A stretch of DNA of 64,000 nt from Tetradesmus obliquus (Eukaryota > Chlorophyta > Chlorophyceae > Sphaeropleales > Scenedesmaceae): assembly GCA_030272155.1 (NCBI GenBank), contig CP126195.1:5811001-5875000 (forward strand). Direction: 5' to 3'. Positions 1-64,000 of the stretch are shown here, piece by piece. Each line of letters opens with the position of its first letter. Positions within the stretch are counted from its first letter, which is position 1. Both the position numbers and the translations under genes were made by a program. The notes beneath the pieces were generated by a model, which worked only from the letters and a program-made list of their open reading frames with translations, did not search any database and was not told where the DNA came from.

Positions 1-302
1 AGGGGAGTGTCCTGTTTCACAGACAGCAGCAGCAGCAGCAGCAGCAGCAGGGCGAGAGACATGGGCTGAGGCAGGATGCAGACGCCACCCTGCTATGCGC
101 AGCATGTCCTATGTTATATCAAGCGCGCTGATTGTGCAGCAAACTCGTCCCAGCTCGCTGCTGCGTGCATTTGCAAACAGCACTGCTGCAGCGTCCAGCT
201 GCCTCATCAACAACGAAACACCACAAACCAACATGCGTCCCTGCTCAACAGCAGTCGTCAGAAGTGCTGCCTGCCTAACCCCATCCCTGCCATACATCCC
301 AC

Positions 303-2578
303 CTTCTGATTCACTGTGGTAGCAGATCCAGGGAACTTTGCGGTCAGGCCTCCTGGCCCGTTGTGCAGCGTCAGCGCTGTCGCAACATCTGTGTAATTGT
401 CGACGCTGAGGCCAGCTGTGAGCACTTGGAAGGGGCCTGTGATGCCCCCATCTGGAACAGGAGGAAAGGCTCCCCCTGCTGGCTTCACTGGGGTTGTGTA
501 GGGCTTGGTGCGGCCCACCACAGCACCAACCAGCCTCACGTCAGCCCTCCAGAAAACAAAGAGCGAGTCAACAGTCTGCAGACGCCAGCGCCGGCAGCAG
601 CAGCAGCACAATTGCAGCAGCAGGACGACTACCAGGGCGACATAATGACACTCAATTACGTGATTGTGCCGCAATGACGACATACGCTGTTAGTGTGGTG
701 CAGCAACGCAGGCCTGGCAGTGCCCGCCATGCAACAGCACACGGCCTGGCAGTGCCCACCATGCAACAGCACACGACCTGGCAGTGCCCGCCATGCAACA
801 GCACTCGGCCTGGCAGTGCCCGCCATGCAACAGCACACGGCCTGGCAGTGCCCGCCACGGAACAGCACTCGGCCTGGCAGTGCCCGCCATGCAACAGCAC
901 TCGGCCTGGCAGTGCCCGCCATGCAACAGCACTCGGCCTGGCAGTGCCAGCCATGCAACAGCACTCGGCCTGGCAGTGCCCGCCATGCAACAGCACTCGG
1001 CCTGGCAGTGCCCGCCACGCAACAGCACTCGGCCTGGCAGTGCCCGCCATACGACAGCAGCAGCAGCAGCAGCACAGCAGCGGGTGTTTACGAACGCCAA
1101 CCCACCTTATCAGCGCGCAAAGCGTTGATGATTTTTGTGATGTTCCTGTCATTGTAGAAGGTTTGAACCTGGACCTCGGTCTTGCTGTTTGGCTGTGTCT
1201 CCATTGTGAACTCAGTCACAATTCCCAGCATGCCCATGCCTCCTGCAAGGCCCCTGAAGATGGGGTCGCTCCTGCAAGCCGTCAACACTGCCCCAGATGC
1301 ATTGACGTACTTCACACACTTCACTTGGTCGATCTGCGGTGCCACAAGAACCATCAGCAGCAGCAGTAACAGTAGCTTTGGAGTGTTAGCGCAGCAGCAA
1401 CAGTGGTGGCGTATGCCTTGGATCATATGCAGAGCTGCACTGTGGTTGCAGGCAGGCAGACATTGCTAAACAAGCTTGGTACTTGCAGGGTGGTGCTCAG
1501 GCGCTCTGCAGAACAGGGAGAGGGGTTGCACATATGCGTTCATGTGGCGTACGCCACAAGACGCCTTGAAGGACGCGCATACATCACAACACAAACGCCT
1601 TGTGTCACTCACCAGCAGGCCCCCTGTGAGTAAGCTTGAGGAACATTGTGCTCAACAGAGACCACCACTACATACACCTTAGCTCAACTCAACTCACCAG
1701 CAGGCCTCCAGTGAGTAAGCTCGAGCCGTGGCCACCCACACTGAACACTCCGCCTACAGTGAGCGCGTCGTGAAAAGGCCATGACAAGCTGACCAGGGTT
1801 CGATTCCCGGCCTCGTAGATGTTTGCAAGTGTGTACAGGTCCATGGATGCGCCCACTGTGATGAGGCCTGTGGTAGGGTTCAAGGGAGCTAGAACCTGCT
1901 TCATATCAAGCACGATGGTTGCTTGAGGTGCGCCGGTGCCGTTTAAAGAAGCACAGAAGAAGGAGCTTGGCGAGTGGGGCAAGCTGCAGCAGCAGAAACA
2001 GGCATTGCCCGCGCACACGAATACAGGTTACAAACATGAATAAACCTGTTGGTGGTGCCAGCGCACATGGACACTGGCCACAGCCCTGAGACAACATCAA
2101 GAGCAGCACAGGCAATGCGTGCACAAGACTCGTCTGACAAACCTATGTGTAGCACTGGCTGCACTGCCACAAGTGCTGCAACATATCTGGTACGCAATGA
2201 TTCCAAGCTTTGCTCAGCAAGCAAAAAAGAGTGCAGCACCAGCTGCTGCAGCGTTCAGCTTGTCGCTAGATCGGTGTTAAGCTTCTGGCTACAGCGTACC
2301 CCTAAAACCATCCTTTGACTCACCGATGTGACACTGCCCTGATGGTCTTTCCAGATCCCGCTAGCCCTGCCACAATTGCTGCCACCTCAGCAGTAGTCTT
2401 TGCAACAAACACCTCAGTGTTGCCGCACGTCACATCCCTGTACGCGTTGATGATCTGTCCCTGCGAGTCTGTTGCGCTGATCAGGACTCGGGCAGCAGAC
2501 TGTGGTTGCTGCGCAGCAGTGCTGAGGGGGGTGACCATGAAGCTGGACCCCACAGGGGGCCGTGCGTCCTGCAAGCAT

Positions 2579-2661
<83 letters not shown>

Positions 2662-3274
2662 AAACAGCAGCAGCAGCAGCAGCAGCAGAAACAGCAGCAG
2701 CAGCAGCAGCAACAGCAACAGCAGCAGCAGCAGCAGCACCAGCAGCAACAGCAGCAGCAGCAGCAGGTCTGAGTTTGGCATGCAGCAAATGCTAAGCCTT
2801 CACACACTGCGCATCATGTGCTGCAGCGCTGCAGGATGAAGCGACTGGTCCCATCAAGTACAGCAGGAGCTGGCTCAAGGGCTGAGCAGGTGCATGGTAG
2901 CATTGCGTTACAAGAGCAGCTGCTGAGTATGTGGTGCAACAGAATGTGCTATAAGGTTCCAAATGTTGACCCGACACAGCAGCTCTACAATCTGCAGCAG
3001 GTCAGCTCACTGCAGTGCTGTTGCATGGCATGCAGGAGCTGTGGAGCTGTGATTTGACTTGAGTTTTTGTTTTCTGTGCCCAATGAGTCTGTCACTGGCT
3101 CCCTAAACGTCCGAGGTCACCCGCGTGTATTTACCAAAGTGTCTAAATGAGGCTGTGCAGTGCTGTTGCATGGCATGCAGGAGCTGTGGAGCTGTGGCTT
3201 ACCTGGCTGCCGGCAGCAGCGCAAGCAACCATGCCGGCGAGAAGCAGGCACAAGACATTGCCATTGCTGCGCAT
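303..3274 (-). CDS. L-gulonolactone oxidase-like FAD-linked oxidase, secreted (3' partial)
   Basis: Five exons read on the minus strand: 3274-3203, 2568-2324, 1983-1698, 1333-1106 and 575-303; phases agree at every junction and give 368 codons before the window ends. Exon 1 is a signal peptide (MRSNGNVLCLLLAGMVACAA). The next part resembles plant gulonolactone-oxidase-like (GULLO) proteins: an RDVTCGN segment, a flavin-binding SHRLPHSPSSFFC segment, then TVGGVFSVGGHGSSLLTGG, typical of the PCMH-type FAD domain. Later exons (VKYVNASG, FRGLAGGMGMLGIVTEF) belong to the FAD/ALO transition. The family oxidises sugar-1,4-lactones with FAD and oxygen; the signal peptide implies the secretory route. 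The C-terminal ALO domain is off the left edge. Substrate is inferred only. Introns carry a CTG tract, a minisatellite and an exon-end echo. Confidence 0.85.
711..1052. repeat. 32-bp minisatellite in intron 4 of the oxidase gene
   Basis: About 10.5 head-to-tail copies of a 32-bp unit (core CCTGGCAGTGCCCGCCATGC) with a few substitutions. It fills the intron between exons 1333-1106 and 575-303. Because 32 is not a multiple of 3, all frames read the repeat and produce spurious Cys/Ala-rich or Gln/Pro-rich open frames on both strands. Confidence 0.95.
1606..1725 (-). repeat. Echo of the exon-3 donor end
   Basis: The end of exon 3 and its donor (plus-strand ACTCACCAGCAGGCCTCCAG, 1692-1711, with flanking GTGAGTAAGCTCGAG) is repeated 85 bp downstream in the intron at 1607-1640 with few differences. 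Only the 1698 boundary joins in phase with exon 4. Confidence 0.8.
2579..2766 (-). repeat. CTG (sense) trinucleotide tract before an acceptor
   Basis: A roughly 190-bp interrupted CAG tract on plus, so CTG in the sense of the oxidase gene, lies immediately before the exon-2 acceptor (ATGCTTGCAG) at 2568. Poly-Leu, poly-Ala and poly-Cys frames here are artefacts of the tract. Confidence 0.9.
3011..3197 (-). repeat. Duplicated start of intron 1
   Basis: A 40-bp segment (core GCAGTGCTGTTGCATGGCAT) occurs at 3011-3050 and again at 3158-3197. The second copy lies just past the exon-1 donor in the sense direction, so the start of intron 1 was duplicated inside the intron. Confidence 0.85.
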
Positions 3275-5123
3275 CTTGAGGGTGTTCTTAGGGAGGACAG
3301 TAAACTATTGCAGCGGCTAGCAATCAGTCTGGGATGGCAGTGGTGGCCTGCAAGTAGCACACACACAAGATGATATGCCATGCACAGCAGCACAGCAGCG
3401 CTGCTAGCATGCCATGCTGGCAGCGCCGCCGCAGTACTGCTATACTACATAGTACAGGCACTAGCAGGTACAATGCTGTCACTTGAAACCGTTGCATAGG
3501 CTGCACCATGTGCTACTGCTGCACTCTACAGTGGACAGCTGTCCAACCAAGTGACAACTGCCAAGACTTCAACTTCCCCCGCCTAATCTACATGGGGCAC
3601 ACAGTAGAGTGTGTGCGTGTAACAGCGTCCCGTTCCAGACGCTGCAGGCGCCCCAACTGTCGAGAATGAGCCACAGACTTCGAATCAGGCGCGATACGAC
3701 TACTGCTGTTGCAAAGTACGTGCAGTAGGCGCATACTCCTCTGAAAAGTGACGAAGTACCATATTATCATACAATATGTCATTTGAACCAGCTAAAACGG
3801 TAAATCCAACGCGCAGCCCAACGTACCACGGAAAGCCCCTCCAACCAACCACATCTGTGCGGCAAAAAGCACTTCAAACCGGGTTGAGTAAGCTCACCGA
3901 TGTGTATCGCCTTGGCTTTTGAGGAGTTTCAGTTTGCCAGCCCTGCTGGAAGCTTGAAACGACCGGATCTCCGAAACAAGCCCTGAGGTTGCTGCGCTTG
4001 CACTTTTAATAGCACACAAGGTGCAACTAAGCTTACTAAAACCCTTCAGTGCTCAATCTTAGCCTGTGCACCGCGTTGTGGCGCACTTATCGTCAGCCAG
4101 ATCCACTGGCCATGGGCGACCAGTGTAACAACTTCTGTGTCACAATGTGAACAACGCTGCCGCAAGCTGACATATCTTAAAGTGAAAACAAATTTGCAGA
4201 ATATAAGTATCGTAGCGCTGGAAGCCCACGTGCACCACCAGTGACATGTGAGATGTGGTACAGTGGCTGAGCAGCTGCTCATGAGCAGCAGCCTGGTGGG
4301 CAAAGCGCCCGGACTGCTAGTGCCAGGGCCTGCCCCGTGAGGCCACCACCAGGGAGCCACCACCTGCTGGTTGAACCAAATACAAGACTCGCGCTTGTCT
4401 TTCTCATTGTGTTGGCACAAAGAACCCTGGACGAGGCGCTGGTGCTGAGCAGCGTGCATGAGGGCCCCTTGAAACGCATCAGGCACAATGACGATGCTAC
4501 GCTGCCCCAGACTGCAACGAACCAAGGCAAATGCATAGATGCACACTTCCAAACAGTGCTGGAACAGGGGAGCCCCGCCTCCGCTAGCGGAGGGGAGCGC
4601 TCCCCTCCGGCCCTCAGGCCCTGCAGGCCCGCATCAGGCTGATGCTCCTCACTAGTAGTGGGCTGATGCTCCTCACTAGGCTGATGCTCCTCACTAGTAG
4701 TGGGCTGCCATGCATGCAATGATGCCATGGCCGTCATGACGCGGCATCATGCCATCATCTTACAGGCTGCTGTTCATCAGCTGCCGTGCTTGGGTGCTGC
4801 CATCATCCCCAAAGATCAGCATCAGCCTGAAGTGTACTGCGTTGCCGTGGCGTCTTGCATTCACTCATCTTGAGGTTTGCTTCCGTTCTGCCTGCAGGCT
4901 TTACGCGGGTGTCACCCAGGACAGTCCTGTGTTGCGACCTTGTGCACGATATCGTGCCACCGATGGTGTCTTGTGTTCTTGCGTCGTCGTGTCTGCACCC
5001 TGTTATGCAAGCAGCTCAACTGCTGCCAGGCAAGTTGCCTGGCAACCCTTTATCAGGCCTTGCCATGACAAAGCCTGCCTTGTTGTTCTTCAAATTAGAG
5101 GGATATAGTTTGCCTGATCAGTG
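3275..5123. other. Intergenic region with small direct and inverted repeats
   Basis: No gene supported. Open frames on minus at 4046-4552 and 4279-4737 overlap one another, show no recognisable motif and cross repeats. At 4565-4625 there is a GC-rich palindromic patch (GAGGGGAGCGCTCCCCTC). At 4639-4710 the unit GCTGATGCTCCTCACTAG is repeated three times in tandem. This interval should hold the oxidase promoter (right of 3274) and the SDR 3' UTR (left of 5423). Confidence 0.6.
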
Positions 5124-5128
5124 TTACA
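5124..5128 (-). terminator. Candidate UGUAA poly(A) signal for the SDR gene
   Basis: TTACA on plus reads TGTAA on minus, about 295 nt after the SDR stop codon. UGUAA is the usual poly(A) signal of volvocalean and related chlorophycean algae. Short motif, so moderate support. Confidence 0.4.
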
Positions 5129-5422
5129 ACAATTTCAACAACACACGAATGCTCAACTTGCATAGACAACGTGACTGAAGTGCACTGCAGCCGCCAGTCT
5201 GGCTGAGCATCATGCTGCAGAGCAGGCATCCGCCACACAGCGGCAATTTGCCGAGGAAACATGCTGATGCAGAACGTGACAAACCAGCACCGACAAATAA
5301 TCGGCACGGCCAATCCAGGTAACCATGCCGCTTCGCAAGCATCACAGCTACCACAGCTATGCAGCAGTGTGCAGCGCCACGATCACTGAGCACTTTCAGC
5401 AGAACCATGCCCTGCAACCTGT

Positions 5423-7456
5423 TCAGCCGCTGACAACAACGCCGCCGTTGGGGTGCAGGGTCTGGCCGCTGACGTAGCTGCCGTCCTCGCTGGCCAGGAA
5501 CACATAGCAGGTGGCGCACTCGCAAGGCTGGCCGGCCCGGCCCATGGGCACAGAGTCACCCAGCTTCTCCAGCTTCTCCTGCACATCCCAAAACAGCAAG
5601 CAGAGGACAAGAGGCACATGCTCAAAGGATAACCAAATGCAGCTCGACGCATTGGCACAGAGTTGCCCAGGCTCACAACCCTCTTCTGCAAGCGCAGGGT
5701 TCAGGCTCAAGGAGGCATGCAGATGCAGTGCACAACAGCAGGGCTGGCCGGGTCGGCCCATGGGCACAGAGTCACCCAGCTTCTCCAGCTTCTCCTGCAA
5801 GCAGCAAACACATTGATAGGCAGGAGGAGGCAGAGCAGGGCACAAGCGCTACGGATCAGTGCACTATCGTACGGCTGGCCGGGGTGGCGTATGGCACAGA
5901 GTCACCCAGCTTCTCAAGCTTCTCCTGTAGGCATAAGAAGCAGTAAAACAACGGAAAGGTGAGCGGTTGGGTGCGCAATCAAGGGATATGCAGAGGGCTG
6001 GCCGGGGCACTTCATTGGCACGGAATCACCCAGGCCCTCCAGCTTCTCCTGCAAGCAGCAACCACCAGTATGGTGGCATCGTTCAATCAGCAGTGCGGCC
6101 TAATGCTGCTCATGGCACAGCAGCAGGGCTGGCCAGCACGGCCCATGGGCACAGACTTGCCCAGCTTCTCAAGCTTCTCCTGTAGACATAGAGATAAGCA
6201 GCAGAAAGCGGAGCAGTGTGCAGCACATTCAAGAGACATGCAGATGCAGCTGAGTGCATGTTGGCAGGACTTGTCAGGGCGGCCCATGGCACAAATTCAC
6301 TCAGGCTCTCGAGCTTATCCTGCAATGCAAATGCATCAACAATGCAGCGAGGCACTGAGAGCAACACAAAACAGCAAGGCAATATGCGAATGCTGCCCCA
6401 GGCAGCCTAGTCCAGTGTGCACTTGCAGATCTGGGCGGGGCAGCACATGGGCGGCGAGTCGCGCCAGGCTCTCGAGCTTCCCCTGTACACATGTGTGACA
6501 CATACTAGCAGCACTGCGGCAGATGAGGGGATGATCAATGCAGCGGCCCAGTGCACATGTAAGGGTGCCCCATGGGCCCTGCATCGCCTGAGCTCACGAT
6601 ATTCTCCTGTGGCCAGATGGATCAGAAGATCAAACATGACACTGTCTTGTTGCACCTCTGATCCACCTGCCCACAGGAGATCAAACATGACACTGTCTTG
6701 TTGCACCTCTGATCCACCTGCCCACAGGAGATCAAAGCGCGTGCAGATGCGACTCGGTGCATGGAAGCAGGCCTCTGCCAAGAGAGGCCCATGGGCACGG
6801 AAACACCCGGGCTCTTTTAGCTTCTCCTGTGCGCAGATACACAGGCTGCATATGTGTTATCCGTAAGCCACGAATACAGAGGACACACAGGTACAGCAGA
6901 GTGCGTAAGGTATGGCTGCCTGGGGCATGGATATACCCAGGTTCTCGACCTTGTTTTGCGGTGCAGCGATTGGATAAGGAACGCCTACGCCATAGGTGCA
7001 CCGCAGAAGAAGGTCGAGCACGGTGTGGGGCATGTGGAAGCACGGCTCAAAAGCACAGGGGCACATGAGTGGCACCAGCTCAGTTGTCGTTGGCGTTGCC
7101 AGCCAGTGGCTGATGGGACGCCTTGCATCACAGTGCAGCAGAGCAGAACAGAGCAAGCAGAGCCAAGCAGGAGCTGCAGACGCTTATCATGCTGGCATTG
7201 CACGTCACTAACGCCTAGAAAGGTGGCGGGCTGCAGTGGTTTCCACATACCTCAGGCACCTTGATTACACAGCAAATCAAAGCATCCCTCAACCCTAAAC
7301 CCAGCACGAATAATGATTTCCAACACTAACACTCACTCCTGGGAAGGTGGCGGGCTGCAGGGGCGTCCAGATGGGGCCAGGGGCCACTGCGTTAACACGG
7401 ATGCCCTTGGACACCAGCTGGTTGCTCAGCGCACGCGTGAAGGAGATCTGCAAAGT

Positions 7457-7489
<33 letters not shown>

Positions 7490-8024
7490 GCAGCAGCCGT
7501 GTACACGACGCTGTTAGTGGATGCATGTTAGCCTGAGTTTTGTTGTGCGCTGTTTGGCAGCCTGTGACTTGCAGCAACACTTCTTGCAACTGCTGGCATT
7601 TGGCAGCTGCTAGTTGCAGGGCCTGCATGTGGCAGTGGCTGACAGTCCATGTGCATCACAGTCCTGCCTTTGCTCCCTTGGTTAAGGTGTAGTTCACAAG
7701 GTGCTGGCAGATCAAAGCAGAAGGAAACCAACTGCTTGAGTTGCATGTGCCTGCTGTTGTGTGTGTTTGCTCACCTGTGCTCCCTTGGTTGAGGAATAGT
7801 CAACCAGGCGCTGAGAGCTCCACAAGCAGAGAACCAACTGCTTGAACTGCATGTGCTCCCTGTTGATTTCATCGATCTCAAAGTGTGCCGCACCTGAGCT
7901 CCCTTGGTTGAGGAGTAGTCAACGAGGCCTGGGCTGCCCTTGTAGGCTGTGACGCTGCTGGTGTTGATGATGGAGGCACCCTCCTTCATGTGAGGCAGCG
8001 CAGCCTGTGCAGCAGCAGCAGGGC

Positions 8025-8085
<61 letters not shown>

Positions 8086-11000
8086 GGTGTTGATGATGGA
8101 GGCGCCCTCCTTCATGTGAGGCAGCGCAGCCTGTGCAGCAGCAGCAGCAGCAGTGGTGTCCGTAGCGGTGGCAGCAGCAGCAGCAGCAGCAGTGGTGTCG
8201 GTGTTGGTGATGGCAGCAGCGACAGCACGTGCCATTGCACTGGCAAGAGCACAGCAGGCAACAGCAGTGTGGTTCACATCCTCCCCATCACTTGCTTTCC
8301 TCAAGCCTCATGGTAGTCTGCTGCACCTGGGCAATTTGCGTCTTGATTTGTGGTGACTTCAGAGATTGACACATAAAGCTGCACGCAGTGGAAGCAAACC
8401 GCAGTTAAAAAAATAGCATAACACAACGTAGCGCACCAAAACGGCAGCCAGCCGCACCTGGGCCATGTAGAAGTAGCCAAACACGTTTATGGAGAAGGTG
8501 GAGACCAGCTGTGCCGGGTCAATTTTGGTGAAGTCTGTCTGCATGTGCTGCTGCGCGGCGTTGTTGACCAGGACGTCCAGGCGGCCAAATTCTGCCACTG
8601 TCTTCTCAACCACCTCCTTGGCAGTCTGCAGGGGGAAAAATAACATGAAGAAAAGGCAGGGCTGTGGTGAGGCAATGATGGCGGCATTGCTGTTGACCAG
8701 GAGGTCCAGTCTGCCAAACTCAGCCACTGTCTTCTCTGCCACCTCCTTAGCGGTCTGCAGATCTACACATGCACATTGCATTACATTACATTATATTACA
8801 TGCTCCACTCAACGAGGAGTGGGAACCCCAGTCAGGAGCCAACGAGAGGCTCATAGGGAGGAAACATCGAAGGAAAACTCATCATCGTCCAAACCGCCAG
8901 AAGAAACCTCAGAAAAGAACTCCTCAGCGTCATCAATAGCTTGAGCAATAGCATGAGAGGGCAAAAGAACCTCAGGATCAGTGTCCGGGTGACACCGCAT
9001 CAGATAGCAACAGTGCACAAAAGCAGCCACCAAAGCAGGTGACTGTCTCATAAAAGTGATCATGTCATCGCCTGCTGGATGGCACCCAGCAATGGTAGCC
9101 CATGTCTGTGACGAGAGATAGAAGGGAGCCACGCCCAAGCGTGGCTCCCTTCTATCTACGAGGCCCCGAAGGGTTCAAACAACATAGCAAACCGCTCGCG
9201 GACTGGTGCATAGAACGGGCACTCAAAGAGCATGTGAAACTCATCCTCAACAACCTCAGACTAGCAACCAGGGCGTAAGCACACCCTGTCACTTCGCGGC
9301 ACAGGAGGTCGCTGCCACCTGCCACTGCAGACACGTAAATCATGAGCACCCAAACGGAAACGGGTCAAGGACCCCAGATGCTCTCTGTTGATCCCAGCAG
9401 TTTGGGAGACATAATCTCGGCACCATAAAGCTGGGCTCACAGACAGCATGTCAGCAGCAGAGCATGCCGCAAACCACCGCTCATAAGTATTGTAGACGCC
9501 ATGACCACTAGCAGCATCACGCGGGTTGACAGGGCACCCCTGCCACTGCTGATACAAAACGCCATCAAAAGCACTCGCAATGGTTTTCAGATCCAGAGCC
9601 TGGAAGTTTTGCAGCCGTTGCACGGCATCTCGCAGCTGCTGTGAGTGGGCATGCACATAATCAAGTACACGTCGCAACTGTGTGCACCACACTGCGCCAC
9701 TGCTGGAAGTTGTGGACAGCCGTAAGTTGTCACGCATAGCACAGGCCAAAAGGGAGGACGCATCCAGATCCACAACCCTGTTCCACATGCCCACTGCCGC
9801 ACGAAGCCACAAACTGACCAAAGGCTGGTGTAGTGTGGTGGTGGGCCCCAAATTCTCTAGACAGAAGCAAGCGAGCAGTGGACTTGCGGACGCGTCCTGC
9901 AAGTGTACGCAGAAACGTGAACTGCACCCTGCTGATGACATTGTTCTGCAACTTGCTGACCAAAGCAGCACCCGAGCCCGCCTGGCTCAGCAGGGCTGGA
10001 CCCCACACTTCGGAACAATAGCACAGGATTGGAGACACAAGAGAGTTGAAAAGCTGCACCTGCATTGACAGACTGCGAATGCCATGCTCCTTGCATCTGG
10101 CCAGCATAGCCCACATCGCTCTGCTACCTCCCGCAGCCAGAGCATCAGTGCAAACAGACACACCCTGAGTGGAATGGAACTGGACGCCCAAGTACCTGAA
10201 CTGCTGTGACACCGGGACCTGCTGCCCCTGGTACTGCCACACTGCTGCACCGCTGTAGCGCTTCCTGTCAAACACCACTACTTCTGTCTTGCCCACATTA
10301 ACCTGCATGTCATACTGATTGCAGCAATTGAACTTGTGCAAAACCATATGACATCTCCTGCAAAAATGGCGTGCACAGACATCCTTCCGATCGCACATGT
10401 ACTTCTAAGTACAGCCTGCTCAGTCAATCCCAGCGCCTGCGCAACAAAAGACATTTTCAGGACAGAGACCTGTGCATTTGCCTCTAGCCCAGGCAGCCAA
10501 AACGCGACAAATCGAAACAAAAAACGCACCTCAGGCTTGCTGACATCGCCCGCAAACTTCAAGCAGCGCCGGCCTTCCTTCTTGACCAGCTCCACCACCT
10601 CATCAGCATCAAGGTGCTCATTGCGAATCATGTGCCGAGTGCATCTTGTTCAAGATCCCAGCCAGATCAGCAACAGCTATCTTCAGGACTGAGACCTGCC
10701 TCTAGTCCAGGCAGCCAAAACCTTTCCAACAGAAATCTCAACAAATTGAAATAAAACGGCGCACCTCAGGCTTGCTGACATCTACTGCAAACGTCAGGCA
10801 CCTCCTGCCCTCCTTCTTCACCAGCTCCACCACTTCATCGGCATCCTTGTGCTCATCAAGGTGCAGCACACCCTGAACTACACAATTGGCTTTGTGCCTC
10901 GCCTCCTGCCCTTGCAACAAGTGAAGTCACACCACACCGTCCAGACTGACATCCATGCTGCCTCAGGCTCTGGCCCATGTAGCCAACACGGCTGCTACAA

Positions 11001-11189
11001 CATTTAGGAACCCACCTCTGGCTTGCTGACGTCTCCTGCAAACTTGAGGCACCTCCTGCCCTCCTTCTTCACCAGCTCCACCACTTCATCAGCATCCTTG
11101 TGCTCATCAAGGTACAGGATGGCGATGTCGGCTCCTTCACGCGCAAAATGCACAGCAACGGCACGGCCAATGCCAGAGTCACCGCCTGC

Positions 11190-11223
<34 letters not shown>

Positions 11224-11546
11224 TGTGCGTACTGCAGCAGAGGATGGCCACGGCAGCGCCCTCACGTGCGAAATGCACAGCAACGGCACGGCCGATACCG
11301 GAGTCGCCACCTGCACAACAGCAGCAGCAGCAGCAGCAGTGTGCTCATCCAGTTACAGGATGGCCATGCCAGCGCCCTCACCCCCGAAACACACAGCAAC
11401 AGCATGGCCTATCCCCGAGTCGCCACCTGAATAACACCAGCAGCACGAGCAGCAAAGTGTGTAATGCGTTAGAGAATGGCCACATCGGCACCCTCACGCG
11501 CGGAATGCACAGCAACAGCACGGCTGATGCCGGCGTCGCTGCCTGC

Positions 11547-11590
<44 letters not shown>

Positions 11591-12095
11591 GTGCTTGTCC
11601 AGGTACAAGATGGCTACGTCAGCACCCTCACATGCAAATGCGCAAAATGCATCGCCACAGCACGCGTGATGCCGCCGCCACCTGGAGTGCAGACATGACA
11701 GCGGCGGTGCATTACTTTGAACGGGTGTCGTGGTTTACTTTGCAACATCACCTGTGATGATGGCCACCTTGCCCTGTAGCTTCCTGTGTGTTTGCAGTAA
11801 CCCTACACCCTAAACCCTGGTGCTGCCTCACCTGTGATGATGGCCGCCTTGCCCTGCAGCTTGCTGTGTTTCGGCAGAAACCCTATATCCTGAAGCCAAC
11901 TAGGCTTGAAGACTCCAAACACTCAACACCAGACGCTACACACCACAATTTGGGTTGAACCCTAAGGCTCCCGCACCTGTGACGATGGCCACCTTGCCCT
12001 TCAGCTTGTCGCTGCCCTTGTAGGAGTCACGTATGAAGATGGGCTTGGAGGCCATGTCAGCCTCCACACCAGGCTGGTGCGCCTGCAGCAGCAGC

Positions 12096-12129
<34 letters not shown>

Positions 12130-12487
12130 GGAAAGACAGCACCACCATGCAGCACATCATGTTTTGATAGCAGTAAATGACAAAGACATGGAGCTGTGAC
12201 AGCAGATCTTGGTGACAGGAACATGCATTAGCTTGGCAGGGCATCAACTGCTGCCACAGCATACTGCTGCATCTGCTGCTGCTGCTGCTTACGCCTCTAA
12301 CAACAGCACTGCATAATCATGGTTGCACATCAGCAGGCTGCAGCAATTCTGTACAATGCACGTTGGTTCTGCATGCGCTGCGCGATCACTGCAAAGCCCA
12401 TCAGCAGCGCTGCTGCATGCGCACCTGCCTCTCTGCCTCATCTGCCTTAATGGTGCCCCCTGCCTTCTCGGGTGAGGCTGCAGACAT
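5423..12487 (-). CDS. SDR oxidoreductase, glucose/ribitol dehydrogenase type
   Basis: Seven exons: 12487-12425, 12082-11977, 11185-11016, 8625-8458, 8004-7894, 7447-7337, 5578-5423. All junctions are GT/AG and in phase and give exactly 294 aa, the normal family length. Near residues 49-62 are KVAIVTG and GGDSGIG, the NAD(P)-binding Rossmann motif. LVNNAA lies near 132-137. The catalytic Ser is in NTSS (about 185), Tyr and Lys in DYSSTKG (about 199 and 203). The end carries [22 protein letters not shown] and a final VVVSG. This matches plant 'glucose and ribitol dehydrogenase homolog' proteins and bacterial YghA/GS39-like SDRs, cytosolic NAD(P)-dependent reductases; the true substrate is unknown. 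Almost every intron holds echo copies of a neighbouring exon boundary, and intron 3 holds a LINE relic. Confidence 0.92.
5739..6965 (-). repeat. Array of 8-9 echoes of the last SDR exon start
   Basis: Copies of acceptor plus exon start (encoding [18 protein letters not shown]) lie upstream of the real last exon, at about 5739, 5871, 5994, 6124, 6265, 6425, 6555 (weak), 6772 and 6908, spaced roughly 120-215 bp. The first is nearly identical; distant ones read [25 protein letters not shown] or [11 protein letters not shown]. Several keep TGCAG or TGTAG directly before GAGAAGCTGGAG. None continues into the conserved [13 protein letters not shown] segment, which exists only at 5578-5423. Confidence 0.9.
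6629..6734. repeat. Direct repeat, about 51 bp, two copies
   Basis: AGATCAAACATGACACTGTC with its following 31 bases occurs twice in tandem, inside the echo array of the SDR intron. It does not resemble the exon copies. Confidence 0.8.
7208..7245 (-). repeat. Echo of SDR exon-6 end
   Basis: The end of exon 6 plus intron start (sense: [11 protein letters not shown] then GTGAGT) recurs about 120 bp downstream as [11 protein letters not shown] followed by GTTAGTG. It lies in the intron and is out of use if 7337 is the true donor. Confidence 0.8.
7670..7830 (-). repeat. Two echoes of SDR exon-5 end (catalytic Tyr/Lys segment)
   Basis: The exon-5 end encoding [11 protein letters not shown] and its donor (true boundary 7894) is repeated downstream near 7785-7810 ([11 protein letters not shown]-like, GAGCACAG) and near 7672-7695 ([11 protein letters not shown]). 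The catalytic-site sequence is therefore present three times in genomic DNA. Confidence 0.8.
8095..8240 (-). repeat. Echoes of SDR exon-5 start with CTG tracts
   Basis: Upstream of exon 5 (start 8004), a copy of [15 protein letters not shown] lies at about 8095-8135, ending in a sense CTG tract. Weaker, shorter remnants (INT-like) follow at 8155-8215, each next to a CTG tract. The copies lack the rest of the exon. Confidence 0.75.
8680..8760 (-). repeat. Echo of SDR exon-4 start
   Basis: Reads acceptor TCTGCAG then [20 protein letters not shown], nearly the start of the true exon 4 at 8625 ([20 protein letters not shown]). It loses similarity just after the NNAA position and is not followed by the remainder of the exon. 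Confidence 0.85.
8773..10420 (-). mobile_element. 5'-truncated L1-type non-LTR retrotransposon relic
   Basis: On minus, a degenerate reverse-transcriptase end is visible: an FAGD remnant of the YADD site near 10370, then [11 protein letters not shown] (10300-10265) and QFRYLGVQF (about 10200). The post-RT region follows in another frame ([15 protein letters not shown] near 9335, then [19 protein letters not shown] near 9240-9190), typical of LINE C-termini. Frameshifts near 10330 and 9850 disable it. The 3' end carries a (TAATG)n-like tail at 8781-8803, as in Chlamydomonas L1 elements. It sits inside SDR intron 3, in the same orientation as the gene. Confidence 0.85.
9117..9156. repeat. Perfect 18-bp inverted repeat within the LINE
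   Basis: GATAGAAGGGAGCCACGC and its exact reverse complement are separated by CCAA. It falls between the coding remnants of the LINE and could be a small fold-back duplication acquired after insertion. Confidence 0.9.
10525..10870 (-). repeat. Two echoes of SDR exon-3 end
   Basis: Copies of [19 protein letters not shown] plus donor and early intron lie downstream of the true exon (end 11016), at 10766-10870 (reads [11 protein letters not shown]) and 10525-10631 (reads [11 protein letters not shown]). With the true exon they form a roughly 245-bp tandem unit, including intron sequence (AGGCAGCCAAAAC). Confidence 0.9.
11225..11690 (-). repeat. Four echoes of SDR exon-3 start, most with a CTG tract
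   Basis: Upstream of true exon 3 (start 11185) are copies of the glycine-rich NAD(P) loop segment [18 protein letters not shown] at about 11225-11310, 11345-11430, 11470-11550 and 11600-11690. Several are preceded in the sense strand by (CTG)n and CAG, as the true exon is. The copies decay with distance, and none carries the [11 protein letters not shown] half. Confidence 0.9.
11748..11880 (-). repeat. Two echoes of SDR exon-2 end
   Basis: [11 protein letters not shown] plus donor (true end 11977) recurs at about 11826-11870 ([10 protein letters not shown]) and 11748-11790 ([10 protein letters not shown]), each followed by GTGAG-type donor bases. Confidence 0.85.
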
Positions 12488-12608
12488 GTTGTCGCTCTCT
12501 CTGTAGCGGCACCTGCATTGGTGGGTGTTGCAGTAACGCAGAATGCAGTAGCAGGGCTCATGACGTTTACCCAGCTGTGCCTGCATTGATGGCAGGTTTA
12601 CTTCTGCA
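12488..12608. promoter_or_regulatory. SDR upstream region
   Basis: The 120 bp before the SDR ATG (12487) separate it from a weak plus-strand frame starting at 12609. No TATA box or other named motif is evident; called promoter only by position. Confidence 0.3.
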
Positions 12609-13024
12609 GCATGGCTGCCAGTTGTGCAGCTTTCTGGGTGATTGCTGATGTCCACAACATTGAAGATCTGAGCTCGAGTGCTGCAGCAAGTGTCGCAGCA
12701 CACCTGGTCTGAGCAGCTGATCTGCCAGCAGGCATCACTGCGCTGCACATTGCATGCCTGCTAATCACAGGCCGACATGCAGAGCTGGCCTGCTTGATCC
12801 TAGAAGTGCCCACGCTTGCAGAGGCCAGCATAGTTCCTTTTTGTAGTTCCGAAGGTTTCGTTATTGCAGAGAAGCTTCTTGGCAAATACAGGTGTCGTCT
12901 GTTTCAGTCTGACAGCACTCACCTGTTGAAGTTGCTTGGTCAAGCAATTGCTGTATCACGATCGATGATGAACGCAACTGTGACAGTTTGTCATGCTTTG
13001 AATGAATATGATACGAGCGTTTAA
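12609..13024 (+). pseudogene. Ankyrin-repeat-like fragment with in-frame TGA
   Basis: One frame reads MAASCAAFWVIADVHNIEDL, meets TGA at 12708-12710, then continues ADLPAGITALHIACLLITG and a helical tail to a stop at 13024. GITALHIAC...HAELACLIL fits one ankyrin repeat. With the interrupting stop and no partner repeats, this is either a remnant or one exon of a gene whose other exons I cannot place. Confidence 0.35.
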
Positions 13025-13146
13025 ATGATTGATTGATAAGCATCGCCGCTGATGTCGCTCCAAGTCAGCCTTGGACTTTAAGCTGAGAAGAGGTCGAACG
13101 AGAGGGTCTTGTCGTTGACGCTCAAGCCAATATGAGTTTTTTCATT

Positions 13147-13510
13147 TTGATTATATGATCATCGTTTAAGTGACGTTGCCGTTGTCCTGCTGAGGGAACT
13201 TCGTGCTGAAATCCGCCCCACACAGCCTTTGCCTGCTGGCCGTGCACATGCTGTATGGACTGAAACTCGCGGAGAAATAAGCTCCAATGATGATGTTTTG
13301 CATGTGTTTGTGAGTCTGTCGCATACAGCATGGCATTGCAGGTGCACAGAGACAAGCTTTGTGGTGTGGAACATCACAACCACTGTAGCACTGGATTTGT
13401 TACCTTGTGACATTCGACGGCCACATCGTCTGCACACGCTTGACAGCGTTGCAACATACTTCCTTTCTCTTCTTCACACCTGCCAACTCACGGCATTTCA
13501 TAACCTGTAG
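13147..13510 (+). CDS. Hypothetical open frame, unrecognised
   Basis: An open frame reads DVAVVLLRELRAEIRPTQPL near its start and ends LLHTCQLTAFHNL. It has no motif I recognise and no clear start codon. The region is less GC- and CAG-rich than the neighbouring genes. It may belong to the ankyrin-like fragment upstream or be chance. Confidence 0.25.
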
Positions 13511-14467
13511 CTGTAACTGTTACGCTGACTCAGCATAACACTGTTATAACAGCTGAACCTAGAAGCGCAGTGCCTCAGGCTGACTCTTTTATCACAGCAG
13601 GCGTACACACAGAAGCTGCAACACCTTTCCATCCTTACTCTGGCTGTGGTAGATCACAAAGCTTCAGTGAAGTCTATCAGTCAGCGCTGTGTGTAGCCTA
13701 CACCTTCACCCCCTCCCAAAAGAGAAGACTGAGGCACAAGCAAGCCATCACAAGCCAACACTAGCACCAAACAACCGACAGGCAATGCAAACAAAGCGTG
13801 CCAACACAAACAATCCCGAAACAAGCACATAGCCACACCAACCAGGGACATGCAGATGCAGCACAGCGGTGGCAACAATCCGCACTCACATGAGCCAGTA
13901 ACCAAGCACCACTCAAAACAGCAGAAACTCGAACAAACACCCTCAATCTCCACCATAAAGATTAGCTTCCATGAAAGCACGGGGTGTTCAAGCTCATATT
14001 CGCAGACGCGTGTGTAGGGGTTGGGTGTATCCAGATACTTTTCACTTTTTCACACAAAGGCGGCCAGACTGTTTTCGACAAGGACGTGCCCCAACAACCT
14101 TTTCTTTAATCTCACACCCAACAGTGTTTCACTGTGAGTGTGCTGGCTATAGGCAAGCACCGAGCATGGCATGTGTTACTCAGGGTTCTGCAACCACAGA
14201 GCAGTGCACAGCAACAGCAGAGCGCTGCAAATCACAGACTACACCACCAACTTGGCAAGTTGGAGCCACCAAGCTTCAATCATTGATGGCGCATTGAATG
14301 CGCCAGCCATACCGACCAGCATGTTAACTAGCACAACATCCGCCTTTTATAGATATCCAAACAAGAATACAGCCAGAAATACACCCATGCACAGCTGTTT
14401 TTGTGTACAAGGTGGCAAATATCAGCCACCAGGAGCGCTATCAAAAATAGACTCAGCGCGGCCCACA
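13511..14467. other. RBR 3' flank, no gene seen
   Basis: About 950 bp without a supported gene. Open frames on both strands (for example 13681-13980 minus and 13971-14297 plus) are Cys-rich or low complexity and unsupported. It should include the 3' UTR of the RBR gene; no clear TGTAA lies close to the stop. Confidence 0.5.
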
Positions 14468-17400
14468 TCAACGCATGAGCCGTGTGGGTGTGCGGCCTGC
14501 TGCTGCTGGGCTACTCACTGCTGCTGCTGTGGAAAACAGCCCCAGCAGCCTGTCTCGCCCAGCATGGCTTGGCAGTGCTGCATTTGCAGCAAGCCCTGCA
14601 GCAGCTCCTGCTACGCTTCTGGTTGCGCGGCGGCTGGCCCTGGCTTGCTTTGCTGCAGCAGCCTGCTCCGCTTGAGTACCCGCCAGCAATTCGTTCATGT
14701 TTGGTACTGCTGCTGGCGCAGTCGCCTGCGCTTCGCCCTGCGCCTTGCTGCACTCGTCCATGGCAGCTTCAGCAGGCAGCTCTTCAAACACTGTGCCTTT
14801 GTAAGGTGCAACCTTCGAGGCAATCTTGACAGCATGCATAGTATTTCCAGCAGGCCGTGTGTTGGCATTGAGGGCCCCAAAGGGCCTCCTGCCTGGCGTG
14901 ACGCCAGCCACTGTTGCTGCTGGTGTTGCTTGAACTGCTGGTGTCTCTCCTGTGGCCTCATCTTGCTGTGGTGCTGCTGTTGCTGTTGATGCTGCTGGCA
15001 CGTCTGTGGTGTGCATGCTGTGTGCAGCAGTGCTGGAGATGTGCTGCTGGTAGTCCTGCAGGTACTGCCGCACACTGCCCTCAATGGCTGGCAGGAACCT
15101 GCAGCAGCAGCAGCAGCAGCAGAAGCAGCAGCAGACAGACAGGGCACGGTGAGGGAAGGGGCCCCCACTCATCATGGCAGAAGTAGCGCTTGCGCACAGC
15201 TGCTGCCCGCAGCTGCATGCCATTACTTCACAAAAAAATGTGCCATGACGCACATCATCATGCCTCCATATGGCTGGCAAACATACACACTCAGCACAGC
15301 ACAGCATGCATCAAAGTGAACCGCCAGCACCGTGCTGCAATTTGAACTAAAGCCTCCACAAACTGCTCACCTGGCATTGTAGAACATCCTCACATCTCCG
15401 TACTCTGCTGCAGCACCAGACTGCGCTGGCTGCAGCTCTGTGCGCTGGAAGGTGCCAGCGGGTGTGTTCTCCACGCATGAGCCAATGACCTAGCAGCAGC
15501 AGCAGCAGAAGCACGAACAAAAACAGCAGGTGGCGGTGAAAACAGCAACAATGACATGGGTAAGGCAGTTGTATGTTGTGGAATGGTACCTTGTGATGCG
15601 GCAGTTCTGCACCAATGCAGGAACTGCGCAAATGCAGCCATTGCCCCTGCACATATCTGCCAGAACATACACCAATTTGACACACGCTAGACACGCTGGA
15701 CGCTCACCCACCTCTGTGACCAACTTGAAAGTGACGCTGGCCTGCAGCAGCTTTGCAGCAACATACACCACGCAGGCCACCACAACAGACATGGCCTGCC
15801 CAAAGCACACGTCCAGGTGCTCAAGCAGCACCCTGTCCATCAGCCAGGCACACTGCTCAGGGAAGCTGTCAGGCAGCGGCAGGTGCTGCTGCTGCTGGGC
15901 GGTGGGCTGCGGCTGCTGCTGTTGTTGCTGCAGGATGCGCCAGCCTACCAGCTGCGCCCTCTGCACTGCCTGCAGGGACAACAAGAGAACATCATCACAG
16001 TGGTGACAGGTACTGGCTCTTGTGGCTGCACTCACGCATCCAACCCCCTCTTTCTCTAAACTACCGCCGTGCATGGCGCTGGGTGCGCGGCCCAGCCTTC
16101 TAGACCGCCGCGAGCACTGTTATATGTGCATACAAAACAACACCAAGCAGCTTCAGCCAGCAATTGCAAGCTCGACGTACAGGAACACACATGGGTCGGT
16201 ACATGTACTGTGCAATGCATGCCCTGCAGGGTCAGCAGCTGCTGCATGCAGCTGCTTTTGCAGTCAACCAGCACAACCAGCACAGCCAACCAGTACAGCC
16301 AACACACCTGTGCAGAATACGCCCGCAGCAAGTTGTCAACTAGGCCTGTGTCACCCTCTGCGAAGTGGCAGCCTCCGCCTGCAGAGCCAGCAGCATACAC
16401 ACATGCAGCAGGGGCAATCGCAGTGACTCGTTTGCAGCAGTGTTCAGCACTACTCGTGCAACACACTGCTGGGCCAACAGCTTGTGCTGCCCGCTGCTGT
16501 CACACATCCTTCACAGCAGTTGCTTGCTTGCAGGAAACTGGTCTACTGTCTTGGTATACACCCCAGCTGCGAGGGATGCTTAAATACGTAGTCAAACTAC
16601 AACTGAATGGCAACAGCCTGGAGGGCAGCACACCTTGTGTCATGATGCTGTACAGCTGCGAGCCGCTGGCCAGTGCGGGGCCGTCCAGCAGCAGCTCCTG
16701 CAGCCGCTGCAAGTACTGCTGCAGCAACGGCGGCAGCGGGAAGGCGCTGCCGGCGCTGAAGCACTCGTGGAAGGTGCTGCGGGCGGTCGAAATATAATGT
16801 TGGCAATGTTGTGCTGTTATAGTTTGGCAGTGTCTCAGACAGCATGGCATGCGCTATTTTACACGGACATTTGTCCTATGCGGGCTTTGGTGATTGTGAT
16901 GTTCGAAGGTGCAAGCTGGTAGATAAGCTGCTCACCAAGGTGGCGTGCTGTGTTTGATTTTACCAGACTCATCAACTCTAAAGTGCAGACAGTGCAGTGT
17001 GTTGCACTACTGCAATCAGCACAGCTCACCTAGCAGCCTGCCACAGAGATGCTGCGTAGCCCTGGCGCTGCAGCTGCTGTGTGGCCCAGTGGTACTGCTG
17101 CTGGTGCTCCTGCGTCACAGCCAACATAACACGCCACAGCTAACAGCGCCTTACTTACATGCTGGCAGACGACCGTCAAGCGTTCATGCACAGTGCACAG
17201 GCGATCCAAGATGTGTTTCCTGTTGACAGGCATACAGCAGAGGCCAGCAGGTGCAATAGCTGCGAGGCGCAGGCCGGTGCAGCCTGCAAGCCGCTGGCAC
17301 ATCTAAAGCTGTCCTGCAAGCACTTTTGGGCTTCCGGTAAGGATGAGCTCAAGTGCGAGCAGCTTGCAGGACACAACAGACCAATGTTTGACACATACAC

Positions 17401-18426
17401 TAGCACAACCAGCAACAGCACTGTTATGCAGATGCTGCCCAGCGCAGCTGCCTGCCCCTGCTCACCTCCCCCGTTATGAAGGCCACCAGCTGCACCGCAC
17501 ACTCCACCAGCGGCAGGTGGAACTCCTCACTGGCCACCAGCTCGCTGCATGCTGCGCTGGGTGCCACCTGGCGCAGCAACCCTTTGAAGCGCCTGCCAGC
17601 TGGCGCTGCGCCGGCCTGCTGCTGCTGTTGGCTTGCAGGATCGGCCGCAGGGTCGCTGAACTGCTGCGGGAAGATCTTCTGCAGCAGGTGGTGCGCAACC
17701 CTGCAGGAAACATGTGATGTGCAGATGTGATACACTTCGGTAAAGTCACAAAGAGTGTATTATGTGGGCTGCAGCATGCAGTGTGACAATGACAACCATT
17801 GTTTGCATCCGTTCCTGCAAGCGGTACTGCATGCACAAAGGATGCCGAAGACAATCCTGATCACTCATAGATGTGATGGCATTGGCTTACATATAGTAGA
17901 GGTAGGTGGCGCATGCTGCTTTGTCGACAGCCCATTCCTGCAAGCTGCCACTGCTGCAGTCGCTGCTGTTGCTGCTGGGGGGCTGCTGCTCAGGGAAGCA
18001 AGTCTTCACTGAGGTTTTGACAAGGTTCATGATCTCAGGCTGCAGCAGAATATCAATGTCAGCAATGTGTTGTTGCATGGCTACGAGTCTGCCGCAAAAC
18101 GGGCGCTGTGGAACACAAAGCCTGCAGGTCCTGAGTGCAGAAAACTGAGGGCGTGTTGACAGGCCTGCAGTTGCTGTGTGAAAATCAGGGCACACGGTGG
18201 TGCGTGGCACAGCATCGTACCGTGAGTTCATTCTTCTTGCTTTGTCCTCTGAAGTATGCAAAGAGTGTGTCTCTGCTGGCACCTCTCTGCACAGCATGGC
18301 ACAGCGCACTGTGTTATGACCACACAGAAGACAGCAGATGCCCACCACTATGCGTCTGGTCTTCACTCCACTTACTGAATGCTGGTAAATTTGCCACAAC
18401 CAGGCATTTTCTTGCTCGTCTTCCAT
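14468..18426 (-). CDS. RBR: Retinoblastoma-related protein (RBR/MAT3-like)
   Basis: Exons: 18426-18376 (tentative first), 18105-17891, 17700-17466, one unresolved small exon, 17219-17159, 17109-17030, 16776-16634, 16378-16308, 15969-15712, 15489-15371, 15098-14468. Pocket A is seen as EIMNLVKTSVKTCFPE, then AACATYLYYMVAHHLLQKIF and ASEEFHLPLVECAVQLVAFI, then HILDRLCTVHERLTVV. Pocket B (cyclin fold) is LMDRVLLEHLDVCFGQAMSV...VVYVAAKLL, followed by YGDVRMFYNARFLPAIEG, the conserved end of the B box. The C-terminus is Ala/Pro-rich and ends TPTRLMR. RB proteins bind E2F/DP in the nucleus and couple size and cell cycle in algae. The usual large N-terminal domain is not found, and one junction (17466 to 17219) does not join in phase without a further exon. 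Confidence 0.85.
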
Positions 18427-18543
18427 GCTGGGCTGAAGTTGTTGCAGCTGGGTGCTCCACCAGGTCTAGGGTTGTTTGCTGGCCTCAGACAAGAGCACGT
18501 CAACGAGATGCTGCAAACAAAATTTGTTTCTCCATAGGCTCAA
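18427..18543. promoter_or_regulatory. Short head-to-head intergenic region
   Basis: If both first exons are right, only 117 bp separate the RBR start (minus, 18426) from the coiled-coil gene start (plus, 18544), so the promoters would be shared. If the second gene starts at its next ATG (18877), the space is about 450 bp. No named element seen. Confidence 0.35.
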
Positions 18544-21500
18544 ATGTCGACGCTCTCGCAAAATGTGAGCGCCACCTCGCCGAAGGACTGGACGTTTGAA
18601 TCTGACGAGGTTCAGGCTGCACGTCTCACCTGGCTATCCTTATGGACGGCTGTTTTGCAGCTGATTTTGCTCTCGAATTCTGCAAATGAAAGCACTTTTA
18701 AAGGCGCTGCAGGAATGAAACACACATTGCGAAAGCTCCTTCAGCCTACCGCACCTGCTGTTGGACTGTTCTCTGCTACGCAGCAGCAGCATCTGTGGCC
18801 TGACGCATGAGCAAACCAATCAATCATGTGGATGAGCTGATCTACGTATAAACTGTACCTGAACACCACATACACCATGGCACAGCTGGCCAGGCTCAGC
18901 GCTGGCCTTGCACTAGTGCAGCAGGGCCTGGATGAGTTGGATGGCCACATCAGGCAGGAGCTGACTGCCTGCAGCAGCCTGCGCAAGCAAGCGGCAGTCA
19001 AACGCCAGGAGACAGAGCAGCTGCACTACAAGGTGGAGGAGGTGAGCGGTTGCATGCATGACTTACTCAAGTCAGCCAAGCTGCGGCATCCCTGACAGGA
19101 TTGCTGCAGCGCTGCTTGCAGGAAACACATCGTAACCAGTGATTGCACCTGGCAGCCATGATAAAAATTTTCGTCACTGATCTGTATGCAGGTCAGGAGC
19201 CACGTGCATGAGAAGCAGGAGGTTGCAACAGACCTGACTGCGCTGATGGACTGCTTGAAGGAGCAGACCGACCTGGCATGCAAGCGCAAGCAGTGGGGCG
19301 AGGTGGGCAGCGTCGAGCGTCACACAGAACTCGCGGATGAGGGTTGATAGGGGTGGCTAATACCTTCTCTTGTTTGTTACATGTATGGCTGCCTCTGCAA
19401 TCAGCGGCGCACCGTGGAACAGCAGAAGCACGTGCCAGCCATGCATCTGCTGCAGCAGCAGCCCCTGCAGATTGACTGTTGACATGCACACCAGGCTGCT
19501 TGCTGCGTTTGATCTTGCTCTGCTATGCATCTCTTGGCCAGCATGTACATTTGCTGCTGGTCACCTGCTTCACATATTGCTTACATCCCCAGAACCGACT
19601 GCTGCTGCTGCTACACCTGCTACACCTGCTGCTTGCAGGAACGCATCCAGGACCTCAAGGTACAGTTGGCGGCACTTGTTGATACTTTCGAGCAGCAGTG
19701 CGGCACCTTCTGCAGCACTCTCAGCAGGCCGCAGCTCGAGCAGCAGCAGGCGGACATACAGCAGCAGGAGCAGCAGGCAGAAGCAGGCCTGCGAGCAGCA
19801 CAGCAGCGGCTGCAGGCAAGGGGAAAGCAGCTCACGGAGCAAAAGGCGGCAATGAAGCAGCTACAGCAGCAGGTGGCTGACAGCAGGGCAAGCATCAAAG
19901 GTGCGTACAAGCTAGAGCATGCTTTTTGCCAGGTCATTGAAACTTAGGATGTCGCGCTGCCTTGCAGGAAGGTGGTTACATGTTCCTGCATGTTTCCTGT
20001 TGCCTTGGGGAAGCAGCTGGGTCATGCAGGGGCATCACGACCTTTGATGTTGTTCAGAAGGCGCCTGGATCGATTGTTGTCATCTTGCCATGCCTGCAGA
20101 GCTCAAGCAGCAGGTGGCTGCTGAGTCATCGCTGAGCCAGGAGCTGCTGCTGCAGCTGGAGCAGGCGCAGCACACCGGACCCACCGCACAGCAGCTGGCG
20201 CGGCTGCGGGCGGAGCTGGCTGAGCGGGAGGAGGAGCAGCTCTGCCAGCGCTGCAGGTGCGGTGCCGGGCTGCACAGCATGGGGGGTGCCGTTGCAGTTG
20301 TTCTGCAGCGCCGGGGACTGTTGTACTTTGACATATGTTGCTTGGGTCAACCATGTGCCTAGCACCTGAGCTTACAAACAGGCTGATACACATGGAGGAT
20401 GAACACAAGCAGCAATCATCAAAGGCAAGTTGAGCGCAAGCTGGTTAGCGCCGCTGACGTGACGCCCATCATCAAGCCAGTGATTGGCAATTCACCTCCA
20501 TTCGCCGCGCTGTGCTGTTTTTGTGTTTTTGCCTGCAGCATCGCTGCACAGGAGGTGGAGCTGGGCAGGGCGGCAACGGAAGTGAGGCAGCGCCAGCAGG
20601 AGGCTGCGCGCAAGGTGAGCGGGCGCAAGCAGCACAACAGCGCAGCAGCAGCAGCCAGGTCTGATATACTCAACACGTCATTGCATGATATGTCAAGTGC
20701 TGCAACAGTAGGTGCCAGATGCTATTAAGCGTCAGTCGCCCGTAACTATTGGTATCGCCAGGTGTCGGCTAATCTACCTGCTGTGCTGCCTGTCAAGCCA
20801 AACAAAACAGAACCGTAGCGGTAGGCGGTGCTACAGCTGCATGTTATCCCAGCATCCTGCAGTTCACGGCGTGCTGCGGCTGATGCTTGAGCTGAAGGGT
20901 GTCCGTTCGCATGTCCTGCTGTGCCTGCCTACTTGTCTCTGCCCTGCCACTGCCCACCTGTTGCTGCAGAAAGCTGAGCTGGCCGGCCTCAACAAGACGA
21001 TCCAAGCGCTGGGCCTGCCGCCTGTCCTGCAGCTGGGCATGGCTCCCTCAGCTGCAGCACCAGCACCAGCAGCACCAACCCCTGCAGCACAAACAGCAGC
21101 AGCAACCACAGCTGCAGCCGGCAGTGCACAGGGCCGTGCTGGCCACAGGCCAGCTGCAGGCTCAGCAGTGCCAGCTGACTCACAGGTCAACAACAACAGC
21201 ATTCGTAGGGGTGCTGGGGGACCATACAACCAGCCCCAGCAGCCTGGCTCGCACCCACAGCCATGGCAGCAGCGCTGGCCACAGCAGCAGCAGCAGCAGC
21301 AGCAGTATGGTCAGCAACATCAGCAGCACCAGCAGCACCAATCACCAGCACAACAGCACATGCAGCACCAGCACAGCTACAATCAGCAGCAACAGCAGCA
21401 AGTCCTTCCTAATCACCAACAGCAGCATCCACAGCAGCAGCCACAGCAGCAGCAGCCACAACAGCAGCAGCAGTATGAGGTAGAGGAGCCGGATGACTCA

Positions 21501-23491
21501 GCTGCTGATCAGCAGCATGAGCAGCAGGACGATGACCCCTATGCAGACACCTGCGACGTCGTCAGTGCAGACTGCTCGGACGGTGAACAGCAGCAGACAC
21601 GCGTCGAGGAGCTGCCAGCAGACAGCAGCCCACACTTCAGCCACCCTGCTCAGCAGCAGCAGCAGCAGCGACAACAGCAGCAGCAGCAGCAGCAGGGGCA
21701 GTTGGTGATGTACCAAGGCAGCAGCGCAGCACGGCCCCCTGTGACTAGTAGCACTGCCGCTGCCGCTGGCCGCGGCAAAGGCAGGGGCCGTGTGCTGATG
21801 AGTGAGACTGTTGTGACCACTGCTACACTGGCTGGGCCTGCACAGGCGCCTGCTGCGGTGCGGCAGCAGCGAATGGTAGTGCTTCAGGAGCTGCAGGGCA
21901 GCAGCAGCGGAGGTAGCCTGGTGCCAGGCAACAAGCGCACAGGTGGGAGGCATGCTGGGTGGCAGTGCACTGCCTGCGCGCTTCACGTGTGTGGTCTGGC
22001 ACAACACCAGAGTGCAGGCCTTGCACACAATGTGATGCCTGGCAGTGACAGTTCACTGCTGCACAGCCCAAGTTGGGCCTGCATGTTCTCATGGTTGCTG
22101 TAAACCTTATTTGAGGCATGCTGCTCGGTGGGAGTGGCTGCGCTGCAGGAAGCGAAGACCAGCGGCCCTTTTAGCACTGTTACATTACAACAATGCCTGC
22201 AGTGACACCATGTTGCTGGCTTTGCTGTTGTCCTGCAGTGATCATGGAAGAGACACAGCATATCGCACCACATGCTGCTGTTGCTGGAGGTGCCAAGCGG
22301 GAGCCCAGCACGCGCAGAAGGCAGCAGCAGCAGCCACCCCAGCTTCAGCTACAGCAGCAGCAGCAGGGACAGCAGCAGCAGCACAGCAACTGGCAAACAC
22401 ATCACCTACCTGCTGCACCTGCTGCCAACACGGGAGACAGCAGCCGCGCAGCAGCAGCTGGCACAGCTGCCTTTGCAGTGCCAGCTTATACTGCTGCAGC
22501 TGGTAATAGCTACAGCGCCCAGCAACACATACCAATAGCTCCCAATAACATGCAGTACGCGCATCAGAGCAACCAGCAGCAGCCCCACAACGCTACAGGC
22601 TGGCAGCAGCCTCCGCAGCAGCAGCAGTACAACCACCAGCCACAACCCACAGCAGGCAGCTATCATCACTATGCTGCACAACAACAGCAACAACCTGCCA
22701 CTGCGGCAGCAAGCGGGCCACCCTTTTCTGGAAACCAGCAAGCAGCGCAGCAGCCAACGGCATACCAACCGCAGACCCGCACAGAGCCAGGCCACCAGCA
22801 GTATTCCCATCAGCAGCAACAGCATCACCACAACCAGCGGCGGCAGCAGCAGCAGCAGCCGAGTGCAAGTAGCCGCCACCCTGCAGCTGATCATCTGCGT
22901 GCGCCAGGGCCTAGTTGTGGCTCTGCAGCAGCGAACAGCAATGCCCCAGCAACATTCTCTGGACAGCATGGCTATGCAGAAGCACCCATTGCACCGGCAG
23001 CATATGCTGCCTTTGACCCACGCCGCAGGAAACGGCAGCAGCAGCAGCAGGATGATGCCTCTGATGGGCCGGCCTTTGGCAGCATGCAAAACGCCAGGCA
23101 GGCACACCAGCGCGTGGCGTCTGCTGCCCAAAGCAGCGATGGCAGCGGCAGGCCGGCTAGCAGGGCCAGGGCTGCTAGCATGGGTCTGGGTGTGGCTGCT
23201 GCTGGTGCTGCTGGTGCCAGCAGCCGCGTGGCAAAGCCAGGCATGGGCAGTAGATCAACAGCAGCAGCAGCAGCAGCAGCAGCAGAGGAAGGGTTGGAGG
23301 GCAGGGTTCATTTCAAGAAAATAGGTGGTAAAGGCGGCGGCAGCAGCAGCAAGGGCAGTAAGGCCGGAGGCAGGGCCGCGGCCACTGGCAGGGCAAAGGG
23401 TGGAGCAGCAGCAGCGGCAGGTGGGGCTGCTGTATGCGGCTCAGATACAAATGGGGATGACGATGGCTTTGGGTGTGGGAATGATTGGTAG
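18544..23491 (+). CDS. Coiled-coil, Gln-rich protein of unknown function
   Basis: Nine exons join in frame to 1,012 aa: 18544-18564, 18886-19041, 19192-19302, 19639-19900, 20100-20256, 20382-20424, 20552-20614, 20970-21942, 22239-23491. Residues 8 to about 270 are heptad-rich coiled coil (LARLSAGLALVQQGLDELDG; EVELGRAATEVRQRQQEAAR; KAELAGLNKTIQALGLPP). The rest is low complexity: poly-Gln, an acidic patch near DDDPYADTCDVVSADCSD, then Gln/His-rich and Gly/Ala/Lys-rich stretches with EGRVHFKKIGGKGGG near the end. The intron after 20424 uses a GC donor (AAAG|GCAAGT). The first exon is the least certain; an ATG at 18877 in frame with exon 2 is the alternative. I do not recognise the family; a structural or chromatin/kinetochore scaffold is only a guess from its shape. 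Confidence 0.75.
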
Positions 23492-23561
23492 CTGAGCAGC
23501 AGGCTGCAGGAGCAGCCCCCCAGTTGCGGACCGTACCTACTGTTACACTGGCTTGCCTACA

Positions 23562-23566
23562 TGTAA
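23562..23566 (+). terminator. UGUAA poly(A) signal
   Basis: TGTAA lies 71 nt after the stop codon of the coiled-coil gene, a usual distance for chlorophycean genes. Confidence 0.55.
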
Positions 23567-23745
23567 ACTGCTTACATGCACAATGTATTCTCACTTTCAA
23601 CAGCGGCATGTGTTATGTTACAACAGTACTACCTAAGGCTGCCCAACATCACTATAGTATGTGGAATCTCTGCATCTCTGGCCGATCCCTCAAACAGCCC
23701 AACCCTCAGCCCCTCTCGGAGAGGGCAAACTCAAGGTGGGCATCC

Positions 23746-23938
23746 CTTCGCGTCCCCTTCCCTCCCTCCCTGAAGGACAGTGCTGAGGATGTGCTTGGGC
23801 CTCTATGATAGAGAGCCGAGCCTACACTCAAGCATGGTATATACATCTCGGCACTGCCCCATATATGGCGCCGATGCACATCCTCGGCACTGCTCCTCAG
23901 GGAGGGAGGTAAGGGCACACAAAAAAGGGGACGCGAAG
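23746..23938. mobile_element. Fold-back/MITE-like element
   Basis: The arms 23746-23794 and 23876-23938 are imperfect inverted repeats. The outer ends are CTTCGCGTCCCCTT and AAGGGGACGCGAAG; the inner ends are GAGGATGTGC and GCACATCCTC. About 80 bp lie between. It sits about 180 bp past a gene end and has no coding capacity. No target-site duplication was identified. Confidence 0.55.
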
Positions 23939-24207
23939 CGGCTGCAGACATCACTGCTTGTACACAGCACAATGTATGCGATCTACTCAGCAGCAGCTGC
24001 GACTGCAAGGCCACAATGGCAGCAACCAATTCGGATGTTTGGCGCAATACAGGTAGTGCTAAGCCTACTACCAAACCGCCGCAGCTGCCGGCCTGCGTTG
24101 CTGCTGCCTGCAGCCGCAACCCTGCATTGCAGCTGCTGCAACAGTGATCCTGCATTGCCGCTGCCGCAGCAGCCGCCCTGTATCCCTATGGAGCCTGCTA
24201 CAGCCCA

Positions 24208-24597
24208 GAGGCCAGCAACAGCCACGCACACTGCTACAGCCCAGAGGCCAACAGCAGCCACACACACACTGCTACAGCCCAGAGGTCAGCAACAGCCATG
24301 CGTCCCTGCTACAGCCCAGAGGCCAGCAACAGCCATGCGTCCCTGCTACAGCCCAAAGACCAGCAACAGCCATGCGCCCCTGCTACAGCCCAAAGACCAG
24401 CAACAGTTATGCGTTCCTGCCCAGAGGCCAACAGCAGCCATGCGTACCTGCTACAGCCCAGAGGCCAGCAGCAGCCATGCGTCCCTGCTACAGCCTAGAG
24501 GCCAGCAACAGCCATGCGTCCCTGCTACAGCCCAAAGACCAGCAACAGCCATGCGTCCCTACTACAGCCTAGAGGCCAGCAGCAGCCATGCAAACCG
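24208..24597. repeat. 37-bp minisatellite
   Basis: Ten to eleven copies of a unit of about 37 bp (core CCAGCAACAGCCATGCGTCC, then CTGCTACAGCCCAGAGG) with substitutions and one short copy. The period is not a multiple of 3, so it is not a protein repeat; frames across it are artefacts. Confidence 0.95.
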
Positions 24598-24599
24598 CT

Positions 24600-27500
24600 G
24601 TGCCACTGCTGGCACCATGGCATGCACACAGTCATGTACACTACCGTGATACATCAGTCCCTGCACTCGCTGCCCCCACCACCTTGAAACAAACAACCCA
24701 CAACTGCTGTTGGCAGCACGACACATTGCAAACCAGCAAACACGTGCCAGCTGGCCAAAGCTCATACCACAAACTTGCAGACTACAAGAGTCTCAAGCCA
24801 ATATTTTCTGGTGGCAAGCCAGAAGCTTGCCAGTTGATTATGGCAAGGTTTTCAACCTTGAATCCTTCGCAAATTTGGATGCGCAGCAGGCGCATTACCA
24901 GTCCACTCAGCACGTCATTGGCAATCATCATGCAGTACTAGGGAGACAAACTTGTCTACAAGCTGACAGCCAGCATGCAATTACGGGTGGGCTATGAGCT
25001 GACTCCATTGTTATAATACGGCACATCTGCTGAGCCCTAGTAAACCCTTTTTTGTATGTATGTTTTTTTTGTATGTTTTTGATTTTGCTTGCAACGACGC
25101 AGTAACAATCGCACCGCAACCCCCGCTATCCCTGCCAATCACAGGGCGCATACACAAAACCCAACCTGCGGGTGTGCTTGATTGGTACTCCTGTCTAAAT
25201 GTAGATCTGCATGTGTACAGAACCCTTCAACCCTTGAATGCTTCAACCATGTATCAACGGATGCCATCTATTGCTTGCTATTCCCTCCAACTCAAAAGGC
25301 ATTGCAGCATATGCATCAGGTCGCCATGCAGCCCCGCTTGCTTGATACACACAACAAAACAACAGCAGCCCAGAAAGAGAAGGAAGGAATGCCTTGCATG
25401 CACGCCACATGCAACATGCCAACAGCATGCCAGATGGTGTCAGCGCATGCGGCGCACCACCTGGCATTCAACCTGACGGGCCAACCGACTCATTACAGCA
25501 CTGCGGCGCATGCCAGCACGTGATGCAGAAATAAACAGTCATGTTGACACTGCTGCTGTTGCTGGTGTCGCCAGCTCTCACGTGACTGAATTGCCCAGCA
25601 CATGCGGCTGCCTGGCAGTGCTTAGCACATGTGGCTAGCACATGTAGCAAACACATCTGACTGCCCAGCACATGTGGCTGCCTGGCAATGCAATTAAAGC
25701 CGCCGTTGCACAGCATACCTGCTGCCCACTCTCTATTTACTACCAGTGCACAAGGGTGTGGCGCCAAGCAGATGCTACCGATCGCCTGTCATCACTTGCC
25801 ACCGCACTGCCGATCAAAAAACAGTGTGGCTGCACAAAAGCTGTCAGTCAGGCAAGGGCACAGGGGTTCCACAAGATGACCAGCAGCACAGGCTTTGCAG
25901 AACTGCGTCGCACTGAGAACCACATGTTAGTAACATGTTAGTGACATTTGTAAAACACAGAGCGAATGCACAAAGCCTTTCTCCCAGACAAGGCCACATG
26001 GGTTGGCCTGAATGCCTCTGCCTTTCCACAACCTGCCCAGCAGCACAGGCTTCGCAGGACTGTGTCGCAATGAGAACCACATGTTAGTAACATGTTAGTG
26101 ACATTTGTAACACTATGCTGCTGGGCCACTTTCATAGTGACATGCCCCGTTCCGGCAACTATCCCCGACATATCAGCAGGTGCAATTACGGCACACCGGC
26201 ACCTGTGGCATATGGTCATACATACATGCATGCCACCTTCGCCACAGAGATAGCAATAACATGAAGCGGTCACCAGGCTTTGATACGTAAGTGTAATATG
26301 CCGCCATTGCTGCATCAGCTCTGATCAACACTATCATAGTATGCTGTCACGGCACATGGCGGCCAGTTGGCATAGTGTCCGGGAATGATCAGATTCCCCA
26401 GTCCACACAGCAGGGACTGAAAACCTGCGCCAACATCGTGTGCAGCGAAAGATTTTCCCAGCAAAACAAAGAAAGTGACAAATCACTTACTGCTGAATAA
26501 CACGACAGTAGCATCAACCATGGCGCAGCACACCCACCTGCTGCGGTTCTAGCAGCACACGGTGGGGCTTTGAAGCACGATCACCCTTGGCCATCAAGCA
26601 TGTGCTTTCCACACACATGCCGTTCCACAAATACATGCTTGCCAAAAAGACAGTGCAATGCATTGAACATATGGCAACATGCAAGAAAATTGCAAGCCGC
26701 ACAGTGGCATTGCATGTTTCTGCAGCCTCTGCTACTACGGACCACCTGGGACATGCAGCAGCTGCTCCCATGCTGCCACAGCGGAGCACGCATGCGGTGC
26801 GTATTAGTTCATGATCTGTCTGCATCTCGAATCAAAGCAGGTGACCAGCACACAACACGCAAACACAATGCGCATGGTGTGTTCAAATCGGCAGTAGTTG
26901 CCCCAGGCAACTGCGTCCGTTCCAACTCCAGTTGGCGCCAGACGGAGCAGCGAGTAAGTTCTTTGCTGACATGCAGGGTCTGCCGGCATAATAAATTTTG
27001 CAGTTGAATCACCTGAAGGAAAGCTCGCAAAAATGCCTCAGCAAGCGTGCAGCCAGAGCCTCCTGCCAGCATGCTGTGAACACTTGAAAAACGTCAGGTC
27101 CATATGTGCAGAACACTACTGCTCAGCCTGCCGCCACTCAAAGCATGTTCAGCTGCTGACGGCGCAACGCACAGCCGGCGAGTGTCCATTGTGGTAATAT
27201 TGATCCACGCCCGGCTGTGCTGAGCAAGATGCTGTGCGCAAAGAAGCTGGAAACGTGCTGTGCAGCGCGTTACGCCTGCTTGACACAGCGTATGACACTG
27301 GTTGGTGCAGGAAGAACACCATCTACACTGTTCAAAGTGCTGAGTATTATGCACAGAGCATTCTGAAGCACTTGACGTGCTGCAGAATTTAGTACCGAGC
27401 CTGTGATTGCCAAGCCAACGCCATTGTAGCACAAACCCACCCCTCATTTGGTTGCAGAAGATCAAAAACCCTGATGCTGCTGGCAGACCGCATGCACGTG

Positions 27501-27675
27501 TTGGAAGCAACACTCACAAATGGATGCACAAACAGCACACATTAGTTTGAAAATGGCGTATGACACGCCTGCCCTTGCCGCCTGTCAAAACCAGCTGACC
27601 ACTTAAGAGTGACAGTACCTGAACCTGGCATGATGTAACCTGACATGTCCTGGCGCAGCTGAACACATCACACGC
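24600..27675. other. Gene-poor region with a local duplication
   Basis: No gene supported over about 3 kb. Short unsupported frames occur on both strands. A duplicated block (CACAGGCTTTGCAGAACTGC ... ATGTTAGTAACATGTTAGTG) occurs at 25879-25955 and 26034-26113. At 25590-25690 AGCACATGTGGCTGCCTGGC-like units recur. A T-rich patch lies at 25040-25085. Confidence 0.6.
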
Positions 27676-28504
27676 ATGTGCTTCAAAGTGGCACTGGAAA
27701 ATGCAGCTGCAACGCTGCGATTGCGCCATGCGTGTCAGCTAGTGTTTGGAATAGCTGCAAGCCCAGTCATTAGGGACAAACCTGAACCACAACAGCCAAT
27801 TCCTAGCCCATTACTGCTAAAAGGTGCCTGCATGCTGGCACAGCACATCAGCAACATGCTGCGTCTGCTGCCGCACTTGCATTTCAAATTGCAATCTGGC
27901 GCGTCAGCTGACACTGCTGCATTGGGTCCACAACAGCTGCAGCTCCACCTGTCAAGTGCAAATGAGCTGCTGCTCTCACAAGGCAGGGAGCAATATCGCA
28001 GTGTACGCCCTAGCAGTTTAGCAGCTACCATACATACCGAGTGCCACTACTGAACGGCTTGCAGCACAACACATCATCGGCAGCAGAAGCCATTACAATT
28101 GCTACTGCGCTGCACACAGCAACAGAGCATTCAAGTCACGTGAAAGGTGGCGGGCAGGCTCTGTCAATGGCTTCTGTAGGTCCTCCATTACCTGCTTACA
28201 TGCCACCCCCTGTGCCATGCACACCTGTATCAGCTGCAGCGGATGCTGTAGCCAGCATGCTCAGCGATATGTCGCTGCTAACAAAACTGTGCCAAACCGC
28301 CACCCCTTTTGAGCACTGCAAGTGGTAAAAGCACTTGAAACTGCAGAAAGTGCCGCACTGGCCGCCTTGCACTGCATCAGAGAACCACAATCCGCGTTGC
28401 AAGCATCAAATAGCCACAACAGGGCAGGCTGCATACCCCTTTACATGTACGAGGAGCTCCAGCCTGCCCCCACTAGCGCTTGCACATCTGCAGGAGATAG
28501 CTGA
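27676..28504 (+). other. Possible degraded gene, plus strand
   Basis: Three frames follow one another: 27676-28053 (LLLKGACMLAQHISNMLRLL, helical), 28041-28330 (ADAVASMLSDMSLLTKLCQT) and 28322-28504 (VKALETAESAALAALHC). They look more protein-like than the opposite strand but are separated by stops and a frame change, and no motif is recognised. They overlap the OPR gene 3' end convergently at 28441-28504. Confidence 0.3.
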
Positions 28505-28995
28505 CTGTTACTAACAATGTTAGTAACATGAGGCTGCAGGATGCCCTGCTGCTGCATTGGGGCCTGGAAGGAGCCAAGCATTAGATGTTCAGCTGGCTGC
28601 AGCTGATGCATGCTGCTGCTGCTGTTGGTGGAATGCAGCATCATTGAATTGGCTGCGCCCACCTGCGATGCATACAGCTGCTGCTGCTGCTGCTGCTGCT
28701 GCAGGCCAGTGTCACTGCTGAGAGGCTGCATCATGAAGCCACCGCCTGGCAGCAGCTGCATGCCAGCACTGCTGCTGCCTGGCTGCAGCACAAAGCTGTT
28801 TCCTGCAAGCTGCATGCTTCCTGCAAGCGGCATGCTTCCTGCAAGCGGCACAGCCCCCGGCGGCTGGTTGAAGCCCATTTGCATGCAGCTGCTACTGCCT
28901 TGCAGCACATGCTGGCCACTGCTGCTGCCTGCTGCAGGCGAGGTTGCACTGTAGCTACCACCGCTGCCGTCCCGAAGCAGCATCTGTGCAGCATG

Positions 28996-29056
<61 letters not shown>

Positions 29057-29300
29057 ACAAACAGTGCTTGCTGAGGGCTGTTCAGCAGCGACATGTTGTC
29101 TTGGCCTGGCAGCAGCATCAAACCTTGCACGCTCTGCATAGACCCTGTTGACCCCGGCAGACTGCTGAACGCCCGCGGCATTGAACCTCCTGATAGCATG
29201 ATGCTTGCAGGCTGCTGCTGCTGCTGCTGCTGTAGCATTGCCATGCCAGTGTAGTTATCCATGTCAGCAGCAGATACAACTCCAACCTGCTGCTGCAACA

Positions 29301-29332
<32 letters not shown>

Positions 29333-29514
29333 ATGTGTTGCGGCAGCAGCATCAGCTGCTGAGGGTGCTGTAGGTTGAGGGCTATCAAGCCCTGTTGCTG
29401 CAGCTGCAACGCAGTTGGCTGCTGCTGCTGCTGCTGCAGCGGCTGCTGCCCTGGCATGCACAGCTGCGCCATCTGCTGCTGCTGCATGGCGGGGAGTGAT
29501 GCAGTGAACTGGGC

Positions 29515-29551
<37 letters not shown>

Positions 29552-29709
29552 GGCTGCTGCAGAGCCGGCTGCCACAGTAGCTGCTGCTGCTGTTGTTGCT
29601 GTTGCACTGGCTGCTGCTGCTGCTGCTGCCATGAATCATCAGGCGCCGACAGCTCAGCAGGGTCATGCATGGCCGGCTGACTCTGCAGTTGCATCTGCTG
29701 GGCCAATTC

Positions 29710-29745
<36 letters not shown>

Positions 29746-30139
29746 ATCTGTTGCAGCTGGCTGCAGCTGGGCGGTCAGCTGTGCCAGATCTGTCACTGGC
29801 TTCAAAGATCCATTCGGCAGTTTCAAGTAAGGCTGCATGGAACCATCTGCCATCTGTAGGTTTATGACAGTTACAGAAGCCACCACAGAGCCAGATGTAG
29901 GCTGCAGAGAGGCTGGACTAGGTGAAGAATAGTTATCTCCTGGCACCAACTGCTGCTGCTGCTGCTGCTGTGCCTGGGATGGCAGCGCCTGACTCAGCTG
30001 CTGGTCCTGCTGCTGCTGCTGCTGCAGCTGTGCCTGGGGTGCTTCAACATATGTGACCTCATCCACCTGCTGCTGCTGCTGCTGCTGTGGCAGATCATGC
30101 TGTGTCCCCTTTGGCTGCCACCTGTATTGCAGCGAGACC

Positions 30140-30190
<51 letters not shown>

Positions 30191-30265
30191 CGCTGCCGCC
30201 CACCTTGGCTCCTAGTGAAGCCAACAGCATCGGCAGAGGGCTCTGCTGATGCACCCGCCATGCCA

Positions 30266-30297
<32 letters not shown>

Positions 30298-30845
30298 ACG
30301 CTGCGCTCCACCAGGTGCAGTAGCAGCAGCAGCAGGCCTCCGGCCGGGCCCATCCCGGAAGGTTTGGGAGCTGCTGGGCTGCTGACTGTTACTGTACCTG
30401 GGTGAAGTGGCTGCAGCAGAGCACAGGGCAGCAGAAAAAAGCCCCAGACAGTGGCCAGGCAGTGAGGCACAGCTGAATTCAGACACATCATATGTGAAAT
30501 GCCAAGTCTGTTGGTGTCATGTTGTAGCTGGCAAAGCAGGAAGCACACTGCACATGAACACCAGGTTATACCCATCAAACAGCCATCAAAGCGATGCTGT
30601 TTGTGCCGTGTAGCTGTCATCGATTCTAAATGTTAAGGGGGAGAGATCCTAATTCAAAAGTTCCCAGGAAATATTGTTTCAACATCTGCAAGGGGGTGCC
30701 CAGGAATTAGGATCTTTCCCCCTTAATGCTGTGCTGTCACGTACCTGTGTCCTGTAATTGGCCGAATCGAGGCCTGGCATCTTGTAGGGAGCACTGCAGC
30801 TGTAGCTGCTGCCGGAGGCCTCGAGCGTCTCCTTCCTTTCCACTT

Positions 30846-30885
<40 letters not shown>

Positions 30886-31018
30886 GCAGATGGCTGCGGT
30901 TGCTGCTGCTGCTGCTGCTGCCGCTGCTGTCATACAGTCTGTTGCCGCTGCTGCCGCTGCCATGCCTACCGAAATTGCCTCCAGCAGCAGCATTGCTTGT
31001 GCTGCTCCTGTCAAACGG

Positions 31019-31057
<39 letters not shown>

Positions 31058-33527
31058 GTCCCTCCGTTGGCCACTGCTGCCTGCAGCAATGCTGCTGCTG
31101 TGGTTTCCGCGCATGTTGAAACCAGCGTTGCTGCTGCTGCTGCCGCTGCTGACGAACGGCTGCAACCTACCCGGCGGCGGCGGCGGCGCAGCAGCATGAG
31201 AATGATCTGGATCCAGCCCCACCCCTGACCAGCTGTTCTCATCCTTCTGCTGCTGCTGCTGCTGCTGCCGCAATGACACCAGCAGCGGCAGCAGCAGCGG
31301 GCGCGCCTGCTCGCCCTGCGCAGCAGCAGCAGCAGCCCTTCCTGCCCTCTCAGTGGTGCCAAATCCAGGTCTGAAGTTGGGTGCTATGCCCCTAGGGTAT
31401 AGGCCAGAGAGCTCCCGCAGTAAGGCATACAAGCCCATGCTCCGAAGCTGAGGGTAGATGTGAGACATGATAGCTAGCGAGGCAGCAGATCGCGCTGCTG
31501 CCCTGCCTGTGATTGCCCGCAGGCCCCACTTGCTGCTGCTGCTGCTGACAGCACGTGCTGCACTGGTGAGGCTGCTGGAAGGTGTGAGGCCGCTGCTGCA
31601 GCGGCTGCTGCTGCTGTTGGTGCGCCAGTCGCTGCTGCTGCTGCTGTTGGTGCGCCAGTCGGAGCTGTCCTGGCCGGTTTTAAAGCAGCTGGCAGCACTG
31701 CTGCTGCTGTCTGTGCGCTGCGTACGGTCCAATGTTGCAGCGTCCGCTGCTGCAAAGCAAGACGGGCTGTCTTGCGCTGCTGCTGCTGCTGCTGCTGCTG
31801 CTGCAGATGCTGACACAGGTGACACAGGTGACGCCCCTGCTGCTGCTGGTGTTGCAGCATCTGCTGCTGCTGCATCTGACTTGAAGCACCCCTTCCCAGC
31901 TTCTCCTCCTGCTGCTGCTGCTGCTGCTGCGGCCTCTGCATCATTTGCTGCTGCCGCTACTGCTGCTGCTCCTGCGCTGTGAGCAGCAGCAGCAGCAGCT
32001 TCCAGCGCTGCTGCTGCAGCAGCAGGCTGCATGCACATAAAGCCCAGCTGACACAGGTCCCGCACAATAGACGCTACATGGTACTGCTTTATGTTGCTGC
32101 GCTGCTGCAGTATGCGGCACAGCATGGGGTGTGCCAGTGCAGGCTGCCACTGCACCCAAGCCATGCCAGCATGGTTGCTGCAGGCTGTTGCAAGCTGCAG
32201 CAGCAAAGGGGTGAAGATGAGAAGTGGAAGAAGATAAGTGATACTGGTGACGTTGGTGTGTTGAAGGATGTGTGAGGTGGACAGGCGTGAGTTCGATTGG
32301 AATGTGTACAACGTGCAAAGAGTGATGTTGCAACGGCGTGACACTGTGTTATGGCTGACAGGATGCGGCACAGCATGGGGTGTGCCAGTGCAGGCTGCCA
32401 TTGCACCCAAGCCATGCCTGCGTGGTTGCTGCAGGCTGTTGCAAGCTGCAGCAGCAAGGGAGATTAGTAAAGATGAGCAGGAGTAAAGGGTTAGTTATAT
32501 CAAGTTTGGTTACTTGAAGAGTGAGTGAGGAGGATAAGCGTGAGTGAGGATTGTAAAACTGTGCTACGGCCAGTCCTGCAGATAGCGATGTTGTTGTATG
32601 GCATCTCTTCGTGTAATAGCTGGCAGGAGCAGCAGCGTGTGGGACATGTGGCCTGATCAGTTGAGGAAGCAGGCACAACCTCGGCACCCGATAGCAGAGT
32701 GAACATCACATTAAATCCGCGACCAAGATGGTTTTGAATTTCCCGCTCACCTGCACCATGCTGTTAAAATCAAAAGCAGCAGGAAATCACTGCAAACCCA
32801 CATACCCACAATATTTTGAAGTTCAATTCAAATTTCAATTGTCCCGCTCACCTGCACCATGCAGTGCAGCACGTTCTGCACGCAGCGGGGCAACTGGTCA
32901 TCTAAAGCCACATAGTGGATAAACATCATGCGCAGCAGCGGCATGCTGTCACACATGCACCAGCAGTGGCAGTGCTGCAAGACTGACACAGCCCACGTTG
33001 CATTGCTGATGATCTGGCAGTGTGTGTCATGTAACCTCGTACACATCTGCTGCAGCAGCTGCTGCACCTGCTGCTGACTCAGCAAAGGCTCATGGAAGAA
33101 CTGCTGGTGCTGCTTCTGCCGCTGCTGCTGCTGCGTGCGCTGCAGCGTCGGCTGCCACTGCTGCTGCTGCAGCAGCCGCCGCTGCTGCTGCAGCTGCTGC
33201 GCTGGGTCGTCAAATGGGAAGTAGTCAGAGCTGCTGCCAGCAATGCCCTGCTCCTCTGCTGCTGCTGCTGCTGCTGCCGGTGGTGATGCTGCCGCTATCG
33301 TTGCATCTGCTGCACATGCCTCCTCCTGCTGCTGTTGCAGCTGATCTGGCACTGCCTGCTGCACTGCATCTGGCTCCAAACAGCAGATGTGTGCATCTGA
33401 TGCGTGCTGGCAGGCGGGGCTGTGTCCCTGGTGCCCCTCACCAGCTGCTGCTGCTGCTGCTTGCACTGAGTCTGCTGTTGCTGCACCTGCTATCGCACCT
33501 TGGTCTTGAACAAGATCTTGATCAATG

Positions 33528-33562
<35 letters not shown>

Positions 33563-34590
33563 ACCCTGCGCAGTTCTGCTGCTGCTGCTGCTGCTGCCGT
33601 TGGCTGCCAGAGGCGCAGATCCCACCCCAAATGCCAGCGTGATCTGTGCCACACTCCACAGCACATTGGCAACATCTTGCGGCACTGCTCTTGCTGCTTG
33701 GCTGCAGAAGCACTTCAGCAGCATTGGCAGCAGCTCTGTATCTGGTGCACACTGCAGCTTTGCCATTGCTGCTAAGATGTTAGCAATGCCTCGGGGGCCG
33801 TGCCCAATGCAGCGCTGCTGCTTGATCTGCTGCTGCAATTGGCGCAGCAGCGCCTCACATGCCTCTGGCGACACACGTGCTGCTGCTGCTGCTGCTGCTA
33901 CTGCCGGCACTGCTGCTGCTGCTGCTGCTGCTGCTGGATCTGTGGCGGGGTTTGGTGGCTGGCACATGCTTGCGAGCTTCCGGAAGATTGCTGCCACGTG
34001 GATTGGATTGAGCAGGCTGCAGCAAGAACAAAAAGATGCGAGAAAGACAGGGCAGCACTACGCTATAATCGTGTTGCCATTTGACACATTTTTCGAAGAT
34101 TGCAGCCACGTAGATTGGGATGAGCAGGCTGCAAAAACAGACAGGCAGCCGCAGGAAAGGCAGGGCAGCAACTGGGTACAATGTTGTGTGGCTCAGCAGA
34201 GCCTGTGATGTTGCTGATCTGTCTTGCATGTGTGTCTGCATGTGTGGGACACTATGGCCAAATGCTCATATATGGTGAGCCTGAAGTGATGCTTTTTCTT
34301 TCTGTCCATACTAAAATAACCAGCCCCAGCTGTTGTGCGGCTGGTATGCGGCTTCATGTCAATCTTGTGGGCAACTTCTGCAAAAAAAACTGTTGCATCA
34401 CAGTGTGGGACACACTCACTGGCTGTATGCTGTTGCCAGCTCCCCCAGGCGCTCCGCAGTGGCTGCATTTTTGACGGCCACTGTTAGTTGCCGCTCGTTC
34501 ATGTGGCTTGATTTTATTGCACGCTGCTGCTTGGTGTGGGCCTGGGTAAGCGCGCTGCTGTGCTGCCGTCAGGACTTGTTGTGTTCTGCT
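28441..34590 (-). CDS. OPR-like (octotricopeptide) protein with Gln-rich tail
   Basis: Exons: about 34590-34420 (5' end unclear), 34016-32852, 32194-30745, 30410-28441, joined in phase. The first part has OPR/FASTK-like helical repeats: VKNAATAERLGELATAYSHL then NPIHVAAIFRKLASMC, ISPEACEALLRQL-like and GPRGIANILAAMAKL, QDVANVLWSVAQITLAF, HCQIISNATWAVSVLQH, LATACSNHAGMAWVQWQPAL. OPR proteins bind organelle RNA and steer processing or translation of chloroplast or mitochondrial transcripts. No RAP domain is seen. The repeats are interrupted by Ala-, Ser- and Gln-rich insertions, and the last exon (656 codons) is mostly Gln-rich up to the final WSSSYM. A 5' targeting segment was not identified, so location is inferred. 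A small TTAA-flanked element lies in the last intron. Confidence 0.7.
30633..30726. mobile_element. 86-bp MITE with TTAA target duplication
   Basis: The inverted ends GGGGGAGAGATCCTAATTC and GAATTAGGATCTTTCCCCC (18 of 19 pairing) bound 86 bp at 30637-30722. TTAA flanks both sides (30633-30636 and 30723-30726). TTAA duplication plus G/C-run ends suggest a piggyBac-type non-autonomous element. It lies in the last intron of the OPR-like gene, 19 bp from the exon ending at 30745. Confidence 0.85.
32350..32450 (-). repeat. Echo of OPR exon start
   Basis: A copy of the exon start LATACSNHAGMAWVQWQPAL...HPMLCRIL (true exon from 32194) lies 250 bp upstream with its CTGCAG acceptor, and reads almost the same peptide. 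Confidence 0.9.
32738..32768 (-). repeat. Echo of OPR exon end
   Basis: The donor region of the exon ending at 32852 (plus-strand CCCGCTCACCTGCACCATGC) recurs at 32742-32761, in the intron, with matching flanks. Confidence 0.8.
34075..34140 (-). repeat. Echo of OPR exon start (HVAAIF segment)
   Basis: CAG then LLIPIYVAAIFEKCVKW lies upstream of the true LLNPIHVAAIFRKLASMC (exon from 34016). It is frame-compatible at the acceptor but is not followed by the rest of the exon. Confidence 0.85.
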
Positions 34591-36551
34591 GTTGCTGCTG
34601 CTGCTGCTTCATTTGCGGGTGCAAGGAGCCCGATATGCCTGCAACCAAAACAGCAGACAGATGTATTTTTAAAATGAGCAAGCAGAGGCTGCAGGGGGCT
34701 TGCGTTGTGATGCAGGGGAGCGGCTGAATTGTGCCTGCTTGTGGTGACTGTTTCACCTGGCTGCGAGTGACTCCCTACCTGGCGTTCTAGCCGCTCTATA
34801 CGTCGATACTGCTACACGTAATCCCTACGTTGACTGATGAAGCAGGGTGGCGACCCAGCCGATCGCTCACAGGCGTTCACTTCCTGCTGCTGCGGGGCAA
34901 TAGCTATTGCTGCCGGTCCGTGAACAGCACACAGCGGGATAGCTGGCGGTAGAAACGATGTTTAGATGCTAAGAAACCTATCTATGTGTAAATGGCTGTA
35001 GCAGCTGCTTTGCCTGCGAAGCTAGCCTTGCTGAGGCCAGAGCAGCATGTACAGCCACGGCGTAGCTGACACACACTAACCAGCAACTTTCCAGTCGACA
35101 CGTGTGACGCCAGTTGCAACCTCTGCGGCTTCTCTGGCGCCTCGGATCAGCCGTATGTCCCTATTGCACCTGGGACAATTGTACCACGGCGTGTTTGTTT
35201 CGTTTGAGAGACGTTTGCGGGTTGGTTGTGCTTCCCAACTCAAATGTGGTGAGGGTGATGGTGCATCTCTGCCAGTATGGGTTGTCCCGGAGCATAACTC
35301 CCTCCAGCAATATCATACGAAGTTAATTGCGCTCCAGCCTGATCGTATACTTCTCACCATCCGATGGCATTATTCATGCCTTACTTTCAAAACACGTACG
35401 TTGTTGTCTCCGGGACAACAGCAAGGGGCAGTGGTGACTCTACGTAGTGTCCTCACAGGTGTCCTGCGGTGATAGGCCTGCAGCATAAAGAGTTGCAGAA
35501 AGAACCTTCATTATAGCTGAATGAAACACATGCTCACTCACATGTCTAGAAGGGACCCACGCCACCTGCAGGCCTGGCGGAGCGTTTTACAGCAGTGTAG
35601 TGCAGTCCAACGGCCCTGCAGCACCGCAATGGTGCCAGATATGTACAGATACACCCATCAAGACAACCAGTAGTGCCAGCAGCAGAGAATACATGACATC
35701 CAGGCCATCGGCTGCGCAGTGCTACCAAACAACACTGGCACCGCCAGGCCCACTGCTAGTAGCGCCACTGGCTGGCAAGATTTAATCCTTCTTGCAGGAT
35801 TACGCTGCATAGGAGAAACGCATCACATCCCAAAGTCGATGCCACTGTCCACCTTCAAGATAAAGGCAATGCAGCATATGCTGCTGCGCTGTTCATCCGG
35901 TATTGTCATGAATATATCCGGTGGTATGTACCACCACGAGCCTGCCAGCGCACAACTGCTGGTTGGTGCAAATGGCATACAAAGGTTCTGGGGCGAAGCC
36001 ATGGCGCCATAACAAAACACAGCGCAGCTTAAGCCTGGCATTGTCGGCAGTGCCGGCAGTGTGGTGCCGCCGAGCTGAGCTGCAGCAGCGCAGCTGCTGG
36101 TTGGTGCAGCCACACTTGGCACGACTACAACACAATGCATGAGCATACAGCGGCAACAGCACATTGAGCATGTCTTCACTGCACAGATGACGCAAGCTAG
36201 CTCGCATGCATGCCATCCTGAAACAGCGCACCAAACCAAACAGATAAGGCCGGCGAATACCGAGGTGATCTCAAAACCGGAATCAAAATCAGGAAAACAG
36301 AGCAGCAGACTGAGGGCAGGTGAAGACTCCTGCCACTGCTATTTACGACTGCTGTAACTGGTGGTACAAAAACCATCTAAGCCCAAGAATACAAAGCACG
36401 TCGGACCTTCTGCGCTATACTCATAACACAAGCAGCATAACGGTATGCGACAGACTTGGAATTGCAGCCGCTGTATCTGGCACACAATACGCCTGCTGCG
36501 CACGATAGATGACTGTACTGCACATGCATCAAGACCCATGCAGGCCACACA
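34591..36551. other. Intergenic region between OPR and RING genes
   Basis: No gene supported. The plus frame 35104-35472 and minus frames at 35823-36239 have no recognisable motif. A stretch around 35940-36110 carries two copies of CAACTGCTGGTTGGTGCA-like sequence about 140 bp apart. The 5' part of the OPR gene may extend into 34.6-34.8 kb. Confidence 0.5.
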
Positions 36552-36556
36552 TTACA
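36552..36556 (-). terminator. Candidate UGUAA poly(A) signal for the RING gene
   Basis: TTACA on plus (TGTAA in sense), about 343 nt after the RING-gene stop at 36899. Confidence 0.35.
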
Positions 36557-36898
36557 GACAAGCCTTCAAGACATCTTAACCTACAGCGAGTGCATGAACC
36601 CAACAACCCACGCTCATGATGCCTACATTACTCTACTCTAGATGAGATCATGCCAGCGTAGCTAGCAATTCAATGGCACACATCACAAAAAACATGGCGG
36701 GAAAATCAAGTCATACAACAACATGTCATGCACAGCCCTGCGGATACGCCACCGCCTACCCCAACAAGACACTTTGAAGCAGCTCCAATACCATAGACAG
36801 CTTCTCTAATCTACCTATTTATTAGACAAGCTGCACAACGCTGCTGCGTAGCTGCTGTTGCCGCCTGCGCACACATGTTCCTGTACTGCAGGGTGCTG

Positions 36899-39061
36899 CT
36901 AATGCACTGCGGCTCCGGCTGCTGCTGCACCTGCTGCAGCTGCCGCACTGGCTGCAGCAGCTGCTGCTGGCATGCCTACTGCATCAGTGTCTGCTGCTTC
37001 AGCATCGGCTGCATCGGTGTCTACTGCTTCAGCATCTGCTGCATCAGTGTCTACTGCTTCAGCATGTGCTTCAGCATCTGCTGCATCAGTGTGTACTGCT
37101 TCAGCATCTGCTGCTTCAGTGTCTACGGCGTCAGCATCTGCTGCATCAGTGTCCGCGGCGTCAGCATCTGCTGCATCAGTGTCTACTGCTTCAGCATCTG
37201 CTGCAGCAGGAGCAGCCCTGGGTGAGCTTTCAGGGCTGAGCTGAATGGGATGAGATGCAACACCAGGCCGGCATACAGCAGCAGCAGCAGCTGCAGCAGC
37301 AGCAGCAGCGCTGACCCCTGCGCCTGTACCTCCGCTGGCAGATGTGCGCTGCTGCTGCTCAGGCCGCAATGCAAGCGCTGCCGCAGCAGTTGCAGCAGCT
37401 GTGGCCGCACTGCGCGCCATCAGCACGCCCGTGCTGCCGCGCAGCGCGGCCGCCTGCGCCAGCAGCCCAGCTGTCCGAGCCAGCAGCCCAGCGTCAGGTT
37501 GCAGCGACACCGCTGCTGCTGCTGCTGCCGCTGCTGCTGGCACGTTCTCCGCCTCGGCAGGTGGGAGCAAGCGGCCTGCCTCCGCCTGCTGCTGCTGTTG
37601 CTGTTGCTGCGACCTGTCTGCTGCTTCCCCTGCAGCTCCCTCCACACCATCAGCAGCACCCATACCAGCAGCACCCACGGCAGCAGCAGCAGCATCACCT
37701 CCCACGCCAACAGCAGCACCCATACCCACAGCCGCATCCACGGCAGCAGCAGCAGCCGCACTGCGTGCCGTCAGCGCGCCCATGCTGCCACGCAGCGCAG
37801 CCGCCTGCGCCAGCAGCCCAGCCTCCCGCTGCCGCAGCAGCGCTGCCTGGCTGGCCAGCAGTGCGGCCTCAGCAGCCACCAATGCACGCTCGCGCTGCAG
37901 CACCACGCTGCTGGCAGCAGCAGCAGCGCTGTGTGCGCGCAGCGTGGCGGTGGTGGCGGTGATGGCGGCCGTGAGAGCCTCGATGTGCTGCCGGCGCGCT
38001 GCGAGCTGTGAGGGGTGCTGGTCACTTGGGGCGGGTGTGGCCAGCAATGCATCTGCCTGAGACATCAGGCTGGACAGGTCAGACTGTAGCTGCGCGAGCA
38101 TGCTGCTGCTGCTGCTGCTGTTGCTGCTGGGGTCTGCAGGGGAGCTGGCAGAGCCTGCCTGAACTGCTGCTGCGTGTAAGCGCGACAGACTTGGAGGCTG
38201 CTCAGCCTCTGCTGCTGGCACTGCTGCTTGTTGAACTGCAGGCAGGCTCGGCTGCTGTTGCTGCTGCTGTTGCTGCTGCTGCTGGCAGCTGTCCTGCTCA
38301 CGCGACAGCTGCTGCTGCTGCTGTTGCTCCTGCAATGGCTCCTGCTCCTGCGATGGCAGCTGCTGTTGGCTGCTGCTGCTGCCGCTGCTGCTCCTGCGGC
38401 CAAGCTGCAGCAGCCATGCCTGGCTGCCCGCTGCATCGCCACCAGGCAGCTGCAAGCTTGGGTGGACCGGCGGCCGCTGCTGCTGCTGCTGCTGCGGTAC
38501 TGAGCCCTGGCCTTGAACAGCAGCGACACCTGCAGGCCACATTAAATCACAGTGGTGGTTGGGCAGTGCAGGAAACATCATGAAACAAGCCTTGTATACC
38601 TGACAGGGTTGCAGCATACGCTCTTGCAGGTGCGGTACAGCAGCTTAGAGTTCATGTTTCAGCCGCTGAACGAAACATGTTGCAAACCTAATGTCCAATT
38701 GCTGTTTCAATGCAACTCCAAGCAGCCGCATCCAGACACAGACACACGGCTGTCCAGGTTTGCAATGTGGCATGCAGGTTCGACTCTATCAAAGCATTCA
38801 ACGCGTGGGTGAGCAGAAAGGGGCCCTGCTGTTGCTGCGCCTGCTGCAACAGCTAACACATGTGCGTGTCAGATGTGCCAGCACGCCAACGCAGCAGCCA
38901 CCCACCATCATCACTCCAGATGTTCCTCGACACCTGCAGCAGGCTGCTACCTGCGCCACCGCCAGCTGCCGCTGTTGCTGCTGCTACTGCGGCTGCTGCA
39001 ACAAGAGGACCGGACGCTCCTGCAGCTGCGCCCTCAACAGCAACACCTGACGCACCCCGCC

Positions 39062-39096
<35 letters not shown>

Positions 39097-39811
39097 GGTT
39101 GATGCTGCTGCTGCTGCTGCTGGCTGCTGAGAGAGGCATCGCAGCTGCTGGTGCGATGCAGGGCACAGCCCTCAGCACCAGGCCCAGCACTCCGCAGTGC
39201 TGCAGCATCAGCAGATGGAGAGCGTGCAGGCACTACTGCAGGCCCAGCTGCCCTGCCAGCCACACCACCAACAACGCTGCTGACACTACTAGTAACACTG
39301 CTGCTGCTGCTGCTGCTGCTGCCAGCTGCCGCCCGCGCCTGACTCCCACCACCACCGCCGCTGCTGCTGCTGGCGCTGCTGCTGCTCAGCTGCGTGTTGC
39401 CACTCAGCGGGATGGCAGCGGGCGGCAGGCTGAAGCCGTTGGGAGGGAACACAGCCATAAAAGCACAAGGCGGCTGAGTCGGCTGGTGCGGGCTGACTGG
39501 TGCACTGCCGCTGCCGCCTGTGTGGCTGCCGGTGCTGCTGCTGCGCTCCAAGCTGCGCCTGCTGCTGCTGTAGAAGGAGGGGCTGTAAAAGCCAGGCGGC
39601 CGCATCCCACTGCTGCTGCTGCTGCCAACGGGGCTGCTGCCTAACAGCCTGCCGCTGCTGCTGCCAAAGGCGCCAACCGCGCCACTCAGTGGACTGCCGC
39701 CGCCAGCAGCTGCTGCTGCTGCACCGCCGCTGTCGTTGCTGTTGCTGCTGCTGCCGAGCCTGCTGCCCACGCTGCTGTGCCGCAGGGGAGGGAGGCTGGG
39801 CAGCAGAGGTG

Positions 39812-39846
<35 letters not shown>

Positions 39847-40716
39847 GTCACAGCAGAGCTGCTGCTGCTGGCTGCTGCTGGCGAGCTGCCCCACAGCAAG
39901 GACAATGCGCCAGGTGGGTGTGCTACTGGCGAGGAGCCAAGGCTGTGGCAGCGGCGCCTGCATGTACGACACAGTACGGAACGGGTGTTGTCAGGGAGTA
40001 AGCATCCTCAGCATATGAATGCGTGTTACATCTTGTGCAAAGCAAAGGCATTTGAATAGTCGTATGTGGTTGCACCTGGCACTGCTCACAGTATGCCGAT
40101 GGCACTGCCTTGCCTGTAAGAATTGAAGACAAGACAGAGCATTGTCATGTGTATGGGTAAAGTCAATGGCTCCATGCAACACAACACAATGCGCAACGCG
40201 TGCAAGGGTCTGAAGGAGAAGCACACGGTGCATGCAGCACACTGACAACATAACCTATGCCCTGCTGCCGCGGCTGCTGCTACTGGCAGACGTACCTGTC
40301 AGGCGTTGGGGGCCGCTGGGCTGCAGGCAGCCGGCCAGTGGGTGGTGCCACTGACACCGGCCTGCTGCTGCTGCTGCTGTTGGGGATCAGCAGCTGGCTG
40401 ATGCCGCCGCGCCCGGTAGCAGCCGGGCTGCTGCTGCTACTGCTGCTGCCGCCAAGCAGCAGCCGGCGAGCCGCTTCTCGTCTCTGCTGCTGCTGTTGCT
40501 GCTGCTGGTGAGGATCTGCGCTGCTGCCACCTGCTGCTGCTGCCACCCCACCTGCACCCAGCTGCTGCTGCTGCTGCTGGCGTGATCGTATGGCAGCCAG
40601 CAGCAGCTCCAGCCTTGTCCCCGCTGCCTCCCCTTCTGCCACCAGCTGCTGATACAGCTGCTGCAGTGATGCCCGCTCCTGCAGCAGAGCGGCGTACTGC
40701 GCCGCCAAGCTGCTGT

Positions 40717-40751
<35 letters not shown>

Positions 40752-43610
40752 TCGCCTGGCGATGCTGAGGACAGCGCGCCTTGAATGGCTGCCAGGTTGG
40801 CACCTACGCGGCCTAAGCTGCGCTGCGTGTGCTGCAGGCTGCCCTGCAGGCGCAAGAACAGACACATGATTGCAAGAACGCAACGGTTTCAGACAGAGCT
40901 ATGAGCGTATGCAAAAGCCTGCAACAAGTAGGCCACGCAAAAGGCACATGGCCTGCTTGTTACTAAACCAGGCCGTGTTGTCAAACGAACCACGCTGCGC
41001 TGCGTGTGGTGCAGGCTGCCCTGCAGTGCTGTTCATAATTGCATCATCCTTGCAGCTCGATGCAAACCATAGTCTGCAAACCCCATGCTGGACTCTTGCA
41101 GCATCTGCCACCTAACCCACCTGCATGCGAGCCACCTGGTCAACTGCAGAGCCTGCAGCCTGCAGCGCGCCCCGCCCAGGAGCAGCAGCAGCAGCTGCAG
41201 CAGCACTGGTGAACCCAAACACAGCGCGGCCCACATCAGCATCCGCGGTGGGTTCTGTTATCGTGCCGGCATGCTGCTGCTGCTGCTGCTGCCAGAGTGA
41301 AGCTGCTGCTGCTGCTGCTGCTGCTGGCTCTTCAGCAGTCGCGGCTGCATCAGCAGCAGCTGCTGCCGGCTCGTGGTGGCCGCTGCGGTTGATCAGCTGC
41401 TGTAGGAAAGCCTCCAAAAAGTCCAAGTTGGCACCCGGTGCTGCTCCTGCTGCTGCTGCTGCTGCTGCTGCAGCACCTGCATTGCCGGCTGCTGCATCTC
41501 GCGCCACTGCTGCTGCTCCAGTGCTACGGGTACTGCTGCTGCTGCTGCCGCCTCCATCAGCAGACTGCAGCTCAAACCTGCATACGGGGCAGGTGTTGTG
41601 CTGCAGGCAGCAGCCACACCAAGCACAGCAGGCAGGCACGCAGGCAGGGTCAAGCAATGTCAGGCAGGTAGGGACCTCAGTGGCTGTGGAGGTTAAAGCG
41701 GCTGTACACAACCTGTTCTGGTCTCACTAAGATTGCAGCTATGACACAGCCCCTCAGCCTGTCCTGCAGCCGCATTCTCTTGCTGTGCGTCCCGCTGCTT
41801 GACTTCAGCTGCACTGCGCTGCTGCCACACCGCTGTGATCACCTCGTAATGCACTGCACTGCACTGCACTGCAAATCACTGCATACACAACAACAGGCAG
41901 TGCTGTTCCTGCAAGCCACAGCCTGTCCTCCAGCCTCTATCTCACACCTAGCCCAGCCAGGGCAGCACTGCACTGAACTGCACCGCACTGCAAATGCATC
42001 ACTAAACAGCCCTGTTCCTGCAAGCCGCGGCCTGTCCTGCAGTCTTCACTATTAAAAATATTCACATCAGTATTACACTGCGCCGCGCTGCGGTTCACAT
42101 GCACTTTAAGCACAACGGACAGCCCTGTTCCTGCAAGTTACAACATTTCCTGGAGTCCCTATTCAACACACGCACCTCCCACAGCCAGGGCAGCACTACA
42201 CTGAACTGCACCGCAATGAAAACACAACAATAAACAGCCCTGTTCCTGCAAGCTAGGGTGTAGCTGTCCTGAAAGTCTCTATCACACACGCGCGCACCTC
42301 CCCCAGCCAGGGCAGCACTACACTGCACTTCAAAGCAAACACACCAACAGACAGCCCCGTCTCTGCGATCTCCTGCAAGCCACAGCCTGTCCTGCAAACA
42401 TTTTAAGTCTAAATCACGCGCGCACCTCCCCCAGCCAGGGCAGCAGGCAGGCCTCATGGAAGCAGTGCCTGCAGGGCAGCGCCACCACCTGCCCGCCAGC
42501 CACAAACTCCTCGTGGCACACCGTGCACGGCTCGCCGGCGCTGCAGAAGGCTGCTGCTGCTGCTGCTGCATGTGGTGCTAGGGCTGCTGATGCTGGTGCT
42601 GCTGCTACGATTTCGGGCTGTTCTGGTGCTGCTGCTGCTGCTGCTGTGAGCTGGCCTGCGGCAGTTGTTACAACCGGCTGGATGCTGCCTGCTGCTGAGT
42701 TGCCTGCTGCATGCAACTGCTGCTGTTCTAGATTGCATGGCAATGAGCTGTTCTGTTGAAACTGCTCTGCAGGTTGCGCGGCCAAGCCTGGTTGTTGCTG
42801 CTGCACTTCTTCTTGCTGTTGCTGCTGCTGGCTGCTTCTGCTGTGCTGTTCCGCGTGGCTCTGTTGTTGCTGCCGCTGCTGCTGCTGCTGGTCCATATGT
42901 AGCCGTGTAGGGTGTGAGGGCTGCTTGCAGCTTTGTAGCTTGGGGTACTGGCCCTGTTGCAGGTCCTGGGTATTACAGCTGCTGCTTGTGCTGGTGCTGC
43001 CAGCAGCAGCAGGCGGCACAACCAGGCGCGGCAGGGAGTCTATTACTTCCTGTGCAGTTGGCCTGCTTCTGCTGGCACCCATCAACTGCAGTAGAAGCCC
43101 ATCCAGCAAGTCCATAGTGATGCCTGATGTTCCTGCAAGGTTGACCCTGCCTGTAGCTGGCGCTGCTTGCTGCCCTTGCTGCTCCTGTTCCGAGAGTGTG
43201 CTGCCAGCAGCATCTACACCCGAGTTTTCTGCTGATGGTTGGGTTCCTGCCTGGCTAGCAGCCAGCAGCAGTGACAAGGCAGGATGCTGCCCAGTCTGAT
43301 GCTGCTGTTGCTGCTGGTACTGCTGCTGCATGCCCGGGCCTCCTCCCTGCAGTGCATGCAGCAAACACGTGACATGTATGTGGATAAGGCACACAACTTA
43401 CGCATTGGCAACTGATGCCATGCGCCGGGGAAGCAAGACACTGACCTGCAACAGCAGCTCGGGGCCCGACAGAAGTTCAACAGCGCCGGAGCGGCATCTT
43501 GGGCACTCAGGGTTGCCATGCGAGTCCCTGACAAGCGTATACTGCCCAGCTTGCAACCAGAGCCCGCAGGCGTGGCAGAGCAAGTCCTCTGCCTGCTGTT
43601 GATGCTCCAT
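36899..43610 (-). CDS. RNF126-like RING-H2 E3 ubiquitin ligase, giant disordered tail
   Basis: Six exons: 43610-43446, 43346-42426, 41600-41121, 40843-40296, 39957-38906, 38529-36899. Phases agree throughout and sum to 1,599 codons (1,598 aa). Residues 12-40 form an RNF115/126-type zinc ribbon (CHACGLWL ... CPRCRSG). The RING-H2 is at about 338-376: CTVCHEEF, then CRHCFHEACLLPWLGE joined across the intron to HNTCPVCR, with all eight ligands present. It should accept E2-ubiquitin and ubiquitinate substrates in cytosol or nucleus. The remaining 1,200 residues are Ala/Ser/Gln-rich, with short helical stretches (AAQYAALLQERASLQQLYQQ; LQSDLSSLMSQADALL) and an acidic 10-residue repeat near the end. 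RNF126-type proteins are usually only 300-400 aa, so the tail is exceptional; a second gene fused by mis-prediction remains possible. Confidence 0.82.
36970..37210 (-). repeat. Coding 30-bp repeat, acidic decapeptide
   Basis: The unit AEAVDTDAAD is repeated about eight times with variants (AADADAADTD, AEAVHTDAAD) near the C-terminus of the RING protein. The 30-bp DNA period keeps the frame, so unlike the intronic minisatellites this one is consistent with translation. Confidence 0.85.
40993..41030 (-). repeat. Echo of RING-gene exon-4 start
   Basis: TGCAG then GGCAGCCTGCACCACACGCA lies about 180 bp upstream of the true exon-4 start at 40843 (GGCAGCCTGCAGCACACGCA), with acceptor retained. Confidence 0.85.
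41940..42330 (-). repeat. Three echoes of the RING exon-2 end
   Basis: The exon-2 end encoding LPWLGE with its donor and the following intron (true end 42426) is repeated downstream at about 42290-42320, 42170-42200 and 41945-41975. Each copy is followed by a CTTGCAGGAACAGG-like stretch, giving a roughly 120-bp unit. The copies fall between the two halves of the RING domain. Confidence 0.85.
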
Positions 43611-44487
43611 GCTGTCCTCCTAGGTTGCTATGCCATCGTGCTCCTGTTTTACTATGCTACGTTGTTGCCAATGAGCATATGAACGCCTTTGTATATTGTA
43701 AAGCCATACAGACGAGCCGGGAAGCGTCAAGATACATAGGCTGTGGACTAGGAATCTGTCAACCCTCACCCCACACCCCAGTATCACAGAGCAGTTTACC
43801 TTGCGCTGTGCAGAACAATGTGCTGCTACAGACCATCGAGCCATTTTAACGCAGTCTACACAACGCATACAACTGTTGCTGCACACCATGCATGCCGTAT
43901 CTCAGGCACTCTTGCAAAGTCATGGTGCAGGTACAAGTGTACTGCCTGGAATCCCTGATGAACGGATTGGCCGCACTGCGTGACTGCTTCCTCCACTTTG
44001 CAGGATCCCATCGCAAGCTCAGTTGCAGTGCATCTGCAACAAGATCCTGCAAAACACAGAGCTGCTGGTGCGCCAACTCAACAGGACACCACTGGTGTGA
44101 CACAGCAACTGTGCAGGCACAAGCACAAGGGTGGCCTACTTGCTAGGCCAACAATCAAACACTGCTGATTGATCCTTGCATACCCCGCTGCTTCACTGCA
44201 ACAAGCTTCACACAACAAAGCACAGCAGGCAGCCCTGCCGGCAGGCCCTGTGCACCAGGCAGGCATGTGCACAACATGCAACCGGTCCCTCGCTGCAACA
44301 GCAGGCGCGCACTGTGCCTGAAAGACACCCATACCAATGACAGCGGAATGCATAGCACTGCAGCAGCCAGGAGGCATGGACAGCTCCTCGCAAGCAGCGT
44401 CCTGGCTGCCGCAATGTGAGACAGTGCGCAACGATTGCTGTGACAGCAGCGCGCCCCCAGGAGCCCGCAAAAGCACAGGAGTGCACT
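43611..44487. other. Intergenic region upstream of the RING gene
   Basis: About 880 bp between the RING-gene start and the end of TBCB. The minus frame 44078-44638 is Cys-rich with no motif; nothing else supported. It should contain the RING-gene promoter. Confidence 0.5.
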
Positions 44488-44492
44488 TTACA
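44488..44492 (-). terminator. Candidate UGUAA poly(A) signal for TBCB
   Basis: TTACA on plus (TGTAA in sense), 246 nt after the TBCB stop. Confidence 0.35.
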
Positions 44493-44737
44493 AAAAGGTG
44501 CTCAGGATGCTCAATGCATGGTGTGCAGGATGTGACAGCAGTACATCTGATGCGCTGACATCCCATCCCAGCACAGCCAACAGCCCGCAGCCAGTCACCA
44601 GCCAGCAGCTGGTAGCACAAAGGCAGAAGGAGCTGCACGGTTGCCTTGCAGCATGCAACCCTAGAAGCCGCAGCTACGCAACAGCAGCAACACGCCGACT
44701 AGTACTAAGGATAGAACCACGACCAAACCACCCGCAG

Positions 44738-44976
44738 CTAAATCTCATCTTCCGAGCCCAGATCGCTGCTCGCAAACTCATCAACAGAAGGGAAGTCGCC
44801 AGCCGTCACTTTGTCCGGCCGCACAAAGCCGCCGTGGCCTGGCGGGCAGCTGAAGTAACGCTTGCCTTTTGCGCTGCCGTCATTCTTGCCCAGCGGCTCA
44901 TCAAATGCCACACCCACCCAGAAGCCCTCGCCAAGGCCCTCCACGCGGCCCACGTACCTAAGGTTTCACGTGCGAA

Positions 44977-45015
<39 letters not shown>

Positions 45016-45145
45016 GGCAGAACAGGGTTAAACACAGGTGAAAATGAAGTGTTTGTCAAGACAGAATAGGCATGCCACACCCACCCAGAAGCCCTCGCCC
45101 AGGCCCTCCACGCGGCCCACGTACCTACACGGTTGCATACGCACG

Positions 45146-45207
<62 letters not shown>

Positions 45208-46882
45208 GCGTGGTTGAGGAAGAGGCAGCAAGAGGCAGGAAGAAGCAGGAAGAGGCAGAGAAAGAGGCACATGAAAGACATGTTACAGATACAACGCAGC
45301 AGCAGCCGCTGCTGTGCTGCAGGCAAAGAAGTGTGGGGTTTAGCGGTTGTGGAATGCGGGCTGGGTATGTACAGTGCTGGGCAGACATGGCACACCACCA
45401 GCTGGGGGAGGTGGGGGGGTGGGGGGGGGGGGCTGCCAGGGCCTGCAGACACAGGACTCGCGCGTGCGCACTGCAGGTGCTGTTGCGGGTTGTTTCAGCC
45501 CTCTTGCAGTGCCACAAACATGCATGACATACGCAAATACATTATATGTCGCTGTGCTTGCATTGCACTTTTAGACAGTGCATGCTCCAGAAGGTGTGCC
45601 AAGCCCAAGCAAGACAAGCAACATGCCCGTACTCCCTTGACTGAGGAAGACAGCTACCGTCCTTTGGTCATCGCATCTCAGGTGCTGCACATCTCAACTC
45701 AGAACCCTGAGCCATCACCAGACCCCAAAAACCTCACTTGATCTCGCCGCACCGCTCCCCCGGCTCGACGCAGCAGCGCTGCCCCACTGACAGGCTGCCT
45801 GCCTCTGCTGCCATGTAGTCCGGGCCCAGCTGCGCCGGAGGCGTGTACGGCTGGCCTGCACACGGCAAGAAAACATAACAAAACAGAGTGACGCAATCAT
45901 TACAAGCAGTAGTTGTTGTGCTGATCTGAAATTGTGCAGCAGCAGCAGCAGCAGCAGCCTCTGCAGCGGTGAGACACAGCACGAGCGCCAGCATGAACTG
46001 TGGCACCGCTACCACACCACCTAGTGTATGCACAGAGGCGCGTCACAACGCAACGTAACATAAAAGTAACATGTTACAAAGCCGTCCGCACCTCTCCGCA
46101 TGCACATCTCCTTCTCCAGTGTCCAGGTGGGGTCCTGCCGCAGCTTGTCTTCTTTGAACTTGCGGTAGGTGTTGTCGCGGGAGGAGTAATCCTCCTCGCT
46201 CATTACGTACTTGGTCACCTGCAGCATGCATGACGCATCATGGGCGGGACAGGGACACGTCAGAATGCGCCATGGGCGTGCGGCTGGTGGGAATTTGAAT
46301 GAATGCACCGATATACATGCGGTCAATTAGCATGCTTGACGCTCTGCTGAGCGGCAGTACTGCGCGGCAACGGCAGGTGGCACTGCAGTTGGCGATGCCA
46401 ATGATGAGGACACCAGCACTCACTGTGATGCTACTACTGCTGCTGCCGCTGCCGCTGCTGCTTGTCGTGGTGTTGTTTCTTCAACAGCCATTGCTGCTTG
46501 TACTGCTGGTCAGTCAGACTGGCAGGTGCTGCTGCCACTGGCAGTGCTGCCAACTGCTGATGTGCCACTACACCACTGTGCTTGCTCAACACACTGAACG
46601 TCTTTAGCGCAGCAAAGAACCCTACATTGCTGGCAAGTACAGCACAGTACAGCACATCACAGTGCGGTCAGGTACCTTGCTGACGTCCTCCAGCCAGCCT
46701 TGTGCTGACAGGGATGAGTCGTCTGTGTCAATGACATGCAACCGCCACCTGCGCACGCGTAAAAATCACAGGTGCCAAGTTGATCAGATTGACAGTTCAA
46801 AGCAAGGGTAGTGCACATGAACAGGCTCATGCAAGCAGCAGATACATGCACATGTCACATGTCAGCCCCTTAGACCTTGCGG

Positions 46883-46921
<39 letters not shown>

Positions 46922-48010
46922 GCCGCTGCCGCTGCTGCTGCCCATTGCCCATCCCTTGGCTGCAGCCGCCCCACGTCCTAGCCCAGCCCTGGCCCATGTT
47001 TGCTGTCTGATGTACTTCTCACGCGCTCCCAAAGTTGCAAAGCATTACTGCAATTGCACAAGCAGAAAGTCAAAAAAACTATAACACCCACCCGTCGCGT
47101 GGGCTGTAGTAGCCCAGCTTCCTGCTGCCCTCCTGCAGCACGTCCACCAGCCGCCCTGATTACCTTTACCTCCCTCACCTGTCTCTGTCTGCAGCCGCCC
47201 CGCATCCTGGCCCGTTCCTGGCCCTGACTTTATGGCTGCTTCACTTCTTAACACACCAGCAAAGCTGCAAGATGTTGCAGCTGCAAAACATTGCCACAAA
47301 CACAAACAAACAAGCAGAATCTTGCACAACACACCAACTCACCCGTCGCGTGGGCTGTAGTAGCCCAGCTTCCTGCTACCCTCCTGCAGCACGTCCACCA
47401 GCCGCCCCGCCTCGTCCTGCAGGTGCAGCGTCATGCTGAGCACGCTGGTGCCCGTCATGCTGTTGATCTTGGCCTTAACCGCCTCAACAGTCATCTGCAG
47501 CAGCAGGAAAGAATAGAGAAGCAAGGCTTTAGCACAGCATAGTACATCAATACAGCATGAGTGCCAGGCTACTGCTGCTGCTGCTGCTGTGGTGGAGTGA
47601 TGGAAGGGGCGACAGGTGCATGTCCGCTATCAAGGCCCCTCTGGCAATGCTGACGTTGCCGTTTATGCCTTCCACATAGACAGACAGACAAGAAACATAA
47701 ACCATTTTGGTTGCTACACCAAGACGATCACTTCTCGTCTTTCATGCATGCAGCTGATGTCACTGACTGGTGCCCCTGCTGCTGTCGCCTGGCGACCCCT
47801 GTCGTGCTGCAGCTGCTGCTGTTCTGCCACTTCATCACACCGTAAACCTACGTGCTTGTCTAGCCGAATCTCGGGGAATCGGGCCTTCAAATGGTTGTGC
47901 GTGATGAACAGCTGCACTGTGCTTTCTGCTGACTGCTGCATGGTACTTGACCCCGACACATACTCCTTCAGCGCCGATATAGTCGTGGGGGGAGCGTAAG
48001 CAGCAGCCAT
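44738..48010 (-). CDS. TBCB: Tubulin-folding cofactor B
   Basis: Six exons: 48010-47852, 47494-47343, 46748-46676, 46218-46092, 45855-45738, 44957-44738, in phase and giving 282 aa. Residues 1 to about 120 form the ubiquitin-like domain (TVQLFITHNHLKARFPEIRL; LGYYSPRDGWRLHVIDTDD). A charged linker follows (VTKYVMSEEDYSSRDNTYRK). The CAP-Gly domain lies at about 195-262: SVGQRCCVEPGERCGEIKYV, LGEGFWVGVAFDEPLGKNDG, CPPGHGGFVRPDKV. The protein ends in DEI, as TBCB does in other eukaryotes. TBCB binds alpha-tubulin after chaperonin release and acts with cofactor E in the cytosol. Start chosen at the first ATG giving a full Ubl domain. Two introns contain boundary echoes. Confidence 0.93.
44979..45014 (-). 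repeat. CTG (sense) tract near the CAP-Gly acceptor
   Basis: A run of twelve CAG units on plus (CTG in sense) starts 22 bp upstream of the CAP-Gly exon. A longer run at 45148-45206 precedes its echo copy in the same way. Confidence 0.9.
45070..45127 (-). repeat. Echo of the CAP-Gly exon start
   Basis: GTGTAG then YVGRVEGLGEGFWVGVA is repeated upstream of the true exon (from 44957), with near-identical bases for about 55 bp, and then runs into an unrelated sequence. Acceptor and phase match the true one. Confidence 0.9.
45400..45433 (+). other. G-run, possible G-quadruplex
   Basis: Plus strand reads several G-runs in close order (GGGGGAGG, TGGGGGGGTGG and a run of 13 G) inside a TBCB intron. 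It could form a quadruplex or be an assembly-sensitive homopolymer. Confidence 0.6.
47090..47250 (-). repeat. Echo of TBCB exon-2 end
   Basis: VDVLQEGSRKLGYYSPRDG plus donor (true end 47343) recurs about 245 bp downstream at 47093-47160. The flanking intron is also duplicated (CTGCAGCCGCCCC near 47190 and 46962), so a block including part of exon 2 was copied in tandem. Confidence 0.9.
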
Positions 48011-48552
48011 GTTTCCTGCCTTTATATCTAGCGTAGATGAGACAAACGCAGGAGGTGGTGCGGCGTGTACAGTATGCGGACTCGATGTGCGACGTGATGG
48101 CTATCAACAAGCACTCAAAGAACGTGATGATGTGCTCCTTTACAACGCAATCATCGCCTGCGTCAGATCCAGAGTCCTGCAAGCTCCCGCCAAATTCAAG
48201 CAGTAACATGTGACAGGCCTGCGACTCGCAGGCTGCGAGAACACTCTCGAGAGAACCGCCGTGCAGCTTCCTCGATGAATTCCCAACACTTAGCATCACA
48301 TATGCGCCTGTGCCATAAACCCTCAGCAACCAGGGCAATTGAGATACATCACCCTCCACCCTTGTGGCAGCCTGGGATGGGCTCTCAATGCGCATGCAGC
48401 ATGCCTACCTGGCATGCACTGCTGATGGACACGTGCCATGCTTGCACTGCATGGCTTGCAGCTGCCAGCTGGAGCATAGATGACGCCAAAACAACTGGTG
48501 CGTGAGAATCACAAGCTCTGCCGTGCACTACTGCCTCTGGCACAGCACGCCA
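48011..48552. other. TBCB upstream region
   Basis: No gene supported. A minus frame carries MLLLEFGGSLQDSGSDAGDD near 48130-48210, and a related TTACTGCTTGA segment lies near 48670, so an exon of an unrecognised minus gene is possible. It should include the TBCB promoter. Confidence 0.4.
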
Positions 48553-48851
48553 TCAGCACCCCACATGTGTTGTTCGTACAAGCAGCCAGTGCGCACAGCA
48601 AGGCCTGAGGCCTGTGTAGTTGGCCATGCAGCTGCTACCATCGGCAGATTGGCATGCCTCAAGCAGTAACTGACACGTGCCTCGCTGTCCTGCAAGCATG
48701 CAAGTAGTCAAAATGAAATCTCTTGACCCAAGGCCCGCGGCGCGCTGCAAAGCCTTTGCGAGCGGCCCGCAGTGTGGCACCTCATAGGACAGTCTCACCG
48801 GCTCACCAGCAGTGACGTTCACAAATGTGCACAGCCACGCGCGGCCTGCAA
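48553..48851 (-). CDS. Possible exon of an unrecognised minus-strand gene
   Basis: After an acceptor-like CTGTTGCAG at 48852, one frame reads GRAWLCTFVNVTAGEPVRLS, YEVPHCGPLAKALQRAAGLG and SRDFILTTCMLAG to a stop at 48553. It looks protein-like but matches nothing I know, and no partner exon was placed with confidence. Confidence 0.3.
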
Positions 48852-48862
48852 CAGCACAGCCA

Positions 48863-49455
48863 CAACTGGCCTGCAACTGGAAACTGGCCCGGCCAGTGCA
48901 GGGCCTGCAACAGGCCTGCAACTGGCCTGCAACTGGAAACTGGCCTGCAACATGCCTGCAATTGGCCTGCAACTGGCCTGCAACAGGCCTGCAACTGGCC
49001 TGCAACTGGCCTGCAACTGGCCTGCAACTGGCAACTGGCCTGCAACTTAGAACCGGCCTGCAACTGGGAACTGGCCTGAAACAGGCCCGCAACTGGCCTG
49101 CGACTGGCCTGCAACTGGCAACAGGCCCGCAACAGGCCTGCAACTGGCCTGCAACTGGCAACAGGCCCGTAACTGGCCTGCAACTGGCCTGCAACCAGCA
49201 ACATGCCTAGGCCTGCAACAGGCCTGCAACTGGCTTGCAACAGGCCTGCAACTGGCCTGCAACAGGCCTGCAACTGGCCTGCAACAGGCCTGCAACTGTT
49301 TAACTGGCCAGCAACTGGGGACTGGCCTGCAACAGGCCTGCAACTGGCCTGCAACCGGCCTGCAATTGGGAACCGGCCTGCAACAGGCCTAGCAACATGC
49401 CTAGGCCTGTAACAGGCAACTGGCCTGCAATCCTGCAACTGGCAACTGGCCTGCT
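48863..49455 (-). repeat. 11-12-bp acceptor-like minisatellite
   Basis: About 50 tandem units of GGCCAGTTGCA (sense minus) with small length changes fill roughly 590 bp. In sense, each unit contains TTGCAGGCC, the same bases as the acceptor junction of the possible exon directly downstream. Frames across it read AGQLQASCRP-type peptides on one strand and NWPATGLQLAC on the other; both are artefacts. Confidence 0.95.
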
Positions 49456-49523
49456 AAATACAGGGGGCCTGAAAGAAATGTGGCCTCACCTGTGCAGTGC
49501 ATGGTGTGCCCCAGTCCTACACT

Positions 49524-49665
49524 TGCCAACACAACGCGCACATGCCATGCCTAACCGTCAAACACCAGCAGTGGCAATGTTGCACACGAGGCAGCTGCCT
49601 CGTGTGCAACATTGCCACTGCTGGTGTTTGACGGTTAGGCATGACATGTGCGCGTTGTGTTGGCA
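49524..49665. repeat. 142-bp near-perfect palindrome
   Basis: Two 71-bp arms meet at GCAGCTGC (49591-49598) with no spacer. Only one position differs between arms (near 49545 and 49644). Both strands therefore read the same peptides. It would form a long hairpin as RNA and a cruciform as DNA. Confidence 0.95.
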
Positions 49666-49797
49666 CCTGTTGCAACAGTGCCCCTTGAGCACCTGCAGGC
49701 ACTGCACACACATGGCACCTGTTGCAACAGTGCCCCTTGAGCACCTGCAGGCACTGCACACACATGGCACCTGTTGCAACAGTGCCCCTTGAACACG
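49662..49797. repeat. 52-bp tandem repeat, 2.6 copies
   Basis: GGCACCTGTTGCAACAGTGC plus 32 further bases is repeated at 49662, 49714 and 49766 (last copy partial). It abuts the right end of the palindrome. Confidence 0.95.
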
Positions 49798-49819
49798 CAC
49801 CGACCAGCCTGGCATGATC

Positions 49820-50720
49820 GAGACAGCATCAGATGCCCCGATCAGCCCCTATCCTTGTCATCAGGTGCAACAAAAACGTACCGGCACCCTCCAAAGGTTG
49901 CAGGCTGCAACACAGCGCATACAGCAAGCAGTGAAAAGTACTCGATGCTGTCACAAAAATTAGCGCGCCGACAGCTCACAGCATCAGTTGTGCTTCAGCT
50001 GCGCAGCACTGTAGCAGGAAAAGCAGCAGCAGGAGAGCAAGTGCTGTGGGAAAGCAACACTGAGGATAGCCATGATGCCGTCATTGGTGCTCGGTGCAAT
50101 TTTCCCGCCACATACGCAGTCCTGTAACAACTGGTCATGGCCGGGATAATACACTGAGGCGTAACATCCACACTGCTGCAGCTGCCATGAATGTAAACCA
50201 TCCTGCAAGCTTTTCAGTGATAGACAAGCCGCTTCAGTGACAAGCATCGAGCAAGCACTGTGTGAGCAGTATTGGCGCTGCAAGATGCTGGGAACTGTCC
50301 TGAACACCACAGATGTATCAAGCATTGCCAGAGAACGGCAGCAAGTAGCAACACACCGTGTGCACACCGCCAGCCAAAGTATCGAGCGCAGCAGAAACCA
50401 AAGCCTCAAAAAAAGTCATTGAGGACCCAGGAGCAACCCGCAAAGCAACAGAGCAACAGAAGACCGGCGGTCGCTAGCAAAAGCAAAGTGTACCTGCCGT
50501 TGTGCTGCCAGCGGCCGCAGTGTCACTGGCAGCGGCAACTGCCAAAAGGGGACCCACATTGCAAGCCACATCAGCCAATCAGTGTGGGCAGAAGCAAATG
50601 AGAGGCCCCGCACGCAGCACATTGCAGAAATTCATGACTGAGACAGCATAAGATGGCCCAACAACCGCCAACCTATTGATGAGGTGCGCAACAAGCACCT
50701 GCACCCTCTGCAACACAGTA
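49820..50720 (-). other. Diverged duplicate segments, possible exons of an unknown gene
   Basis: A block around 50640-50830 (sense: TGTTGCAG then RVQVLVAHLINRLAVVGPSY) resembles 49820-49990 in order and spacing, including AAGCAGTGAAAAGTAC. A minus frame near 50000-50240 reads SLKSLQDGLHSWQLQQCGCY and LLQDCVCGGKIAPSTND. This suggests a minus-strand gene with boundary echoes, but I could not build a full coding sequence or name it. Confidence 0.3.
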
Positions 50721-50929
50721 CATATAGCAAGCAGTGAAAAGTACATGATGCTAACACCAGAAGATAAAGGGAAGTAGCTAGCTCGCAGGCTCACAGCACC
50801 AAGCTGATGCTTGCAGCAGAAGACCAAGAATAAGAATGAACAGAAGCAAGCATAACAGCAAATGGTCACTGGTAAAAGTTGAGCGACCCCGCAGTCAGCT
50901 GCATGCATGCAAGCTGCCCAAAGATACTG

Positions 50930-51640
50930 TGAGCGTAACGCCTCAATCACCATCAGCATGAAGTAAATCAACCGCAGCTGTGACCAAGGGACCGATCTGT
51001 CTGGCGAGGCATAAGCAGAACCAACAGCAAGTACAGCAGTCAATGGTCACAGCTAGCGCTAGACACGTCCTTTGTCAGCCACACACATGTCAGCTGCTCA
51101 ACACTTTGAGTGATACTGTGAGCGTAACGCCTCAATCACCATCAACATGAATTAAACCAACCGCAGCTGTGACCAAGGGACCGATCTTTCTGGCGAGGCA
51201 TAAGCACAACCAACAGCAAGTACAGCAGTGGATGGTCACAGCTGACGCTAAAAACGCCCACTGTCAGCACACACATGTCAGCTGCTCAATACTGTGAGTG
51301 TCACTGTGAGTGTAACACCTCAGTGTAACGCCTCAATCACCGTAAACATGAAGTTAATCAACCGCAGCTGTGACCAAGGGACCGATCTGTCTGGCGAGGA
51401 TAAGCACAACCAACAGCAAGTACAGCAGTGGATGGTCACATAGCTGTACAGCTAACGCTAAACACGTTCGCTGTCAGCTTCACACATGTCAGCTGCTCAA
51501 TACTGTGAGTGAAACTGCACTGTGAGTGTTAACACCTCCATCACCGTCAACATCATATGATCATACAGCAAATTGACTGCCCCGTTGACCAAGGAACCGT
51601 TTAGCAGGCACACCAGAAAAGCAACTGAAGGCAAGCACAG
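50930..51640. repeat. Long tandem repeat, unit about 190-205 bp, four copies
   Basis: Segments beginning CGCCTCAATCACCATCAACA and containing AGCTGTGACCAAGGGACCGA recur at about 50938, 51126, 51330 and 51535, the last the most diverged. Minus frames across it are hydrophobic but differ between copies. Confidence 0.85.
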
Positions 51641-52355
51641 CAAAAACATGTTACAGCTGACAGTCAGCACTCTCACTGACAACAGCCGGAGTTCTGTCAG
51701 CTGCTCAGAGATATACTCTATGCATGGAGCCGCCATTGTCAACAGTATGATGCTGTTGTTAAACCCATCATCACCTCACTTCTGCCGTCACCACAGATAG
51801 TACAGCATGCACTCGTGGAGCAATGCAAGTGTCACTTGACAGAAAGGAACAAACCGATCAGCGGGATCACTCACCCCTCACATACTGCTGATGTGTAGTC
51901 TGTGACTCGCAGCACTCTGCCACAAGGTAACAAATCCAGTGCCACAGACGGCTGACAACCCTCAAGTCATTGAGCTCGCAGATACCGACTGCAGTGTACA
52001 TGCAGCCTACTCTAGCCTTAGCTGCTGGCTACACTGGAAGTTCAGCAGTGGCACTGCCAGCAGCTGCGCAGTGCACCCTCCATGCTGTGCACCCTCCACC
52101 ATCGGATGAAAACATGCATGTTGACGGATGAAAACATGCATGTTGACGGACGCGTGTTGACGGATGAAAACATGCATGTTACCAATGTTGTGACACCACA
52201 ATGCACACCACACACCAGTCAGATAGACCCCGCACCACACCGGCCCCACCCATATCCAAAGCCTAGGTTAAACCACACACACGCATTGCATTAGTTGCAC
52301 ACTGTGCCAGCGTGCTCCAAGGGCACGTCTCAGCGTATCCGACACGGGCCGTGGC
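51641..52355. other. Gene-free stretch with short tandem repeats
   Basis: No gene supported. At 52102-52180 the unit GATGAAAACATGCATGTTGACG recurs three times, and at 52072-52100 TGCTGTGCACCCTCCA recurs twice. Other bases look unique. Confidence 0.6.
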
Positions 52356-52859
52356 TTGAAACGGGGCAACAAGTGCAATACATATGTCGGCAAGAACAGA
52401 GACGCACACACATGCTGCCAGGCTGTGCCAAAGATGTCCAAGTTGAACATCCAACAGGATGACCGTGGTGCTACACACACAGTCAATGAACCCAGCTCAA
52501 CTCCGCTGGTCCGCATAGGTATGCTCCACCGTGGGTTGGCAACCCCTATCATGCTCAACCTCGCAGGACGTTCCCGGCACCCGCTCTCTGTAACGGCATT
52601 CAACAAGCCCATACGCACAACGCGCCCTCACACCCAGCTGGTGACACCTGTCGTTGCCGCGCCAGTAGTAAAAGCAGGATCCTGGCAGCTTGGCAGGCCA
52701 GAGTTTCACGCTGGCCTCACACCTAACACCCAGTACACACCCAGGCCTGGAAAGCCCATCAACTTCCAACATACTTCAAGTAGTGTTGCTCGGAACTCAT
52801 GCTGCAGGAACTCAGCGAACACCAGCACCGAGATCCAAGGCCTGAAAGCCCATACGTAA
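52356..52859 (+). CDS. Hypothetical open frame, 167 aa
   Basis: An uninterrupted ATG frame with mixed composition and no low-complexity runs (LVTPVVAAPVVKAGSWQLG; LTPNTQYTPRPGKPINFQ). No motif recognised. An antisense frame at 52268-52618 overlaps it, so coding status is unproven. Confidence 0.3.
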   Translation: MKRGNKCNTYVGKNRDAHTCCQAVPKMSKLNIQQDDRGATHTVNEPSSTPLVRIGMLHRGLATPIMLNLAGRSRHPLSVTAFNKPIRTTRPHTQLVTPVVAAPVVKAGSWQLGRPEFHAGLTPNTQYTPRPGKPINFQHTSSSVARNSCCRNSANTSTEIQGLKAHT

Positions 52860-53347
52860 TGGTTGCTGATATGGATGCATAGTAGAAAACAAATGGCGTC
52901 CAGCCTGGCATGTGTGCATACAACCCTAATTCTGTCATATTACAACCACATGTAGCGTGGAACACTGTCTGCCCAGACCACACACATGACCTCTGGGTTA
53001 ATGCATTGCACCCGGCTAGCGTGCTTAGACGATGCCAACCCGAATCAGGGCGCAACAGCAAGTGAAGCACGTGCTGTTGTCACGTAACATGTCACCCAAC
53101 ATATCATGGCGCACAACTAACCAAGATTTTGACCATATTTTCTACGGTGCTTAACAATTCTGCAAGTGATGATGCGAGCACCAAGACAGCATCGGCATCT
53201 GGCGGCACAGCTCATGCAAGTGCGCGGCCGTACTACCGAAGATTGATGCACCCCATACATATATTAATTCTTAGAGTGATGGCACACATACATACTACTG
53301 CATGCAGCTGCACCAGAAGCAGCAACCAAGAACCTTCCAGCCAAAGC
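52860..53347. other. CCCH-gene 3' flank
   Basis: No gene seen. A TTACA on plus (TGTAA in sense) near 52940 could be the poly(A) signal of the CCCH gene, about 410 nt after its stop. Confidence 0.4.
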
Positions 53348-53909
53348 TTACCAGCCATTCCCAATCATCCAAACTGGTGCTGCTGCCGCTCTGTCCGTTG
53401 CCGGCACTGCTGCTGCCGCAGCAAAGTGCTGCACTGCAGTCTCACTCTGCGGCAGAGCCAGCTGGTAGCTGCATGCGTCGCTGCTGCAGCCATTCACAAC
53501 GATAGCGCTTGGCGCTGCTGCTGCTGCATTGGCAGCAGCAGGCAGCACACTGGCATGCATTCCCTGCCATACATTGCACAGCAGCAGCTGGTGGAGGGCC
53601 TCTTGCGACAGGCCCGCGCCAATCTGCTGGCTGCCAAACAGGTGTGCTGCATTGGAATGCCCGGCAGATGCTGCAGCCAGCGCTGCTGCTGCGGCTGCTG
53701 CTGCACTTGTTAGACCAAACTCAATCCCAGTAGCCAGCAAGCTGGCTTGGTTGCTTGCTGCTGCTGCTGCTGCAGACGGCAGCAAGTTGGCAACTTGGTG
53801 ATTGTTTGCCTGCCCGCTTAAAATCTGCGGCAATGCCAGCAGCCTCACTTGCTCCTGCAGCTGCTGCAGCTGCTGCTGCAGGCTTTCCACTGCACTGGAC
53901 ACCACAAAC

Positions 53910-53957
<48 letters not shown>

Positions 53958-54514
53958 AAGCCTGTTACCGCAGGACTGCCCGTGACAGAGAGCCCCACGG
54001 AAGCTGGCACAAACTGCAGCAGTGCAGCAGCAGGGTTGAGGGAAACAGCCAGGTGCAGTGCTGCTGGTGCTACTGCTGCCACCTGTTGCAGCATATGCTG
54101 AGGGACCAGCAGCATCTGCTGGCTGCTGATGTCGAGGCCAGCTGTAGCTGCTACTGCCGGTGCTGCTGCTGCTGCTGCTGCTGTGCATGAAGGAGAACTG
54201 CTGCTCACGGTGGAGAGCAAGGGCAGCTGCATGTGCATTAGTACCTGCTGCTGCGCTGTCAGTGTGCTTGGCGCTGCAAAACTGCAGGCCGCCCCTAGCG
54301 GCAGCAGCAGCATCTGCTGCTGCTGCTGCTGCTGCTGCTGGGAAGTGTCAGTGCAGCTCGGCTGGTTGGAACTGCAGACGGCGGGACCCTCCTGCTGCGG
54401 CTGCTGCTGCAGGGGCGGCGGCGGCGGCTGCAGCTGCTGCTGCTGCTGCTGCCACTGGGGTTTGCCGCCGGCCCGCTGCTGGCACGTGAAGCTGCTGACC
54501 ATGACAGCTGCTGT

Positions 54515-54554
<40 letters not shown>

Positions 54555-56054
54555 GTGTTGTTGAGCCGCTGCTGGCACTTGAACTTGCTGGAGATGGCTG
54601 CGCCTGCGCTCCAGCACAGCTCGGTGGGCGGCAGCCCAGCATCCAGCGGCCGCAGCTCCTGCAAGAAAAAAAGAATAAATATAAAATAATATAACATAAT
54701 ACATAATGTAATATGATAATATAATATAAAATTATATTGTTTGCACGTTTATAGTTGCAGACATGGGCAGCTCAGTGGGAGGCAGCCCAGCCTCCAGCGG
54801 CCGCAGCTCCTGCACAAAATCAAATGATAATAAAATGGTTCTGAAATGATTTCAGACGTTTCTATGCTGGAGAACATGGCAGCTATCAAGCTACCAGGGC
54901 TCTACAGTCCAGCGACCGGCATATCCGGCGAGTGGAAAACAAGCAAGCAGCCCAGCTACAGTTTTGATGCTGGCATCGAGGGGTGTTGCCGAGCCACACA
55001 TGTCACAAACTGTAAGGTTGAATCTGATTCCGTGCCACGGTGGCTCCTATGAGTTGGTGCCAGGATCCACATGTATCTATCCACTCATAACTCGCAACCT
55101 ACCTGCGGGCTGTGGGCGAAGAAGCACACAGGCCTGTCGCACTTGGAGCGAAACATGCACATCTCCGTGCGGAACCTGGCGGCGGCAGTTGCAGACACAA
55201 CATAATTGTCAAATGAATGAATGAATGAGGTACGCGTGGTGTGTCAAAACTCACCACCCGCGTAAGGTAAGGGAGGGTGTGTGTGACGCCAGAACTGTCA
55301 AGAAACGGCACGCAGACAGTGATGTGATCTAGTTGTCGCCAGTGGCTGAGGTGGCATCTGCATTTGCAGCATGGAATTGCCATGTCTGAGGTTAGATGCT
55401 GCACCGAGTCAGTGCACCAACGATGCTGATGGATTATACCGTCTTGCGTGTGCTGAGCTTGTAATTAGAAACACCAGGCACCATGCAGACAGCTCAGTGA
55501 CATCCGCAGCAACCCAACAGGTGCTGTCTGGAACTCATGCCCATTGGTGAATGCTGCTGCCGCACAGGCCTTGTGTCCTTACACTCACCGCATGGGGTAC
55601 AGCCAGTACTCAAACAGCTGTATGCAACAGAAAGTAAACGGCGACAGGGCCCAAGAGGAGTGAGTGTGACTTTAGCAGCAGGCAATGCAGCAGATGCTTC
55701 AACTGTACCACTGCTATCGCTGCTGCCAGCAGGGCTGTTCCGCTGGTGCACAAATGCACACTGTCATCACATGCGCAGCTGACGTTAATTGCCAGGGTTT
55801 CGAAAATACACGATGATGCAGGGCAGGAGATACCAGCAGAAAAGGTACTTCTGCAAGCAGAGGGTTTCCAGATGACTGAGGGGCTGGATCTAGATCAAAG
55901 CAGCAGAGCTTGCAGCAGCACGATGCTGCGTTGATCACGTTGTGGCAATGTATATACAGGCACTCATTGCTTACGTTGTGTGCGTGGGGGCACTCGTCAC
56001 CCGCGGGGCACTCCTGCCTCTGCACCATTACAATTGCAGTACAGGCGTCACCAC

Positions 56055-56095
<41 letters not shown>

Positions 56096-56608
56096 GATAA
56101 GGCACCCACCAGCGCCGACATTCCTAGGGTTTGGGTTTTTCGATTTTGATTTGGGTTTTGATCAATTGTTGCAGCAGCAGTAGTGGGTGCGTAGGCTATG
56201 CAGCGTAGCCACAGCTGCGTCCTTCCTCAAGCTACAACCAAACCCTGATACAACAACACCTTCACATCACGCACTGGCGTAATGTAACCTGCACCGCCCT
56301 TGGCCGTGGCTTACCTGCTTTGCATGTTCGCATGCAACCGGGAGGTAGCGGTACCTTTTCGGGTCTCTTCGGGTGGCTCTCTCCCCTACATGGCTGCAGG
56401 GGCAGCTGGCCCAATCATCTGCAGCAGTTGCAGTTGCAGCATATGGATGACGCTTCATGCATGAGGGTTTAGGGTTAGGATTAAACCCTAAACCCTGATC
56501 CCCTTCCATATGGCATGGCAGCAGCTGGCCCTGGCGGTGCACATTGCATGCCAGGTCACTGCTGCAGCACTCGCTGCTGTTTGGATAACCCATGCGTGTG
56601 TCAAGCAT
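53348..56608 (-). CDS. Plant-type arginine-rich CCCH zinc-finger (RR-TZF) protein
   Basis: Exons recovered: one ending at 56315 (5' limit uncertain, open to 56608), 56019-55975, a 29-nt microexon 55617-55589, 55175-55103, and 54658-53348. Conserved order: CMKRHPYAAT...DDWASCPCSH, GERATRRDPKRYRYLPVAC, then EHAKQRQECPAGDECPHAH (first CCCH finger), LFEYWLYPMRFRTEMC and FRSKCDRPVCFFAHSPQ (second finger), ELRPLDAG. This is the plant RR-TZF architecture. Such proteins bind AU-rich mRNA and promote decay, often in cytoplasmic granules. The last exon is a 436-residue Gln/Ala/Ser-rich tail ending WMIGNGW. The N-terminus before CMKRH was not resolved; the upstream bases are telomere-like repeats. Confidence 0.85.
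54765..54815 (-). repeat. Echo of the CCCH last-exon start
   Basis: GTGCAG then ELRPLEAGLPPTEL lies upstream of the true ELRPLDAGLPPTEL (exon from 54658). The two are separated by about 100 bp of AT-rich ATAATAT sequence. Confidence 0.9.
56464..56496. repeat. Telomere-like inverted repeat
   Basis: AGGGTTTAGGGTTAGG is followed directly by TTAAACCCTAAACCCT, an inverted pair of TTTAGGG-type units beside the first zinc-finger exon. Confidence 0.85.
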
Positions 56609-58124
56609 GATGAGACAACGTCAGAGTAGGCTGTAAGGTGCGAGCACAGTGCAGCAGGTTGAGTTGGATGGTTCAGTGACTTGGTGCTTGACTCAAGACG
56701 TGTGACAAGATGAGCAGCTTTAAACATAGAGTTCATGAACTGGCGTGTTCAACGGCATCCCAGCTGCTTTGGAGGCAAGTACGGCTGATGAGTACTGTCA
56801 TGTAAATGGGTGAATTGTGCTTTTGAGCTGGTGCAAGCCGTTGTGGGCTGCGCGGCAGCGTGTGGCAGCGCAACTGACCTGCCCAGGCTGGGCTAGGGGC
56901 CCCTGGCAGCTCAGTTGTCGCTGCTGCTAGCTGTGACAGCTCTGTGACCCAGCCTTGCAGCAACCAAACACCGCTGTTCACTGAAACAGAGCCATGGAAA
57001 CCTACGTGAGTACTTCTTGTTGCATGGAGTGACCTGTTTCGCAGCACGTGCAGGACCCACATCAAGCCAGGTGCAGGTGTGGTGTGCAGGTGTCAGAGCG
57101 CGGTTACCGTTGTTGAATATGCTGATGCTTCCAGAGCGATGACGAGATCAGCGACGAACGTATTATACATGAAAAAACTACACATAACTTTCTGTGCGCA
57201 TCTTATGAAATGGAAAGCACCGGGTGCGGGTGACCTTTTCGGCCAGCTTTTGTGCTGCATCACTCTCACCTTGAATGAGAAGACAAGAAAATCTTCATTT
57301 CAATGGAAATTTCCCTGCGTTCAAAGACATTGCGTAAATCAACAGACGACCATGCATCGCTGGCGAGGCACGTTCCACGCATTGCCTTGCGACAATATAG
57401 CCATGCACTGTCCAGCTACAATCTCTGTATACTATGTTGCTTTCCTTTGTCGAGCTCTTGTGTTGGTGACCAGAATATTTCTCTCCAGTTCTTCGCGAAC
57501 CACCACGGGCCATTAATGCCGAACGTGAAATCTTTCTGCTATTTCCAGCCCATTTGCATCCATTGCGCCGACTGCCTACTGTCAAAGGGTGTGCAGGAAG
57601 CCTTTTTGAGAAGGGCGACTGATGGTTATAAAACACCCTAGGCACAGCACCAAGCCATGGATTTGATGTAGCATGTTGTACGAGATCACTGCAGTTCCTC
57701 GCAGCTTTTGAAAAGCACTTTATAGAAAACGCTCAAGCTTCGTTCAACGCTGGAAGTGTTGAACATACGGACCTGTACTGATGATCACCCTCGTAATTAG
57801 CCCCCTTCCGCGTCATTTAGCCGAATTCATTATCACAAGAGTCTCAAAAAACAACAATCGCACAATACAGGCAGTCTTACTATGGTGGCGAGGATTGACA
57901 ACCACACTGCCCACCTCGGGCAGATTGATGAGGTGTTTATGCACAGCATATCACGAGATGCTTGCCACGCCTGCGTGGCATCGCATCAAGTATAGTAACC
58001 GGCGCCCTCTCGTCCGCCTTCTTCAGTCAAGCTACATGGTTTGAGCCAAACCTTGGCAGAGATGCACGCTATCTGCTGTTGAATACCTGCTGTGTGTGGC
58101 CTGCAGCCAGGCTTGAATACATGC
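56609..58124. other. Intergenic region, AKR to CCCH gene
   Basis: About 1.5 kb, less CAG-rich and more AT-rich in 57.1-57.9 kb. Frames on both strands (57295-57645 minus, 57303-57641 plus) overlap each other and have no motif. It should hold the CCCH promoter. Confidence 0.5.
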
Positions 58125-58129
58125 TTACA
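58125..58129 (-). terminator. UGUAA poly(A) signal for the AKR gene
   Basis: TTACA on plus (TGTAA in sense), 92 nt after the AKR stop codon. Confidence 0.5.
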
Positions 58130-58220
58130 TCCTCCCGATGCAGTGTCTCAGACCCACTCAGCCCTAAAACCTAGCGGTCGTCAGCTTTCCTGCAGCCTGC
58201 TGTGCGTCACGATGCCCCAC

Positions 58221-58792
58221 TCAGCTCGTCTGGAAGATGTTTTGTACCATGCTGCTGCTGCAGCGTGCTGCTGCTGCATCAAGCTCTGCCACCTCCCCAC
58301 TGCTCAACCGCCAGCCCAGTGCCCCCAGATTCTCCCTTGCTTGAGCCAGATCCTTTGCTCCAGGGATGGGCACCGTACCCTTGCAGATGCACCAGTTGAT
58401 GGCCACCTGCGGGTGATTATAAAACATTGAGAGAAGCCCAATGCACAGCGGCAGCAGCAGCAGCAGCACTTAGTATTTCAACTTATAGGCATGGCGTCCT
58501 CCATCCCCTGTCCTGCCATCGGCCAGAGTGCTTACAAAAGTCCAGCAACCGGCTGCCTGACTGCCGCTAGTACAAACGCAGTCGCGGGACAACCGGCCGT
58601 AAAAAGGCCACACAGTAGCACAAGCCACACACACTGCTGCAAGCCGCCACGCGCACCTGTGACACTGTCTTGCGCCTGCTGGCTGCCACTGCGGCCAGTG
58701 CTGCTGTCAGTGGGGCGATGCCGGGCAGCAGCTGCTTGAAAAGGCTGCCACGAGGGCCCTTGGGCAGGATGTCTGTGCTGTACTTCCCTGCA

Positions 58793-58832
<40 letters not shown>

Positions 58833-58932
58833 TTTGGGGAATGCAGGCAGTTGTTTGTGAGTTGCTGCCAGCAGCTGCTTGAAGAGGCTGCCTCGTGGGC
58901 CCTTGGGCAGGTTGTCTGTAGTGTACTTGCCT

Positions 58933-58968
<36 letters not shown>

Positions 58969-61900
58969 GAAGCAAGCAGTGTAAGCGCCCGTGGGCAAGA
59001 CGGGGCCGACGAGCTGTACTCGATCAGCACAAGCCGGCAAATCCTAGACATGCAAGCACAGTCATGAAAACAACGCAACTGAACCTCAGGGTCAGGCCTG
59101 AACCCCAAAACAGAAACCAACCCACATGTAAGCAGGCCCAGGGCCAGCGGGCTGTATGCAATCAGCACGATGCCCAGGTCATCCGCCACCACCAACGAAA
59201 CTCAACCCTGAAATCTGTACTGAACCCTAACACGGAACCAGGAAAAGAACCCACTGTGGGCAGCCCCAGGGCCAAGGGGCTGTATGTAATCAGCACAATG
59301 CCCAGTTCATCCGCCACCACCAACGAAACTCAACCCTGAAATCTGTACTGAACCCCAACACGAAACCAGGAAAAGAACGCACCCGTGAGCAGCCCAAGGG
59401 CCAGGGGGCTGTATGCATTCAGCACGATGCCCAGGTCACCCCCCACCACCAACGGAACTCAACCCTAGAGTCAGTAGTGAACCCTAAAACAAGCACCAAC
59501 CCACCCGTGAGCAGCCCCAGGGCCAGCGGGCTGTATGCAATCAGCACGATGCCCAGGTCATCCGCCACTGCCTTGATGGAGGACTGTGCAGGGCCCGCGC
59601 TCAGCAGAGAGTACTGCACCTGCGCAGCCAGCAGCAGCAGCAGCAGCAGCAGCAGCATGTGGTCAGTCAGGCATCATTCACAGTAGGTCATGCAAGCGCA
59701 ACACAACAAACTAGGGGCAACGCCAGCTCTTAGTGGTGCACGAAAGCTGGCCTCTGCACGCCGTGCATCTAGCACCCCAGCAAAACAGTGCCAGCCGCCG
59801 CACCTGTGTGGAGGCGCTCCTCACACTCCCGCGCCATGTCACACTCACAGGCAGCGCCACAACAACACATATAGCCAGCGGAGTACCTAAACACTCCCGG
59901 ATTTTTGTGGGAGTTTGATTTTCAGTGGCTGGGAGTAGGCACCTACTCCCGCCGGGGGTGGCACCCCAACTCCCATGGAGTTGGGCCTGGAGTACCCCTG
60001 ACTGGAGCACCCAGGAGTACTCCTGGAGTACTCCAAATTTGTTTTAAACTCCAGGAAGTATGTGGGAGTACTCTGGGAGTACTTTGGGAGTGGTTCAGCA
60101 GCACTCCCGCAAAACCCTCGACCTGCCTGGAGGACTACTCCGGAGTACTCCAGCTACTCCAGGCTGACCTACAAACTCACGCGAGAGTGCAGATGCGCCA
60201 TTTGCGACAATGACAATAACTTTCTATCAATCCGAACCTACATTCTTGTTCTGGCTGAGCTCACGCATTCGCCAAATTTTCCTTCTGGGTAGCTTGACGT
60301 GAACCTTCGGTGCACGCGCCTTTTAACAAACAAGCATCGACAAATATTGCAACGTAAACGATTGCACCGCATGAGGGTGCAAAAGCCGAATTTCCTTCCC
60401 TCGGTCAACTCTATAGGCCCAGCTCGGTCACTGGTCTAACTCCCCACAATAACAGCAGCTGCACCTCAGCACAGCAGTGCTCATGAACAGCATACACTGG
60501 AGGTAATCGAACGAACAGCTAAATTGTGACATCAAACCATACACAACAACAGGGACACGGTGCTGTTTTGTAGACTGTCAGTGAAGCAAGCAATCAGGTC
60601 TTGCCTGTCGCCGCCATGCTGTACACTGTACACTGCGGCAGTTGTGCAGCCAGCCAGCAGCAGCAGCAGCAGCAGCGTGAGCACACGCCTCCTCCAGAAA
60701 CATTAGACGTGGTGTGCTGGGTTTGATTTAGGGTTCAGGGTGCAGGGTTTGGTTTAGGTGATGCGTGCAGGTGAGGGTTTAGGGTATCAGTGCGGCGATG
60801 CGAGCGGAGCTAAACCATAACCCTAGCCTCCTAAAACCCTAACCCTAACCCTAGGCCACTGCTAGGCCGTCTGGGTCCCGGCCGCTGTGGGCGGCCGAGC
60901 CAGCACACCACCACAGGGAAGCACGGCCTAGCAGTGGCCTAGGGTTAGGGTTAGGGTTTTAGGAGGCTAGGGTTATGGTTTAGCGTAGCCAGTACGCAGT
61001 TTAGGGTTCTGTGTGGGGTTGTGGTTTAGGTGATGCATGCAGGTGAGGGGTTGAGGGTAGTTTGGGGTGAAGGGTGCAGGGTCTGGTTTAGGTGATGCGT
61101 GTAGGCCTAAGCACCCAGGTGCTTCAGCTGCCCTCGCTTTCCGTTCATGCTGCACAACAATTGCACGCTATCAAAGCGTGCAAACAACATAGGGCTTGTT
61201 CATCTGAAGGCAAGCAGCAAATGACATTGTACATGCAGCAGCAGCAGCAGCAGTGGAGATGCAGCTACGCAGCATGCATGCCAGCTGATGAGGCATCCTG
61301 CAGAAGATGCAGCAGGCAGTTGTGCTGCCCTCTGCTTGAATGGGCTTAAGCACAAGCTTGTGCTGTAGTGCGACAGAAATGTGCCATGCACGACTGCACA
61401 GTGCACTCATGTGTGCAAGTCATACAGGATACACCGGGCACACGGCCTCACTATAAAGTAAACAAAGTGCTGTCGTGTATGCTGAAGTACTCGAGTGCTG
61501 TTCAGGGGGTGCGGGCGGGAGTAGCGGGAGTACTCCGGAGTGCTACTCCAGGGGGGTAGGGTGTGTGTCTTGCTGGGAGTACACTGGGAGTACTCCCTGG
61601 AGTAAAATGGGAGTATTAAGGCACTCCTCTGCCTATATGTCCACAACAAAGTCAAGGCGGACCGTGAGCCTCAAACACACCACCCCACCCTGCAAGTGCT
61701 GCTCAAGGTGGAGACCTTGCCAACAGAGCCAGCCGCCGCACCTGTGCGGAGGCCAGCTGCACGCCGCGCTTCTCAAAGTCAAGCGCCATATTTAATCTAT
61801 TTTATTCAGATGTGCAGGTGGCATGATGTTGGCTGGACTCACCTGTGCGGAGGCCAGCTGCACGCCACGTTTCTCAAAGTCCCTCGCCACGCGCCGCAGC

Positions 61901-63880
61901 TCTTTGGCGCCATAGTTGGACACGCCCACCTGCACACATGAGGCCCAAGCACGCACATGATATCCACAAGCCATGAATGTTTGTTTGAAGGTGTGAAGAC
62001 CGAGCGCAGCTTCCGAGTCCAGACACAGTCACAAACCTTCACTACGCATACATACCTGCAGCAATCGCACTATCTCAAAATATTTGGTGATGTATCCCAG
62101 CAGATTTGACACCATTCTGGAATTCAAAAATGCAGTCCCTGCTTGCCCACCTCTGCCACCAGGACCTGCTCGTAGCAGTCTGCCAGACTACTGCTGCTGC
62201 TGCTGCTGCTGCTGCGGATGCTGCTGCTGCTGCTGCCCGCCCACCTCTGCCACCAGGCCTTGCTCGTAGCAGTCTGCCAGGCCATTCCACAGCGCCCACT
62301 CCTGCAGGCGGTGCAGCAGCGCAGCCCAGCAGCACAAACAAGCTCAGGCACCCAGCAGTGGTCAGAGCTTCATGCTTAGGCGAATGCAGCGTCTGCAGTC
62401 ATGTTCACATTTGTGAAGGATACATTGTGAACAAACACGCACATGCAGCCACGCTGCGTGGCATAGATTCCTGCAGGCACCGTTGCTATGGCATGACAGT
62501 TGTCAGAGAGTGATGTTGATCCGCAGTCGCTTCTCACCTGTAGCTGTGCATACTTTGCTGCGCTCCAGTGCAGCTGCCCCAGGCTGATCTGCTCCAGTCC
62601 GGTGCGCCGCAGGCTGCCCTTGCAGGCCGCCACGATGTTGCATGCTGACACACTACACAGCGCTGCCTCATGCCGTGTTTCAGTCAGCCATACCTGCAGC
62701 GGCGCGTACTGAACCTTGCTTCACAGCGCAGCTGCAGCTGCCCAAGGCTTGTTTGTTCCTGCAAGCCTGTGCCTGCAATAAACACCCACCCACCTGCAGC
62801 CACGCATACTTTGCCACGCTCGCATTGGCTGCCCCAGGCTGATTTGCCGCTATAAGCCTACTCGTGCACAACACACCCACCAGCCTGCGCGTGCTTTGCC
62901 GCACTTTGAAGCAGCCCGGCTGGAAATCACCTGTTCCTGCAAGGTGCTTGCTGCAAAACAAACCCACCCACCTGCAGCGGTGCGTATTTTGCTGCGCTCC
63001 AGTGCAGCTGCCCCAGGCTGATCTGCTCCAGCCCGGTGCGCCGCAGGCTGCCCTTGCAGCCCCTAGCAACTACAAAACACACCCACCCACCCACCCACCT
63101 GCAGCGTTTCGTACTTGGCGGCGCTCCAGTGCAAGTTTTCCAATCAAACAACTGTGGACACACTCGTGTTGTGGTGCCGCATGCCGTGTTGCAGTTGCTT
63201 CTCACCTGCAGCGGTGCGTATTTTGCTGCGCTCCAGTGCAGCTGCCCCAGGCTGATCTGCTCCAGCCCGGTGCGCCGCAGGCTGCCCTTGCAGGCCGCCA
63301 CAATGTTGCCTGGCGTGACGCGCCAGGGGTAGGCCGCAAACTTGGTGGCAATGTGCAGGTTGGAGCGGGTCTTTTCGCTGCCTGGGTACTCCCTACAGGG
63401 CGGCGACAAACACAGAACATGATTTGAAAGTATATTATTAAAGTACGCATGAAGCATTTGGCGTGCACTTTGTCACTGCCCTGGTACTCCCCCTGCATGA
63501 GTACACAACACACAGTGCTGGAGATAGTGGGTTCAAAGGTTACTCAAGGTCCCAGTGATGGTGAGATCCAATTCAATCAACATATGGCAGCAATTGATGT
63601 GCAGCTGCTTACTGCCTAGGTGCCCGCTTCAACCTACAGTGCGTACATTCCGTATGCCTTCTGAACAGCTGAAGAGCAGCACATCGGCTTGCTGGGCTCA
63701 TGGCTTGAAGCTCTACCAGTGTACTGTGTCACCTTGCTTGCTCACAGCACCCTGCACCGCGCCGCTATCGCCTGGTAAATGCTGCCTATCAAGTCTCTGG
63801 GCAATCCTGTAACATACAATTATCTCACCGGATGAACTGCCCCAGCAGCTGCTCACTGCGCCCATTCAGCGCTCCTGTGC
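58221..63880 (-). CDS. Aldo/keto reductase, plant plastid-type (5' partial)
   Basis: Seven exons in phase: 63880-63829, 63392-63206, 62301-62245, 61929-61843, 59619-59505, 58787-58657, 58406-58221. The product reads ALNGRSEQLLGQFIREYPG, IATKFAAYPWRVTPGNIV (catalytic Lys in ATKF), LEQISLGQLHW (catalytic His), WALWNGLADCYEQGLVAEVG, VSNYGAKELRRVARDFEKRG, IVLIAYSPLALGLLTGKY, then VAINWCICKGTVPIPGAK and ENLGALGWRLS. This order matches At1g06690-type plant oxidoreductases, NADPH-linked TIM-barrel reductases thought to be plastidic. The catalytic Asp and Tyr and any transit peptide lie off the right edge. Substrate unknown. The 2.2-kb intron 4 holds telomere-like and GGAGTACTCC repeats; nearly every intron holds exon echoes. 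Confidence 0.9.
58860..58938 (-). repeat. Upstream duplicate of AKR exon 6 start
   Basis: CTGCAG then KYTTDNLPKGPRGSLFKQLL lies about 150 bp upstream of the true exon (KYSTDILPKGPRGSLFKQLL, from 58787). Both follow a sense CTG tract and have the right phase, but this copy lacks a usable donor and the remaining exon. Confidence 0.9.
59122..59450 (-). repeat. Three echoes of AKR exon-5 end
   Basis: The segment coding DDLGIVLIAYSPLALGLLT with donor (true end 59505) recurs downstream near 59383-59440, 59255-59315 and 59128-59190, with intron bases (GGTTTCGTGTTGGGGTTC-like) included. Unit about 120-130 bp. Confidence 0.9.
59800..59836 (-). repeat. Distant, degraded echo of AKR exon-4 end
   Basis: Reads RECEERLHTQ followed by GTGCGGC, resembling FEKRGVQLASAQ plus donor. 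It lies about 2 kb from the true exon, on the far side of the telomere-like block. Confidence 0.6.
59887..60170. repeat. GGAGTACTCC palindrome cluster
   Basis: Many GGAGTACTCC or near variants (CTGGAGTACTCC, GGGAGTACTCTGG, CTCCGGAGTACTCCAG) occur in about 280 bp, on both strands by symmetry. No coding frame. Confidence 0.85.
60660..60675 (-). repeat. Short CTG (sense) tract
   Basis: CAGCAGCAGCAGCAGC in the AKR intron with no adjacent exon copy that I can see. The rest of 60.17-60.72 kb shows no feature. Confidence 0.6.
60809..60984. repeat. Telomere-like 62-bp perfect inverted repeat
   Basis: The arms 60809-60870 and 60923-60984 are exact reverse complements and include CCCTAACCCTAACCCTAGG. 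A 52-base loop itself contains CGGCCGCTGTGGGCGGCCG. TTTAGGG/TTAGGG-type motifs continue outward at 60727-60785 and 60998-61090. It lies in AKR intron 4. Confidence 0.95.
61498..61625. repeat. Second GGAGTACTCC cluster
   Basis: GGGAGTACTCCGGAGTGCTA and related units, like the cluster at 59.9-60.2 kb. The two clusters flank the telomere-like block in the same intron. Confidence 0.85.
61739..61788 (-). repeat. Echo of AKR exon-4 end
   Basis: Reads FEKRGVQLASAQ then GTGCGGC, a close copy of the end of the exon at 61929-61843 with a shifted donor context. Confidence 0.9.
62145..62235 (-). repeat. Echo of AKR exon-3 end with CAG tract
   Basis: LADCYEQVLVAE then GTGGGC copies the end of exon 62301-62245 about 95 bp downstream. 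Between them lies a CTG tract on plus (CAG in sense), an exception to the usual intron orientation. Confidence 0.9.
62530..63140 (-). repeat. Array of about six echoes of AKR exon-2 end
   Basis: Copies of SLRRTGLEQISLGQLHWSAA with KYAPLQ and donor (true end 63206) lie at about 62968-63062 and 62533-62640 (long, nearly exact) and about 63095-63136, 62872-62945, 62788-62850 and 62694-62760 (shorter or degraded). The catalytic His segment GQLHW is thus present several times. Confidence 0.9.
63478..63505 (-). repeat. Echo of AKR exon-2 start
   Basis: CATGCAG then GEYQGSDKVHAKC resembles the true exon start (GEYPGSEKTRSNL from 63392), about 105 bp upstream. Confidence 0.8.
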
Positions 63881-63953
63881 CTGCAGAGTGCCAGCACACA
63901 ACAGCCACACTGTGAGCACGATGCACAACACCTGACCAAAGCATCGAGTTCTG

Positions 63954-63954
<1 letters not shown>

Positions 63955-63988
<34 letters not shown>
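63955..63988 (-). repeat. CAG (sense) tract at the window edge
   Basis: Sense reads [12 protein letters not shown] then EQNSMLWS followed by GTGTTG, which could be a Gln-rich AKR exon (phase would fit) or intron. The flank 63513-63828 shows no exon that I can support. Confidence 0.4.
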
Positions 63989-64000
63989 CAATGGCAAGGC

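Follow-up and report, generated by a model that had tools for sequence, protein, structure and literature searches.

Imperfect copies of exon edges and splice sites within introns of the green alga Tetradesmus obliquus

Tandem exon duplication, and the alternative splicing that uses duplicated exons, places a repeated exon with its splice sites beside the original. Intragenic tandem repeats and minisatellites form arrays of units, and in concerted evolution such units are homogenised by gene conversion. In AGGT-type intron gain, a local tandem duplication carrying splice motifs produces a new intron within an exon, and splicing restores the coding sequence (PMC3443670, PMC2891723). The intronic copies of exon edges reported here, which we call echoes, resemble this process in being local duplications that involve splice motifs, but they lengthen existing introns. 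They differ from whole-exon duplication in that only one exon edge is copied (29–85 bp in loci outside the window), and from minisatellites and concerted evolution in that a splice junction anchors the unit and the live exon is its conserved partner. As with introners and transposon-derived introns, the change recurs across genes; unlike introners, the copies come from each gene's own exon edge. Searches of the open-access PMC literature listed no title or abstract opening describing intronic splice-junction echoes.

The window is the whole stretch of 64,000 nucleotides that was analysed. Self-BLAST with a low-complexity filter detected 72 direct repeat pairs less than 8 kb apart in it and no inverted pairs within that distance. 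Exons were predicted with a GHMM and then selected by hand in favour of the non-duplicated reading frame, so the exon models are partly a matter of judgement. An intronic copy of the exon edge with its splice site (SW score of at least 44, with at least 18 aligned exon bases) was found at 17 of the 41 junctions tested, with 32 copies in total. Donor-edge copies were sought downstream only and acceptor-edge copies upstream only, and the copies reach up to 100 bp of exon edge, which was the limit of the query. In the SDR gene one set of junctions yields an uninterrupted protein (Pfam adh_short_C2, E 1.2e-63), and its exons and echoes are the following.

11977–12082, minus strand: SDR exon 1, with donor-edge echoes at 11832–11863 and 11752–11782
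11016–11185, minus strand: SDR exon 2, with echoes on both sides
11241–11664, minus strand: acceptor-edge echoes of SDR exon 2 (TRF period 116); 11241–11310, 11340–11426 and 11470–11542 retain AG, and in 11590–11664 the similarity starts 20 bp inside the exon and stops short of the junction
10765–10862, minus strand: first donor-edge echo of SDR exon 2, with 6/98 mismatches, GT kept and 3 bp of the intron side shared
10530–10621, minus strand: second donor-edge echo of SDR exon 2, with 15/92 mismatches
8458–8625, minus strand: SDR exon 3, with an acceptor-edge echo at 8691–8754
7894–8004, minus strand: SDR exon 4, with an acceptor-edge echo at 8085–8130 and a donor-edge echo at 7775–7809
7337–7447, minus strand: SDR exon 5, with a weak donor-edge echo at 7213–7248 (7/36 mismatches)
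5423–5578, minus strand: SDR exon 6, the last
5738–6319, minus strand: five acceptor-edge echoes of SDR exon 6 (5738–5794, 5867–5924, 5996–6048, 6123–6179 and 6280–6319), all with AG kept

Echoes in the other window genes are listed below. The names TBCB and CCCH follow the earlier note; the putative CCCH gene is represented by a single predicted exon.

63206–63392, minus strand: AKR exon, with the live donor at 63205
62538–63133, minus strand: donor-edge echoes of that exon, all with GT (63099–63133; 62972–63062, with 1/91 mismatches; 62794–62847; 62538–62637)
62151–62186, minus strand: donor-edge echo of AKR exon 62245–62301
61742–61788, minus strand: donor-edge echo of AKR exon 61843–61929
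59126–59446, minus strand: three donor-edge echoes of AKR exon 59505–59619 (59383–59446, 59255–59317 and 59126–59189), forming a regular array of units of about 128 bp that include intron bases
58869–58930, minus strand: acceptor-edge echo of AKR exon 58657–58787
54768–54809, minus strand: acceptor-edge echo of predicted exon 54579–54658 of the putative CCCH gene
47092–47156, minus strand: donor-edge echo of TBCB exon 47343–47494, with 1/65 mismatches
45072–45193, minus strand: copy, 89% identical, of TBCB sequence 44905–45020 (presumably the CAP-Gly region), seen as a repeat match
42176–42317, minus strand: donor-edge echoes of RING exon 42426–42540 (42298–42317 and 42176–42195)
1613–1640, minus strand: donor-edge echo of oxidase exon 1698–1895

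The intron side of the TBCB echo at 47092–47156 is unlike that of the live donor close by and weakly similar to it over 187 bp.

The earlier note on this DNA had reported echoes in seven genes. The junction search recovered them in six of these (SDR, AKR, TBCB, RING, CCCH and oxidase), and the seventh, OPR, lies outside the modelled set. The range assigned to them, 5739 to 63505, does not include the oxidase as modelled here (303–2568). That one set of junctions builds a full protein was confirmed for SDR. Parts of AKR (PF00248, 7.9e-25), TBCB (Ubiquitin_2, 5.8e-17) and RING (zf-RING_2, 4.9e-10) have Pfam matches, and the FAD_binding_4 match of the oxidase (1.6e-5, 25 bits) is below the cut-off of 26.4. 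RBR and a coiled-coil gene had been described as showing little or no such copying; the self-BLAST listed no repeat pair with its start between 12.0 and 24.2 kb, where these genes seem to lie.

Outside the window we sampled 188 introns (376 junctions) from 65 loci. The loci were chosen as best matches to three protein families, with DNA taken for the first 30 of 149, the first 30 of 135 and 19 of 19 matches, and introns shorter than 80 bp (2/190) and copies with fewer than 18 aligned exon bases were left out before counting. Echoes were present in 35 of the 188 introns, about a fifth, and in 23 of 60 genes. For this intron count 1 of 41 alignments was dropped, having fewer than 12 exon bases, and one intron of SDR locus 35 is counted twice, since the aligner placed a zero-length exon between two "introns" there. 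Swapped-intron controls matched in less than 0.1% of cases. At a score of at least 36, donor-edge copies were found in 17/188 introns and acceptor-edge copies in 24/188, against swapped-intron rates of 0.0004 and 0.0009. Intronic exon-edge copies are far above chance and are also present outside the window. By junction, 34/376 had an echo in these loci against 17/41 in the window, a rate so much higher that the window is no typical sample. Local repeats in the other loci were 166 direct against 2 inverted at 40 bits, and 0 after shuffling. The claim that donor copies lie downstream and acceptor copies upstream also held in these loci, with 24 matches on the right side and 2 on the wrong side for the same query in 184 tests. 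Under the AGGT model, we deduce, the 5′ end of an intron would instead resemble the start of the exon downstream, and its 3′ end would resemble the end of the exon upstream. This signature was rare (2/188 and 1/188 introns at a score of at least 36, control 0); a few introns may stem from AGGT intron gain, but not the echo class as a whole.

Window and other loci together comprised 417 junctions, with 97 copies at 51 junctions having at least one. The nearest copy lay 83–174 bp from the original at 44 of the 51 junctions, the mean difference between exon and echo over the pooled copies was 9.2%, and the alignments held 13 gaps in 4929 sites. GT or AG was retained in 86/97 copies and lost in 11. 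Among the 188 introns outside the window, those with echoes had a median length of 510 bp against 257 bp for those without (p 1.7e-12), in agreement with the lengthening proposed earlier. The direct orientation, the one-sidedness and the spacing all support recurrent duplication across splice sites, and a local duplication process as the source of the copies is very probable. The extra junction copies would turn into intron sequence, so the intron would grow, and a duplication across a junction may persist since correct joining of the exons is still possible through the first donor (or the last acceptor).

Neutral tandem duplication by itself, with breakpoints at random and harmful exon-internal duplications removed by selection, would account for the direct orientation, the one-sidedness, the longer introns and those copies, roughly half of all, that match on the intron side as well. 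In simulation, the shortness of the introns was enough for 58% of detected units to cross a junction; this simulation placed a single duplication in each intron, without arrays, with units reaching at most 85 bp into exons. However, of the 42 families that lie at a junction or in an intron only, 38 cross a junction (p 4.5e-6 against the simulated 58%). In the other loci all 55 intronic exon blocks start no more than 5 bp from the junction and extend 29–85 bp into the exon; none of the 55 is exon-interior, and only 4 come within 10 bp of the exon's far end. The unmodelled flanks also contain repeats of similar spacing, and 5/21 repeat families there have a strong splice site in both copies, compared with 0.168 per single random interval. 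This enrichment is unconvincing, and the junction preference therefore rests on the modelled introns.

The extent of similarity on the intron side also argues against neutral duplication. The tandem duplication of exon plus intron bases proposed earlier suits roughly half of the copies. In 46/97 the intron similarity ends within 10 bp past the junction, the sequence beyond being unrelated or strongly diverged, while their exon part is about 91% identical. Where the exon mismatch was below 7%, similarity of 10 bp or less was seen in 19/43 copies, against 3/345 young copies in the neutral simulation. The same held for 9/23 nearest copies per junction, and for 5/10 at single-copy junctions. Neutral duplication is already disfavoured, and we consider it unlikely.

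The 46 copies that stop within 10 bp of the junction could instead have been written by a polymerase that, in the repair of a break or at fork switching, copied the edge of the exon into the intron, with microhomology in the splice consensus (CAG|GTGAG or CTGCAG|G) as the switch point. Among short-match copies those with an altered motif stay consensus-like: 20 donors score 1.67 against 2.06 for the live sites and 10 acceptors 3.05 against 2.2, with an intronic background of -1.78 and -1.2, respectively. By contrast, in the copies with intron similarity the 5 altered acceptors score lower than their live counterparts (1.12 against 2.57). Exon-interior copies, moreover, are absent from the other loci, though coding sequence also contains CAG and CTG in abundance. 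The presence or absence of intron similarity makes no difference to exon identity (0.911 and 0.920, p 0.29) or to nearest spacing (p 0.98), which suggests a common origin for both kinds of copy. Such junction-anchored templated insertion is in our view quite unlikely.

A common origin is compatible with local duplication followed by recombination anchored on the exon, an explanation of the echoes to which we give about an even chance. The live exon edge would recombine with its echoes by gene conversion or template switching, so that the exon part stays alike and the intron part drifts. Of 25 multi-copy junctions, 3 were candidate mosaics, in which the exon and intron parts of a copy would have different nearest relatives: one kinase junction (32pk) is clear, SDR exon 2 is weaker, and SDR locus 35 gives no signal. 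At the kinase junction the two echoes are alike on the intron side (z 6.0) but resemble that of the live donor in neither case (z -0.3 for one, 0.4 for the other), and the first echo differs from the live exon at 3/48 sites and from its sister echo at 8. SDR exon 2 looks similar (6/92 and 15/92 sites). The intron sides of its two donor-edge echoes resemble each other (z 5.5) more than that of the live donor, to which the first has z 1.3 and the second is still weakly similar (z 2.3). We put the chance of the conversion step at slightly below even.

The echoes might also be functional, as alternative or poison exon ends or as decoys under selection. Exon and echo differ by 269 synonymous and 171 non-synonymous changes and 2 stops, and third codon positions hold 279/454 mismatches. 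A constrained exon compared with a neutral copy already predicts such an excess. The excess shrinks after polarising without vanishing: of the differences confined to a single echo, 69 are synonymous and 86 non-synonymous, where random mutation expects 25–31% synonymous (p 1e-7 against 0.25, 9e-5 against 0.30 and 0.002 against 0.33). If the exon changed between successive duplications, however, the older echo would show this as synonymous differences of its own, and in our view exon history probably explains the residue. The scarcity of gaps, the retention of GT or AG and the strength of altered motifs in the short-match class would fit function as well, yet by our estimate copies of the age indicated by their exon part should retain about as much, and 11 copies have lost the dinucleotide. 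We regard function as improbable. The extra splice sites are probably unused, and given the retention of GT or AG it is plausible that they are decoy sites, as the earlier note suggested.

Repeated units within introns could be produced by a mobile element or introner, or by faulty assembly, but this is hardly credible here. For the two stretches searched, the AKR intron and the TBCB spacer, no genomic relatives were found beyond their own locus (in a search that skips very common words), and assembly stutter would not give the observed mean exon–copy difference at many loci. Copying coupled to splicing or transcription seems to us very improbable. Nascent pre-mRNA or a splicing intermediate would then be the template for break repair in the intron, in the latter case with an exon edge joined to another splice-like site; precisely the exon edge and its splice motif would be written, and introns would grow by repeatedly copying their own junctions.

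In this genome junction duplication can be followed through all its stages, from 99% identity to near disappearance. Three questions become testable: by what route introns grow when no transposon is involved, how the spliceosome passes over strong additional sites some 100 bp from the correct one, and whether live exons and intronic copies exchange sequence. Annotation of such algal genomes may mistake echoes for exons, as the gene finder did here: in the window the GHMM chained echoes in as additional exons and fused genes. In a kinesin intron on C2, a Pfam profile independently detected three copies on the acceptor side.

Imperfect copies of exon edges with their splice sites (echoes), which the earlier note had reported in introns of most window genes, are real. 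Window exons were modelled by scanning for coding potential and with a gene finder whose training set was this genome, and at least one intronic copy was found at 17 of the 41 window junctions tested, giving 32 copies in total (the OPR gene lay outside the tested set). Self-comparison of the window after low-complexity filtering yielded 72 direct repeat pairs less than 8 kb apart and no inverted pairs within that distance. The note had also held that a single set of junctions builds the full protein. The SDR gene bears this out: its six exons on the minus strand encode an uninterrupted protein once the echoes are skipped, and that protein matched Pfam adh_short_C2 (1.2e-63). Pfam supported parts of AKR, TBCB and RING, and the oxidase weakly. 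Copies were arranged as follows at three exons.

SDR exon 6, minus strand: five acceptor-side copies
AKR exon, 63206-63392: four donor-side copies
AKR exon, 59505-59619: regular array with units of about 128 bp

In the AKR intron 62538-63205, two intron-side types could be distinguished by eye among the echo donors, one GTGGGT-like (echoes 63099, 62972 and 62794) and one like the intron of the live donor. Numerically, clear mutual resemblance was found only between the 62972 and 62794 echoes (z 3.7). An open stretch called by the gene finder in the large SDR intron 2 (10164-10302, minus strand) encodes a protein that presumably resembles part of a reverse transcriptase of the non-LTR type. The window also contains classical minisatellites at 711-1059, 24194-24591 and 48902-49396 (32-, 37- and 11-bp units, respectively), which differ from the junction echoes of about 110 bp. 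CAG/CTG microsatellites are very numerous throughout it; the acceptor consensus CTGCAG overlaps this motif, and CTG runs lie beside the acceptor in some echo arrays.

Echoes are also found in genes far outside the window. A whole-genome search with the Pfam kinase, kinesin and SDR profiles, from which the best matches were taken (30 of 149, 30 of 135 and 19 of 19), gave 65 merged loci of 231,144 bases. A profile-guided spliced aligner written for this analysis recovered 190 introns from them (median 275 bp) with a clear splice consensus (CAG|GTGAGC donor, CTGCAG|G acceptor). Windows at the exon edges were matched to their own intron, with introns of other genes serving as the control. The excess expected from the note was evident: at a score of at least 36, own-intron matches were found for 17/188 donors and 24/188 acceptors, against control rates of 0.0004 and 0.0009. 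Requiring at least 12 exon bases left 40 alignments, 36 of them across the junction, and placed echoes in 35/188 introns and 23/60 genes (31/188 and 20/60 at the stricter score of 44). Echo introns had a median length of 510 bp, compared with 257 bp for the remainder (p 1.7e-12). The kinesin gene on contig C2 displays the effect independently, as a Pfam search found three more segments of profile 260-289 upstream of the exon matching profile 263-326. DNA search of this gene (locus L057, 14kin) detected six acceptor-edge copies, and by our arithmetic the offsets of the profile segments agree with three of them.

The echoes are more structured than the note had supposed, being junction-anchored and narrowly spaced. 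Local repeats of at least 40 bits in the loci comprised 166 direct and 2 inverted cases, with none in shuffled loci. In the loci, 55 exon blocks were detected in neighbouring introns. Every one started no more than 5 bp from the junction (46 right at it) and extended 29-85 bp into the exon; none was exon-interior, despite a median exon of 155 bp. The exception, in the window, was one block starting 20 bp inside its exon, and window blocks ran as far as 100 bp into the exon, where that search stopped. The copies of an exon edge lie in the intron next to it and not in the far one: 184 side tests with the same query in the loci gave 24 right-side and 2 wrong-side matches. The loci contained 65 repeat families, of which 38 straddled junctions, 4 were intron-only, none was exon-only, 2 were other cases in or beside modelled parts and 21 lay in unmodelled flanks. 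Within the 38 that straddled junctions, units were at their closest 83-174 bp apart. With loci and window pooled (97 copies), the nearest copy lay at this distance at 44 of 51 junctions and up to 656 bp away at the others.

Tandem duplication, the process proposed in the note, accounts for about half of the copies; in its plain form it fails for the other half. Random neutral tandem duplication simulated with the observed unit sizes predicted that 58% of detected units would straddle a junction, compared with the observed 38/42 (p 4.5e-6). At 3 of 25 multi-copy junctions an echo had an intron side like that of a sister echo and not the live one. At the kinase junction 32pk, two echoes had a common intron side (z 6.0), and a third shared that of the live donor (z 7.2); the exon part of the first echo differed at 3/48 positions from the live exon and at 8/48 from its sister. 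SDR exon 2 was similar (6/92 and 15/92), its second echo keeping a weak resemblance (z 2.3) to the live intron. The third candidate junction lacked such an exon/intron signal. These mosaics are suggestive, though not conclusive, of a process in which live exon edges and echoes would recombine with each other. Conversion is needless for the young, plainly tandem copies.

Differences between echo and exon comprised 269 synonymous and 171 non-synonymous changes and 2 stops, with 105/1634, 70/1652 and 279/1643 sites differing at the three codon positions. Random mutation predicts a synonymous share of 25-31%, but the share is already raised because a constrained exon is set against a neutral copy. 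Differences common to all echoes numbered 24 synonymous and 6 non-synonymous. Those private to one echo (69 and 86) still exceeded random expectation in their synonymous part (p 9e-5 against 0.30). This private excess could stem from changes that the exon underwent between one duplication and the next. GT or AG was retained in 86/97 copies, by our estimate near the neutral expectation at this exon divergence. In the 46 copies sharing at most 10 bp beyond the junction with the live intron, altered motifs were still consensus-like (20 donors 1.67, live 2.06; 10 acceptors 3.05, live 2.2). Among the other copies, 6 altered donors were also consensus-like (2.05, live 2.1), whereas 5 altered acceptors were weaker (1.12, live 2.57).

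Intron gain by AGGT duplication, as modelled in PMC3443670 and PMC2891723, shares its logic with the echoes but differs in its product, and its signature occurred in 2/188 and 1/188 introns. An introner or transposon origin is unsupported: the two stretches searched, one from the AKR intron and the other the TBCB spacer, gave own-locus matches only, with no relatives elsewhere. No description of pervasive exon-edge echoes was found in the open-access literature searched.

Pairs of similar gene segments were also observed elsewhere in the genome. Mitochondrial-carrier segments at G000:C13:4602618-4609449, oppositely oriented, separated by about 5 kb and with almost identical profile scores, are perhaps a recent inverted gene duplication. 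Two kinase segments (G000:C11:4525222-4525623 and 4532166-4532567) lie about 6.5 kb from each other and face opposite ways; they match the same span of the profile, and their scores are nearly equal. DEAD-helicase exon segments at G000:C2:8541825-8541992 and 8545417-8545584, in the same orientation, 3.6 kb apart and with identical scores, may be a recent tandem duplication of a gene or a segment.
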